A DNA stretch of 64,000 nt from Strobilurus pachycystidiatus. Lineage: Eukaryota > Basidiomycota > Agaricomycetes > Agaricales > Physalacriaceae. The stretch's first letter is position 1; each line of letters starts with the position of its first letter. A program made the position numbers and the translations under genes. Positions 1-64,000 of this stretch are shown piece after piece. A model generated the notes under the pieces. It did no database searches. It was not told where the DNA came from and saw only the letters and a program-made list of their open reading frames with translations. Location: NCBI GenBank assembly GCA_019915135.1, contig JAHLMK010000030.1, positions 62,001 through 126,000 on the forward strand, written 5' to 3'.

Positions 1-44
1 CTGTATTATCTCGACCGTTGCTTATCGTTGACATGTACTTCTAG

Positions 45-505
45 GGCTAGGATGTCGTTCTGGGGCATATTTCTTATACGCCATCAATTCGACAGTCATC
101 TGGGCTGTTATGTTAACATCGAGTGTTCTCGCTCACATCTCGATGAGAGCACCTCCTCATGAAGAGAAGGGTCTATCCATGGAGGGTCCATATATGGGAG
201 GAGTCTCTGGCTACGCGTCGGCATTTCTGCGACGCACAGGCAAAGTTATGGCGGCTCTCAACACGGCCTGGATTATCAGCTCCTGCATATTCCAGTTCTC
301 AAACGTTTTCGATCGATGCTACTGTAACAGTAGTGTTCTCGGACGTGGTGCCAAGGCGGCGTACAACGTCATGAAGTTCATCAGTGCCGACAAGGCCAGT
401 ATCATCCATGCGTGGATTGGTGGCGTCGCACTTGCTCTTCTTTCTTCATTCGCCTTTGTTGGTTTCGTGCAGATATATCTTAATCCACTCATAGCTTCTG
501 AATAG
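45..505 (+). CDS. C-terminal part of a multi-pass membrane protein (5' end outside window)
   Basis: Final exon of a gene entering from the left edge. The reading frame is open from an intron acceptor (cttctag, ending at 44) through to a TAG/TAA-type stop at 505. The protein has hydrophobic segments around WAVMLTSSVLAHIS, a middle stretch with a CYC motif, and a last membrane helix (WIGGVALALLSSFAFVGF) close to the C-terminus. The pattern fits a small polytopic membrane protein of the kind common in Agaricomycetes, but I do not recognise a named family and give no function. It converges with the fungalysin gene downstream. A short ATGT microsatellite (about 543-562) lies just behind the stop. 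The upstream exons and start are not in the window. Confidence 0.6.
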
Positions 506-824
506 TAATCACACCCATGATCTCGTGTATCTTTTGTTCCCGCATGTATGTATGTATGTATGAGATAGACTATTGAATGGTGCCTTATGAAATCGTTGTG
601 AGCGCTCAGCTTGTAGCGTCTTCTCGCGAAGCCGTTCGTAAGTGGACGAGGGTGGAGCACCGGACAGTTAAGTCCGACTAAACTGTCGGATGTCAGGCAC
701 CTTTAGCCACGAATTCAAACGTCGGGCAGAGGGTAAGATTTCGTGTTGCATTGTGAGTGATTACACTGAGTGTGATATGTGGTACATCGCGGGTGTTCTC
801 TTCAGGTTATTGTGTAGCTATTAT
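506..824. other. Intergenic, between convergent genes
   Basis: About 320 bases between two convergent 3' ends. It holds an ATGT microsatellite at about 543-562 and presumably both 3' UTRs. No gene is seen. Confidence 0.5.
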
Positions 825-3055
825 CTAGCAGTCATCGGGAACAGTGGCGTCGTCCACGTAGCTAGCGGCATTCACGCCAAGTCCACGACTTGCAAAGGCG
901 CTCCAGATGGTGCACTTGTTTGCGCCGTCGTATCGATTTTCATCTGCCTGAATCCAGGCATCGCGGGCATTGACAACTGCACAGAATGGTCATTATATCA
1001 CTCGCCCATGATCTAGGAGACACTCACGAGTTGGGTTGCACGGCTGGAGGGCTAGTGCGTCGATGAACAGATGTAGAAAGACGACGTTGCCTTCAGAACC
1101 GGTGGAGTCGGTCATCGCCGTTGAAGACCAGCCGTGTGCACCAATCAATGCCGCATAGACGTTGTAAAGCATGTTGGCCCAGACCTCGCCGATAGCTAGT
1201 ACAGATCAGATCAGCGCTCGTAGCAAGCACCAATTGAAGGGAGGCCATACCATGAACCTCAGCCAGCGTTTGAAGGGACGAGTAACGGAGAGGATTTACT
1301 GCGGGGTCTGTCGAATAAGGATGGGAACGAATACCGCCCGTCTTGTTGGTGACCCATGTACCCATGACAAAATCATTCACTTCTGCGCTCGTCTGCTCAG
1401 TCCAGCTGTGTCACAATCAGTCAGCTATCACCTGGAGTATCAACTATTGAGGTCACGTACGCTGACATGGCATCGGACCAACCCTCGCCCATACCTCCCG
1501 CCTCATCCGTCTGCAAGCAGCGCGCAGTTCCCCCGCCGGTCATCCTTTGTGTCAGACCATGCGTGAACTCATGTACGGGGATGTCATTCTCAAGCGATCC
1601 GTCTCGCTTGGGCGTCGTCAGGTCCCAAACGTACATGCGGCAGGTTCCAGATTGACCGCTGATCAGAGTCTGATGAGTTAGATTGAAAGGAAGAGCTGAC
1701 GCGCACATACTCCGGCGGAGTAGCAAAGTTAGCATTATCTGTTCCGCTGGAGTCCTGAACGCTCATCAGCACTGGGTCACCGCCCAAACCGCCCTTGTCG
1801 AAATTGTCGGTCTGGAAATTGAATGAGGCTTCAGTCCAGCCGTATTGGTAGTAGACGTCGTGAAGCTTGTTGATGAGGTAAAAAGTATTCACGCGGGCGG
1901 CATCGATGTTGGAGCCTGATGTTGGGTCGACGGTCGTGTCGTAGGCATAATCGAAAACACCATCGGATGATTCTGTGGTGGTCGCTGACTGGATTGTTTT
2001 GTACGCGATGACGTTGTTTCCACTGGACCTTTTGTTAACAGACTGAGCGAATGGTTTAGGTGGAAGACCGACGCAGTCGTCGTCCCCTCTACCCATCCGT
2101 TGGGGGAAGAGTTCAAGTTCTCGGGATCTGAGAGCGTTTCTTGGCCTTCTGTCACCGCATCCTTTCCGATGGGAACAACGGTGTACTATAGCAGAGATAA
2201 GCACCCGGGTCATAACTTCGGCAGAAAGAACACTTACAGAAACGTGAGCGGTGAAATCAGTGACACTGAGAAGATCACCAGTGTGCGCATCAACAAAGCC
2301 CTCAAACCAGGTGTTGGTTTCAGCGTTCTGTACTTGAACCACATGGGTGAGAGCAATGGATCCGTCCGCCTTGCTGAGGTATTCAGTGGAATTGTAGCCA
2401 TTATAAGTACCAGACAGCTTCTCTTCGACGGTAGGGATGAGCGACTCGACAGTGATAGCGGGCGTGGAGGAAGGGGCATTGGCTATTAAACGGGGGTCAG
2501 TCTGGAGAAAGTGAGGCTGTACGAGGGACTTACTCGTGTCGACAAAGGAAGAACCAAAGGCAACGACTTTTCCATTCTTGAAGGCCAGGTTTGCTACCGC
2601 GTTGCTGAACGGGATATCGTTCTGATCACTCCATGTCAATGCATACCGAAACACATGAAGGGTCCGCGGACGTACATGCATTTGCTTGGCGTAAGCATAG
2701 CTCAGCGTATCAGAATGAGCATAGCCCTTCGTGTAGCCAATGTTGCTACCGTCAATCTCCAGTTCCTTTGCGATGAAGGACAAGGTGATGTCCTTCAATG
2801 ATACAGCGGCAAACGAGGATTGAGAAGGGTCTTTACCATCGGAACCGAAAGTCTGCAATGCATCGGGTCATGATCACAAGGCGACGAAGGTCTAAATACC
2901 TGGTACGTAGACTTGGGATGGTAGGTCTCAACCTTCAGATCACGTCCGATATGACGGGTACGATGAGTAGCATACTTGGAGTACGGCGGCCAGGGAGCGG
3001 CCTCCGCAGAAGCGGTGAGCAGAACGAAGGTTAGAACCTGAGTGAAGTAGACCAT
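825..3055 (-). CDS. Fungalysin-type secreted metalloprotease (peptidase family M36)
   Basis: Secreted zinc endopeptidase that breaks down extracellular protein. The start at 3055 gives a hydrophobic signal peptide ([19 protein letters not shown]). A prodomain follows with FTP/PepSY-like features ([20 protein letters not shown]), then the family's conserved [10 protein letters not shown] and GNNVIAYK blocks. The zinc site HEFTHG lies near 1558-1575, and the third ligand region [11 protein letters not shown] follows. The C-terminus ends [15 protein letters not shown]...[18 protein letters not shown], with the stop at 825-827. About seven short introns interrupt the gene; spliced length is roughly 600 residues, normal for M36. 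No frame break was found, so the zymogen should be intact. The family is established; the exact exon borders are inferred. Confidence 0.92.
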
Positions 3056-3130
3056 GAAAAGCCGGGATGAAAAAATCGAAGAGTCTACCGTAAAGACCGA
3101 CGGAAGATGTCTGGAGAATACTCGTCAACC

Positions 3131-3137
3131 TTTATAT
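3131..3137 (-). promoter_or_regulatory. TATA box of the fungalysin gene
   Basis: Read on the minus strand the sequence is cgatataaagg, about 80 nt upstream of the fungalysin ATG at 3055, a usual distance for a fungal core promoter. Confidence 0.5.
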
Positions 3138-4035
3138 CGTGGTATCGAAGAGCCACTTTACCACAGTAAAAAAGACGCCTGGCGCATGGGGACAGGCGGT
3201 GATGGAACGGGATGGTTACGATGGATGTAACCACCAACAACGCCTTGCTGCCTGACTTTGACGGACAATACAACCCGGTGCGCGATATACGTGGATGACA
3301 TGCGTGTGTGCCCAAGAGTATGTATCACCCTAGGAGACAAAAAATCAGCCATGTCAATCTACCTCGAGAGGTTTAGACTCCACACCTCAAATCAAGCAAA
3401 GCGCTAAGAAAAGAAGGATGAACTTGCTACTACACGTCGAGGAAAGCCCGACTAACTGACGACAATTGGTCTTCTTGAGATGGTATCATACCACCGGTCG
3501 GGTTGTTCGGAGATGACTTGAGGAAGCTCGGCCGTGACGACCAGAGCCAAGCAGACGCTCTCGCAGCAGTCCACTTAGTCTCCACTAGCACGAGGCGAAG
3601 CCTCGGGAAGACTAACGATCCGGTTCTTTGTACGCGGATTGACGTGGGACATGGTCCCAGAAGTCGTTCGTGAACGGGAGCGAATTGTCAGCAATGCTTC
3701 TCGGGAAATGGTGGTTGATGTCAACGTTGCAACACCAGGTCGTCGCACTGCGCCGTGAGTGCGGCGAGTTCGGCCCGTGTTAAATCCGTACTAGCCCGAA
3801 ATCAGGTTCTTGAAGCATAGACCTCAGTACATAACATAACTCATGTGCGACAGTTCGGCCTCTCACGCTACAGTTGAGAAGAAGGGGCTCGCCAAACGGC
3901 ACAAGTACGAAAGAGGTCGAACCTGGATTCTAGTGGCTTCCAAGAATTCGCACAGGAGCAAAGTAACAATTCCGCCAGTAGAATACACGTTATGATACTG
4001 AAATAATAGATTAGTGGACGACAGCCTTCACCCAG
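3138..4035. other. Intergenic region, no gene seen
   Basis: Roughly 900 bases upstream of fungalysin and downstream of the velvet gene. Only short open frames without family resemblance occur. It presumably holds the fungalysin promoter and the velvet 3' UTR. Confidence 0.5.
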
Positions 4036-5235
4036 TCAGTCGCCGTTCAGCAGGCTACCTATACTCATCCGCGAGCGATTTGGAGGGATGTGTCTGTGGA
4101 CGTAGGATGGGGACTCGGAGTGCGAAGAGTCAACCGGCGGCAGCGGAAAGGCATCGCTAATCGACGGCGACACATACAATGTCTGCGACTCAAACATGAG
4201 ATCATTGACCTGTATACGCTCCGTCACCTTTACGTTCGTCATCTCCATCCGGGGACGTTTTTGTTTCTGCGGGGGTTGGATCTTGGAAGGCTGTTCCTGT
4301 TCAAGGACCAACCCCGCTCTCTTTTCCCTCACATTCCTTCGAATCCATATCTTGATGCCCTGTTCCGAGAACGAACACGACAACGGGGTCGATTCTGTGG
4401 TGACGCAACCCATCATTCATTAACGGACTCTAGAGGAACAAAAGTCGCGACTTACTTTGCATACCGGGAAATCTACGCGATTGATAGACCTCGAAGATGG
4501 AGGAGTATATGTGATTTCGGTAGAAGGTCTCGCCGCTAGGAGAGCATGGGGATCAATGTGAGTGTGAATGGTGGTATCTACTTACTTGACGATTTCGTAC
4601 AAGGTGCATTTCAGGCGATATCTCCCTTCTGCACGCACGCCAAGATCTGGAAACACGAAGAAGCCACCGCGGCGGTGACCATTTTCTGGGTCCTTCAAGA
4701 CGTGGAGGGAAGATACGGCGGACCCCGTCGTGAAGCGTGTTGGTGGCCTGGCCACACCGTCCTTGAAGGAAATCAATACACGAGGCAAGCAAGAAGGAAA
4801 GATCACGTACCGAGTCTTCGATTTGAAGCCAATGCAATTCTTCGTCGCCGTCCTGGGCATCGGGTTTGGCCAAGCTCACAAACATGAGGTAGTTCGGGTT
4901 CTGGATGGTGTGCCACGGGTCTGCTTTGGCGCCACCGACCTCGAGTTGGATTATTGGCGATGGATCGATTGGACGTCGGTCGGTAGGAGCTAAGGTGCGA
5001 AATTGATCAGCGTAACTCCAAAAGAAATGAGATGAAGAGCTACATGTACAAAAACGAGAATGCTTCGGTTCTTGGCGCACGGTGAGCTTGTATTGAATAC
5101 TTGTGCTCATGGCGAGAGCAAGAAATCATAAACCAGAAGACCCGCAGTCGCTGTAGGGGACAGTTCATCATCGTCCGAATGGTTGCCGTTCGCGTACCCT
5201 GGATTGAATTGATGATGGGTGCGACTGTCGGACAT
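4036..5235 (-). CDS. Velvet-domain transcriptional regulator (VosA/VelB-like)
   Basis: Velvet proteins are fungal regulators of development and secondary metabolism that bind DNA through an NF-kappaB-like fold. The characteristic blocks appear in order: YKLTVRQEPKHSRF, then DRRPIDPSPIIQLEV, then GFFVFPDLGVRAEGRYRL, then SIFEVYQSRRFPGM and ESTPLSCSFSEQGIKIWIRR. The last two are split by an intron. A basic patch (KQKRPR) follows and could be a nuclear signal. The protein is short, about 280 residues, without the long C-terminal tail of VeA, which favours VosA or VelB type. The start at 5235 (MSDSRTHHQ) is preferred but the first intron is ambiguous: candidate donors lie near 5125-5150 and the acceptor in 5085-5100. 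An alternative start is at 5110. Family certain, subfamily uncertain. Confidence 0.9.
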
Positions 5236-6023
5236 GATTGGTGGTGACCGTGGAAGAAGACGGAAAGAATGCTCACAATGAACTGAGCCAAGGAGAAAGC
5301 CAGTACAAGAGTCGGCAACACGCAGCAGAAAGAGCAACGAGAACGAGAACCCCGAACTTATAAAGAAAGCCCACTGGACACGGCGTCCGTACCGAGCCAT
5401 TGGATATCTACTTGGCGCCTTGTTCCAGGGAAATGGTAAAGTGCTTTACGGCGGCTGAGTAATCTTCCTATACCGGCCCGGCAGCCCAGAGCTGCACCGA
5501 AGCATCGGCTTGTCAGAAGTGCTGCGGATTGTGGCGCAACAGAAGCGCCAAGCGCCTAGATCATGTCAGGGAACGTAACGAAAACTCAGGGAAGTTGAAG
5601 TGAGCCACGTGATGCGACTTGCCGGACTTTTCAATTTGTGAATTTGCACGTCCCCTTTCCCTTCCGCAGCTGAGAAGCCTGTCGAACGCGACGCGTTCCA
5701 CGCGTTCCTGGGCTGCTATCACCGATTGCCGTCTTGGACACTTCTGTGGCACGTAAAAAGACGTACCACCACAGATGCTTTCAGCGAATACACGCAATTT
5801 AGTCGTAGTTGAAAGTTAGGTGCCCGAGTTACCGAGCGGGAACGTGTAAGTAACGGGAAAGGATCATCAGCATCCGAGCCAGTCGCGTAGGACATGTCCA
5901 AAGTCGTTACCCGGCTTGGCGCACATACCTCACACGCGTCGTGTACACTGTCACTTTCCAGACACCTTGCGAATTGATCAATAGAATGATCAAGTCATTG
6001 AAAGATATATTAGCTCTTGATTC
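5236..6023. other. Intergenic region, no gene seen
   Basis: About 790 bases between the velvet start and the 3' end of the coiled-coil gene. No convincing gene; likely the velvet promoter. Confidence 0.5.
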
Positions 6024-7448
6024 CTAATATGTCGTCTCTTCGGTGTCGGCCAGCGAGTGGGTATCCCACTCTCCACAACTCCCAGCCTCAGACGCATCCT
6101 CCATGCCTTCGCTTCCCTCTCCTTCGCCTGTACCTCCATCGGGGTTCAACGACCCCTCCCCCAACAGCTCAACAACCGTGATATACACGACCTTCGCATC
6201 CCTCTCGATCTCCAGCCTCACCAACGCATCAAGCACACTCCGCATCGCCACATCCCACCCATTCCCTTCCCAATCGAACGTATCCCTCAGCTCCGCGAGG
6301 TATTCGGCATACATCTCCTCCGAGACTGTTTCCTTCATGTACGCGCAGAAGGCGCGCACAGCTTTGACACCGTCCTGCCAGGACATGCGGCCACGGGTGA
6401 ATGGGTTTCCGAGAACGGGCCATGGGACGCGTCCGTAGGTTAGAGGACACTCCTTGTTGAAGACGTTGGGGGCAAAGTCGTGCATGAGACCGCGGCAGCG
6501 GATCCATGCTTTGAGATTGGACCACGTCCCGTCGAGGAGGGAGAGGAGGTTGGTGTCGTTGGCTAGGGCGATGGAGGTCTGAGTCGAAGTGGCGTTGATC
6601 CAGGACTCGAGATCGGGGTCCGAGGATTCATCGTCACGTTTGGCGGTTCCAAGACCAGAGTCCAGCTTCGTTTCTTCCTCGAGATTTCCATCATCCACGT
6701 CCGCAAGCGTTTCAGAGCTTTCACTCCCCATCTGAGACCGTTCTTCCCCACGCAATGCGACGAGCTGCTCTTCGACGGAGTCCCTCAACTGCTCTAACAA
6801 ACTGAATCTCTTCGACTTCTCGACCGTAAGCTGTCGTTTCGCTGCGACGAGTTCCCGTCTCAAAGTATCCCCCAACCCAAACAGGGAACGTGCAAGCGCC
6901 GTGGCGGAAGCCACCCGTGAAAGCGCCTCTCGCTCTCTCGACTGGGAAGCTACGTTGAGGGTCGCGTGCTCCATGGTGAGGACGTCGAACCGTTCCTGGA
7001 GTGAGGCCAATGTCGACGCGAGCTCGTCCCGCTCCTTCGTAGCCGTCTTCGCCATAGCCATCCACCGGTCCCTCTCCGCTTCCACCTTCGACACTCGATC
7101 ATCGGTCTCCTTGGCTTTGTCCCAGCAACGCCGAAATTCCTCCCATGCCGCATCGCTCTTCGCGTCGGCGTGGCATGTGCGTAGCTCCTCCTCCGCCCTT
7201 TCCGCGGCTGCTTTCCATTCGAGGGCCTTGGAGGTGGCAGAGACGAGCTCAGCACGTAGGGTCGCAAGTTCGCGATTGTGGCCGTGGTGCAGATCGTGAA
7301 GGGCCCACTTCACGATGGTTAGCTCGTCCTCAATTGAGAGAGCTGGAGCGCGTTCCGGGGGTGTTTGCGTGCGGTGTGGTTCATGAAGAGGCGGTGTGGG
7401 TGGTAGAGTCCTATAGCTAGAAGAAGGTGACGGCTCGGGAGCTTCCAT
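6024..7448 (-). CDS. Coiled-coil hypothetical protein, single exon
   Basis: One uninterrupted frame of 474 residues. The N-terminus is Pro/Ser-rich (about 1-35). Residues about 40-235 are strongly helical and charged, with heptad-like patterns typical of a long coiled coil. An acidic linker follows (about 236-285). The C-terminal part has a conserved-looking globular block: WSNLKAWIRCRGLMHDF, then RVPWPVL and SWQDGVKAVRAFCAYM, which resembles a C-terminal domain I associate with many Agaricomycete coiled-coil proteins. The tail is Glu/Gly-rich. Function unknown. The first few codons also mark the left breakpoint of the tandem duplication: the same ATG-proximal bases recur at about 39950 without the rest of the gene. 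Confidence 0.75.
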   Translation of the reverse strand: MEAPEPSPSSSYRTLPPTPPLHEPHRTQTPPERAPALSIEDELTIVKWALHDLHHGHNRELATLRAELVSATSKALEWKAAAERAEEELRTCHADAKSDAAWEEFRRCWDKAKETDDRVSKVEAERDRWMAMAKTATKERDELASTLASLQERFDVLTMEHATLNVASQSREREALSRVASATALARSLFGLGDTLRRELVAAKRQLTVEKSKRFSLLEQLRDSVEEQLVALRGEERSQMGSESSETLADVDDGNLEEETKLDSGLGTAKRDDESSDPDLESWINATSTQTSIALANDTNLLSLLDGTWSNLKAWIRCRGLMHDFAPNVFNKECPLTYGRVPWPVLGNPFTRGRMSWQDGVKAVRAFCAYMKETVSEEMYAEYLAELRDTFDWEGNGWDVAMRSVLDALVRLEIERDAKVVYITVVELLGEGSLNPDGGTGEGEGSEGMEDASEAGSCGEWDTHSLADTEETTY

Positions 7449-7593
7449 AGCAGTGGCTGGCGTAGCGATACTGGGTCTGATGTTCAGTGGTGGGTTTTAC
7501 AAGGAAGGTTGCACGCTCACAGATAGGCAGAGGATCTTAAGTGGCAATGGTAAGAGTACAGCGAAAGCGAAGGGATTCAATGATAACGGTGGC

Positions 7594-8905
7594 TCATAAT
7601 TCCCTTTGTCCTCTGGCAGTCACGTTGATGAGTGCCAACAATGGGGTATCTCTTTGTTGAGTCATGTTTACGGCGCAACAAAGAAAGACCAGCCTATGGC
7701 GCGTCGTGGAAGAAAGGAAACGTTTGCGCTTCGTCCGGCAACAGTTGTCCTTTCCTCGTCGCTGCTCTCCGATAGATGTCCATCTCGCCACCACGCTAAT
7801 CCAGGGTGGTACTGAATACATGGTCCTGACATTGTAAGTAAAGATTGACACGTCGATACGATGTAACTGGAGATAGCAATGAGTAACATCAATAGCAAGG
7901 TACGATGACGAAGAGCGAACTCGGAACAACGATTCGAAAAGTGATAACTAAAAACGGTGAGTGATAGAAGGAAGTCGTCAGGAAAAATCAAAGTGTTCGC
8001 GCCGTCAAGAGAAAGCGTGAAAAATTACATCGATAAACAACACAGGGCTACAACTCTGCATACGCAGGTGGGGCAGCTCGACTGTTGCATGTCAACGTCC
8101 GACGCATGCTCATCCCAGTCCGTTCCAGCTTGACATCCATCCTTAGCGCAATCGAGGTACTCTGCTGCCGATTCTCCTGCGCCAGCATATCCAGCTCTTG
8201 GTCAAGACTCCATCGACAGGCACTCGTAGGCGACTCTGCGCTTGCCAAACGCCGAGTGCGTACCTTGGCGTTGCCGTAGGCGAGCGAAAGTATGAACATG
8301 AGGGGCGGTGGGTGGACTCGTAGGCAGCGCGCAGCAATTGGCAGGGACGTGAGTAGTGGCACCGCGCGGCTCGCGTCGTTGGATGGCAATGGCGGACTGT
8401 TGGGGGAGACAGTGCGCGGGAAGGCGAATTTCCATGTGCGAAGCGAGACTGGATGTGGATATGCGTGGGTTCGGTCGCTCCATGGAAATGTTCTCGAGCT
8501 GATAGTTCTGGTTCTCAATGAAACAGATGTTGTCGACCTAGTAGGAGGATCGTGACTGGTGCAGGACCAGCACTGGACCGTCCGGTACGCATTTGTGTCT
8601 CCGCGGTCCTCCTTTGCCGATCTCCGTCTCGTCCTGTCCAGCGATGGTGCCCTCGGTCGCAGCCCCGCGGCGCTCCCGTTGGCGTTCCCGCTCATGCTGT
8701 GGTAATGCATGCCCATCCCCGATGCGTCGTCCAAGCTGACATCAGCCGCTGCGCCATGGATATCGTGTTGCTGCCATCAACCTATGTCTCTCCGTTCCGG
8801 CGCAAGGACAGGTGCGATGCGGCAAGCGTCAAGAGGGACACCAAAAACGGCCAGCAGTTGGTCCCTGTGCGCGTTTGGAGTGTATGTGTCGGCGTCTGCA
8901 AGTAA
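7594..8905 (-). pseudogene. Remnant of a membrane-protein-like gene, copy A
   Basis: Several short frames on the minus strand have hydrophobic stretches (for example RHRTLLLMLLIAISSYIV near 7880-7960 and RVHPPPLMFILSLAYGNA near 8270-8310). They recur in the same order at 39990-41430, 52830-53560 and 55840-56110. I could not chain the frames into one open protein, so the copy looks degraded or has introns I cannot place. Copy C shows a clear membrane-helix-like block (RWHCIGISLGVSASALAPFY). Family not recognised; a transporter or receptor-like membrane protein is possible but unproven. Confidence 0.4.
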
Positions 8906-9537
8906 AAAACAATCTTAGCGCGGTACGAGCAGCTGGAAGGACACGCACCACCATCGCTCGCTATGCACTGCTCTTCCTCGCTTAGAAGCAGGTTCGCGCG
9001 TCTTAGCGGTTTGCTCGAATCGAGGTTACAGCGCTGGAGTTCTGGAGAGAGGATTCTATTTTACCGGCGGCCAGTGCTCCAGGCTTCCGATGCATGGGCA
9101 ATGATGGGAAAGAGCAAAGGGGAGTACCGGGATCCGCCGATCCATGGACGCCGTTGGCAAACACCGCGCCGTGTCGATCCTGAATTCATTCATATTTTCT
9201 ACATTCCAGCGACTGTCAAAACTGCTCGACCTCGATGCAATCTTTTTCCTATCTCGTGAAAACATCCCCTCCCGCTCATGGCAGTCCCTGTCTGAGAGGG
9301 TCGCCAGCGCCACCTTTTGCCATGACGCCCAGCCCTTCACGTTTGTCCTCTCCCCGGATTCCTAAAATGGCAGCCTCTCGAAAACCTGTGCTTTATTTGC
9401 CTTTGCAAAGAGCTCCGGATCTGTCAGTGTCAACGTCCTCGTGGCTCTGTGATCTGGCGTTCTTAAGAGCCACATTGATCAGAAAAGTGACACCTTTCCT
9501 CAAACACCCATCGACTCGCCACATTCCCGCTATCGTC
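8906..9537. other. Non-coding part of duplication unit A
   Basis: Matches 41431-41971 in unit B, including the segment just upstream of the small hypothetical gene (aaaatggcagcctctcgaaa near 9363 and 41810). No gene is supported. Confidence 0.5.
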
Positions 9538-9583
9538 ATGCCTCTGCCCTACGAGCCTGTCTCCAACTTGCTGCCCCACGTCT
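9538..9583 (+). pseudogene. 5' fragment of small hypothetical gene, split by the Mutator-like element
   Basis: Encodes MPLPYEPVSNLLPHV, matching the first 14 or so residues of the intact paralogue at 41972. The frame is cut after LPHV by the 4.6-kb element and resumes at 14208 with STPESNTECRIISGLK. The last eight bases (9576-9583, ccacgtct) are the left target-site duplication. Confidence 0.85.
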
Positions 9584-9617
9584 GGGTACTATCTAAGTAC
9601 GACACTTTCATGTTTAC
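9584..9617 (+). repeat. Left terminal inverted repeat of the MULE
   Basis: Starts GGGTACTATCT and continues with the 20-bp block shared, inverted, with the right end. Five TTCACATT-like words follow between about 9630 and 9720. Confidence 0.85.
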
Positions 9618-9812
9618 AGTAGAAATACAAATTCACGTTCCGACGATCACATTCACATTGAGCTGGCCAGATTCACATTCGGCCCGACCGGTTCACATTG
9701 GTAAGCTCACATTCAGGTTACAAGCGTGACTGACGCGTCGTGACTGACCCGCCCGCCGTCCCATTCCTTCCTTCTGACCCACCACCACCCGACACGCCGT
9801 ACAACGTACTCG

Positions 9813-12800
9813 ATGGACCTAAATCTCGATATTGCCGCCCTTTTGGGCATTCCACCGCATCAAAATCTGTTGTCCGATGAGCAGGTGTGTTTCTTCCCCA
9901 TTGGGCATGATGTACCCAGCATTGTGGACGCGTTCTGACAGTGCTCCCGTGCAGCTCGCGCGCCTAGATCATCTCCCGAATGGGCAGCCATGGGAAGAAG
10001 CACATGGCATGAACTGGAACGTCTTTTTTGGCGAGCTGGCACGCGACAATGATTTGAACGGCAATGGTACGTGCTTGCTGCATATTTCTGCGTATCATGA
10101 CTCTCACGCTCGGTGTATCGGACAGCTGCCGGCTCGCGACCATCTATCATCAAGCAGGAAGATGTTTCGGACGCGTCTGACGATCTTTTCGCGTCCGACT
10201 CGCCTGTCCGAACGCGTACTATGTTTGAGGACGGACACGAGACCATCAACATTCTTGATTCTGATGACGATACCTCCCAATACGACATCGACCGTGGCTC
10301 GAGCTTCTCTTACTCCTCCCCAATCACGTCCCCATTCCATTCCCACCCTAAATCCCCTGCTGTCGAGATCTCTGATGACGAGATGGATACCGCGTCCGAT
10401 TTTGGCCCTGGTGTCGACGACTCTGGGTCGCCGGAACCCAGCCCTGCTGCAGCTACCGGCGCGGGTGACGTTGAAATCATCGACGTCGACGACTTGGATT
10501 ACGACGACCTGTCCAACATCAAAGTCGAGGCAGTTCCCGACGACCTGACCCCGCCCGGCTGGCGAAAATCTGACACGGTCTGGCTGGATGAAGATGTGAC
10601 TTCCGAAGTGTTGGACTCCTCGACTCGCATTACGCGCAGCCTGAAGGTCGACCGTCTAGAGAAGGTCGACGGGCTCCCATCATACTGGCCTGTTCCTCGG
10701 GTCGCCACCGCTTACCTTCTTGACCTGAGTGCTGACAAGTACCGACTTGTTGACAGTAAGGGCAAGGTTATGAGCCCCGACGCACTGATCAAAGACAAGG
10801 TATGTCATATCTGTCCAACGACCCCGTTATGACTTACTTATTGTGTTTCCCAGTGCCAGGACTCTTTGCTCGGTGGTACTGGCAGCAACGATTCGTCTGC
10901 TACCGTTCAAAATGTCTTTGGTGATACTTCCGTGATCTGTCGTCGCAGTCGTCTTCGCTGCGGCGGTGTATATGCGTGCGAGAAGCTCAATCCCGAGCTT
11001 TTAGACCTTAAGCGTCACGAACTGGATCCGTCATCGCTTGATAAGGTTGTTCAGGCGCAAATCCAGTCGCGTATGCTGGAGAGCAGCTCCGTGCCTAAGC
11101 ATGTTCTCATGTGAGTGACTTTCGACTTCTTTCTTGACGAGGTCTGATGATGTGATCGTAGATTTTGGCATGTAATTCACTCGAAACCATGTCGCGCCAT
11201 CGACGAACATGGCGCCCCATGTACCGGAACTCCCGTTCTCAAGAAATACCCCGCGGTTTGTGCTTCAAATCCCTCTTAGACGCTTTTGTCTCATCATGAC
11301 ATCGAAACATAGCATCGAGAGGGCAGCGGCCCGCACAACCACTTCATTGGCTGTAGCGGATTCAGTGCAAAATGGAACAAGGGCCATAACGCGCACTCCA
11401 TCCCCCATAACATCGACGAATCGAAACTTGAGACACTGTTCAAGACCGCACACATTGACGGCATTTCCGACATCCCAACTTGTAGCCGCATTATCCCTTC
11501 ACGCATTGGCAAGAAGGCTGGACCGTGCCGTATGTGGCCTAACCCTTGCAACGGCACAGACTAATGTCTCCTCAGGGTATCCGCATAATGCAGATGGGCG
11601 TGTCAGCGACTTGAAGCAACACCGCTGTTCCATGACGATGACCATCTTTGTACCACGCGACCCGAACCTGCGCAAAACGTGTGTTGTCATTGACCACAAT
11701 GAACCGCATACACACCCAATACTTCCTGCAACGAAGGTTTCTGCAGAGGTCGAAGTGATGTATAAGCGCTGTATTGCTGCTGTAGGGGTTGCGGGAACCA
11801 CCGTGCGCACCATCGAAATAGGTAACGCATGTCAATTGTTACCACCTTGCCCTATTACTCACACAAGGTCGTAGCACCGAGTACTTCCGTCTTGCTGGAC
11901 GGAAAGTCTCCTTCCCAGTTTCATCCCTCGCTTCACTCGCGCAAATCGCAACACAGGATCCTGAAAGCGGAGAAAGATAAGGTATTCCCTCACGGGACGG
12001 GGATGGAAGGTTTGTTTGATTGTCACTCTCTCTTCGCAAGCTGAAATACCCAATAGGTGTTTGGAAACTCTTTTCTGATGATCTTCAAAAGCCTGTTCCG
12101 CAGCGCTACGTTCATCGCATCAACACAACTTCAAGTGGTGGGCGCTTAGTGTACACCTTTGTCCCGCGCCTGCTGGCTCTGATACACTCGACCACTTCAT
12201 TCGAGATTGACGGGACCTTCAAGCGTGTTGAAGGTGACATGGACGAGTGCGAACTTACTATTTGGCATTCTGCTCTCAAACGCGGTATGTTCTCTCTCAT
12301 TCCTGATATCTACATATTATAATGAATGCTTTATCGTAGCTGTCACTATTGGTCGTATCTATTCGGACAAAAAGGACCGCCAGCACTACAAGGAGCTCTA
12401 TGATGGGCTACAGACCATCACGGAGGAACTTACGGGCAAGCCATTACGGTTCAAGCGCCTGAGTCGCGGCGGAAACCTTCTGGCAATGGGTACAGATATG
12501 GAGCTTGCCGAGATACTGGGTGCAGGCGACTCGTTCATGGCGACGAATGAGCCCGAGTACAGCGGGATCACAACGACAAATGGAGAAGACATAGTTGCGT
12601 ATTTCTCCAAGATTTGCATGACCCATACTCAGCGGTGAGTAATTCCTTCGAGAGACTGTCATATGATTGATCATTTCTTCGATTATACAGTGGTATCCTT
12701 CCGCTTGAGTCCGAGGTTGACGCCGCTGGATTTCAACGGATCAGGAACTTTCCGCACCTCAAGACGGAGGAGGATATACTGGCGTTCAATAGCTGGATTC

Positions 12801-13736
12801 AGACACAATCGAAGAAAGTCCGCGGTAGCTATCTACTTCTTTTGTCACCTTCCGTGTAGCATGCTTACTCATTGAACTGAACAGACTGGTGGCAGCACAA
12901 GTTTCAGAATCCCTGTATCATGTCAGGGATCGTTCAGAGTCGCTCTAAGATGCTCCCAGACGACTGGGCACTCACCGCTTCAACAACAAACATCAACGAG
13001 GGTCAGCATCGATGGACCAACTTACACACCGGGATCAGGCAGCCAATTGCAGAGGCTATTGTCACGTAAGTTCTTTTATAACTCATCTGATTGATCTTCA
13101 TTCCGAGTCTCTCCTGACAGCACTCGAAAACTGGACGAGAACGTCGCCGACGAGATTGACGAGGCGACAAAGTCGGGAGTTCTCCGGAACGCCAGTAATT
13201 CTGACTTCCATCGCATGTCCAAGGGTCTCACTAGGCGCGCTAATGCTGTACAGAAGCGTACCGATACTCAGCAGCGCCTGGATGAGGACGCTGAGAGGAA
13301 GGAGGAAATTGCAAAGAAGCAAGCAGAGATCAAGGAGTTGAAGGCGCTCCGTTCGACGTCTGGCAAGGGATCGCGCTCGAAACAAGCACCTCGGGCTGAG
13401 TCGAGCTCCAGCGGGCGTGTCTCTGCAGCGCGTTCTACCAAGGCTGCCCGTGAGTCTACAGCTCCTTATCCAACCCTCCAGCGTGCTGGTGAGTTTAGTC
13501 CATTATTTGCCACTGTTCTCTCTGCTGAAACAAAGTCAGAACACGACCATACTGAGAACATGCCCCACATCATGGACCACACCGCCTTGAGTGGCTCTCA
13601 GCTTCAAGTCATGCCCGATAACTGGATGCCCGACTCGGAACTTGGCCAGTACGGTTTCGGATATCAGGCTCAACCACCGTTGCCAGCCGCCGGTTTTGAC
13701 TGGAGCTTTTTTAGCGGTAACCCTACGTACTTCTAG
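9813..13736 (+). CDS. Mutator-like transposase with GCM/WRKY-type zinc domain
   Basis: Catalyses cut-and-paste movement of the surrounding element. I can chain about 14 exons with short GT-AG introns into one frame of roughly 1000 residues from MDLNLDIAALLG to the stop at 13736. Order: an acidic Ser/Asp-rich N-terminal region; a first Cys/His region with FWHVIHSKPCRAIDEHGAPC; a GCM-like zinc domain (GPC, YPHNADG, QHRCSMTMTIFVP, NEPHTHPILP); the catalytic part with FEIDGTFKRVEGDMDECELT, where DGTF matches the first catalytic Asp of MULE transposases; a helical stretch; DWWQHKFQNPCIM and TTNINEGQHRW; then a basic coiled coil and a Ser-rich tail. Similar proteins are widespread in Agaricomycetes. 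No stop or frame break was found, so it may be active. Exon borders are inferred. Confidence 0.82.
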
Positions 13737-14171
13737 CTATATATACTTATCTGCTGTGGAATTGCGGCTGCGACGCTGCGAGCACTCGTCGCAATCTCCC
13801 GATTTGGACATTTGCCCGCGCACGTACATACCCACTATCGTTATGGCTATTTCTCCCCCTCTGTTACCCATATATCTCGACTATCATTTTCCACATATAC
13901 TAGATATACCCACCTTTCTTTCTATTGCTTTACTTCATATGATTTGAGGCACTTATGGCCTTCTTGAATTGACAGAAGTTTTGTGTTTACTTTGCACATA
14001 GCAGGGCTTGAACTTGCAACCGGGCTCTCCGACTCGACAATCTACTTGTCGAAGTCTCTTTCTCTAAGGCAAGCTGAACCTGTTTATCTCAACATGAAGG
14101 TGAACTTTCGAATGTGAACATGAACGCGGGAATGTGAATGTGGCCAGGGCAATGTGAACCTGACGGCATGC

Positions 14172-14207
14172 TCTCAACATGAAAGTGTCGTACTTGGTAT
14201 ATAGCCC
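14172..14207 (-). repeat. Right terminal inverted repeat of the MULE
   Basis: The reverse complement starts GGGCTATATACC and continues with the same 20-bp block as the left end. Four AATGTGAA words lie inside it at about 14110-14160, the inverse of the left-end repeats. Confidence 0.85.
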
Positions 14208-14744
14208 CCACGTCTCGACCCCAGAATCCAACACCGAGTGTCGCATCATTTCTGGACTGAAGACGATATTGAATGCGCCACTCTGCTTCCCGTACCGCAT
14301 CCCTGGCGATGATGATTACCTGCCTTTGGGTGTCTCGCGCTACTGCCTTGCGATGCCGCTGCTTGGAGCCCGAAAGAATGTTAGATGGAAGGTTATCGAC
14401 CAGAGTACACTCAGTGGGTCGCCGTTCATCGCCTGTCTTCGTGGCTTGATACTATTTGGACAGCGACTCTGGCCGCTGTCACTCTTCGACGCAATTCTGC
14501 CACAACAAACGTCGTGAATTGGACTCTTATCTTGGAATGCCTACTTGAATCTCTCCGTCGGCACGAGGCGCTCATCCTGGATATCGCCCCCGACGCTAGA
14601 TCGACTTCCTCGTCTCATGTAAACGTCAGGTTGATGTCTTCTCGTGCAAGGAACAGTCGCAGAAAGACTCTGGAATGGAGTACTCCTTGCTACTTCGTGT
14701 CCTTTCTTGGTGCCTTCATGTTAACGACGCAATCAAAGACATGA
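14208..14744 (+). pseudogene. 3' fragment of small hypothetical gene, beyond the Mutator-like element
   Basis: Begins with the right target duplication and continues the protein broken at 9583 (STPESNTECRIISGLKT). An intron of about 75 nt (gtgtctcg at about 14331 to gaccag near 14404) restores the frame to EYTQWVAVHRLSSWLD, as in the unit B copy. The remainder (ILECLLESLRRHEALILDI, CYFVSFLGAFML) is open to the stop. Apart from the insertion the copy looks coding-competent, so the insertion may be recent. Confidence 0.75.
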
Positions 14745-15842
14745 TTTCATCATCTGAAACTTTGAACGGATGCATACACGCTGTGCATAGCTTTTTCCTT
14801 GATATAACTCTTTCAGATCATGGAGTCTCTGTATTTTAGTCGATTGCTCTGTATTTTATGATCTTCAATGTGATTCGATGTGGGATGCCCCATAATGTTG
14901 TCTTTTCACGATGACTGATTGTGTGGCCAGTCCAACCGAGGTCCATGACAGCGTCCATCAACACCAAACGGATGAGTGGGACCCAAGCAACGCGTCGGGA
15001 AGCTTCGGAAAGTCTTTGGAATATATTCAAGCACATAACATGGGTAACGGCAAGAAACAACGTATCTAAACTGAAACCTGGACTATACAACCACACGGCT
15101 CAAATCTCAACCGACGGTCTGCTATTTGCGTCGTCACATCGGAAGATATGTACATTCGCACCAGACTTCTCGATGGCGACCAGGCGGATCCATTGCTCGC
15201 GCGTGAGAGCGAACTCGTTTCGCGCATGCAGAATGAAGGTCTCAAGCGAGGCGACGGAGTCTGCGCCTCGGTCTACTAGCCGACGAGATTCCAAAACATT
15301 AAGAACCGCCTCAGCGACAGTCTTGCTGGCAGTGATTGCAGCGATGGAACCATGGCTAATTCACATGTCATCTACGAAAACATTATATCTTGCAGCGAAC
15401 CTGTATACCAAAAGCCAGAGGAGGCAGTGGACAGGGAAATGGGCAGATTAAGGATCGTAAGTTGGAGGGACACGCAAGGAGTTGTGATGCTGGCAGTTCC
15501 AATGCAACGTCGAAAACGCTGATGCGAGCTCTTTCGACGGCGGACGCTGCTAGTCTGATCGACCCGGCTCTAATACGAGAAAACATTCGCGGCGGTTATA
15601 GACTACAGGTTCGATAAAGATGCGCCCGTGCAGAGTCGACATCACTGCCGACGATGGGCGATCCTTTGTGTGCCGTGCATTGATTGATTTGACGGGCAGA
15701 AGTTGATTGACAGAAGTTGTGGCAGTGTCAGACTTTGTTCTCGTGAGGTCTGGCATGCCGAGCGATGCCGGTATCCAAACAATTTTGAGGCGCGTGCCCC
15801 TTGCTCAAGTTGATCCCATCCCCCAACCTCGTATTTGCTCAG
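14745..15842. other. Unit A sequence around the F-box remnant
   Basis: Apart from the F-box fragment (15100-15350) this stretch is non-coding and matches 42560-45142 and 45704-45761 of unit B. At 15783-15800 it shows the empty site (gaggcgcgtgcccc) of the MITE found in unit B. Confidence 0.6.
15100..15350 (-). pseudogene. F-box gene remnant, internally deleted
   Basis: The minus strand encodes ESRRLVDRGADSVASLETF and the following 45 residues, the C-terminus of the intact F-box protein at 42954-44672. Immediately upstream (15318-15350) it jumps to bases that match the intact gene's start region (gacagtcttgctgg). About 1466 bp corresponding to 43171-44637 is missing. The join is at cagcga/gacag, where both sides share a few bases. 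The F-box itself and most of the LRR-like region are gone. Confidence 0.85.
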
Positions 15843-17922
15843 ATGTCTTTCCCCCGAATACCTTACCGGGACTATCTTCTCCAATTTCAAGCACCTCGTG
15901 CTGGTCGCTCCTGGGGAGACAACGACTCCCGGTTTCCTGATGCTCAAACCAAGCCGTCATTCCCCATCGGCCTCTACGACCGACATATACCTCAGCATCT
16001 CGTTCTAAAGCGTGTCGAAGTGAGACCATCACTTGTCTCAGACATCTGCGCTGCTCTTGACGCGTATAGCAACTCCATGGACACGTTGCCAGACGGACTA
16101 TTCGCCTTTTCAACAGGCGAATATGACGATTGGGAACCATCGGATGCACGGTCCTTGGAGCCTGTGCGCTCCGAGGGTTTATCTCCGGCCTCCTGTCAAG
16201 TTGCTTCCAGCCTGCTTATCAACCCAACGCAGCCGTATCAAGATTCCTCGCTCGTATGGTCCAAATGCGATCTTCGTGACGAAACCCTCCTCAGCGAGAA
16301 ATTCTGCTCTATGCACTGTCATCTACAGGTCATCGGTCCCAATGAGTACTCTCAACGTAATCCCAACGACGATACAAAAGCTAAACTGGCGAAACTTCTG
16401 AAGTATACGCCCTGGCTTATAACGGGAATGCTCTTTTCCAGCGAAGCACAAACCCTTCTGCGGACCATGGGAGACGTGGCCGATCGAGTGACATTCCCTT
16501 GGAAAACGGACTCTATCTGTTCCCGCATGCCGCCGAGTGTACCACCTCCCCCCGATGCACCGGAGGCTTTTTGGGGAGCTGCGTCAACATCTCGAAAGTT
16601 CCTTCCACGACGCAGCACAAGGCTCCGCGAGAGGGTCGAGGGAATCGCGAGGAGAGTCCCAAATCCTGGCGATATCACCTCCGTCGATTGGTTTCCTTCG
16701 TCTGCTGAGCCGTATAGCCCGGTGCCGGAGGATTATATTCAAAAGGTCTGTCGTTCCACATGAGTAACCACGACTTCCCGCTGACTTATTTTACGATAGG
16801 CCTGGAGCACCGCTATCCGTCTGGATACTTCACTCATTCTCTTTGACTGTGGAGGGCTCATTCGCATCGGCGTTCGTCAGCGAGCTGCACAGACGATGTT
16901 GCTGTCTGATGTCATTGACATTGTCGAGAGCACGCAGCCATCGTACGGTCGACTGTGGACTGCTCTTCATTTAGCCGCCGTGCATGATGCCTACCAGCGG
17001 GCACCACTACTTTTTCAAGCACAGACCGCTGAGCGAGTGCAAAAGAAACGCAAGGCAGAGCATGTCGCAATGGAGTCACGGAAGCGAGCGAGGCTTTCGG
17101 AGAGTAATGCCGACGCCCGCGTTATAGTAAGTTAAACGCCTTAGCTTGTAGACCATACTGAACATGCATTAGGCGACAAAGGAGTATATCGCGACTCACA
17201 GTGTGGCTGCCGTCACACTGCAATTTGGTCTCTTAGACTCACCGGCACCCACGGTGTTATCAACCGGGGACGTACGCATCGCCGACGCGAAAGAATATTT
17301 GAACATTGTGTTGGACGCCAGGCTGGGCGCAGGTTCGACCGGTGATGCCTTCAATGCAGTCTTAGAACCGGATGGGTCATCCCGCGCGCCCAAGTACTCT
17401 CCGTTTGTTGTCAAAATGGCGACGACGGAGTACAAAATGCGCCGGTTGAAACACGAATATGGTATCTACATGCGCCTACATAAAGCGCGCGTGAAGGGGA
17501 TCCCAATGGTGATGGGCTTTTTCGAGAGCTCGTCAGTGAACATGTCGATCATGATCCTGAGCCATGTAGGGCAGCCACTTGGACTGAAAATGAACGGAGA
17601 CAAGGGCGTCGAGCTATCACGGACTCAGAAGTAGGTCTTGCTCCTATGAATGACTGTCATTACTGACAGCGGGTGTAGACTGGATCTGAGACGAACTCTT
17701 CGCGCCATTCACAAGGCCGGGGTTCTCCATCGCGATATACGCTCCTGGAACATGATGGAGGACGTGTATGGCAGGGTGTACATCGCCGACTTTGACAGAG
17801 CCACCACCAAAGGGTCCAAGGAAAATTACAGCGAGGAGAAGAAACGACTGAACGAATTTCTGGATGGAAAGTTTGTTGATGAAGCGCGTGTCATTGGGCT
17901 CGATGATATTGGGTCTGAGTAA
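15843..17922 (+). CDS. Atypical protein-kinase-like protein, copy A
   Basis: Probable phosphotransferase-fold protein. Four exons join to about 645 residues. The long N-terminal region (MSFPRIPYRDYLLQF to about residue 410) is not recognised. The kinase-like part has a Gly loop LGAGSTGDAFNAV, a lysine in FVVKMA, a catalytic loop HRDIRSWNMM with the expected His, Asp and Asn, and IADFDRA where most kinases have DFG. The start is the ATG opposite those used in copies B and C (MSFP.IPYRDY). The third intron starts gtaggt. No frame break was seen, so the copy looks functional. It is convergent with the second kinase-like gene, whose unit A copy is broken. Related in style to fungus-specific kinases (FunK1 group), but membership is inference. 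Confidence 0.75.
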
Positions 17923-17953
17923 ACACGGTACATATATCCACAAGTCTTTCGTG

Positions 17954-19019
17954 TCACGTCTTTCGCACCTTCTTTGACCGCTGCCCCTCGTCTGGAACCT
18001 CCGATGGGTCAGATCTTAATAAGTCAGTAACAAGCCTCATATCGCGACGATCCTTCTCGAACGCGGCATGGTCGTCTGAGCTGTGATCGGCTGATCTCCT
18101 CCACCCAACGACGTGAAAGGCCCTCCGGCCGCCTTCGTCTTCGTGGCCATAATCGTCATACAGGATATGTTCTGGAATGAGCTGCCCGTGTGTGACGCCT
18201 GTAGCATGCAAGAGCATCAGCCAGCTCTCGAGGTGATAACTGAGTTGGAATAGAGGTCAATTTAAGGTCTTCAAAATATTCTCCAAGCAATGACATACCT
18301 GAGGTACTTGTCAGTATAATCGAGTGCTACGGTTGCTATGTTGAGGGGCGGTTTCGGAATGTACTGCATGAGTAATGCAGATGTCTCCTCATCCGAAAAG
18401 ATTCCAAAGGGAATTGGAGTGACGCAGGGGTACGAGGGAGATACCTCATCGCCGCAGATGGCAAGAAGAGTCTGGTACTCTTCTTGCAGCGATCCCTCAG
18501 GCGAACTTTCCGTGCGGAACTTCGCCACCAACGGGCCCTTTTCCTGATCTGGCTGTCCATCCGCTCCAAGGAAGTAGCAGACGTAGGCATCCCCATGTCG
18601 CATAGGAGCGTGAATCTGAAGATGGACATGACGTGAAGACGATTCACCGGAAGTGATGACTTTCGACCCCATAACTAGTGGAGATAGGACGCGGGAAAGA
18701 GTTCCGCCTTCCACATTTGCGAGGCCCCAGTGTACATACAGCCGACCAACATTATAGAGGTCGTCCCTCAAGTCGAACTGGTCCCTTGCCACTTCCAATG
18801 GATCCAAAGGCTATGACGATGGTCAGTGAGCTGATTATCTAGCTAAACCTGAGTGGGCTGAACGTACTTTGGGCTTCATCTGTGGCGGAAGAGCGTGTCC
18901 TAATTCGATATGGTATGTCAATCGTAGGGGCTTGACTTTGAACTTCGCAGGACTGATTACGTCACGCCCATGTAATGCGGTCCAAGGAAGTGTTCCCAGC
19001 TGAGTATCGTGTCTCCGAG
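17954..19019 (-). pseudogene. 3' part of second kinase-like gene, cut by the KDZ element
   Basis: Encodes the C-terminal half matching 47864-48930 of unit B: PLEVARDQFDLRDDLYNVG, GPLVAKF, then VTHGQLIPEHILYDDYG and a charged tail. The frame is interrupted at 19019 by the element; the missing N-terminal half lies beyond it at 37296-38702. Bases 19013-19019 (ctccgag) are the target duplication. Confidence 0.9.
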
Positions 19020-19098
19020 CAGGCTATACCGTAGTGGAAATGCATTATTCCCTGGCTGTGGCCGTACGGACGGCCATGCATTTCATCCTCTAATTGCC
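19020..19098 (+). repeat. Left terminal inverted repeat of the KDZ element
   Basis: Aligns with the inverse of 37218-37295. In the outer 33 bases 18 positions match without gaps. Further in, GTGGCC, TAC, CATGCA, TTC and CTAAT.GCC recur in the same order in both ends. Confidence 0.8.
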
Positions 19099-19604
19099 TC
19101 CCCAGCGGGCCATAGAAATACCCTTGCGGGACATGCATTGCGCCCCGGCCCTCCTACCGCCGCCCAGCAGCGCACCGCCCGCTCCATCCGCGCATTGCTC
19201 CTCACTGGACGGCGCATTCCCCCCGCCGCCTGGGCTCGGCCAGTTCCATTTCTGGCTTCTGGGCTTTCTGGGAGATCTGGCATCGATCTATCATCTGTCC
19301 CGATACCGATCCGCCTTGAGAAATCGGGTAGGACAGGCACGGACCCTGTCTGTCCCTTCCTGCGGCACTTTTTTCACGGGTTGATAGAATTGTTTTCTTT
19401 CGACCTCCTTCTCAAGCATCTCCGTCGATAGAATTGACTCGCGAAATCTGTGCTAGGTTCTCGCTCAAACTTCATTGTCCGGCTCGACTCTACCAGAAAA
19501 GAAACAATACACATGTATCATACCTCAATTTTTACTCTGCCAAGTTGTCTGTCTGGCGCTCAATTTATGTGATCCAAATAACTTGAGGTATGTCAGTGAC
19601 CACA
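19099..19604. other. Left subterminal region of the KDZ element
   Basis: Non-coding. It includes a GC-rich stretch (about 19135-19260) that shares CCGCTCC-containing blocks with the inverted right end. Confidence 0.45.
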
Positions 19605-19760
19605 GGTGATACATTACTCGTCAAGAACATCTCACATATCATAATCGCATGGCCATGCATCTCACCGTGAGCCATGTAACTTCGGAGGTAATACATTACT
19701 CGCCATGAACTTTTCTCGACAAGTTCGCATGGCCATGCATCTTACCGTGGCGCCATGCAA
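19605..19760 (+). repeat. Two ~80-bp tandem subterminal repeats with a perfect palindrome
   Basis: Two diverged units begin at 19605 and 19687 with gatacattactcg/aatacattactcg. Each contains the 12-bp perfect palindrome GCATGGCCATGC (19647-19658 and 19727-19738), followed by atct.accgtg. The right position and symmetry suggest protein binding sites near the transposon end or upstream of the first cargo gene. Confidence 0.7.
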
Positions 19761-19868
19761 ATCTGGTAATCATGTTGTGAATTAGTAGTCTCCCAGGGTG
19801 GATTGAGTAAGAAATTATCAACAAGTCAGTTCGAACTCAATGGGTACACAGCGAGCGCCGTCGCGAGC

Positions 19869-19877
19869 TATATAAAA
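19869..19877 (+). promoter_or_regulatory. TATA box of KDZ cargo gene 1
   Basis: TATATAAAA lies 42-50 nt upstream of the ATG at 19919. Confidence 0.6.
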
Positions 19878-19918
19878 GGCCGAAACCCACGAAGACCTTA
19901 CTTTACACCAGCCCCGTC

Positions 19919-20414
19919 ATGTCTTCTGTTGATAACACTGGCACGCCGAAGCGATTCTTCACCGTTTCCCAACTTTCCGGTCCGAAGGACCGCTCTGTCG
20001 ATATAACGAGCACCCCGAGACAGTTCTTCACCTTCTCCCAACTTTCTGCTCCCAACAATCCCGCGGTCGCAAAAGCGATGCAATCGTTCCGTGACGAAAT
20101 CAAGCTCTCGCAACAGAAAAAGGAGGCCGAGAGCAACAAGGTGTGTCTTAGAATCACGGAGTTACTGAGAATACTAATCAGCTACTGCATGTAGCTAAAG
20201 CTCACCGGCGGCGACTCTCTCGTTACTCCGAGTGGAAAGACAGCGTCCAAGGTGTGGAGAGGTTGTCCATTCCTATCATTTGCGGATGGCTGACTCTATC
20301 GTTCAGAAAAAGATGTCTTTTTGTGTGGAGGTTCCGCGTCTCTCTAGCGAAGAAAAGAAACTCTATAGGCATCATAGCTGTGTTGAGATGTTGGGTGGTA
20401 CACCGTCGGAGTAG
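19919..20414 (+). CDS. KDZ cargo gene 1: small protein, unknown function
   Basis: Three exons join cleanly (introns at about 20141-20193 and 20251-20305) to about 130 residues. The first part holds two copies of a short repeat (TPKRFFTVSQLSGP and TPRQFFTFSQLSAP). A charged helix follows (AMQSFRDEIKLSQQKKEAE), then a short C-terminal part ending LGGTPSE. A strong TATA box and tandem repeats precede it. I do not recognise the family. The clean splicing and promoter argue that it is a real gene. It is the first gene inside the left end. Confidence 0.6.
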
Positions 20415-20491
20415 TAGACAATGTTGTATTCCAGAGTCTCAAATTTACGCATTACTTCCAACATACCGGGCAACACAACGTAACCAACTCT

Positions 20492-20808
20492 CGCCATTCG
20501 ATTGCTCTCCTCCAGCAGAGCTACAATGGGTGGGGGCAAGGGCGCCATTGGAGGGCGACGGCATCTTCAGCCATTGAATGGCGTCGTCATTCGATTGCTC
20601 CGCGCCAGCAGATCTACGATGGCGGCGCCATCGGCGCCATTAGATGGCGACAGCAGCTCCAGCCATAGACATAGACTCACTTGAATGCTGCTCTCGCCAT
20701 CTAATTGCGCCTATGATTGGCGCAACACACTTTGTCGTTCCATTGCTCCGCCCCATGACCATGGCACAGTATGTCCACTTGGTGCGTGCCTTCTCGCCAT
20801 CTAATTGC
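20492..20808. repeat. Cluster of about seven quasi-palindromic CATYNRATG motifs
   Basis: Copies include cgccattcgattgc (20492-20505), agccattgaatggcg (20569), gtcattcgattgc (20586), gcgccattagatggcg (20634-20649), cgccatctaattgcg (20695) and cgccatctaattgc (20795). Part of the cluster lies in a roughly 92-bp direct duplication (cattcgattgctc...cagcag...ctac at 20496 and 20588). It sits between the convergent 3' ends of cargo genes 1 and 2. Confidence 0.7.
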
Positions 20809-21115
20809 TTGTCCATCTTCCCTTTGCCCTTTCCAGTCTATATCCCGGGGGAAATATAAATATTTTCGACAATAGGACACAGTAACTAGCGAAACGGTAA
20901 CTACAACATAGATCGCCAGACGAGGAGGTAACAGACAGATCGACAGCTTGAAATAACAAGAGAGAAAGATAACAAGAAGTGAGACACGGACAAGGCGAAA
21001 CATGCGAACAAGAAAGCATCAAAACATCATGACCACGGTCAAGGGTATACAGCAAGGAGACGCGGACACCTTACTTGCAAATCAAACCCCACGAAAACTC
21101 GAAGACTCCGTCCTT
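20809..21115. other. Intergenic, no gene seen
   Basis: About 300 bases between the motif cluster and the 3' end of cargo gene 2. No gene supported. Confidence 0.5.
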
Positions 21116-24100
21116 CTACGCATGCTGCTCATCAGCTAGCATTCCCTCAAGACATGCTTGAAAATCTATCACCGTCGCCCGCCAGGTCGAGACCTCTTCG
21201 CCGGTGACACCCCACCAATATAATCCGAGAAGGAAAGTCACCAAGCCGTTCTCCCCACCACGTCGCAAAGGCCGCAGCAGATGCGGCTCGTACATCGGTT
21301 CAGGCAAGGGTTTACCGGCCAATCGACGTCGTGCAGGTGGTTGTATTCCGTCCCACCATCCAAGTAGCGCGTTGGCGTATTTCTTGACGGATTTTCCTGA
21401 TATCGGGGTCTTGGAAAAGTCGCGCTCTTTTAGCCAGCCGACGAGCTCCGTCGGGCGAAGGGTGCTGACGGCGAGCCGACGCTAAGGTGGGTGGTCTTAT
21501 TAATGTCTTCCTGACAATGAACATGTAACGAGTAAAACATACCTTTTCCTTGGGATCCTCCAAAAAGATTGCCTTCTCCCAGTGAGCATAACGCTGCACT
21601 GTACGGTCCCAGAGATCTGCGTCGGCTCCCATCGCCATAGAGCGCATGTTGTTGACCAGGTCGTCCATCCAGGGCGGAACGTTTTCCTTGGTCATCGCCG
21701 AGACCGTCTGAGGTTCGCGCATCGTCGTCTTGCGAACCCGACTAGGACGCGATGATGAGACTTCGGGATCCGGACGGCTCTTCTTTGCTGGCTGCTCCTC
21801 ATTGTCCTCTGGCGGGTCCCTCATTCTCTTGGCGCCGACAGCTTTGCCTGAAGACGGTGCCTGCGGGACAGCCTTCGCCAACTCCACACTTCCAGAACTC
21901 TCTTTCGCCTTCGCCTTCGCCTTCACCTTCGCCTTCACCTTCGCCTTCGCCTTCGCCTTCGCCTTCGTCTTCACCTTCGCCTTCACCGTTTCCACTCCCA
22001 CGTCGCGATCGCTGTCCTCCTCGGAAACATCCCCTACATTCTCTACATCGCCCGGCCCTTCCTTCGCACCGTTATCCCCTTCACCACCGCCAGCCCCACC
22101 GTCACCACTTCCCGACGCAAACACCGTGGAAGCACCATTATCCCCTTCACCACCGCCAGCCCCACCGTCACCACTTCCCGATGCAAACACCGTGGAATGC
22201 GGCAGTGCCACGGGCCGGAGGTGGGTGGGGAGATCGTTTGAGGCAGCCATCATGTCCTGCGGGGATAAGCTCGCCAAGAACGTTTCCAGGAGGATGTCTA
22301 TCGAGGGGAGAGACGGAGACATGTTTGTCATGGAGGGATTGGCGCCCTGCGCCATTTGATGACTATCAGACGGTTGCGGAACGGGCGCGCTGTGCGCCAT
22401 CAGATGACCATCAAGAGGGAGGGAGTGGCGTAGATCTTGCGCCATCTGATTAACGCCCGTGGTGGGCATCTGATTTCCATTAGACCAGAAGGGCGGCAAT
22501 GTGGTCGTGTCAGGGGGAATGAATGAAGATGCGCCGGCCGCTCCTTGTTGACCGTCAAGAGGAAAAGTGAAGTCCCCCGGCGCAAAGTTGCCAACATCCA
22601 AGCCAAGATTCCAGTTGAAGTCAAACGATCCATTTGGGGCTGCCGTGGATGCCAGAGGGAATTCGATCCCCTCTAAGCCAAAGGTAAAATCGTCACCGAT
22701 AGCACTCTGAGGCAGGACGAAATCCGATGGAGTGGATGAGATCCCGCTCGGAATTGGAGACAGGGACGATGACGGCGGGGAAGACTGGACAATTAGGGTA
22801 GGTGGTGGGGCCAGCTGAATCGTCGATTGATGAGGAGGGAGCGGCAACGGAACGGGTTCCTCGGGCTGCACGTCGGGAATTGTGTCGTCCTCGTCCTCAT
22901 CGTCCTCACTTCCGCCCATTGTCGGGTACGTATCCGGCCGAAGGAGGACAGGCGGAATGACTACCTGCGCGATCGTAGAAGAAGTGGGAGCGGGCACCGC
23001 TAACTGAACGGGGGTGTTTGCTATGGACGACGCGGGAGTAATGACTCGTATCTGAGGGGGAACAATAGATGGGGGAACGGTGGGTCCATGCGCCGAAGAC
23101 GCCGATGGTACAGCGATATCTAAACCGTCCTCTGTCTCGTACATAGCGACTTTGGGGAGGGATGCTGGCACCGGCGTATCTGAGACCGCGATCACATCCT
23201 CGGGATCCTGGCTGGATTCCTTGACACGCGTGTCACGGCGCCTGCACTCAGCAGGAGCTAGCGGCCAAATATTGTCAACACTCAGTCACAATGAATGAGA
23301 AAGTACTTACGGAAAACGGTACGACCGTACGCGCGAAAGGGCTCTTCCATTTGCGTTGCGAAATCCTCCAGAGCCTCGTCGAATGTTTGGCCAATCAGGT
23401 TGGAGGGACCGAATTGAAGTCTATGCGACGACAGCATTGGTTTGGGGGCTCAAAGAAGGAAAGACGGCGAGGACTCACTTTTCGACCTGGATTGCGCCCA
23501 AATTATTCGGTCCGACAGACAAAAGAAAGTACGTATGACCCGTCCCTCGCGCCAGCTCGGCAAAGAATCGATTCAAGTGAACGGGCCGCGCCTGAAGATT
23601 TCTAGTATCCGGTCAGGCCCAATCGCGAATGGAACAGGAAAATGAACTTACTCGGCGTACTCTGCAGCAGTAAGGACCAATTCTTCCTGGTTCCTTTTCG
23701 CCTCCTTGTCCTTCTTCTTCGTCTCAGCTTTCTCCACCTTCGCCTCTGCCGCCTCGTCAATGTATACCTGTCGCTGCTCGTCGGTCAAAGCGAGCCAGGC
23801 TGCATCTGTCGCCTCATTGATGATGACCAAGTGATGGCGTAAATGAACGTCGTCTGGATCAGGAACGGGGATGTCGGCAAGTAATTCGGGGTTGTTTCCG
23901 ACGTCCGATTCCGTGCAAGGTGGCTGACTTGTTGCCGCCCGTGCCGTGTTCAGTGATGCGAGCCGAATGATGAGAATGCCTCGTAAGAGCTCCGAAGCGC
24001 GCGTTGCCTCCACCATTGGGGAGATGACGGTCGCGTACTCCTTCTTGGAGAAGAGTTCCTTCGGCTTGTGGCACCGCGAAGCAGAGCCGCCGAAGTCGAA

Positions 24101-24516
24101 AGAATCCTTCGTCCGCTGTAGCGGTCGCTTGAGCCGATCGTTATTCTGGTACCAGACGCGGAGTTTCTGATAAGATCTCATCAGCATGTCAATGTCAAAA
24201 ATAGAAAACACATGCGCACGCGTCTGATTTTTCCCAAGGAGGTTTCCGGATGCTTGGGATCTTTCTCCTTGATGAAGGAGGTGAACGATGCGTCGATGGG
24301 AAGGTGAAGCTGGCTGCAAAGCGATGCCGTGGAGTAACTGGTGAAAAAAGTCGCTTCCATCTTTGGCCAAAACGCCGACAAGGCTTTTCGTGAACGCGCA
24401 TCGTAGTAGTCGGGAAGTAGATTGAGCAGAGTTTGGCGCTGACCGTCGACTGTCCAGTGCCGGCCGTCTTGCCTCGCAGGCTCATCCGGTGCGGGGGTCT
24501 TTTTCTTTCGGGGCAT
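21116..24516 (-). CDS. KDZ cargo gene 2: large Agaricomycete-specific protein, unknown function
   Basis: Six exons chain in frame from MPRKKKTPAPDEP (24516) to the stop at 21116, giving about 1000 residues. Order: an N-terminal domain (LLNLLPDYYDARSRKALSAF, then KLRVWYQNNDRLKRP) followed by a Lys/Glu-rich helix; a middle domain (RFFAELARGTGHTYFLLSVG, FGPSNLIGQTFDEALEDF); a long Pro/Ser-rich disordered part; a tandem 22-residue repeat (STVFASGSGDGGAGGGEGD); a basic KAKAKVKAK tract; and a C-terminal domain (PPWMDDLVNNMRSMAMG, LRPTELVGWLKERDF, ANALLGWWDGIQPPARR). This architecture recurs in many Agaricomycete proteins of unknown function. The basic tract suggests nuclear location. It is divergent from cargo gene 3 with a 199-bp shared promoter. 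Real gene likely; function unknown. Confidence 0.7.
21906..21986. repeat. GCCTTC hexanucleotide repeat in cargo gene 2
   Basis: Imperfect hexanucleotide array that encodes the alternating Lys-Ala/Lys-Val tract on the minus strand. Confidence 0.85.
22066..22197. repeat. 66-bp tandem duplication in cargo gene 2
   Basis: Two nearly identical 66-bp units start at 22066 and 22132 and encode the Gly-rich 22-residue repeat twice, in frame. Confidence 0.9.
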
Positions 24517-24715
24517 GAGACGGTAGCGAAAAAGCTTAATTCATTGCGGTCATTCGATTGCCCAAGGCTCGGCATTTTGCGGGGTCCTGTACTGTACAAC
24601 TCAGCCACAACTTTTCAAGCTGAGCTTGAAATATCTGGTATATATGCTGGACATCTTCCTTCGACGTACTTTGCCTCCTCCCACTTACTCGCATTTTCCC
24701 AGCACCCTCTCTACG
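24517..24715. promoter_or_regulatory. Shared divergent promoter of cargo genes 2 and 3
   Basis: Only 199 bp separate the two start codons. It contains one motif copy (gtcattcgattgcc, 24549-24562), close to the start of gene 2. Confidence 0.5.
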
Positions 24716-25799
24716 ATGTCTGCGCCTCTCACTCGTGATGTTCTGGACGCGATCGTAAACCGGCTCCTGGAACTTAACCTGGTCCCGGCGTGCGAGCAAG
24801 GTACGACATTTAACCTTTCAGTTACCCGTTCATGTCGCTTATCTCCGTTTTAGTTGTAGGTTTGTGCGGGTCCTGGTTATGTCATGAGCCTTTCTAACCT
24901 GGACTTAGGCGGTCTTCCCGGTCCCGGCACCGCGCCCTCCCCCGACTCCGACGACTGGCGTAAGTTATTCTGTTTTTGTCACACTTTCTCCCATACTGAT
25001 CAACTCACCCAGCGTCGTCGGAGTCCAATTTTTCCCTCACGGACAACGGCCTGGCCGATGGAAACAACGGCTTGGGTAAGATTCGGTTCATTTTTGTTGT
25101 TTTGATCTGACTGTCATCACATAGTGTGTGCCCGGTGTGCTCACGATCTCTCGAGCGTGTCGGGAATCTTTGCCATTCCCTTGGCAGCCATTGCCGCCGA
25201 GGCTGCTCACGGCATCGCGCCGGCGCCCATGGCTTCAGCTGGCGGAATCCCCGCGCCTGCTCCCGCCATTGTGCCCGCTCCCGCTCCTGTTGTTCCGGCT
25301 CCCGCTGCCGGTGTGGCGTTGGCCGCCGCCGCCGCTGCCGCTGTTGCGCCCGCTCCCGCTCCAGTTCTTGCCGCGGCTCCAGCGCCGGCTCCGGCTCCCA
25401 TCCCTGCGCCCTCTCCGCCGGCGGCTGCTCCTGTTCCCGCTGCTCCCCACGACTCCAGTGGACCCGCCGGCCCAATTCCCAGCAGTGCGCGCGCTTTCAT
25501 GAGTGCCGCCACGGTCCAGGCGATTGAGTCTCTGGACTTGGACACCGTCCCCAGCCACTCCACCACGGGCCCATGGTACTATATCACGGTTGGTACTGCG
25601 CTGGGAATTCACCGTGATTGGTAAGTGTTCTGTTGCTGATCCCTCGTGTGGTTGACTGACTCTTCCCCAAAGGGCTTTTGTTTCATTCCACGCGACCGGT
25701 ATTCCCCGCGCTGTTTACCGTCGGGAGGAGACGTGGCTGGAAGCTCGTACCGCCTTCATCAATGCCCGCAACGCGGGTGTGTGCCGCTTGGTGGTTTAA
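24716..25799 (+). CDS. KDZ cargo gene 3: Ala/Pro-rich protein with C-terminal RNase H1-N/viroplasmin-like domain
   Basis: Exons join from MSAPLTRDVLDAIVNRLLE to the stop at 25797-25799; total about 270 residues. The middle is a low-complexity Ala/Pro stretch. The C-terminal block reads GPWYYITVGTALGIHRDW, then AFVSFHATGIPRAVYRREE and TWLEARTAFINARNAG, with an intron after HRDW. The pattern of a WYY...G...GIY..W start, a G...AVY centre and an alternating helix ending in a Gly matches the RNase H1 N-terminal (RNA/DNA hybrid-binding) domain, also called viroplasmin-like. No RNase H catalytic domain follows. Assignment is by pattern only. The first intron is about 130 nt if taken as a single intron, longer than its neighbours. 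Confidence 0.65.
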
Positions 25800-26309
25800 A
25801 TTGTCATTGGACTTTTTTGGACGTTCCCTTTTTGTATCTATCATCATCTTCCCTCATCTATCGCCTCCTTTGTTATGTTGTAGCATTCAACTGCTGTTGT
25901 CTTTGTCTCCTTGCTCTGATCTTTGCTCCTTGAAGTAGTATAAAATTGAAGTAGTATAAAAATTGTGTACAGACTGAAAATGTATCGTAGTGTAGGCTCT
26001 ACTTTATTCAATACCCTGTTTGTCCACAGCCATAAACTCGTTTGTCTTCCGTGCCAACAAACAGCCATCGGCCATCCAATGGCCGGAATACGAGTGCAGC
26101 CATCCAATGGCCACAGTCAATCTTCCGTGCCAACAATCAGCAATCGGCCATCCAATGGCCGGATTACAAATGCAGCCATCCAATGGACAATCAATGACGT
26201 CTCGTGAGAGGTTTCTTGTCAGTTGGATCTCTAAAGTCGGAGGCATCGAACAAGAGACGGTAACAGCACGTATGTGATGATGCAGACAACGTTACGCGGA
26301 CGATCATAG
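25800..26309. other. Intergenic with four CCATCCAATGG motifs
   Basis: Convergent 3' ends of cargo genes 3 and 4. Motif copies gccatccaatggcc at about 26071, 26099, 26147 and a variant at 26175. The surrounding words (cttccgtgccaacaa) are also duplicated, so the cluster arose by local tandem duplication of about 76 bp. Confidence 0.7.
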
Positions 26310-26940
26310 CTAGTGATACCCCTCGCCCGAACGCCTCAGTTCTTTCGCACTCTTCCTCTGTCCGGCGTACCCAAACTTTGCGGCGTTAGCATTGGCGTGG
26401 AGGCGATCTCGCACACGAGTCTCTGAGTCTTCTATATGGAGTTGCCGTTCGCGCGCCGTGTAGTCCGCCGGGTTCTTCAGAGAGGCAATGCGTCCGCGGA
26501 AAGGAGGTGGGTTCGTGGTACAGACATCATAATTCCTCTCCCAGCGTTCCATTAGGTCTCTGACAATGTCCCATCAATGAGCAAGTTCGGGATGCAGTCA
26601 ATGCATGACTCACGACTGGCGCCGTTCCTGACTCTTGCGCAACAACGGCCAGCGATTTCTCCGTCGATATGCTTCTTCTTGGACACGTCTGCGCGCCAGC
26701 AAAACATCCCGCTCGTCTTTGGGAAGGAGCTTCTCCGCCGCTCGCTCAGCACGACGGCGAAGCTTCGCCTTTTCACGGCGTTCCTCGGCATTCCTGGAAG
26801 TCGTCAGGTGGGAGTTGCAGTGATGGTGCATTAGGGCACCTTTGCTCATAAGCGCGTCTAGAGTATCGGGCACGAAGCTTTTTCTCCTCTTCCGGGTCCG
26901 TCGTGTCAGTGGGAACTTGGGTGGGTCCAGTCGTGCTCAT
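26310..26940 (-). CDS. KDZ cargo gene 4: highly basic helical protein
   Basis: Three exons join in frame from MSTTGPTQVPTDTTDPEEE to GEGYH, about 175 residues. The first half is an almost continuous Arg/Glu/Ala helix (RRAYEQRNAEERREKAKLRR), rich enough in Arg to bind nucleic acid, but it lacks a clear leucine zipper. The second half (WERNYDVCTTNPPPFRGRIA) is not recognised. The clean introns (gtgccc...ccag, gtgagt...tcag) support a real gene. Function unknown; a DNA- or RNA-binding role is inference from charge only. Confidence 0.55.
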
Positions 26941-27887
26941 GGTTGAGGGTAGAGAATCGTAACCGGCATGCGTGCCGGTGACACCTAACCCTAGCTACGT
27001 AGCCCGTTCACGAGTGAGGCTGGGCCGAACATCCGGACGATGAAATTTGCGTAGTCAGTTCACGAGATAGAAATAATCCGATTTACCATTGGCTCAACCT
27101 GGCGACTCCTTCGCACATATGAGCACGCAACTATGTGACAGCTATTGATACAAGCCTACCGCCATTATTTCCACATTTTTAAAGCCCTTTGGAAGTGCTA
27201 GGCATCGCTTGAAATAAGTGTGCTTCAAAACGGTCAAAAGGCATTCAACTTGTCCATAGCAAATCCTATCGAGACCTATGTTGTTGTCAGGTCGGTGCGA
27301 GAATTTACTTGGGCTCACTCGGATAGACAATATATTGCATAAGGAGGAGTTTCAGTCTTAAATTTCACAGTGGAGTGACACTGCGCCGTGTGTTTCTATG
27401 TCATTCATCATCTCCTTCGAGATCATGGTCTAGCAGCACGACAGATCGAATGAGGCCTCGAACAGCGTCTAGAACCATAGCGTGGCTTGATGATCATGAC
27501 GCTGTCGATCAGACACTGTAGTGACCTGGCTCATGTCGCTTGTAACCCAGATGCTATACCCATATCACACAGCATTCTTCCTCGGTCAACATAGACATGT
27601 CACACCCAGACTTTACAATGCAGACTATCCATCAAAATATAGACTTGAATGACACAGCTCGCCAAATCACCCGATGTGCTCAGGGCGCGAGATAGATAGT
27701 TGGTTGGGAACGCCACCTTTGAGAACGGCATTGATCGATCGTAGGCGGCACGGCACTCCCCGGTCGGAGTGTCCCACAACTGTACAGCTCTCACTCGCAA
27801 ACCCAACCCAACAAAGAAATCCCAGCGTCCGCCTACAACTTACGACACCATCGACATCCTGAAAATATCCGTTTACGACATACACCG
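26941..27887. other. Intergenic; one short WD40-like minus-strand fragment
   Basis: Divergent promoter region between cargo genes 4 and 5. On the minus strand at about 27700-27806 the words RAVQLWDTPTGECRAAYD look like one WD40 blade, with no extension either side. No gene is supported. Confidence 0.4.
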
Positions 27888-29390
27888 ATGCCTCTCACCA
27901 GCCAACCAGTGATCACTGCCGACGGCGGTGCCATGGTACGTCGGGACGGATTTATCGTGAACAGTGTTCAACCCTAATTTTAAATGACAGCCCAGCAAGA
28001 CCCGGCTCCAGTGCCTTCACGAGCCTGCTTGGGGTTTGCGGTCCGTATCGGTGAGACACATTTTCCGCTTGCCTCCGCCCGATCACTGACAACCGTCAGA
28101 TCCCTCTGCCCGAGACCGCATGGGCGAAACAGTACTATCAAAGGTATCGCGCGGCCCTGGCAAAAGGACCGCACGAGGTCGTGGACCTGCTATACAGTAT
28201 CATGAGTCGGTTCGTTTTTGAGTTCAAGAGGCCGTTTCCTCGCGATCCGTTGGACGTTGTTGGTCTGATGGAATGGAGGGCGTACGAGGCCTTGGTGACT
28301 GACTTCCGCCCTCAGTCCTTTCTGATGGCTGACGCCCTTTTTTCCCGTAGTATCTCCGTCATGTTATCCACCACACCGCGTACGAACTCTATCTCGAGGA
28401 ACTTCGACTTGGGACCGACGATGGATCCAACTTGTCGGCCGTCGATGCGACTCCGACCAGGAATCAGCCAATCTCCAAGGACTCCCGCCGCGACTATCAG
28501 ATCTCGACCCAAGAAATTCCCCCGGAGGACACACCTGCAAAGCCGGAACAAAACAAGCCGACGGGACGCCAGCGAACGACTGCCCGAATGAGCTTCGGGA
28601 GACCAACCCGCGAGGTATGTAATAGACACCAAACATGTCCGGATCTCCTTCACTTACAATCTTTCTTCAGACGACGTCGAAGGAAGTGGATACGTTGGCG
28701 GGCCGACGCTTCACCACTCCAGAACTTGACGAGTTCTGTCGTGAGGCGGACCTCCTCGGCGATGAGAGCGAGTTCTGGCCCGAGGCACCCTCGAGCGACG
28801 GAGAACTCTCACTCGATGACGAGGTCAACAGTTCGACGACGTCGACGCCCGCCACCTCGTCTAGCTCTCCCGCCTCTTCCCTAGATGAAGGCAAGCCTCG
28901 CAGGAGCCCCCGCGGTCACGTACACATCCCTCCGGCGCCTACTCGCAAGCGCAAGGCGACAGAGACGGAGACGGATACGGAGACGGATACAAATGATCTC
29001 GAGGAAGCAAAGGTGAGTCTTGTCAGCCATCGATCAATGTTCGGCTTTTCACTCCATCTTGTAGGCCACCCTACCCATTCCTAATTCCAAGGCCGCCAAC
29101 CTGGTGCCCCAGAGTGTTGTATGTGCCATTTGGGTTGTTTTCTTTTCCATCAGTAACACTCTCACTAGCATGACGAAAAGCAACGGAATCTCACCGAACA
29201 GAGACGTCTCCGTCATCAAATGGTCCTTCTTCGCGACGCCGCCAGTGGTGGTGTGAACACTCGCAACACTGCTAGACTCCTGCAGCGCGCCAGAGAACGC
29301 GCCGTGCGGTTGAGTTTGGATGTGCACGGTGCCTCCAGCTCGTCCGGCGCGTCTTCCTCGACCTCATCGAAGCGTACCCGTCTTGGATGA
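27888..29390 (+). CDS. KDZ cargo gene 5: hypothetical protein, about 370 residues
   Basis: Seven exons with short GT-AG introns join in one frame from MPLTSQPVITADGGAM to SSKRTRLG. An N-terminal folded-looking part (WAKQYYQRYRAALAKGPHEV, LLYSIMSRFVFEFKRPFP, YLRHVIHHTAYELYLEELRL) is followed by a polar, acidic and Ser/Thr-rich region with a TETDTETDTND run, and a basic C-terminal helix (EQRRLRHQMVLLRDAA, RLLQRARERAVRLSL). The family is not recognised. The position-by-position agreement of splice sites makes a real gene likely. Confidence 0.6.
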
Positions 29391-29771
29391 TTGAAGTCGA
29401 CGTCCCAATCATCTTCTTGAATGGCAGTAGATTTAACTATTTTCTTTTTCTTTCTTCCTCTCGTCACTTTCTGTTGATCTAAGTTCGCATTTATTGGTCA
29501 TTTATCAGAGTAAAAGCACACAATGTGTATGATACCACTTCTGTATTCTGTTCTGTACTATTTAACATTCCAATTGCTGCCAAGTCTGTATTTACATCGG
29601 GGCGTCATTAGATGGCCGCGCCATCAGATGTCGGATTTCAACACGCCAAGTCTGTATCTACATCGGGGTGTCATTAGATGGCCGCGCCATCAGATGTCGG
29701 ATTTCGGCTTTTCAAGCTCCCGGTGGCTGTGATCCAGCTGTGATCGAACCACCTTTTGACTGCTCCCACCA
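29391..29771. other. Intergenic with a 66-bp tandem repeat carrying motif pairs
   Basis: Two 66-bp units (29581-29646 and 29647-29706) each contain gtcattagatggcc directly followed by gccatcagatgtc, i.e. two motif copies back to back. This is the promoter region of cargo gene 6. Confidence 0.75.
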
Positions 29772-30321
29772 ATGCCCGCTATGTCGCAAAGCTCTCTCAG
29801 GGAACGCATGGTTCGTCTGTCTCTCAAACAGCCCGCGCACATGCTGATTATTGCGTAGATTCGCATTCGCAGTGGTCTCAAGCACAGTCGAAAGCATTGG
29901 TTACGGGAAGCCCAGGAGCTGAAGGTGAGTCAAACTTGCCAAGACTTACATGTTTGTTAACACGGTCGTCAATCTCATAGGGGCCCAGGTCCAGACGCGC
30001 CCAACTACTGCTCCGTCGAGCTGATGAGATTGAGCTCTCACTGGCGCTCCTAGAGGACGAGTCAGCCAAATTGCGCCTGCGAAAGCATCTGTTGAAGGTG
30101 GCGCATGACCTCGAAATGGAAGTAAGTTTGAGTACCTACTCCGTACTCCAGCCACTGATTCCCGTTTCGCGTAGGCTCTGAACGATCGACGTGCCAGGGC
30201 GCTGGTTTACGCCAACCGGATCCGACGTGAGGAGGAGGAGATGGCACAGGATTCCTCTGTTTGCACGGAAGAAGTGGAAGTAGCTCGACTCATACACGGT
30301 ATTCTGACATCGGAACAGTAA
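29772..30321 (+). CDS. KDZ cargo gene 6: small coiled-coil protein
   Basis: Four exons, each ending at a good splice site, join to about 125 residues: MPAMSQSSLRERM, IRIRSGLKHSRKHWLREAQE, RRAQLLLRRADEIELSLALL, then ALNDRRARALVYANRIRREE and a short C-terminus. Almost the whole protein is predicted by eye to be helical, with heptad-like Leu spacing and many Arg/Glu pairs. It may oligomerise or partner another cargo protein; that is inference. No family recognised. Confidence 0.55.
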
Positions 30322-30497
30322 ATACAAATAGACACTTTGCCTGGTTTGGTCGTTGAATATGCCTGTGACTATCGACAGCTGGGAATACTTTTGACAGTCG
30401 CGAACACTTGTGACCGTCACCTTTATTTATGAAAGCACGTTCCAATCTGGTTGGTGGTTCCACTCCACCGACATTGTTCTGACTCCATTCTTTTGCC

Positions 30498-31370
30498 ATG
30501 TCCTACGGTCACCTCTGTCTTGACGCCAACTGGCGTCTCAAAGACGTGAAAGGCGCAGCTTTAGGTATGTGGCTGTCTCGTAAGGTCGTGTTTCTCCTAA
30601 GGCATTCAACCAGATTCTGAGGGGATATCCGCCTCCGACATTGCACCTGTCACGCCGCCTTTCCCATCTGTTCCCGCCCACGAACATTCCTACGAGGACA
30701 CGGCGTCTCTGGAATCGGTTTCCGACGACCCCGACGACGACATGCCGTCCTTGGAATCGGTTTCCGACGACTCCGATGACGGGACCCTGGGCGTCGATGA
30801 CCTGCTCGATGCGGCGGCAATGTCTCGTATGTTACAAAAGATTATCGAAGGTGATTGACTGGCTCTTAAATTTTTTGTCCCATACTGACTTGACTTAGAG
30901 GACAGAAAAGTTCGTCTGACTCATGGTGAGGCCCCCGAGCGCATCTGGCACGAACTTGCGTCTGTCACCCAGCCTGCCTCTACTGGTTCTGAGGATGCCA
31001 ATGGTAGCGGCGAAGTCGATATGCCGCTCGAGTATCATGTACGTAGATCTCCCATCCTCGAGATGGCGCTTATAGGTCTCTATCACAGTACGCGCTTTGG
31101 AAGGAACTCCGGGAATGTGACCGATCGATTTCGCGCTTGCAGGAGCGCCGCGCGGAGCTTGCGAGGGAATTTACAACCGAACGAATGGCTTCTGAGTGAG
31201 TGCATAGCATACTGTGGTTGGGCTCAATTGTGTAACCCTTCCTGTGTAGGTCGAAACAGTTCCAGCAGGTCATCATTGACCTCCAGTTAAATATGTCTCA
31301 ATCCGGAGGGGTGTATGACGCTGGTTGCGATTTTTTGCAGAAGGTGCAGCTTAGCCAGGTAGAACTTTAG
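30498..31370 (+). CDS. KDZ cargo gene 7: acidic protein with helical C-terminus
   Basis: Five exons join in frame from MSYGHLCLDANWRLKDV to the stop at 31368-31370, about 215 residues. The acidic middle contains a doubled SLESVSDD(P/S)DD unit. Next comes a block APERIWHELASVT, then a coiled-coil-like C-terminal part (YALWKELRECDRSISRLQER, FQQVIIDLQLNMSQ). It lies only about 175 nt behind cargo gene 6 on the same strand, and both have small helical products. Function unknown. Confidence 0.58.
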
Positions 31371-31670
31371 CCTCTGATGGTAGTTATTTTGAAGACGTTC
31401 CTCCCGTCTCCATCGCATGTGAATCATATCAGCGGAGATTTCTCCCATTTCACATTGAGTCTCGAAGATCCCATCGCAGGCAGGGATTCGGTCTCGAAGC
31501 CAGGTATTCGACAGCTCGACGTAGATGTCCGCGAAGTCGTTCAAATGCACTCGACATTCATCACGCTCTCGTGGGGAAGCCCACTTTGTGACCAATGGGT
31601 CAAAATCGAAGCCGGTGTCTATCGCTGGGAATTGGGCATGAAATCGAACATTGCATCGTAGATTAGATGC
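31287..31670 (-). CDS. Possible minus-strand exon overlapping the end of cargo gene 7
   Basis: An open frame on the minus strand has a protein-like composition (WASPRERDECRVHLNDFADI, then MIHMRWRREERLQNNYHQRL) and would overlap the 3' end of cargo gene 7 by about 80 bp. It has no in-frame ATG, and no upstream exon was found. It may be the last exon of an unseen gene, a decayed gene or chance. Confidence 0.22.
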   Translation of the reverse strand, partial: ASNLRCNVRFHAQFPAIDTGFDFDPLVTKWASPRERDECRVHLNDFADIYVELSNTWLRDRIPACDGIFETQCEMGEISADMIHMRWRREERLQNNYHQRLKFYLAKLHLLQKIATSVIHPSGLRHI

Positions 31671-32144
31671 ATATATACGGCAATCGAATCACCCAGGATG
31701 TCCTCTTCCTTCGCAATAGAATGAATGACGGGAAGTCTAGTGCGTATATTGGAGTTCCGTGTCGCAATCAAATTACCTGGAGCGTGTAGGTGGCAATCGA
31801 ATGACGAGATGTGATTCACGGCTGAGCAGACATACTATCTGTAATTGAATGACCTGAGGTGGATGTCCCGGTCGAAACGGCAACCGTGAAAATAGATCTG
31901 ATACTAGAGGCAACCGTGACACCACACCCAGAAACTCTTTCGGCTCCTCGGACAAAAAGGAGAACGACAGCAGAGAAAGAAGTGCTAATGCGAATGTACA
32001 TTGGCAGGAGAGGCTTTTGTCCAGACAGATCGTCGCCGTTGAAAGAAGGTGCAAACCCTGGCTTGGAAGTATGGGAGCACTAGTGAGTTCTGGGGAGAAA
32101 TGCCCGAGCTATCAAGGAGGGTCAGATCTACTAGTGCCTGGAGA
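31671..32144. other. Intergenic with CAATCGAATGAC-type motif variants
   Basis: Upstream region of the transposase. Variants of the element motif occur at about 31679, 31791 (ggcaatcgaatgacg) and 31841 (gtaattgaatgacc). No gene supported. Confidence 0.5.
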
Positions 32145-32150
32145 TATAAA
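32145..32150 (+). promoter_or_regulatory. TATA box of the KDZ transposase gene
   Basis: TATAAA (within gagatataaaagcagg) lies 81-86 nt upstream of the ATG at 32231. Confidence 0.6.
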
Positions 32151-32230
32151 AGCAGGAGATACCACGGCAAAGACGCACTCAAATTTTCGCTACTACCTTC
32201 CCGGAATTCTCCCTCGTCGTACCTTCCCTG

Positions 32231-35200
32231 ATGCGAGCGCAACAGCGCAAATACGAAAAAGCACGCCGCGATGTCGCTGAGCACCCGACCGACATCGATA
32301 CCAGCGTCACCTGGCGGGCAAGTGAACGAACCGGACATTTGCGTCCCAGGGTGAATTGCACGGTCCGCGATCCGATGAATGTCTCTGAGTCATCCGGCTT
32401 CCTACATAACGGCGATCAGGCATACGTCATGTCCGCACCCTTTGTCGGGGACTCCCAAGTATTCTGCGAACGTCACACCGGCGACGAGGATGACAATGGT
32501 ATACCTCCCGACGCGAGTCTCCAGGATGCCCATGAGCAGATTGCTCGTGCTCGTTATCCCTCCGTGAGCGAACATTTTACTGACGTCCCTGTACTCGTAC
32601 TCATTTTGCGCGCAGGACGACCCGATGAAGAAATGGCGCGCACGAGCATCAGAGTATCTTGCCGAACTTTTATGTCTGGAGGCCCCCGCGCCACCGCCGC
32701 TCACCTGCCCGGGTTACTTCGGCGATCCTTGCCGTCAGGGTTCGGCTGGCGTCTATCGTTGCCTTACTTGTCACGATCAACGACTGTATTGCAAAAGTTG
32801 CTTCATCAAATCCCACTTGGCGCTTTTTCTGCATCGCGTAGAGGTGTGTGTCTTAAGCTATCTGGCAGCTTGTCCTTTGGACTGAAAGATTTCGAAGCAG
32901 TGGACTGGGGAATTCTTCACGAATATCACTTTGGCAGAACTCGGGTTATACATTCAACTCGGACACCCTCCAGGAGAAGACTGTCCTACGCCTCGTTTAG
33001 CCAACAGCAAGCGCTTTGTCATCATTGATGTTGACTTCGTTCACATTGTCCATCTCAGGTACAAGCTGTGTTCTTTTCAGAGTTTCTGACTTTGACACAC
33101 GAGACTGCTTCTCAGATATTGTGCCTGCATCAAGAACGCTGGTACGACCTTCGACGTGCAGCTTCTTCGCGAGCGGCTGTATCCTGGAACGACCACAGAT
33201 CCGGAAACTAGCGCCACATTCCGCGCGTTGGAACACTTCCAGATGCTTACGTTCATGTCCAAGGTACATCCTTGACGACACTATGTCTCCATCGCTGACC
33301 AATGGCACCAGGTATCCGCCTATGAATATTTCTACACCGTGTGCCGTCTCTCGGATAATACAGGAACCCGCATGCCACCAGTACGCTGTCTTCCCTTGCT
33401 TACCGAATGTTTTCTGATGGCACTGTCAGAACCGTTATCAGACTTTTCTTACGATGATTCGCCAGTGGCGCCATCTCAAACTCTGCAAGAGGTTCGGGCG
33501 CGCAAACGAGGACAGTGGCAGGGTCGGGACCAAGAAGGGCGACTTGGTTGTCATTTGTCCGGCATGCCCCCAGCCCGGGGTCAATATGGAATTGTATGTC
33601 GCACTCATAAACGGAGATAAGTGCTAAATGATGTGTTTATCTAGATCTCCATCGGGCCAATCTCCCTATACAGACGCTATGTTCTTGGCGATAGATGCAA
33701 ACTTTCGACTGAAGCGAGCAAATGTTTCCACAGAGGGGCGTGATCCGAGCTTGAACGCTGGATGCGCCTACTTCGTCCATCGTCCCACTTTCAAAAACTA
33801 CGTCTCGGCGTATGAGCTGGCCATACCGGACGAAGATAGTACGTGTAACAAACATGACGCCCTCAAGTTGGCGAGTATGCGAGGAGGAAAGGGAACGGCA
33901 TGCACTGGAGTTGGGGCCGTCGTGTGTAGCCGCCATGACGTCAAACGGGGTTCTGCGGTCGTGAATTTGCGAAAAGGCGAGAAGTCAGTTATCATTACGC
34001 ATATATCCTTGTGACAGGCGGACCTGACAGTTGGCCAGGTACATCTATATGGATTACGCTCTGTTGTCGACTCTCGGTTTGAACACTCCCGACCGCCTCG
34101 TGATTTCCTATGACATAGCGTGTCAATGGAGCAAAAAACTCTGCCAACGTATCCAGCTTTATCCGGCATGGCTCCGCCCTCGACAAATTATGTCGCAGGT
34201 TCTATACCTTGTGCCCAAATTCCATCTCCCGGCCCACATTCCTTGGTGTCAATTTCTCTTCTCTTTCAATTGGACCCCTCTGGTAGGACGAACCGAAGGA
34301 GAGGCGCCTGAGCGTGGGTGGGCTGCCACCAACGGAGCTGCGACGAGCACACGCGAGATGGGCCCTGGGTCGCGCGACGACACCTTGGATGATCATTTTG
34401 GAGATCAGAATTGGAGGAAGGTCTGTCTGATAGGTAAGAGTTTCGCCATTGAATGCCTCCCCGGAAATACATTGGTTATTCCATGGTCATTTGGATGACC
34501 CCTTTTTTCGCCATTGGATGTCTTCCGTGACTTCCGCCATCCCATGTCCTTCTGTTGACTGATATGTCTTTCACAGCGGTTTCCCTTCGCGACAAAATAC
34601 TGGAGGCTATGAAGGAGCGCGAAACCCATGTTGTTGGCTTTCTAGGCTTTGAAGGATCTCTGGGGGAAGACGCACCCACGGCAATGTGGCGAGAGTTGGT
34701 TCTCAAGTGGGAGGCTGATCCTAGGGCGTCGGGCATCATCAATCCCTTTGCGCCCACCTTACGCGGTCTGTTTCTGGACTCACACTCGACCGGATGATTA
34801 CTGAACCTTATCGCTAGAGTTGTCCGACAATACGGTTCGCCTGCGTTTGCAGGAGGAAGATGCCAAGCGCACTGATGATGGAGTCCCTCGCCATTCAGTC
34901 GGACCGGCCGAGTTCATCATTCAGGGCTTGCAGCTTGAGGACCTACAGTACGTCATCGAAATCCAACGGCGATCGCCTTGCTGAAAGAAATCTGTAAGAC
35001 ATCGAACTTGGCGCGATGCGGCCCGACTAAGTCAACACGCCACCGACAATCAGAAGGCTAATCACCAGGAGAAGCTGAATCGTCTGACAAGACGTATCGA
35101 GGCCTGGTACGAAATTCAGGGTGTGTATATGCCTCTTGCGACGATCCTGCGTCATCTCGAGGACATGGACGGCGCCCCCGGTGATGTGCTGGCTCACTCT

Positions 35201-36045
35201 ATGAAACTGCTCCTCCCTTCCTCTGTCCTGAGCATTCAATCTAAAATGGACCAGATTCTCATGAGCATGGAGAAACGTCTCCGTATTGCCCGTGCCGAGG
35301 ACGCTCTTGGTCAACTTCGTGAGCACATTCTCCTTCGATCGTGCATGTATCGCATCAGGGAGCGCGAAATTCGAGGTCAAAAACGCGGGGGTCGAGCGAA
35401 TACGATCCTTTCGCAGGTGGATGACCGTATACGGGAATCTCGAGAGCGTTACACTAGGCATTACATGGCGCTGAGTGCTATGAATCCCTTCATGCTCGAT
35501 CACACGTGGCAAGTGTCTCTCAAGCCTTTGGAGGATAAGGATATTGTTGCGCTGGCCGATACAGACGGATCTGAAGGCCGACGGACCTTACCCTGGATCT
35601 GGCTTTCCAGCGTTCACATTTCGGGAGAGCAAGGAATGCAGGAAGGTCTGTGATTCGCGCTCAAAACTATGTGTATCATATTGATGACTTCTCAGCACTT
35701 CGCATTGAGTGGTGTAAGTCGCGAGCCCGCGCACAGCGTTGGCAGGAGGAGTGTGTCTTGTTGCGCGTGGAAATGAAACGCGTTGAGGCAACTCTGAAGT
35801 CTCAGGCGGATCATTGGGCGGCATTGGGGCGAGGTGACGGTGCTCTGGATTCTCGTCATATTGACGGTTTTACGGCAGGCGCAAAGGCATACGCGATGAG
35901 ACAGGCAGCGATTCGTCGGTCCATGGAGTCCTTTGCGCGGGACACATTTGCGCAGATCCCGGAGGACAAACCGTACATTGTAGAAGACAATGGTACGTCG
36001 GAGGTGATAGATGTTACGCAGGACCTCGACTCCGTAAATAAATGA
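32231..36045 (+). CDS. KDZ-family transposase, full length
   Basis: Mobilises the element. About eleven exons chain in one frame to roughly 1000 residues. The N-terminal part has DDPMKKWRARASEYLAELL and the KDZ-associated Cys/His cluster (CxC2-like: CPGYFGDPC, YRCLTC, YCKSCF, then two His). The RNase H-fold core follows: AIDANFRLKRAN with the first Asp, CSRHDVKRGSAVV, RLVISYDIACQW with the second Asp, LVPKFHLPAHIPWCQ, and GRTEGEAPERGWA with the Glu, then MGPGSRDDTLDDHFGDQNW. The C-terminal part is helical (SLRDKILEAMKERETHV, LTRRIEAWYEIQGVYMPL, ALRIEWCKSRARAQRW). No stop or frame break was found, so activity is possible. The intron at 34434-34576 is much longer than the others and carries motif copies. 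Residue roles follow from the published family; splice sites are inferred. Confidence 0.9.
34434..34576 (+). repeat. 143-nt transposase intron loaded with the element motif
   Basis: The intron starts gtaagag and ends ttcacag. It contains cgccattgaatgcc (34444), ggtcatttggatgacc (34485-34500), cgccattggatgtc (34509) and cgccatcccatgtc (about 34535). The other introns of this gene are about 45-60 nt without the motif. Confidence 0.75.
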
Positions 36046-36093
36046 ATCGATTTGTTCTGTTGTCATTGACATTGTCTTCCCTCTTGCCTTAAA

Positions 36094-36675
36094 GCCATTG
36101 AATTGCGTACCATGTTCAATCGTGTTGCAGACTTTCTGTTTCTGTGCTAGCGGAAGTCATTGAATGGCGCGAAGTTGGTGTCCGCGGAAGCCATTCAATG
36201 GCGCGACGTTTGGTTGCGATCTCATGATCCGTGTAAGGGGACGTATGCGAAGCCATTCAATGGCGCAACGCTTGGTTGCCATCTGATGATCCTTTGTCTG
36301 TGTAAGGGTACGTATGCCGGGAAGAATCAGTACTCACCAGCCGAGGTGGTCTAGCGGGCATTGATGCTTCTGGCATTGCGTCAGACTGGTTTTGATTGCC
36401 TTCTCGCCTCTGCGTATGATGAACAACTCATTTTTTGGTGTCTCGGTTCTCCTAAAAGTCATATAACCACGATGGTATAGCGGTTGCTGTCTCTCTTGGT
36501 TGCCTCGCGGTCTGGGGTGCCTAACATGTCAGTCTTTGATAGACTCGAGTGTCAATGGCGTGCACCGTCACGTTTAGGTGGTAGAAGAAGTCATTGTATG
36601 GCGCGAACATCATTCCCCTTTGTCGGTCACAAAAGCCATACAATGTCGCGCGAACTTGTACGCCATCCAATTGCC
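36094..36675. repeat. Right-side motif cluster of the KDZ element
   Basis: At least seven motif copies: gccattgaattgcg (36094), gtcattgaatggcg (36156), gccattcaatggcg (36190 and 36252), gccatctgatgatcc (36278), gtcattgtatggcg (36591), gccatacaatgtcg (36635) and cgccatccaattgcc (36661). It follows the transposase stop. Confidence 0.75.
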
Positions 36676-37217
36676 CTTTCGCTTGTGGCACACAGCTGTC
36701 TCTTTGCTCGATTGATAACATAATAGATTTTTGATTCTATTTCCGAGCGACTGACTTTTTTTGAAAGACATTCCCGTTTTCTTTCCCGGTTCAAGCGCGT
36801 TCAAACCTGGTGCTTGTATAACGCTGCGACGGGCCGCCACAGGCGTCAAGTTGTTCATGTCACACACCCCAGACAAAGGATTCAACCAACCAAAGACATG
36901 CAGAGATCATCCATGATATGTCGAATATCATTTGAACATGACGCCGGCTCTCTACTGCGATTCCGATTCTACGGTACGCTACGCACGGCCGTGATGTCCT
37001 GCGATCATGATCGAGGACATGGTTCCGATCTCTCCAGGAACCAGATGATCTCATGGTACTACCACCCAAAATGGAACCTTGCGCGCCAACGGTCGGCCAG
37101 AGGCGCTGACAGGCGGATGCGAGCTCGCTGTGGACGATGAGCAGGACCCCAAGCTCACTGTGGAGCGGGCTGCCGCCGCCCTGCCGCAGTTACCACAGGA
37201 AATGCATTGCCACCCCT
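36676..37217. other. Right subterminal region of the KDZ element, no gene seen
   Basis: Non-coding stretch between the motif cluster and the right inverted repeat. Confidence 0.5.
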
Positions 37218-37295
37218 GGCTATTAGCGGGAGAACTGCATGACTTCCCGGTAGGCCACTAGAGGGGGTAATAGATTGCCCACCCATTATCTGGTG
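37218..37295 (-). repeat. Right terminal inverted repeat of the KDZ element
   Basis: Inverse of 19020-19098 (imperfect). Read inward the end starts CACCAGATAATGGG. The flanking ctccgag (37296-37302) is the right target duplication. Confidence 0.8.
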
Positions 37296-38702
37296 CTCCG
37301 AGTCTCAGTACGCGCCAAGACATCATTTGTTGCCATGATAAATTGGCCAGTCTCGATAGCCAGGGGTGCGAATGGGGAGTTCTCAGACGGCGGAAGTGAC
37401 ATGTCAATGGGGTCTGAGACGTATAGTGTCTGAGTCTCTCGTTCGCGGATACAGATAAATTTGACGTCGCCGGTGACGATGTTGATGAATGTAGCGTCGC
37501 TTGAGTCACCAACCGTCCATGCCTGAGGTAACACAAGTTGAGTATGGTGTTGACAGATCACAGACAACAGGTACTGACACGTTGGTAGCAAAACATCGCT
37601 GCATGGAAGACATCATCCGCCATCCCTGACACCCATTCCGGCTGGTGACGAGCAACATTCAATGCCTTGGATGCAGAGAGTAGCTCATGAATGACATGAC
37701 TGTCCCGTCCAGTCGGACGACCAGACACAGTCCTCTTCTCCGTCAAGATGCTTTGGCATTGAATCGGAGACCCGCAATTCCTTCGTTCGACATCGTTCTC
37801 GTCGCAGAAGTGCGAAGTCCACCCCCGCTTGTCAACGACATTGAGAACGGCAATGTCGTTCATCGCATTCACAACTTCATCAGTGGTGTATGGCCTCCCA
37901 ACTTTGAGAAGGACAAAAGGGAGAAATTCGGAATATCCCTGTTCTGTGGCGGCTTTCAGGTCGGCGCGGAGTCCAGTAGTCTCCCCAGTGATCGGAACGG
38001 CACTCTGATCCAGGACGATGTAGCCCTCGCCAGGTGCGTCGCATGCGGGGTCGGTGGACCCTGGTTTCCACCTCAAGAAGCCGGGCCTGTCTAATGAGAC
38101 CACCCCCGGCTGTAAGAGGGCAGAGGCGATAACAGCGGGGATGCATTCGCGAAACTCCAGGGCGGCAACCAAAGCGTCAACGGTGTCAACGGTCCGTCTT
38201 GTGCTCCACAGTTCCCTGTTGCGCTTCCTCTTTCCATGGGAGATATCAGAGTGCTGGGGAATTGGCCAGGAGAAGACATCTCGATTGCCCTCGGCGTCGT
38301 GATATGCCTCGAAAAGTGTCACAAGGCTCTGTGGGAGATTGTCGATGTGTTTGACGTGTTTGAGCTGGTGTCTGTCGTGCATGTGTAAAGCTATGGGCCC
38401 GGGCCGTGGAATGTTAAGACGGTGTCCAACGAGTTCATCCCAAAAGATAGTGGTGTAAAGAAAGGGATCGCAGAGAATTGCATCTTCAACTCGTTTACGA
38501 GTGCATGTGGCGCCGTTGACCGTCACGTTCCGACAGGGGCTGTAAACATCTGGATGGAGGGAGCCCAGTTTGGCTCGGCCATATTTGCATCACCCATCGC
38601 AATCGTGGGGGCCTGCGCAGTGGGAGCAGACACTCTGAGGGGAGCGGGTCGCCACGAGATGGCAGCAGACAACGTGTCCACATCAGGCTGGGACTCTTGC
38701 AT
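37296..38702 (-). pseudogene. 5' part of second kinase-like gene, beyond the KDZ element
   Basis: The start at 38702 (MQESQPDVDTLSAAISW) matches the intact copy at 50322. It continues through TCTRKRVEDA, FWDELVGHRLNIPRPGP and AWTVGDSSDATFINIVTGD, then is cut by the element at ARTETR. A second lesion exists: near 38517-38525 unit A reads ggaacgtgacgg where unit B reads ggaacttcgacgg, a one-base loss that creates a TGA. The copy is therefore dead by two independent events. Confidence 0.88.
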
Positions 38703-39908
38703 GGTCTGTAGACGTTCCGACTGCTGTGGACGTTGAACTGAGATTGACGCTGGGATGGGGGAAAAGACTCACTGAGGGGGAAGAAAAGAGGGAAGGTCTG
38801 GTCTACAGCACTTGTAAATTATGGACCTTTTATATGACATTGTTTGCATTGATCGCCGCATTGGTCAGGAACTTGCCGGATGCGGATGGTCTTTGTGGCG
38901 TCGAGTGTTTCTACGTCTGCGTGAAGCAGCCTCACTTTCTCAGAGAAGAGAACTGGAAAGCATAGACTGATATCGAGACAACGACCTGATCAGAGCAGAT
39001 CGCTGTCGGTGCCAGTGCCCAACCGAAAAGTGCGACTCAGACTCCCCCGGCACCGAAGAGCGCCACTCATCCGTATTCGGAACAAACCATTATAAGAAAA
39101 ATGGGAGCGGATCAAGGGCCAATTACCAGCAAAGGTACACGTTAGAACAAGACAGAACCCTTCCATTATCTATATCAGGTCCTTACAATGTGTGCTTCAT
39201 CGCCATTGTTGTTGCATTGTTGCTACAATTTCAGCTCGCAAAAAGTGGTAGAACAGGATGTCTACGCAAGAGGATTATAATATTCGACTGCAACACAAAA
39301 AAATCGGCTCAAGCGTTTCTTACATTGATCCGTACACGATACAACGATTTAGATCACCAAAATTGTACATAATAATGATCGCATCTCACTCAAGGGCCAA
39401 CGCGATGCAGGTCCGCCTCGCCTCTTCTCATTCCTGTTCCTACGAGCAATCCCCCGCTACTACGCAAACACCGCCTTGCGTTCTCCCTCATTCGTCAACA
39501 CCTTGGGCACGTAGTTGAACGAGCGGACGAGGCTGTGCGAAGAAACTTAGCGTAAGGAACAAAGGAAAAGGAACAGACCAAGCGAAAGTAGATGGAACAT
39601 CGACAATGACATCAACGGCCGATGTAGACACAGATTCAGAGTCAGGACGACTAGAAATGAAAGCATCCAACAACGCACTTGCTCATGCGGTGATGTAGAT
39701 GCTCGCGATCCCAGAGTCCGCTATCACGATTGACCGGTCAAAGTGCGTCAGGCCTTGTTTCCGGGGACTACGAGTGTGTTCGTGAGCATCCGAGCCACGA
39801 TAGTGGCGATAGACCAAGACGTGAAGAAAGAGCTGAAGGACTATAAACACGAACGTCGTACTCACTTTGTGATGCGGATGCACGATATCGCGATCATGCA
39901 TACTTGAC
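38703..39908. other. Right part of unit A, no intact gene
   Basis: Matches 50323-51933 of unit B. The last stretch (39683-39908) corresponds to the 3' exons of the gene intact at 51674-52392 but lacks its 5' half. No other gene supported. Confidence 0.55.
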
Positions 39909-39950
39909 ACCTTCTAGCATCGCTTACACCACCACACCATAAGGTCGGCT
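39909..39950. other. Junction between duplication units A and B
   Basis: Left of this point sequence matches 51928-51933; right of it (cggctcgggagtttccat) it matches the coiled-coil gene start at 7432-7448. About 40 bases of junction sequence (accttctagcatcgc...) match neither side clearly. Confidence 0.7.
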
Positions 39951-39989
39951 CGGGAGTTTCCATAAGAGTTGCTCGATAGCGATACTGTT

Positions 39990-41430
39990 TCGGATGTTCA
40001 GTGGTGCGAAATGTGAGTTGAGTTGCACGCTTACAGTCAGACAGAGGATGTTGAGTAGTGGGAGTACGGCGAAAGCGAAGGGTCTAAAAGATGACGGTGG
40101 CTCATGTTTCCTATACAGCGAACGACTGTCTTCGCTACTAGAGCTGGGTTTCCAGGCTACATGTTTCCCTCTGTCCCCTGGAAGTCATGTTGGCGAGCTC
40201 GAACAATGGGATATCTCTTTGCTGTGTCATGCTGACGGCGCAACGGTGAAAGATCAGCTCATCGCGCCGTAGGGAAAATGAAACGTTGCGGATCGTCCAC
40301 GCAGAATTGCTCGACAGAAGTTGTTCTTCCATGTCGCTGTTCATCTCGGGATCGCCGCCACGCCAATCCAGCGTAGTATTGAATGTAGGGCCCCGGCGTT
40401 GTAAAGAATGAAAGGTCGGCACGATTTACATTGCGGAGGGCGATAGGTAGTAGGTCACTAGCAGGTACGATGACGAAGAGCACAGAATGAATCGAAGAGA
40501 TAAGTAGATGGTCTGACATGGAGTATTAGGAAGAAGCGTCAGAAAACGATAAGCGTCCGCGCCGTCGAAAGGAAGCGATCATGAGTAACACAGAACCATG
40601 ACAGGCGTACGTGTACGCAGGTGGGACGGGTCGACAGCTCCTCGTAGCGCCTAGTCCCGATCCTCACAGACTAAGAGTCCCGGTCCGTTCTAGTTTGACA
40701 TCCATTTTTGCGCAATCGATATACTCTACTGCCGCTTCTCCTGCGCCAGCATATCCATCTCCTTATCGAGACTCCATCTGACAGGAAGTCGTATGCGAGT
40801 TTGCGCTCGCCGAGCGCCAGGTGGACATTTTGGCGTTGCCGTAGACGAGCGAAAGAATCAACATGAGGGCATGGACGGCGGACTCAAAGACAACGCGGCG
40901 ATTGGCAGAAACGAGAGTGGTGAAGGGAATGGGGGTTTGCGCGGCATCATAGATACCTGCGAGGACTGTGCGGGGAAGGCGGAGGTCCATGTATGGAATC
41001 GAGACAGGATGTGGATATGCGGCGGTTCTGTCGCACCATGGAGGTGTTTTCGGAGCGGTTCAGGTTGGGGGGAGATGTCGTCGGCCTGGTAGGAGGTGAA
41101 CTGGCTGAGCCAGCACTGGGCGTCGGTTCGTGTTTGTGATTTGTCATTCTCCGTGTCGTCCTGTCCAACGATGGTGTCCTCGTCCACGGCCTCGCAGCAC
41201 GTCGGCTCTCCCGTTCACGCTGTGACGATACATGCCCATGCACGGCCCGTCGTCCAGGTCGACATCAGCTGCCACGCTAGGCTTGCATATCGTCTCGTCG
41301 TCGAAACCTACCCCCCTCTGTTCCGGTGCAGGTACACAGCAAGGGCAGACGCGCGTGGCGATGGACCCCGACAACGGCCAGCAGCTGGTCCATGAGCCTC
41401 ATTGGCATGTATGTTTTGACGTCTGCGAGT
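39990..41430 (-). pseudogene. Remnant of the membrane-protein-like gene, copy B
   Basis: Counterpart of 7594-8905. Hydrophobic words ALMLILSLVYGNAK (near 40830) match copy A (LMFILSLAYGNA), and MTQQRDIPLFELANMTSRGQ matches MTQQRDTPLLALINVTARGQ. As in copy A, no continuous frame can be assembled. Divergence between the copies includes small indels. Confidence 0.4.
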
Positions 41431-41971
41431 GAAAGATGCTCTTAATTTAGTGCGGTACGAGCAGCTGAAAAGGAAACGCACCGACATCGCTCGCTATGCA
41501 CTGCTCTTCAATGTTTCAAAGGCGGCTCGCGCATCTTGACAGTTTGCTCGATTCGAGGTTACGAGAGTGAATCCCATTTGACGGGCGGCCAGTGGACGAT
41601 GGTGGGAAAGAACAAAGAGGCTATCGGGATTCGCCGACGGACACCTGTGATGACGTTGACAAACTCCCAACCGATCCGACTGTCAAGACTGCTCGACTTC
41701 GATAGGACTTTTGATATCACATCGGAACTCTCTCTCCCGCTCATGGAAATTGCTGTCTGAGGAGGTCGCCGGCGCCACCTTTTGCCATGACTCGTTCGTC
41801 CGGAATCCCAAAATGGCAGCCTCTCGAAAACCTGTGCTCAATTGCCCCTCCCGACTGTGTCAACGGCCTCGCGGCTTTTTGATCCATCGTTATTTAACAG
41901 CCACTTCAATGAGATCCAGAGTAACACCTGTCCTCAAACACCCATCGACTCGCCACATTCCCGCTATCATC
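41431..41971. other. Non-coding part of unit B
   Basis: Matches 8906-9537. It presumably contains the promoter of the small gene at 41972. Confidence 0.5.
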
Positions 41972-42558
41972 ATGTCTCCCTACGAGTCTGTCTTCAACCT
42001 CCTGCCTCACGTCTCGACCCCAGAATCCAAGACCGAGCATCGCGTCATTTCCGCACTGAAGACGATATCATATGCGCCACTCTGCTTCCCCTACCGCATT
42101 CCTGGCGACGAGAATTACCTGGTTCTGGGTGTCTCTAGCTACCTCCTTGCGATGCCGCCGCTGGGTGCCCGAAAGAATGTGAGATGGAAAATTATCGACC
42201 AGAGTTCATCCAGTACGTCGCCTTTCATCGCATGTCGTCGTGTCTTGATGTTATTGGGATAGAGACTCTCGCCGCTGTCACTCTTCGACGACATCCCGAC
42301 ACATTAAGCTTCGACGTCGTCCTGAATTGGGCTCTCATTCTGGAATGCTTACTCGAATCTCTCCGTCGGCACGAGGCGCTGATCCTGGATATCATCCCCG
42401 GCGCCAAATCGTCTCTCCTGTCTCACTTGACAGTCAGGTTGATATCTAATCGTGCAAGGAGCAACCGCTCTGCGACTCTAATGAATGAATGGAGTATTCC
42501 CTGCTACTTTGTGTCCTTCCTAGGTGCCTATATGTTAACGACGGTATCGAAGACATGA
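41972..42558 (+). CDS. Small hypothetical protein, intact copy
   Basis: Two exons, about 170 residues, from MSPYESVFNLLPHVSTPES. A first look suggests a frameshift after GARKN. A 74-nt intron (gtgtctct from about 42129 to gaccag at about 42202) instead joins DENYLVL to EFIQYVAFHRMSSCLD, and the downstream frame (WALILECLLESLRRHEALI, CYFVSFLGAYML) is conserved with copy A at the protein level. The family is not recognised. The unit A copy is split by the Mutator-like element, which makes this the only intact copy in the window. Confidence 0.55.
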
Positions 42559-42953
42559 TCTATGATCTAGGACCTAGATCGTACGCAGATACCATGCACA
42601 TTGTATTCACCCTCTGTGCCCCAATTTTGTGTATCATTGACACTCTGTACTTTGGCTCATCCCTTGTATCTCATGCTCTTCAATGTAATACGATGTGGGA
42701 TGCATCATGTTACGATGATTGACGTTGTGTCCAGTCTTGTAACGTTTTTTCTAGTCTACTAGTAACCGAGATGCCCATGACAGCGGCGTCCATCAACACC
42801 AATGTTGTACCAAATGGATCATAGGATGTGTGGGACTCAAGCGGCGCGTCGTGAAGCTTTCGGAATATATTGAAGCACATAACATGTGTAACGACAAGAA
42901 ACAACGATATCTAAAATGAGACATGAACTATACAACTAAAAGATATCATCGGC
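42559..42953. other. Intergenic, no gene seen
   Basis: Sequence between the convergent small gene and F-box gene; matches 14745-15099. Confidence 0.5.
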
Positions 42954-44672
42954 TCAAATCCCAACCGACGGTCTGCGGTCTGTATCGTCATATCGGAAAA
43001 TATGTACATTTGCACCAGATTCCTCGATGGCGACCAGACGGAGCCATTGCTCGCGCGTGAGAGCAAACTCGCTTCGCGCATGCAGAATGAAGGTTTCAAG
43101 CGAGGCGACGGAGTCTGCGCCTCCGTCTACCGGCCGACGGGATTCCAGAACGTCAAGGACCGCCTCAGCGATATGCGACGAGTCTTCTGGTCCGCTTCTA
43201 TCATAAACGGACAAGTCCAGGACCAGGCGGCGGAGCAGGGGAAGTCCAACGTTGTTGGGTCGTTGCTTGTAGATCAGCGGACGGATGAAGATGTCTGAAA
43301 GGCTTTTGGCATCCATCCGCAGACCGAAGAGGGACAGCTCCTCTACGGAGCTGTATTCCTGCGAGTCGGTGTAGAATAGGACGAAGTCGTCGTGTGCTGG
43401 GAGGTAATTGCCGTCGAAGCCGAACGCCATGCTGCGGAGCTTGGGCTTGGACCGTTTGACGAGGTCGTGCAGGGTGGAGATGGTGCGACCGTTGGCGCCC
43501 TCGACAACGAGGGTTTGGAGTTGGGAGACTGTGAGCCGCTCGAGGACCTGCGCGGAGTTCTTGCTGGGGTCCTTGACGGTGAGGTGCTCCAGCGTGTGCA
43601 TGGACACGTCGGTGGGGATGTCGTTGGGGTACCACGGTGCGTTCTTGTCGTTCCAGAGAACGAGGGAACGCAAACTGGGCATGCGTGCGAGGATGAGAAG
43701 GACCGCTGGGGACCGAGCGAGGGGAGGTGAGAGCTGTAGCTCGGCGCGTTCGACCATGTGCCAGTTGAGATCGACACCGTCGGTCGTGAGCTCGGGAAGG
43801 CAGAGGAGGATGACGTGCTTCAGCGTCGAGGGGAAGGAGATGGAGATGGTGCGACTGGATGCGGGATCGAGAGCGTGGATCTCGAGAGTCTCAAGGGTGA
43901 TCATTCGGGAGGCGAGATGAGTGAACTCTGGGACGGAGATGACATCGAGGGTGGGGAGCCACATACAGAGGCGTCGAATGCGGGGAGCACAGAAGAGTAG
44001 CCATGGGTAAAGATTGTTGTCGTATGAGAGGCCGGATGGTTGCACGGCCAGTGAAACAATGAGTGGATGCTGAGCGGAGCGAGCGATACTTAAAGATATC
44101 GCGGATGCCCTGCGAAGATAGACGGGATCGTGATGCACGGGCACGAGACTCTTCCCCAGAACTCTGCCTCTAGATGGAGGCGGTGGAGTGTGATGATAGA
44201 GGGCGAAGTGAATGTGAGACCAGAGCTCTGGCGAAGTGGTCGCAGTGTCGAACCACGGGCGACACACTGCGGCGAGGCAGCTCGGACCCATGCTTGAGAA
44301 GGACGACGGTGGCATGTCTGCGGAGACCTGGGGGTATGTGACGGCAACGGCGTAGAGGAAGATTTCGCGTAAAACATCAGGAGGAAGACGTCTGACGGGA
44401 TTCAGGACGAGGTCGTTGCAGTCAAGATTCCACTTCAGGTCGTCGCGCTCCTGCAGAAGGGAGTCTAGAGCACGCTGTGCGTCGTCGATGATCGAGTCCA
44501 GCCTCGCCAGCTTCTCTCTACCATCGAGGCGTACTTGACGCGCAGCGCTCTCCTGCGCCTCCGTTGGCGCGTCGTTGGTCTTCAGGAGAAGCGCGAGATC
44601 AGGGTGAGGGAGAGGTCGAGGCTCCCTAATTCCGTGACAGTCTTGCTGGCAATGATTGCAGCGATGGACCAT
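42954..44672 (-). CDS. F-box protein with LRR-like C-terminal region
   Basis: Single exon, about 572 residues, start ATG at 44672 (MVHRCNHCQQDC). F-box proteins recruit substrates to SCF ubiquitin ligases. A helix (ARLDSIIDDAQRALDSLL) precedes the F-box (LVLNPVRRLPPDVLREIFLY, about residues 90-130, with CRPWFDTATTSPELWSHI), an arrangement typical of the large Agaricomycete F-box families. The rest has irregular leucine-rich segments (LETLEIHALDP, RSLVLWNDKN, EELSLFGLRM). The C-terminus (SVASLETFILHARSEF) is also what survives in unit A. The N-terminal Cys/His pair (CNHC) may be a small metal site. Confidence 0.82.
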   Translation of the reverse strand: MVHRCNHCQQDCHGIREPRPLPHPDLALLLKTNDAPTEAQESAARQVRLDGREKLARLDSIIDDAQRALDSLLQERDDLKWNLDCNDLVLNPVRRLPPDVLREIFLYAVAVTYPQVSADMPPSSFSSMGPSCLAAVCRPWFDTATTSPELWSHIHFALYHHTPPPPSRGRVLGKSLVPVHHDPVYLRRASAISLSIARSAQHPLIVSLAVQPSGLSYDNNLYPWLLFCAPRIRRLCMWLPTLDVISVPEFTHLASRMITLETLEIHALDPASSRTISISFPSTLKHVILLCLPELTTDGVDLNWHMVERAELQLSPPLARSPAVLLILARMPSLRSLVLWNDKNAPWYPNDIPTDVSMHTLEHLTVKDPSKNSAQVLERLTVSQLQTLVVEGANGRTISTLHDLVKRSKPKLRSMAFGFDGNYLPAHDDFVLFYTDSQEYSSVEELSLFGLRMDAKSLSDIFIRPLIYKQRPNNVGLPLLRRLVLDLSVYDRSGPEDSSHIAEAVLDVLESRRPVDGGADSVASLETFILHARSEFALTREQWLRLVAIEESGANVHIFRYDDTDRRPSVGI

Positions 44673-45142
44673 GGCTAGTTTCACATGTCATCGGTAGTAC
44701 GAAACAGGATATTTATCTTGCAACGAACCTGTATACGAAAAGCCGATCGTGACCGAGGAAGCAGTGGACAGGGAGATGGACAGAATGGGTGGGTCGAGAG
44801 TCGGAGGGAGACGCAAGGAGCTGCGATGCTGGCGGTTTCAATGCAACGTCGAAAACACCAGGTAAGGTTGATGCAAGCACTCTCGAGTCTCGACGCTGCT
44901 AGTCTGATGAACCCGGCTCTAATACGAGAAAACACTCGTGGCGGTCACAGACTACAGGTTCACCAATGATGCGCCCGTGCAGAGGCGACATTACGGCCGA
45001 CGTTGGGTCTGGGTCCGTAAGTACCTTGTGATGATTGATTGACAGGCAGAAGTTGTGGCAGTGCCAGACTTTGTTCCGTTTTCCGTCAGGTCTGGCCTGC
45101 CGAACGATGCCGGTATTTCCAACAAGGACTTTGAGGCGCGTG
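44673..45142. other. Intergenic, no gene seen
   Basis: Matches 15351-15782 of unit A; contains the F-box promoter side. Confidence 0.5.
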
Positions 45143-45703
45143 CAAGAGGTGAGAGATCTCTGGATCTCGGATTAGTTCCCACGACCTACCTACCCCCCAA
45201 ATAAGGCAGGTCTGAGTCAGCGGCCATCATCGGCAATTGATGAGCACCAGCCAGTGGCAGCCACGAGTCTCGAGAGCTCGCAGCGGTGGTACACCTCTGC
45301 CCGCTCACCGCAAATTCAGCGTCCAGCTTACCAGTCAATCATCGCTGAACCAAAGGCACAATTTAATCCAGCCCCAACTTTAGCAATGCAAGAACATCTA
45401 TGGTCTACACTCAGTTAAATATACGGCACTTGTAACTTGTAAGCACAGTGACTAGTTGAGTACTGTTATCGTCTCAGTACGAATTCCGTCTTTGACATGG
45501 AACGTTCATTAAGAATGGGACACATCTGTACATGAAACCTCTCGTCACTTGCACGGCAGCCTCTGTACTGCACAACCAGAATTGCGCTGCACCCTAACTG
45601 CAGCCTGCCCATGCCGCAAGTGATCCGGCTCATCGGGAATCACCGAGTCGGGGCTCGCGTGGCATGATCAGATGTCCAAGATCCAGAGATCTCTCACCTC
45701 TTG
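45143..45703. mobile_element. 561-bp hAT-like MITE
   Basis: Absent from the matching place in unit A (15783-15800) and in copy C (about 53655). The ends are inverted: CAAGAGGTGAGAGATCTCTG on the left and the same 20 bases on the inverse of the right, with a few more matches inward. It is flanked by GGCGCGTG (45135-45142 and 45704-45711). An 8-bp duplication and CA-starting ends fit a non-autonomous hAT-type element. No coding capacity is seen. Confidence 0.88.
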
Positions 45704-45761
45704 GGCGCGTGCCCCTTGCCCAAGTTGATCCCACCCCCAACATCGTTGGGTATTCCACCTG

Positions 45762-47834
45762 ATGTCCTTCCCCGAGATACCTTACCGGGACTATCTTCTC
45801 CAATTCCAAGCACCTCGTGCCGGTCGGAACCAAAACAATCACCACTCCACGCTTCCTGATCCTCCCACCAAGCCGTCCTTTCCCATTGGCCTTTACGACC
45901 GACATATACCTCACCATCTCATTCTAAAGCGTGTCGAGCTCCGGCCATCACTTGTACCGGACATATGCGCTGCTCTTGACACGTACAGCAATTCCATGGA
46001 CGCGCTGGCAGACGATTTATTTGCTTTTCCCGAGAGCAGATACAGAGACTGGAGGCCATCCGATGCACGCTCTTTAGAGGAGGTGCGCTGCAGGACTGTA
46101 TCCGCGGCCTCTTGTCAAGTTGCTTCCAGCCTGCTTATCAACCCAACGCAGCCGGATCAAGATCCTCTACTCGTATGGTCCAAATGCGATCTCCGCGACG
46201 AAACTCTTCTCAATGAGAACTTTTGCTCGCTACACTGCCATCTGCAGGTTGTAAATCCTGGAGAGTACTCCCAACGTAATCCCAACGATGACACGAAAGC
46301 TAAACTGGCGAAACTTCTGAAGTATACGCCCTGGCTTATAACGGGGATGCTTTTCTCCAGCGAAGCTCGAAGTCTTTTGCAAACCATGGGAGACGTGGCC
46401 GACCGGGAGGAGTTCCCTTGGAAGGTGGACTCCATCTGCTCCCGAATACCACCGAGCATACCACCTCCCCCCGACGCACCGGAGGCATTTTGGGGAGCTA
46501 CGCCAACCTCCCGAAAATTGCTCCCACGACGTAGTACAAGGCTCCGCGAGAGGGTCGAGGGAGTTGCAAGGAGGGTTCCAACGCCTGGCGAAATCACCTC
46601 TGTCGATTGGTTTCCTTCGTCTGCTGAGCCGTACCAACCGTCGCCAGATGACTATATTCAAAAAGTCTGTCGTTTTGCCTACGACTCCCCCACTGACTAA
46701 CCATGCTATAGGCCTGGAGTACCGCTGTCCGTCTTGATACCTCACTGATCCTCTTCGACTGTGGAGGGCTCATTCGAATTGGCGTTCGTCAGCGAGCTAC
46801 ACAGACGCTGTTGCTGTCTGATGTCATAGACATTGTTGACAGCAAGCAGCCATCATACGGCCAGCTGTGGACTGCTCTCCATCTGGCCGCCGTACATGAC
46901 GCCTTCCAGCGGGTACCACTACTCTTTCAAGCACGTACTGCTGAGCAAGTGAACAGGAAACGCAAGGCCGAGTATGTCGCAATGGAATCAAGGAAACGAG
47001 CGAGGCTTTCAGAGAGTAACGCCGACGCCCGTGTTCTAGTAAGTTGAACGCCTGAGCTTGTACCCCATACTTATCATGCATCAGACTACAAAGGAGTATA
47101 TTGCGACTCACAGTGTTGCTGCCGTCACACTGCAGTTCGGACTTCTGGACTCGCCGGCACCCACGGTGTTATCAAGCGCAGACGTACGCATCGCAGACGC
47201 AAAAGAATATCTGAACATTGTGTTGGACGCCAGGCTGGGCGCAGGTTCGACCGGTGATGCCTTCAACGCAGTCTTAGAGCCGGATGGCTCATCCCGCGCG
47301 CCCAAGTACTCTCCGTTCGTCGTCAAAATGGCGACGACGGAGTACAAAATGCGCCGGTTGAAGCACGAGTACGCTATCTACATGCGTCTGCAAAAGGCGC
47401 GCGTGAAGGGGATCCCATTGGCGATGGGATTCTTCGAGAGCTCATCAACGAGCATGTCGATCATGATCCTTAGTCATGTAGGGCAACCACTCGGACTGAG
47501 GATGAACGAGGAGAAGGGCGTCGAGCTATCACGGACTCAGAAGTACGTCTTGTTCCTGTGGTTGACTGTCATCACTGATAACGGGTGTAGATTGGATCTG
47601 AGACGTACTCTTCGAGCCATTCACAAGGCCGGTGTCCTCCATCGCGATATACGCTCCTGGAACATGATGGAGGACGTGTACGGCAGGGTGTACATCGCCG
47701 ACTTTGACAGAGCCACCATCAACGGGTCTAAGGAAAATTGCAGCGAGGAGAAGAAACGACTGAATGAATTCCTGGAGGGAAAGTTTGTTGATGAAGCGCG
47801 TGTCATTGGGCATGATGAAATCGGGTCTGAGTGA
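45762..47834 (+). CDS. Atypical protein-kinase-like protein, copy B
   Basis: Four exons (introns near 46668-46711, 47041-47083 and 47543-47590) join to about 645 residues. N-terminal region to about 410: MSFPEIPYRDYLLQF, then TPWLITGMLF and a Pro-rich segment, followed by a basic stretch RKRKAEYVAMESRKRAR that may direct the protein to the nucleus. Kinase-like core: LGAGSTGDAFNAV (about 462-474), the FVVKMA lysine (about 492), HRDIRSWNMM (about 581-590) and IADFDRA (about 599-605). The DFD in place of DFG keeps the metal-binding Asp but is unusual. It is convergent with the second kinase-like gene, about 30 bp apart. The substrate is unknown. Confidence 0.78.
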
Positions 47835-47863
47835 TAACTTGAGTATTTAATGGTACATATTTC

Positions 47864-50322
47864 CTACAACCTTTCGTAGTGTAATCCTCGGAGCTTCTTT
47901 GACTGCTGCACCTCGTCTTCAACCTCTGATTGGTCTGATCTCTTGAGTAGATCAGTAATAATTCTCATATCGCGGACATCCTTCTTGAACGCAGCCTTAT
48001 CGTCTGAATCGTGACGGGCTCCGCTCCACCCAACAATGTGAATGGCTCTCCAGCCGGCTTCGTCCTCGTGGCCATAATCATCGTACAGAATGTGTTCTCG
48101 GTCCAGCTTCCCGTGCGTGATGTTTCTAGCATGCAAGAGTTCCAGCCAGTTCTCGAGGTGATATCTAAATCGAGATAGAGGTCAATTACACTTCATCAAC
48201 AGATCCTCTAAGCAATGACGCACGCAAGGTCCTCGTCTTCATGTGCCATTGTGAGGGGCGGTTTCGGAAAGTATTGCATGAGTAAAACAGATGTTTCCTC
48301 ATCCGAAAACATTCCGAAGGGAATGGGAGTTACACAAGGGTATAAGGGAGATACCTCGTTGCCGCAGATAGCAAGAAGAGTCCGGTACTCCTGTTGCAGC
48401 AATTCAGCAGACGAAGCTCCCGTGCCGAACTTTGCTACCAACGGGCCCTTCTGCTGATCTAGTTGTCCGTCTGCTCCAACAAAATAGCAGACGTATACAT
48501 CCCCGTGACGCATAGGAGCGTGGACCTGAATGTGGACTTGACGCGAAGACAAGTCATTGGGAGTAATGAACCTTGACGGCATAATTAGAGGAGAGCGAAC
48601 GCGCGAAAGAGATCCCTCTCCCAAATTTGCGGGGCCCCAGTGGACATGAAGACGCCCAACATTGTAGAGGGCGTCCCTCAAGTCGAACTGCTCCGTTGCC
48701 ACGGCCAATGGATCCAAAGGCTATGACAATTGGTCAGTGAGCTGATGATTCAACTAAGTGGCTTGAACCTACGTTGGGCTTCATCTGTGGCGGAAGCGTG
48801 TGTCCCAATTCAATATGATATGTCAATCGTAGGGACTTGGTGTCAAACTTCGCAGAACCAAGCATGTCGTGCCCATGTAAAGCGGTCCAGGGAAGTGTTC
48901 CGCGCTGGGTATCGCTTCTCCGCATCTCTGTGCGCGCAAATAGATCCTTTGTTGCCATGATAAACTGGCCGGTCTCGATAGCGAGGGGCGCAAATGGGGA
49001 GTTCTCAGATGGCGGAAGCGCCATGTCGATGGGGTCCGACACGTATAGTGTCTGTGTCTCCCGTTCGCGGATGCAGATGAATTTGACGTCGCCGGTGACG
49101 ATGTTGATGAATGTCGCGTCGCTTGAATCCCCCACTGTCCATGCCTGAGGTGACACAAGATGAGTACGGCGTTACTCGTCTACGGAGGATAGGCACTCAC
49201 ACGCTGGTAGCAGAACATTGCTGAATGGAATACATCATCCTCCATATCCGACACCCATCTTGGCTGCCACGGTCGATCAACGGTCTCGGAGGCAGACAGT
49301 AATTCCGCAATGACATGACTGTCCCGTCCAGTCGGACGACCAGACACAGCCCTCTTTGCCGTCAAGACGCTTTGGCATTGGAGCGGAGACCCACAATTCC
49401 TTCGCTCGACGTCGTTCTCGTCGCAAATGTACGAAGTCCACCCTCTTTCGTCAACAACATTATAAATGGCGATGTAGTTCATTGCATTCACGATCTCGTC
49501 AGTGGTGAATGGTCTCCCGACTTTGAGAAGGACAAAAGGGAGGAATTCTGTATATCCCTGTTCTGTGGCGGCCTTCAGGTTGGCGCGAAGCCCAGTCGTC
49601 TCCTTACAAATCGGGACGGCGCTCTGATCGAGGACAATATAACCCTCGCCAGGTGCGTCGCTTGCTGGGTCGTTGGATTCCGGTTGCCAACGCAAGAAAC
49701 CCGATTTCGCCAAAGAGATATTCCCGGGCTGTAAGAGTGCGGAGGCAATCAAAGCGGGGATGCGTTCGCGAATATTGAGAGCGGCAACGAAAGCGTCCAA
49801 TGTGTCAACGGTTTGTTTCACACTCCAGGTTTCCATCTCGTAGTTTCTTTCTTTGAAGGCGATATCTGAGGTCCGTGGAATTGGCGTGGAGAAGACAGCT
49901 CGATTCTCGTCAGCGTCGCGATATGCTTCGAACAGCGCCGCAAGAGTTTCCGGGAGATTGTCGATGTGTTTGACATGCTTAAGCTGGTGTCTATCGTGCA
50001 TGTGTAAGGCCACGGGCCCGGGTCGCGGAACGTTGAAACGCTGTCCAACGAGCTCATCCCAAAACGGGGTGGTGTAAAGAAGGGGGTCTTGGACGGCTGC
50101 ATCGCGGGGTCGTTTACGAGTGCATGTGGCGCCGTTGGCCGTCGAAGTTCCGACAGGGCCCGTGATCATTTGGATGGAGGGAGCCCAGTTTGGCTCGGCC
50201 ATATTTGCATCACCCATCGCAATCGAGGGGGCCTGCGCAGTAGGAGCAGACACTCTAAGGGGAGCGGGCTGCCACGAGATGGCAGCAGACAACGTGTCCA
50301 CATCAGGCTGGGACTCTTGCAT
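47864..50322 (-). CDS. Second, divergent kinase-like protein (probable pseudokinase)
   Basis: Four exons join to about 760 residues, from MQESQPDVDTLSAAISW (50322) to the stop at 47864. The N-terminal half (FWDELVGQRFNVPRPGP, HQLKHVKHIDNLPETLA, AIYNVVDERGWTSYICDEND) and a second block (DATFINIVTGDVKFICIRE) are unrecognised. The C-terminal third looks like a degenerate kinase: GPLVAKF with a lysine, a hinge-like LLMQYFPKPPL, and ITHGKLDREHILYDDYG in place of HRDxxxxN, so the catalytic Asp and Asn are lost. It is convergent with the HRD-bearing kinase 30 bp away. The two may act together, a guess based on paired inheritance in both units. This is the only intact copy here. Confidence 0.72.
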
Positions 50323-51673
50323 GGTGTGTAGACGTTCCGAGATCTGTGGATGTTGAGATGAGATTGACCTTGAGATGGGGAAAAAGACGCACTGACGGGG
50401 AAGAAAAGAGGGAAGGTCTGGTCTACAGCACTTGTAAACTATGGACCTTTTATATGTCATCGTTCGCATTGATCGCCGCATTGATCAGGGACTTGCCGGA
50501 TGCGGATGGTCTTTGTGGCGTCAAGTGTGTTCCACGTCTGCGTGAGGCAGTCTCACCTTCTCGAACAGAAATTGAAGGCAGCTAACACTGATATCTATAA
50601 TACACCGCCCCAGGTCAGAGCAGATCGCTCAAGGTGCCCAACCGAAAGGTGCGACTCAGACTCTCCCGGCACCGAAGAGCGCCACTCATCCGTATTCGGA
50701 ACAAACATGGGAGCGGATCAAGGGCCTATTACCAGTAACGGTACAGGTTCGAACAAGACAAAAGCCTTCCATTGTCTATATCAGGTCATTACAATGTGTA
50801 CAATGTGTGCTCCTTTGCCATTGCCAGTGCATTGTTGCTACGATTTCAGCTGACAACGGATCTCAAAGAGTGGTAGAGCAGGATCTAAGAAAGAGGATAC
50901 ACGATACAAGAATTGAGATCACCGAAATCGTACATTAGAATGATCGCATCCCAACGCGATGCAAGTCTGCCTCGCCTTTTCTCATTCCTATTCCTAGAGG
51001 CAGCACGATCACAACCAGACTCGCCTCGCGCGACCATCGATCCCTGCCCGCCTTCAGCAACTAGCTTTTTTGTCAAAGATGGACGAATGAGAACCTTCTT
51101 GGGGTTGGCACGCACACGGGTTGCATGGTCGGTAGGGGTGGGCTGGGCGCGGTTGCACCGAGAGACCCCAGCGCCCACGAATTCCCATCCTTCGCCGACG
51201 ACGATCCCGATGCGTCGACTGGTCGCGGAGGTCGTGGTTCAGCCGCGCCAGTCCTTACCGCCCATGCGCCGCAACTCGATTTCCCACCACCGCACTTTCT
51301 TCCCTACATGCTGCTTTTCTCCAATCACCAACACATGGGACGGCGTCGTCGTCGTCTTGCATTTCATCATCAGCGACGTGGCAGTCAAGATGAACGAGAG
51401 TGAAGGCGCTGGAATAGAGAGTGGATGTCCGATTTTCAGAGGAGTATTAATTTTGCATGAGAAGCGCCGGCGAGTGTGATACGAGACCAGAGCAAAGGGA
51501 GCAACCCCTGGCTACTACACAACCACCGCCTTGCGGTCTCCCGCATTTTTCAACTCTCGAGCAAGACGTAGTCAAACGAGCGGACGAAGCTGTGCAAAAA
51601 AGATTAGCGTAAGGCGCCAAGGAAAAGGAACAGGTCGAGCGAAAGTAAGAGGAACATCGACATCGACATCGAC
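50323..51673. other. Unit B intergenic, no gene seen
   Basis: Matches 38703-39680 except for about 0.5 kb extra at roughly 51000-51500, for which no inverted ends or target duplication could be made out. Confidence 0.5.
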
Positions 51674-52392
51674 CTCAACGACCGATATGAGGACGGATTC
51701 GCCGACAGCACAGATACGACTCAGAAAGAACAACATCCAACAATGCACCTGCTTCGCCATCCCAACGTTCGCTATCATGATCGATCGACCTGCCTAATTG
51801 CGTCAGACGATGGTTCGGGGACTACGAGTGAGTTTGTGAGCGTCCAAGCGACGCCGAGGGTGACGATAGACGACACCTGTAGAGGGTACTCACTTTGATG
51901 CCGATGCACGGAAAGATGATCGTGCAGACTTGACGGTGCGTCTTGTGGACTTCCTTTTCTGAGGGAACTGGGGTTAGCAAACTTCTACGAGCCATGAATG
52001 CAATCAAAATGAAACAATCCAAATGAAGGGACGAACACGAACTCACCCTTCTCGAAGATCCGCCTGATCGGCTCCCCAATAAGGCGAGCTTGAACCAGAA
52101 GTGTTACTATCTGCGCGATGTGAACCAACGTGAGCCAGTGGTTGGAAAAGTGTGGTTCGGGAATACGGGCATACGGGACGAAGGAAAACACACTGACGAC
52201 ATCAGGATGATTCAGCGCCTTCGATATCTCCATCTCGTTCTTTCTAATCGTCTTCGGCGCTAACTCCTGCTCAAGGTTCGCGGCCGCGAGTTTCTCATCC
52301 GCCGCTGACCAGGGATAAAAAGGTGTCCTTCCTCGACGGAAACCTGGAGCAGAAGGAGGAGGGAGAGTAAGCGTATCGGCAGTGCTCCGCAT
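51674..52392 (-). CDS. Hypothetical protein at the right duplication breakpoint
   Basis: The start ATG at 52392 gives MRSTADTLTLPPPSAPGF, then WSAADEKLAAANLEQELAPK and a hydrophobic helix (NHWLTLVHIAQIVTLLVQ). An intron from GAGAAGG at about 52048 to ...ccctcag joins to KEVHKTHRQVCTIIFPCI, and a third exon would end at 51674. Only the first exon reads convincingly; the last two are a fit. Its 3' part is duplicated at 39683-39908 without the first exon, which marks the right breakpoint of the tandem duplication. Function unknown. Confidence 0.45.
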
Positions 52393-52829
52393 TTAGCGAG
52401 AACGATGTCGCTCGCGGGAGGTCGGGTTAGCGACGAGATGTTCCTCGCTCTTGACAATCAACGACGGTACACGAATGGTGAAAGGGATGGAATGTTGGTT
52501 TAGTCGTCGGTGGGCCAGCTTTGTCGGGTGCGACTAGCGGGACAGCAGTCGGCGATCGACTGCAAACTCTAGGAGTTTTCTGGAGTGACTCGGAGCAAAT
52601 GGGATAGTCTAAGACGATGGAACGTGCATGCATCAACGAGTCGATGTATCGTGGGGGCGGCTCTGGGCAATGTTCTCCGCCACTAGCACGTTAGAAAGCC
52701 ATCCGCCCTGCACACAACATCAGAAAAAGAAAGCGGAAGGAATTTGGGGGACGCACCAAGGGACGATTTTCTGTACTGAAGGCGATGAGGCTAAGCTTGC
52801 TGTTGATCAACGTGCATCGGAAGAATATC
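52393..52829. other. Intergenic between unit B and copy C
   Basis: Presumed promoter of the 52392 gene. No gene supported. Confidence 0.45.
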
Positions 52830-53560
52830 TCAAAATCGCACCTGTCGTCTAATAGCAGAGCCGCATCCACCCAGGACCAGCCTCAGGTGGACAGCTATGA
52901 GAATCCAGGACATCTTTTTGAAGTAACCCGGAAATGGGCCGCAGGTAACGAGCGCGCGAAGATGGTGAGAGGTAGGGACTGGTCGATAACGGAGATGGCG
53001 TAGGATTGCTGGCATGAGTAGGTAGGGCAAAGAGATTCCTCTATTGTCCGGCTCGCGTCGTTGAATGGCAATGACGGACCGTTCTAGGAGTCCTTGCGGG
53101 GAAGGCGACGTGGTAGGAGAAAAACATGCTAGTGCGAAGTCAGCAGCTCCATCAAGACACTTTTTTTTATGCTCTGCGCACCTCATTTACCATTCTCCGC
53201 GTCCTACTGTTTATCTTGGGAGCTCTGGTCTCGTTCACGTACGGATTGAACGACCACGCAGCGCTCCCGTTGTCATTCGTGTTCATGCCGAGCCAATACA
53301 CGTATCCAATACACGTCATGGTTGGCCCATCGCCAAGATCGAGATCAGTAGCATCGATGGCCTGAGGCTTCTGGGCCGGTTTGTCGCCATTGACCTCTCT
53401 CCTTCTCCTCCGGTGCAGGTACAGGTAGAACGGAGCGAGGGCGGATGCAGATACACCGAGGGAGATACCGATGCAATGCCAACGGTGAATGGTGTGCTGG
53501 TCTGGAATGTACGTGTTGACGCAGGTAAGAATCTCTTAGCGTGGAGGGACTCGGCAAGGC
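52830..53560 (-). pseudogene. Remnant of the membrane-protein-like gene, copy C
   Basis: Third copy. Shared words with copy A include ggctcgcgtcgttgaatggc (53046) and the segment around 53255-53290. The minus strand shows one clear hydrophobic helix, RWHCIGISLGVSASALAPFY, near 53410-53480, followed by an Arg cluster. No continuous frame. It lies directly upstream of kinase copy C, without the F-box and small hypothetical genes present in A and B. Confidence 0.4.
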
Positions 53561-53716
53561 GTTAGGAAGATAAGTGGCAGTGCTGGACTTTGGTCGAGCT
53601 GTGCCAAGACTTCGGGATGCCGAACAATGCCGTTCTCACAACAAAAGACTTTTGAGGCGCGTATAGTATACTTACCCCTTGGCCCCACTTCCCAACATCG
53701 TTGGACATTTCGTGTG

Positions 53717-55810
53717 ATGTCCTTCCCCGAAATACCTTACCGGGACTATCTTTTCCACTATCAAGCACCTGATGCCGGTCGCAATCACAAAAATTACGGC
53801 TCCTCGCTTCCCGCTGCTCCCTCCAAGCCCTCATTTCCCATTGGCCTGTACGACCGACATATACCTCACCATCTCACGTTAAAGCGTGTTGAGATACGGC
53901 CATCACTCGTCTCTGACATCTGCACTGCTCTTGACGCGTACAGCAATCCCATAGCCGCGCTGGCAGACGATTTATTCGCGTTTCCGACAGGCAGATACGA
54001 CTACTGGGATGCATCCGACGCACGCTCTTTGGAGGATGTTTGCTCCGGAACTGTATCCATGGCATCCTGCCAAGTTGCTTCCAGCTTGCTTATCAATCCA
54101 ACGCAGCCTTACCAAGACGCTCTGCTCGTTTGGTCCAAATGCGATCTCCGTGACGAAACTCTCCTCCGTGAGAAGTTCTGCTCAATGCACTGTCATCTAC
54201 AGGTCGTCAGTCCCGGAGAGGACTCTCATCGTAACCCCAACAACGATACGAAAGCTAAATTGGCGAAACTACTGAAATATACGCCCTGGCTTATAACGGG
54301 CATGCTTTTCTCCAACGAAGCGCGAGACCTTTTGCAGAACATGGGAGAGGTGGCCGACCGGGAGGCGTTCCCTTGGAAGGCGGACTCCATCTGCTCCCGA
54401 ATACCACCGAGCATACCACCTCCCCCCGATGCACCGGAGGCATTTTGGGGAGCTACGGCAACTTGCCAGAAGTTGCTTCCACGACGTAGTACAAGGCTCC
54501 GCGAGAGGGTCGAGGGAATTGCAAGGAGGGTTCCAACGCCTGGCGAAATCACCTCTGTCGATTGGTTTCCTTCGTCTGCTGAGCCGTACCATCCGTCGCC
54601 AGATGACTATATTCAAAAAGTCTGTCGTTTTGCCTACGACTCTCCTACTGACTAACCATGCTATAGGCTTGGAGCACCGCTGTCCGTCTTGATACCTCAC
54701 TGATCCTCTTCGACTGTGGAGGGCTCATTCGCATTGGCGTTCGTCAGCGAGCTACACAAACACTGTTACTGTCTGATGTCATCGACATTGTGGAGATAAC
54801 GCAACCGTCATACGGTCGACTGTGGACTGCTCTTCATTTGGCCGCCGTACATGACGCTTTCCAGCGGATACCACTACTCTTTCAAGCACGAACTGCTGAG
54901 CAGGTGCAGAGGAAACGCAAGGCCGAGCATGTTGCAATGGAATCAAGGAAGCGAGCGAGGCTTTCGGAAAGTACTACGGACGCCCGTGTTCTAGTAAGTT
55001 GAACGCCTGAGCTTGTACCCCATACTGAACATGCACTAGACGACAAAGGAGTACATCGCGACTCACAGTGTTGCTGCCCTCACACTGCAGTTTGGACTTC
55101 TGGACTCGCCGGCACCCACGGTGTTATCAACTGCAGACGAGCACATCGCCGACGCGAAAGAATATCTTAACATTGTGTTGGACGCCAGGCTGGGCGCAGG
55201 TTCGACCGGTGATGCCTTCAATGCAGTCTTAGAGCCGGATGGCTCATCCCGCGCGCCCAAGTACTCTCCGTTTGTTGTCAAAATGGCGACGACAAGGTAC
55301 AAGATGCGCCGGTTGAAACACGAGTATGATATCTACATGCGTCTGCAGAAGGCACGCGTGAAGGGGATCCCAATGGTGATGGGCTTCTTCGAGAGCTCGT
55401 CAGTGAACATGTCGATCATGATCCTTAGCCATGTAGGGCAGCCGCTCGGACTGAAGATGAATGCGGAGAAGGGCGTCGAGCTATCAGACACTCATAAGTC
55501 GGTCTTGTTTCTATAGTTGACTGTCATCACTGACGGAAGGCGTAGATTGGACTTGAGACGAACTCTTCGGGCCATTCACAAGGCGGGGGTTCTCCATCGC
55601 GATATACGCTCCTGGAACATGATGGAGGACGTGTACGGTAGGGTGTACATTGCCGACTTTGACAGAGCCTCCGCCAAAGGGTCCAAAGAAAATTACAGCG
55701 AGGAAAAAAAGAGACTGGATGAATTCCTGGACGGAAAGTTTGTTGATGAAGCGCGTGTCATTGGGCATGATGATATTGACTCTGAGAAGTACCCTACTGT
55801 GTTTGGATAG
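53717..55810 (+). CDS. Atypical protein-kinase-like protein, copy C
   Basis: Third copy of the kinase-like gene, same four-exon structure, ATG at 53717 (MSFPEIPYRDYLFHY). Gly loop, FVVKMA lysine, HRDIRSWNMM and IADFDRA are all kept. The C-terminus is longer than in A and B: where those stop after IGSE or the like, this copy reads DIDSEKYPTVFG before its stop at 55808-55810. The third intron starts tcggtc/gtcggt rather than a clean gtaagt type, so its splicing is less certain. The convergent partner gene found in A and B is absent here. Confidence 0.72.
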
Positions 55811-55839
55811 ATTCTGTCCGCAATGTGAGTGCACGAAAA

Positions 55840-56110
55840 CGGTGCCTTGTAGAAAGGCGTACGGTCAACAGGAGGATCAGGCGTGGTCGAGGGATTGCGA
55901 CTTCGGCCCGCTCGCTGCCTGGTAGCGATGGACCGAGGGCGGACGTGAAAGCGACTAGACGTGTATCGCTCTGTCGCTCCAATGGAACCGTGTCAATCCG
56001 ATGTGACGGGGGATTGATCTGCCAGTGCAGAGCCAGCACTCGACGTCGAAATGCGTTTGTCGGTGGTCTGTGCTCTTTGTTTGCCGTTCGCCGCGTCACA
56101 CTGCCTCACG
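55840..56110. pseudogene. Short fourth remnant of the membrane-protein-like gene
   Basis: Bases near 55965-56100 resemble 8460-8640 of copy A: tcgctccaatggaa against tcgctccatggaaa, then gtgcagagccagcactcg against gtgcaggaccagcactgg. It sits where the second kinase-like gene would be expected after copy C. No frame can be built. Confidence 0.35.
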
Positions 56111-56260
56111 AGCGTGCTCTCGCTCGCCTACAAAATCTGACCACGATGTCCAGCATCTGGCCCAGGAGTTCATTCGACAGGACGTGGACGGAGACAAGAT
56201 GCTCTCGCCAAGGACTCGCAATAATTGTTTTCGGCATGTATAGTACTTCGCGAGCAATGA

Positions 56261-58351
56261 CTACAGTGAGTAAATACGCTTTCTGAACTTCTCCTCCGTT
56301 GTCAAATCAAATAATAAACCACCCATCGAAATACCAATGTATACTTGTGCCTCTCCCGCAATCTCACGGTATTCTGCCCAAGTTTCCTTGCCATAGGTCG
56401 TTGCAATCTTATTCTCCACCTGTAGACCCTTCAGAGTGGAAGTCGCAGCCCGAAAGAAGCCCCATTGGTCATAGTCGATGCTGATCATCATGGGTTCGGG
56501 TAGAACGCAACCGTCGGGTATAAGCGAGCAACTCTCGTATGTCCCAGTCGTATCCGCAATCTCACCATGAAAACATTCAGGATAAACGCTTCGCAAATGA
56601 GCGCGGAGAGGCGCCCATTTATCTCTCAAACCAGTCTCCGTCACCCAATAACAGTAGTCAAGATCGCGCAAGTAGGCCTTATGAAAACGAACGTGTGCTG
56701 TGAGACCTAGAGTAAGTAAACAGGCATGTCTAAGGGTGTGGGCAGTGACGTACGTTGATCCCTGTATCTCTTGAGTTTCGCGCACCGGGCCTTATGAGTA
56801 GGCCAATGATGTCTCTGACATTCGGCGGAGCAGTATGTGGCCAACATGCATCCTGTACACCGCTGGTCCTTTGCGACGCGAAGCAAGACCTCCACATCGC
56901 TGGTGTCATATTTCGCTCGCAGAGGACACTTGTGATGCGTAAGAAAGAGGCTCATACAGACACCGGAAGGAATTCTACCTTCTCGTTGAGACAGATGGAA
57001 CGATTCGAGTAAAGACTCTTGAACCCGGATATCAAGCCATGTCGCTCTATTTCGACCTCTTCCTTGTACTTCTCGAACAGAGCGAGCCACTCTGGATGCC
57101 TACTGAGATCTCGATGCCAAGCGGCCGCGGTGATGCTCTGGATGGAGCGCCGGCAGATTAGAACGGCAGAACGGCAGGGAATGAATGCAGCGAAGCGATT
57201 CCACCAAAAGGGTACCAGTTTTTCGAAGCTGAGAAGACTGTCTCCATTGAGATCATTGGACAATCCTGCCCTTATCGCGAGGGCCTGTATGCGGACGAAG
57301 CTCCATAGAAGGTCTGCTTCGAGGGCTTCAAGCAGTCCCGCGATGGTGTGAATGGCGAGGGAGATTGTCACGCCTAAGGTCTGAAGAAGAACCCGCTTGA
57401 GTAGAGCCTTATCGACGATGCCGAGGTCCCTCTGGAGAAGGTGATGTAGGAGTTTGGAAAGACCGGCGGAAAGGCGGTGTTTAGTCAAGGCGCGTTGAAC
57501 GTGATGATCACCGTAGCCCATGGCATAGCCGACAAGGGCGCACAGCGCGTAAATGGATTCCATCTCCTTGTTAGAAACGGCATTGGTGAAGAGGAAGTCC
57601 AAGCGAAGGGAAAATGCTTGTCCCAGGTCGTCAGCATGAGCGCTAAGGAAGGTGTGCATGAACGGCTGTGGACCGCCGCTCCAGGTTCTGGTCGTCTCCG
57701 ATGCGATACTAGCGAACATGATAAGCAGTGTAGTGGACCCGAGCTCCATGTCTTTCCTGCATAGCGGCAGGAATGCCCTGACGATCGTAGGATATAGACG
57801 TCCCTGAGACCTAAACACGTCTAGCAGCTTATCGTGTCGCATAGCGGAATAGATTGTCCTGAGGAGAAGCCCGAGGAAACGGACCTCTCGGAAGGGTACA
57901 TCGTCGCGAAATGTGTTTGTGAACGCGAGGATGATGTCCAGACAGGAGGTCAGAACATCGCAGATATGTGACATCGGAAATGAATCCAATAGCACGTCGT
58001 CTCGATCTAGAGTGAGAAGGCCGTGTTGGAGGATGGCCAACGCGGCAAGCAGGTTATCTGCCGCAGAATTGTCGGCATTCGCTGTGACTATTTGACGCAT
58101 CACGGTCTGGAGAGTCCTCGGAGTCAGATGATAGAGAACTATTGGGAAGAGCTCTTGGAGAGTTCTGTCATTATGAGACCTATACGCTTGTGCCAGAAAA
58201 ATGGATGAACCGGCGTGACCACGTAATGATCCCTCCTACGAAAAATAATCTGAGTTCGTCGCGAGCACTCACTATGAGCGAGATTGCTTACCAGATCCAG
58301 GCGAAAAGTTGCGTCATCCATGAGTGTGTACTCAGACGACGATTCAGACAT
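56261..58351 (-). CDS. MYND zinc-finger protein
   Basis: Exons join from MSESSSEYTLMDDATFRLDL (58351) through EGSLRGHAGSSIFLAQAYR and a long helical, possibly armadillo-like region (LAALAILQHGLLTLD, LHHLLQRDLGIVDKAL) to the MYND finger and a C-terminal domain ending KFRKRIYSL; about 680 residues. The finger reads QRCTGCMLATYCSAECQRHH, WPTHKARC, with the usual CxxC, YCS.xCQ, HW..H and final Cys. The first Cys pair of the family is incomplete (only CPLRAKY before it). MYND fingers bind proline-rich peptides, so a scaffold role is likely; the partner is unknown. Similar proteins are abundant in Agaricomycetes. Confidence 0.82.
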
Positions 58352-59732
58352 CGTGGTAGGAGGCCAAGTTAGTAAGAGTTTAGTAAAGGGGTATCGAACG
58401 ATCGTAGCGGTCACGTGAACATCACTCCGCCTCCCGACCTTTACATTCTTCAGAGCACGAGGGTAGGCATCCTGGCCCTACTTATACTGTATTAGTATAC
58501 TTACCTAATAGCTGACCGTGAACCCACACCGATCCTTCCACTCTGGCTCCAAAGCCGTACCAACTGGACAGCTGTAAGTCATCTAGGAGTCGGACGGCTT
58601 TTCGAGTTTATATCAGGAGCAGCTCCGTAGTGAACTCTGAGCCGCAGATGGCGAGTGCACAAAATGATTCTGCCAGGAATAGCAGCCACTGCAGACGAAA
58701 ATTGATGGCGAGCAAGGGGAAGGACAACACGTTACACGGACGAACAACGCGTTGGATCCAAAACAGTGGCGCGTGTCTCTCTAACCGCACCCAAAATGTC
58801 ATCGCGTAGGCTACTCGTGGCGACCGAATCCCAGATTGATCTCCTCGTGGTATGTCCGCAGGCGTCGACGTTATCAGCATTGAGACTGGCGTTGATCAAT
58901 CTCGTAGTAGACGCAAGCCAAGACCGTCAGTCCAGATTGCATCAGCGCTCCGAGTCACCAGGCCTTGTTGGCGCACATGAAGCAGTTTTCCGACATCATT
59001 CCCGCATTCTATGGCGTTTTGCGACACTGGATATACTCGCTCAGACCGGGTCTCCTGGAAGCCTCAAGGGGGCTGGCGCGGGAAGGAGGAATTGAGGCGC
59101 GGTTTCATGCAGGATCGGAACGCTACACGTGATCGGTGTCGCGCTCCTTGTTCTCACACCATCATCGCCACATCGTCTCGGAAGGCTGCCGACACAGTAG
59201 AGTCGACAGTCCTAGGTCTTTCTTTTTGGCCCACCCACCCCGACCTCTGCAGAGCAGCTTGTAGAGAGGTTTTAGAGAGTTTAGAGAGCCATAGGAGATG
59301 GCTGGTTGCTAGAGCTAGCGGGGAGACGGGATGTCGGATCCCCTCTCACGTAGCTCGTCACTTTGGCGAAACGAAAACGACTCAAAGTGTCGTTCCGTTT
59401 CCCCATTCACCCAACCCTCGCAATCAGTTGTCCCCAGTTTAGAGTAGACAGAAATAATACAAGTTTGATTGATTTCTATCTACTGTTCAGAGTACGATTG
59501 GAGATCTAAGATGGTGTCTAGATCCCCGCCATGAAATCAACCGTTCTTCGCTTGCAAGTCGTTTCTCTATGTATCCTCCTGAGTCTCGTTCAGTGGTCAA
59601 TCTACCCAGTACAGACTTTGCGTGATGTCCTTCCACTTGTAGATGGAAGCAGTTGTCCGAGTCTCAATTGTATCACGTACATTTCATGAATTACTCTTAT
59701 GACTATTAACTACTGCTACCTACACAGTTTGC
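58352..59732. other. Intergenic, no gene seen
   Basis: About 1.4 kb between the MYND start and the amidohydrolase 3' end. Only short frames without family likeness. Confidence 0.5.
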
Positions 59733-62168
59733 CTACAAACTCTTCGCTCTGTGCTCATACACGGCTAGTCCATCGATGAACGTCTTCAGAACCTTCGTCT
59801 TGGTTATTTCGCTCTTCGGCATTGTCATGATGTTCCGGTCAAGGATCACCATGTCAGCGCGCTTTCCTCTCTCGATCGAGCCGATGAGGGCCTCATTGAA
59901 GCACGCATAGGCGCCATGGACGGTCATTCCTATTAGGATCGTCGTTAGTGCGGAACCATCAAGCGGTGCGTAGAGGCGGACACACCTAACAATGTCTGTT
60001 CCCTGGTCAGGGTTTCATCGGGCCTACGGATGCCTTCAGTCACCGAGGAAATTGTACGGAACAAGCAGGACGTACCACAATTTGCCATCTGAATCTATCC
60101 TCTCTTTTATGGTCGATGTAAATGTGACCATCGGGTCGATGGGCTCGACGGGCGCATCCGTACCCAAGCAGTACCGAATCCCCGCCTTGATCATAGTCTT
60201 GAAAATGTAGAGCTGTTTAAAAGCTCGGTCCACGCCCTGTGCAACGTTATCATCAGTTCCAGCCAGATTGCTCTTTTTCATAAGCACGCACCAATCGTGG
60301 GACGGATATATCCATGTCCCCGTGGCTACATGCGCTCATGAATCAAACGGTTATCGAATACGTCAGAAAACTTACGCGTGAGCAGGCTGAATGCTGGCAA
60401 TGACTGCCACGACGTTAGTTGGCTGCGGCATACGAAGGTAGGCAATGGACACGAACCATTCAAGTCTTTCATTGAGCTCATGTCAGCTGGATCCAAGATT
60501 TGCGCATGCTCTATGCGCACTCTCAGCTCCTGCAACCTTTCAACACCTATCTTCGCAGCAATTTGGACAAGGACGCTCAGAAATTCCAGGATCCCTAGGT
60601 CGCCGATGGCATGTACACACTGCGGCGAGGTCAATCGCGTATCTTGTGACCTAAAAATTGAACTCACAGCTTGCCATCCATCTTGGAGAAGTGCCAGTAT
60701 GACGAGGTACAGAGTTGCTGTCGTGAGGAGAAGGAATCCAGAGTTGCTGGAGTCATCGGCGTAAGGGGCTTTCAGCTAATATATCTCAATATGCAAGTCG
60801 GATGTGATTTGAAAGAATACTCACCCTTGCGCCACCAGAGCGCATGGCTCCGTCAGTGAATATCTTTTGAGCACGGATACACAACCTATTACCACCGAGA
60901 TCTGGATAGGTGCCCTTCAAAGGAATGTGTTCGAAGTGTGTATTGGACGGCTCCGTGTACCGCATAGCGTACATGCGGATCTACATGCGGCTGAGTGGAA
61001 TCTTCTCAACGAACAGGGAACAGCGTACCGGTAGTTCTTTGACTTCAAGTGCTTTTCTACATGCACGTCAATTGCCAGTGCTACGTGGAGCAGATATCGC
61101 ACTCACTCTTCGTAGTACGGCACAGACCATGGTCGCAAGCCAGCATCATGAACAGTGGTTATTCCGAGAGACAAACACGTCTTCACGGCCAGCTCAAATC
61201 GTTCATCGCATTGGGCGCGTGTGTACCAAAGGTCATTCGCCTCTCGGTCGAAAAGCAGTCTCTGGGCATTATCGACAAAAACACCTGGAAACGCGCCCGT
61301 GGTTCGACAGCGTTACAGAGGAAAGCAAGAGGAGAAGCTTACCAGCCGCCTTGCCATCGTCGGCTAGAATCAAAACACCACCTTTTTCCTCCTTTGACCG
61401 GTGATCGTCCATCCAGTTTTGGATGTTACGCGAAACAATGGGATGCTGAAGCACGGTACGCGAAACCCATTGAGCATGGCAATCACGGGACTGAAGGATG
61501 ATCTTTCGGCCTTTCAAGGTTGGATGCGCCTCGAGTAGATCCTGCGGGTATCGTGAGAGGTGGAAGAACAGCAGGAGACGATTTATACGCACTGCACTAG
61601 GATAGCTTCCTTCGGTGTCTGACCAGCCGTTATGGGACCAGCCAGTCAGACGAATGATTTCGTCTTTGTCAGGACGACCTTCAGTGAACTTAGCCACAAG
61701 TTCGATGCATTCTTGGGGCGACAATGAGATGTGTTTCACCTTGCATCAGAGAGACACACACCTTGTGCAGTCGTGGCTTGCGATATGTCGACTAACTGGT
61801 TCTCGCCAAATTCAAGGAAATGCACATGGCTGTCTGTAAAAACAGTTTATGACTCGAAGCACGCACTCAGGATTTTAAAAACTCGCCGATTATCCCTGGT
61901 AGAATGATTTGTTCTGGTTCCAAGCAAATTTCTTCCTCAACGTCATATGAGGCGCATTCATCTAGATGCAAAGATTTCAGTGGCGCTCAGTGCGATAACG
62001 ATCATTGGGTAACAGACCGATAGAACCTGCGGCAACGAATTCTTTCCCAGCGAAGACGACCGCTTCTACGCACATCGACTTCTCTACAGAGGTGTAGATA
62101 GATGCGCAGCCAGGTGCAGACCTGATACGAGTTTTGGCGGTGTTCGGTGTCGACATGGTAGACGGCAT
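59733..62168 (-). CDS. YtcJ-like metal-dependent amidohydrolase
   Basis: Predicted hydrolase of the amidohydrolase-3 family (TIM barrel); substrate unknown. The start at 62168 gives MPSTMSTPNTAKTRIRSA with a hydrophobic segment soon after. The first metal motif is IILPGII/DSHVHFLEFG, split by an intron that begins gcgagt, a GC-AG type. Further family blocks in order: IRLTGWSHNGWSD, QSRDCHAQWVSRTVL, KIFTDGAMRSGGA, HAIGDLGILEFL, VRIEHAQIL, YCLGTDAPVEPIDPM and GSIERGKRADMVILDRN. About 590 residues over many exons. The ends are standard for the family. Some internal exon borders are uncertain. Confidence 0.88.
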
Positions 62169-62888
62169 GTTAAAAGAGGATGTTTGAGAGATGAAGACGG
62201 GAGTGGATTTTTGGGGAATTGGAGAATTTGTTGGAAAGGTGTATCCGGCAGAGTGGTCTTTTATACACCAGACAGGGCCAAATGTAGGAGATGTGCGCCC
62301 CGCCGGTCGCTACCGAAGTCTCCTTGTTCTGACCTAACTTGACCATCCGCTTGTCCCTGGAGGCTATGCATCTGTATAATATCAACGTGGTAATCAGGAG
62401 CGGCAGGGAACCAGTGTACATCCGAGAGGGTGCTGTGCAAGAAAACAATGGTCGAAGATCAAAGACATGCGCTCTTTTTTCAAATTGGGCTCGGATCAGC
62501 GGCACCGTCCATAAATGGATATCTAGGCGCCCAGGGTCGACTTTGCACAACCAGGCCGCACGAATCATAAGTAACACTGATATAGCCCTGTTGGCTCACT
62601 CAATGTGAGAGAGAAACGAGATGAAGCCCAGGCGGTGCTGGGGAAGAGCTGGTCGTGAGAAATCCGATGACCCGACCATGCGAAAGATTGCGGCGTCTTT
62701 TTGTGGCGCCGATCAGTACACACAGCTAGAGGGACCCATTGGGCCAGGGCCATATTTGGCGGCACGACGTGGTGCATAGAGTCATATTCTCACTGCTGAT
62801 CATGGACGCATTGCAAGAGGGACTGGCTGAATGTCAGGAATCACGCGATGCCATTACGAGCCCACAGTGGCCACGGCGAGTATATACT
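62169..62888. other. Intergenic, no gene seen
   Basis: Upstream region of the amidohydrolase. No gene supported. Confidence 0.5.
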
Positions 62889-63519
62889 AAAAGAGTCGGG
62901 TCGAGTTCATAGGATGTGGTCGGAGTCAGGTTCGGAAGTCACCGAATCGTGATCGAGTCAGGTTGGGCAACCTGGCAACCTGACTCCCGACGTCCACATC
63001 CCGCCGTTTGCTCGCCTTCCCGCTGCAGACTGATCAAACTCAGTCATGCTATTTTTGATGTACTTGTCTAATTATCCATGTTTGCTTTGGGACCGCATCT
63101 TCTGAGTGCTTTCTTTCTTTGTTGTGCCCTTTGCACTGTCATCTGCAACACGTTCTCCGGCATGTAAGTAACTCTCTCAATAAGCACTCAACACAGAAAT
63201 GGAACACAGTGTATTAGACTCGAATGCTGGTACTCTCAAGACGGCTGGTCATGTGCTAAATCCAGCGAAGCTCGCAACAAGTCGAGATCGAGTGACAAGA
63301 GCCACATTCGTGATGTGATGTCTTTTTTACAAATGCCACAATTGACTACTGGCGGCGGGAGGACAGCTTGGAGAGTATCCTCAGTCCTGTCAGCGATATC
63401 ACATGACGGAACGTCGGTCGTGCACCGACGCGAGGCGCAACCAGATGGGTCAGGTTGATCAGATTGGATGGGTTTCAGTCGGGTTCGGCCTTTGCCGGTG
63501 AACCCGACCCGACTCTTTT
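62889..63519. mobile_element. Possible 631-bp MITE with 20-bp inverted ends
   Basis: The left end AAAAGAGTCGGGTCGAGTTC (62889-62908) matches the inverse of 63500-63519 at 19 of 20 bases. Inside, GTCAGGTT/GTCGGGTT words recur, including an 11-bp perfect hairpin arm pair at 62955-62965 and 62976-62986. No clear target duplication was found, and there is no paralogous empty site to compare. Hence only a possibility. Confidence 0.45.
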
Positions 63520-63565
63520 GGTCATGACCCGGCCACGGCGGTGCCGAAAGTAACTACGTAGATAC

Positions 63566-64000
63566 TCACGGCCGCAGGGACGCCACGGTAGACGCCAACG
63601 TGTTCGCCCACCCAATATAGTCTTCCATCCCTAGGCGCTCCCGCGCCTCCCGAGTATCAACAGTCGCAAAGACTTTTGGCTTGTCCTCCACATCCATAGA
63701 AGGTCTTCTCGAGCCATTCAGCACTCTCCTGGCGGCGCTCCAATTAAATAAGCCACCACACACAAGATATCTTCCTGGGGGTGCCGATAAAGCCCGGACA
63801 TGTGCGAGAGCTAGGTCACGGACGTCGATGAAGTGCGATGGGATAGGCGCGGATGGGCGGGAGGGGTCATCGATAAGAGATAAAACCCGACTGTTTCCGT
63901 TTAGGTGGACAGGACGCGGGAAGTCTTCGTGTATCGGACCTAATATTAGTGGGGGGTTAACTGACGCCGCAGTGTTATCAGAGGAGAGTGCCGATGAACT
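63566..64000 (-). CDS. C-terminal part of an extended SDR reductase (dihydroflavonol-reductase-like), 5' end outside window
   Basis: NAD(P)-dependent oxidoreductase of the NAD-dependent epimerase/dehydratase type. The frame enters from the right edge open: VNPPLILGP, then HFIDVRDLALAHVRAL, PGRYLVCGG and a C-terminal stretch KVFATVDTREARERLG, stop at 63566. The NPPLI.GP and IDVRDLA.AH blocks are characteristic of the substrate-side half of dihydroflavonol-4-reductase-like and ketoreductase enzymes in fungi. The NADP-binding N-terminus and the catalytic YxxxK are outside the window, so the exact substrate cannot be judged. Confidence 0.82.
   Translation of the reverse strand, partial: SSSALSSDNTAASVNPPLILGPIHEDFPRPVHLNGNSRVLSLIDDPSRPSAPIPSHFIDVRDLALAHVRALSAPPGRYLVCGGLFNWSAARRVLNGSRRPSMDVEDKPKVFATVDTREARERLGMEDYIGWANTLASTVASLRP

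Follow-up and report, generated by a model that had tools for sequence, protein, structure and literature searches.

The locus raises the question of whether a large insertion that carries several genes besides its transposase represents a new type of KDZ element, as a first-pass annotation had proposed, and what this additional content might do for the element. The insertion lies within a 64,000-nucleotide stretch of the Strobilurus pachycystidiatus genome (hereafter the window), at 19020..37295 on the forward strand, and is a cut-and-paste, Kyakuja-type KDZ DNA transposon of 18,276 bp with 5'-CA..TG-3' ends. Its limits, which the annotation had placed between two copies of CTCCGAG, are confirmed to the base, as both end reading and alignment to a paralogue give a 7-bp target site duplication (TSD) with copies at 19013..19019 and 37296..37302. 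The left flank (17927-19017) aligns to the paralogue at 47852-48922 at 78.1%, and the right flank (37296-39000) at 48918-50625 at 82.4%; since the two matches abut at the CTCCG of the paralogue, the empty site can indeed be read directly. Imperfect inverted repeat regions form the left (19020..19130, forward strand) and right (37185..37295, reverse strand) termini and carry GGAAATGCAT at 19036 and 37198, respectively. Alignment of the left end, with the query starting 2 bases early, to the reverse-complemented right end over 120 bp gave a local score of 21.3 as compared to a maximum of 16.6 in 1000 base shuffles; this inverted similarity exceeds all 1000 shuffles over 80 as well as 120 bp, and over 60 bp it is reached by 9 of 1000. 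The inverted similarity that the annotation had reported is weak, yet real, and far from a clean TIR.

With respect to the transposase, the gene expected between these ends is present at 32231..36045 (forward strand) and spliceable, with nine introns located and with the N-terminal exon or exons and the last junctions being approximate. Its product scores 202.8 bits against the KDZ profile (PF18758, cut-off 26.6) and 111.7 bits against CxC2 (PF18803, cut-off 27), and among named proteins it is closest to KDZ proteins from Hymenopellis and Mucidula. One intron (34434..34576, forward strand) is enlarged to 143 nt, in contrast to 40-55 nt for the remaining eight listed. Other Kyakuja elements use a TET/JBP demethylase; in line with the annotation none was found in this element, and a genome-wide profile search with PF12851, which a remote PE-type TET would escape, yielded 13 matches, all below the cut-off and none on the window's contig (C30). 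A DUF3435 tyrosine-recombinase captain was likewise absent from the eight gene models of the element that were scanned. With a KDZ domain accompanied by CxC2, a 7-bp TSD and 5'-CA..TG-3' termini, the element represents a variant within the established Kyakuja group, and its ends and transposase do not make a new KDZ type.

The 51.8-Mb genome contains three related large elements, C15, C27 and C9 (C18 being a duplicate of C9), together with a 2-kb deletion derivative, C6 (2,047 bp), and a 16.4-kb LTR element is nested inside C15. TSDs were read for the window element, C6 and C15, the latter two having their own 7-bp sequences (GTACTAT and ATTGTGA, respectively) and the same 5'-CA..TG-3' termini as the window element. 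Copies ending elsewhere, which would have spoken against the boundaries as annotated, were thus not encountered.

All seven positions at which cargo had been annotated correspond to plausible genes, of which AB and C have conserved blocks in all three relatives compared (C15, C27, C9), D and E in one of the three, and F, G and H in none. Gene AB (21116..24516, reverse strand) comprises six exons (24516-24220, 24166-23652, 23601-23479, 23420-23311, 23257-21543 and 21481-21116) and codes for 1,041 aa; it is one open six-exon gene also in C9 (937 aa) and C15 (972 aa). The protein has long variable stretches, including a 22-aa unit that is duplicated in the window copy, and this copy matches no Pfam family at E<=1. 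When three AB members were compared with Pfam, HMG_box (E 0.85) and TcdB_N (E 0.4) appeared in one member each, so that an HMG-box-like stretch is only suggested, all hints being sub-threshold. Gene C (24716..25799, forward strand; five exons read by eye) codes for a Pro/Ala-rich protein with an RNase H1 N-terminal-like domain, under the Pfam cut-off, at its C-terminus; a possible role in RNA:DNA-hybrid binding is a guess. Shared with C15 only are gene D (26310..26940, reverse strand), coding for a small basic protein, and gene E (27888..29387, forward strand; 3' end uncertain). The forward-strand models F (29772..30321, coiled-coil-like), G (30498..31195, acidic repeats, 3' end uncertain) and H (19919..20190, 3' end uncertain) are without match in the relatives; in this comparison they are private to the window element, and as genes they are weakly supported. 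The sole match near H, 27 aa shared by C9 and window positions 20319-20399, lies outside the model.

By genome search, AB and C were found only at loci of this transposase subclade, and D and E only in the window element and C15; cargo apart from the transposase, which would have argued against a coherent set, was therefore not found in this genome for any of these four genes. To this extent the proposal of a distinctive cargo stands, while the wider claim of a new KDZ element type gives way to membership in Kyakuja. AB and C are the shared core, a conserved non-TET gene pair kept beside the transposase in this lineage. Independent of any interpretation of function, a multi-gene Kyakuja lineage is hereby documented whose conserved cargo matches no Pfam family over the cut-off. 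Over alignable blocks, AB is 50% identical to its counterpart in C15, 38% in C9 and 42% in C27 (419-487 of 1,041 aa align), and the transposase 62%, 56% and 54%, respectively (966-1,084 aa), AB thus diverging more than the transposase, but only moderately so. The main KDZ exon of the transposases is 72-82% identical, and several outer exons are just 34-58% identical.

The most unusual feature of the window element is, however, a dispersed motif of its own. Allowing at most one mismatch, GCCATYNRATGGC occurs at 23 sites inside the element, where 0.2-0.4 would be expected, and at none in the 45.7 kb outside it. Although exon models make up 54% of the element, 21 of the 23 sites fall outside them. 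The sites are spread over seven separate places, with varying centre bases and conserved half-sites, and 11 of them lie within three non-coding tandem repeats. They are located at 20493, 20544, 20570, 20636, 20696 and 20796 (20493..20808; tandem repeat 20491-20666), at 22351 and 22396 (22351..22408; coding, within AB exon 5), at 26071, 26099, 26147 and 26175 (26071..26187; repeat 26045-26186), at 29604, 29620, 29670 and 29686 (29604..29698; repeat 29579-29705), at 34445 and 34510 within the enlarged transposase intron, which also holds one GGAAATACAT at 34463, and at 36094, 36156, 36190, 36252 and 36662 (36094..36674) between the transposase and the right end. The outermost sites are 1.5 kb from the left and 0.6 kb from the right end, and the termini are devoid of GCCATYNRATGGC. 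Across the whole genome, with both strands counted, all eight matches to the two-site form of the pattern reside in the window element (reversed control: 1). A quasi-palindromic short motif private to this element thus fills its non-coding DNA.

The same layout, each time with a different motif, is found in three of four elements. C15 has 22 sites of GGAAATRCAT in 15.3 kb (expected 1.7), with none in its nested 16.4-kb LTR element, and C9 has 43 sites of CTCGTTAACACGCCA in 24.9 kb (expected 0.7); as in the window element, the C9 motif occurs in tandem repeats. A search of all complex 10-mers, with six shuffles per sequence, gave best counts of 19 in the window element (shuffles 9-10), 17 in C15 (8-9) and 45 in C9 (10-12), compared to 11 in the LTR element (10-12) and 10 (8-11), 11 (8-9) and 10 (8-12) in flank stretches; the one slightly above its shuffles, 37311-55586, contains diverged gene copies. 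In C27 this search found no clean motif, the best 10-mer (17; shuffles 9-10) resembling acidic coding repeats. GGAAATRCAT is also present at the C15 termini (676953, 708540, 708595) and in C6 (5 sites per 2,047 bp), and the termini of the window element carry this C15-type motif, not GCCATYNRATGGC; in total the window element has 7 C15-type sites (expected 3.5; shuffle maximum 10). Genome-wide, 3 of 8 exact matches to the C15 motif lie in C15 (control 1), so that it is not exclusive to that element.

We tentatively favour, while holding it somewhat short of probable, a model of sequence-specific anti-silencing for the window element, comparable to that by the VANC proteins of VANDAL elements. 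A DNA-binding protein encoded by the element itself, with AB as the likeliest candidate, would bind the private motif densely along the element and thereby oppose host silencing, so that the bound element might stay transcribable or open to its transposase. In this scheme the transposase would use the terminal GGAAATRCAT that the element has in common with C15 and C6, and the accessory protein would use the internal motif; AB and the motif would turn over together, giving each relative its own protein-motif pair. With greater reserve, as a possibility rather than an expectation, it may be proposed that a fungal DNA transposon family has independently evolved such a system, in which AB and its motif co-evolve per element and replace the TET/JBP demethylase. 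Against the model, CpG observed/expected ratios (window element 1.05, flanks 1.03-1.05, C15 core 1.01, C27 1.03, C9 1.07; 0.82-1.09 in 13 other KDZ pieces) reveal no depletion and hence no sign of a methylation-driven decay to escape, the hints at a DNA-binding domain in AB are sub-threshold, no clean motif emerged from C27, one flank stretch slightly exceeds its shuffles, GGAAATRCAT is not exclusive to C15, AB diverges only moderately more than the transposase, and the motif pattern comes from three elements, which are few. The C15 motif, moreover, also occurs in termini, as fits a transposase site.

The latter observation leads to the main rival, which we consider rather unlikely: the dispersed motifs might be transposase-binding sites, i.e., extended subterminal repeats that assemble a transposition complex on a large element, with AB and C as accessory transposition factors. 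The presence of the C15 motif at its own termini and in the C6 derivative is what such sites would predict. However, GCCATYNRATGGC is missing from precisely those termini of the window element that carry the C15-type motif, its sites are found in mid-element and in an intron, and transposases with 72-82% identity in the main KDZ exon (54-62% over all blocks) would need unrelated motifs.

That nearly half of the GCCATYNRATGGC sites (11 of 23) fall within three tandem repeats could also mean that local tandem duplication and drift produced the motif incidentally, with no binding protein involved and with AB and C as ordinary conserved cargo. The seven separate places, the varied centres with retained half-sites, and the recurrence of one pattern with different motifs in three elements make this improbable, as does the fact that neither the LTR element nested in C15 nor two of the three flank stretches rise above their shuffles. 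Still less credence is given to the view that the sites act as promoters or insulators recognized by a transcription factor of the host, the cargo being of use either to the host or at some other stage in the life of the element: the clusters do lie between genes and close to gene ends, but a two-site form found nowhere else in the genome is unlikely for a host factor, and each relative would require a different one.

Starships are giant fungal transposons with cargo and a DUF3435 tyrosine-recombinase captain; the window element is likewise large and fungal and carries cargo, but has a KDZ transposase and a 7-bp TSD. The Cryptococcus KDZ1 element, a large fungal KDZ element of about 11 kb, differs by 241-bp TIRs, an 8-bp TSD and a CxC1 domain according to passages of PMC12810828. 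Closest is the Kyakuja group, KDZ DNA transposons of Agaricomycotina with 5'-CA..TG-3' termini (PMC12730594, citing Iyer 2014), with which the element shares these termini, the 7-bp TSD and the KDZ and CxC2 transposase, the CxC2 link deriving from the Pfam description. It differs from Kyakuja by the lack of a detected TET/JBP gene, by its weak inverted similarity, where PMC12730594 reports no TIRs for two Laccaria families, and by carrying several further genes as well as a private motif in its interior, neither of which is mentioned in the relevant passages of that paper. As described in parts of PMC5735166 and PMC10398659, the sequence-specific anti-silencing elements VANDAL/VANC of Arabidopsis likewise have a short motif private to each element, which lies in introns and between genes, frequently within tandem repeats, and changes from one related element to the next. 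Their accessory protein, too, is less well conserved than the transposase and has variable stretches that are repeated in part, although the transposase there is of the MuDR type and here of the KDZ type. A Pfam scan of AB for the VANC domains DUF1985 and DUF287 gave not even a weak match, and the layout may thus be said to resemble VANDAL/VANC without detected homology. Should AB indeed recognize the motif of its element, fungi and plants would each have arrived independently at a sequence-specific way around silencing, in elements with unrelated transposases; a single transposon group would then offer two counter-strategies, TET demethylases and a private pair of protein and motif, for direct comparison.

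With respect to its boundaries, the KDZ transposon proposed in the first-pass annotation, which is of Kyakuja type, has the exact ends claimed for it. CTCCGAG is found on both sides (19013-19019 and 37296-37302), and the element therefore comprises positions 19020-37295 (18,276 bp, termini 5'-CAGGC...GGTG-3'). The empty site is indeed legible in the paralogue of the interrupted gene, since its adjoining parts 47852-48922 and 48918-50625 are 78.1% and 82.4% identical, respectively, to the sequence ending at 19017 on the left of the element and to that beginning at 37296 on its right. The imperfect inverted termini that had also been described amount to a weak similarity: over 80 and 120 bp none of 1000 base shuffles scores as high, whereas over 60 bp 9 of 1000 do. 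The window is C30:62001-126000 of an assembly of 51.8 Mb. Both ends recur 2 kb apart on contig C6 of the same genome (C6:2687550-2689596, 2,047 bp; 74% and 80% identity over about 240-260 bp) with a TSD of their own, GTACTAT; this copy is a deletion derivative and fixes the same ends. The interrupted gene is one of a cluster of diverged copies (75-92% identical) at 14206-18633, 42005-50446 and 53691-54943, three pieces of which gave no Pfam match, and at 45137-45709 two 35-nt arms, 91% complementary with 503 nt between them, possibly delimit a small MITE-like element.

The KDZ transposase could likewise be substantiated: removal of the nine introns located, of which eight measure 40-55 nt and one 143 nt, leaves an open frame, its KDZ and CxC2 domains both exceed the Pfam cut-offs, and a protein of Hymenopellis radicata (Physalacriaceae, Agaricales) is 69% identical. 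At least 115 transposase matches are present in the genome (72 of 336 candidates scored), and among the matches listed the best relatives outside the window lie on contigs C15, C27, C9 and C18 (71-79% identity over the main exon), all other loci reaching at most 47%. A tree of the KDZ exon, built from 16 rows taken from the retrieved loci (two rows are additional window copies), places these relatives and the window in one group with support of 90/97, below the star threshold.

The C15 element (C15:676937-708656, 31,720 bp, TSD ATTGTGA) shares its first 16 bases with this element and carries, between cargo genes C and D, a nested LTR element (C15:686435-702826, 16,392 bp) which, with 1,669-bp LTRs that are 100% identical, is a recent insertion; without it, a core of about 15.3 kb remains. 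C9 and C18, which are probably either allelic haplotigs or the products of a recent duplication, are nearly identical (99.97% and 99.77% in the 3-kb stretches C18:627901-630900 and C18:647701-650700, outer flanks included) and were therefore counted once; the match to cargo gene AB contains one TAG in C18 and none in C9. For C27 and C9 the element ends are unproven. Since the private motif of C9 (see below) extends over about 33.7 kb (C9:953295-986969, ends not found), the C9 element, in which the transposase is inverted relative to AB, may be that large.

Of the multi-gene cargo postulated initially, only a part is conserved: in comparisons of six-frame ORFs, blocks of AB and C, like those of the transposase, are found in C15, C27 and C9, and those of D and E in C15 only, whereas the weaker models F, G and H, compared with these three elements only, have no match there. 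AB consists of six exons (1,041 aa), with open six-exon counterparts in C9 (937 aa) and C15 (972 aa). Genome-wide, at E<=0.001, two sets of AB pieces (5 and 7 matches) and gene C (7) match only in C30, the window's own contig, C15, C27, C9 and C18, and D (5) and E (6) only in C30 and C15; none of AB, C, D or E was found in this genome, at that threshold, apart from this transposase subclade. No Pfam family exceeds the cut-off in AB, and the end of gene C resembles, below cut-off (21 bits; E 0.0082-0.056), the RNase H1 N-terminal domain in three of four elements. Two further coding blocks common to C27:303362-304422 and C9:963989-965105 (40% over 127 aa and 79% over 29 aa) were not seen in this element, and accessory cargo may vary by sub-lineage. 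TET/JBP-like exons below the Pfam cut-off occur at 13 places in the genome (e.g., C38:96059), one of which (C26:273882) is less than 5 kb from a KDZ match among the matches listed.

As far as the sources were covered, KDZ1 is described as about 11 kb long with 241-bp TIRs and 8-bp TSDs (PMC12810828), and in Marasmius oreades KDZ elements reportedly account for a large share of the DNA transposons, their TIR motifs being given in the supplement (PMC8290104). Kojima 2025 (PMC12730594) describes Kyakuja features and TET cargo, and the parts covered mention no other Kyakuja cargo; judged by title and abstract start, no description of the present cargo or motif was found among the matches listed from the open-access KDZ/Kyakuja literature.

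In addition, the element contains a private motif, GCCATYNRATGGC, with 23 sites at <=1 mismatch (0.23-0.4 expected) and none in the window's remaining 45.7 kb. While the hand-made exon models span 54% of the element, 21 of these sites lie outside them and two inside (AB exon 5); 11 fall within three non-coding tandem repeats (units of 66-92 bp) and two in the 143-nt transposase intron. No site falls within the two tandem repeats of AB (21904-21984, 22066-22197) or the one of model G (30692-30781). All eight genome matches (both strands counted) to a two-site pattern with a gap of 8-38 are in this element (reversed control, 1).

Different words are scattered in two of the relatives: GGAAATRCAT has 22 sites at <=1 mismatch in the C15 core (1.7 expected) and none in the nested LTR element, and CTCGTTAACACGCCA 43 sites at <=3 mismatches in 24.9 kb of C9 examined (0.7 expected). 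Of 37 exact genome matches to CGTTAACACGCC, 33 are in C9/C18 and the others in C35 (two), C2 (one) and C7 (one), against 5 for the reversed control; specificity is lower for exact GGAAATACATKTC, with three of eight matches in C15 and a control count of 1. When all complex 10-mers were compared with six shuffles per sequence, the best count was in clear excess in this element (19 vs 9-10), C15 (17 vs 8-9) and C9 (45 vs 10-12), and not in the LTR element (11 vs 10-12) or two flank stretches (10 vs 8-11; 10 vs 8-12); a third stretch, overlapping another and holding diverged gene copies, showed a slight excess (11 vs 8-9), and the C27 word, also in excess (17 vs 9-10), is of acidic-coding type and was left out of the motif tally. 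Across elements, counts are near background except for the C15 motif in C6 (5 sites in 2 kb): the window motif has no site in C15, C27, C9 or C6, the C9 motif one each in the C15 core and C6 and none in the others, and the C15 motif seven in this element (3.5 expected), four in C27 and two in C9. A 160-bp tandem array at C9:974578-975490 contains C9-motif variants, and two inverted C9-motif copies 0.66 kb apart at C35:135856-136525 are perhaps a small non-autonomous derivative.

From this arrangement we infer that AB might read the private motif of its own element and would protect or activate that element. The main rival explanation is that the private motifs are binding sites of the transposase. 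Over alignable blocks, the transposase is 62% (C15), 56% (C9) and 54% (C27) identical to its relatives and AB 50%, 38% and 42%, more than half of the AB protein not being alignable; in its main exon the transposase reaches 72-82%. CpG counts are uninformative about the proposed role of AB.

Recognition by AB would have a parallel in the VANDAL transposons of plants and their sequence-specific anti-silencing protein VANC. According to the parts covered of PMC5735166, YAGTATTAY is the motif that VANC21 binds, in introns, between genes and in non-coding DNA at the termini; it lies in tandem repeats and differs between related VANDALs, and VANC is variable while the VANDAL transposase is much more conserved; co-evolution of VANC and its target was the subject of a lecture reported in PMC12859917, as far as covered. 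This element, with its unrelated transposase, displays a similar pattern of motif and accessory protein.
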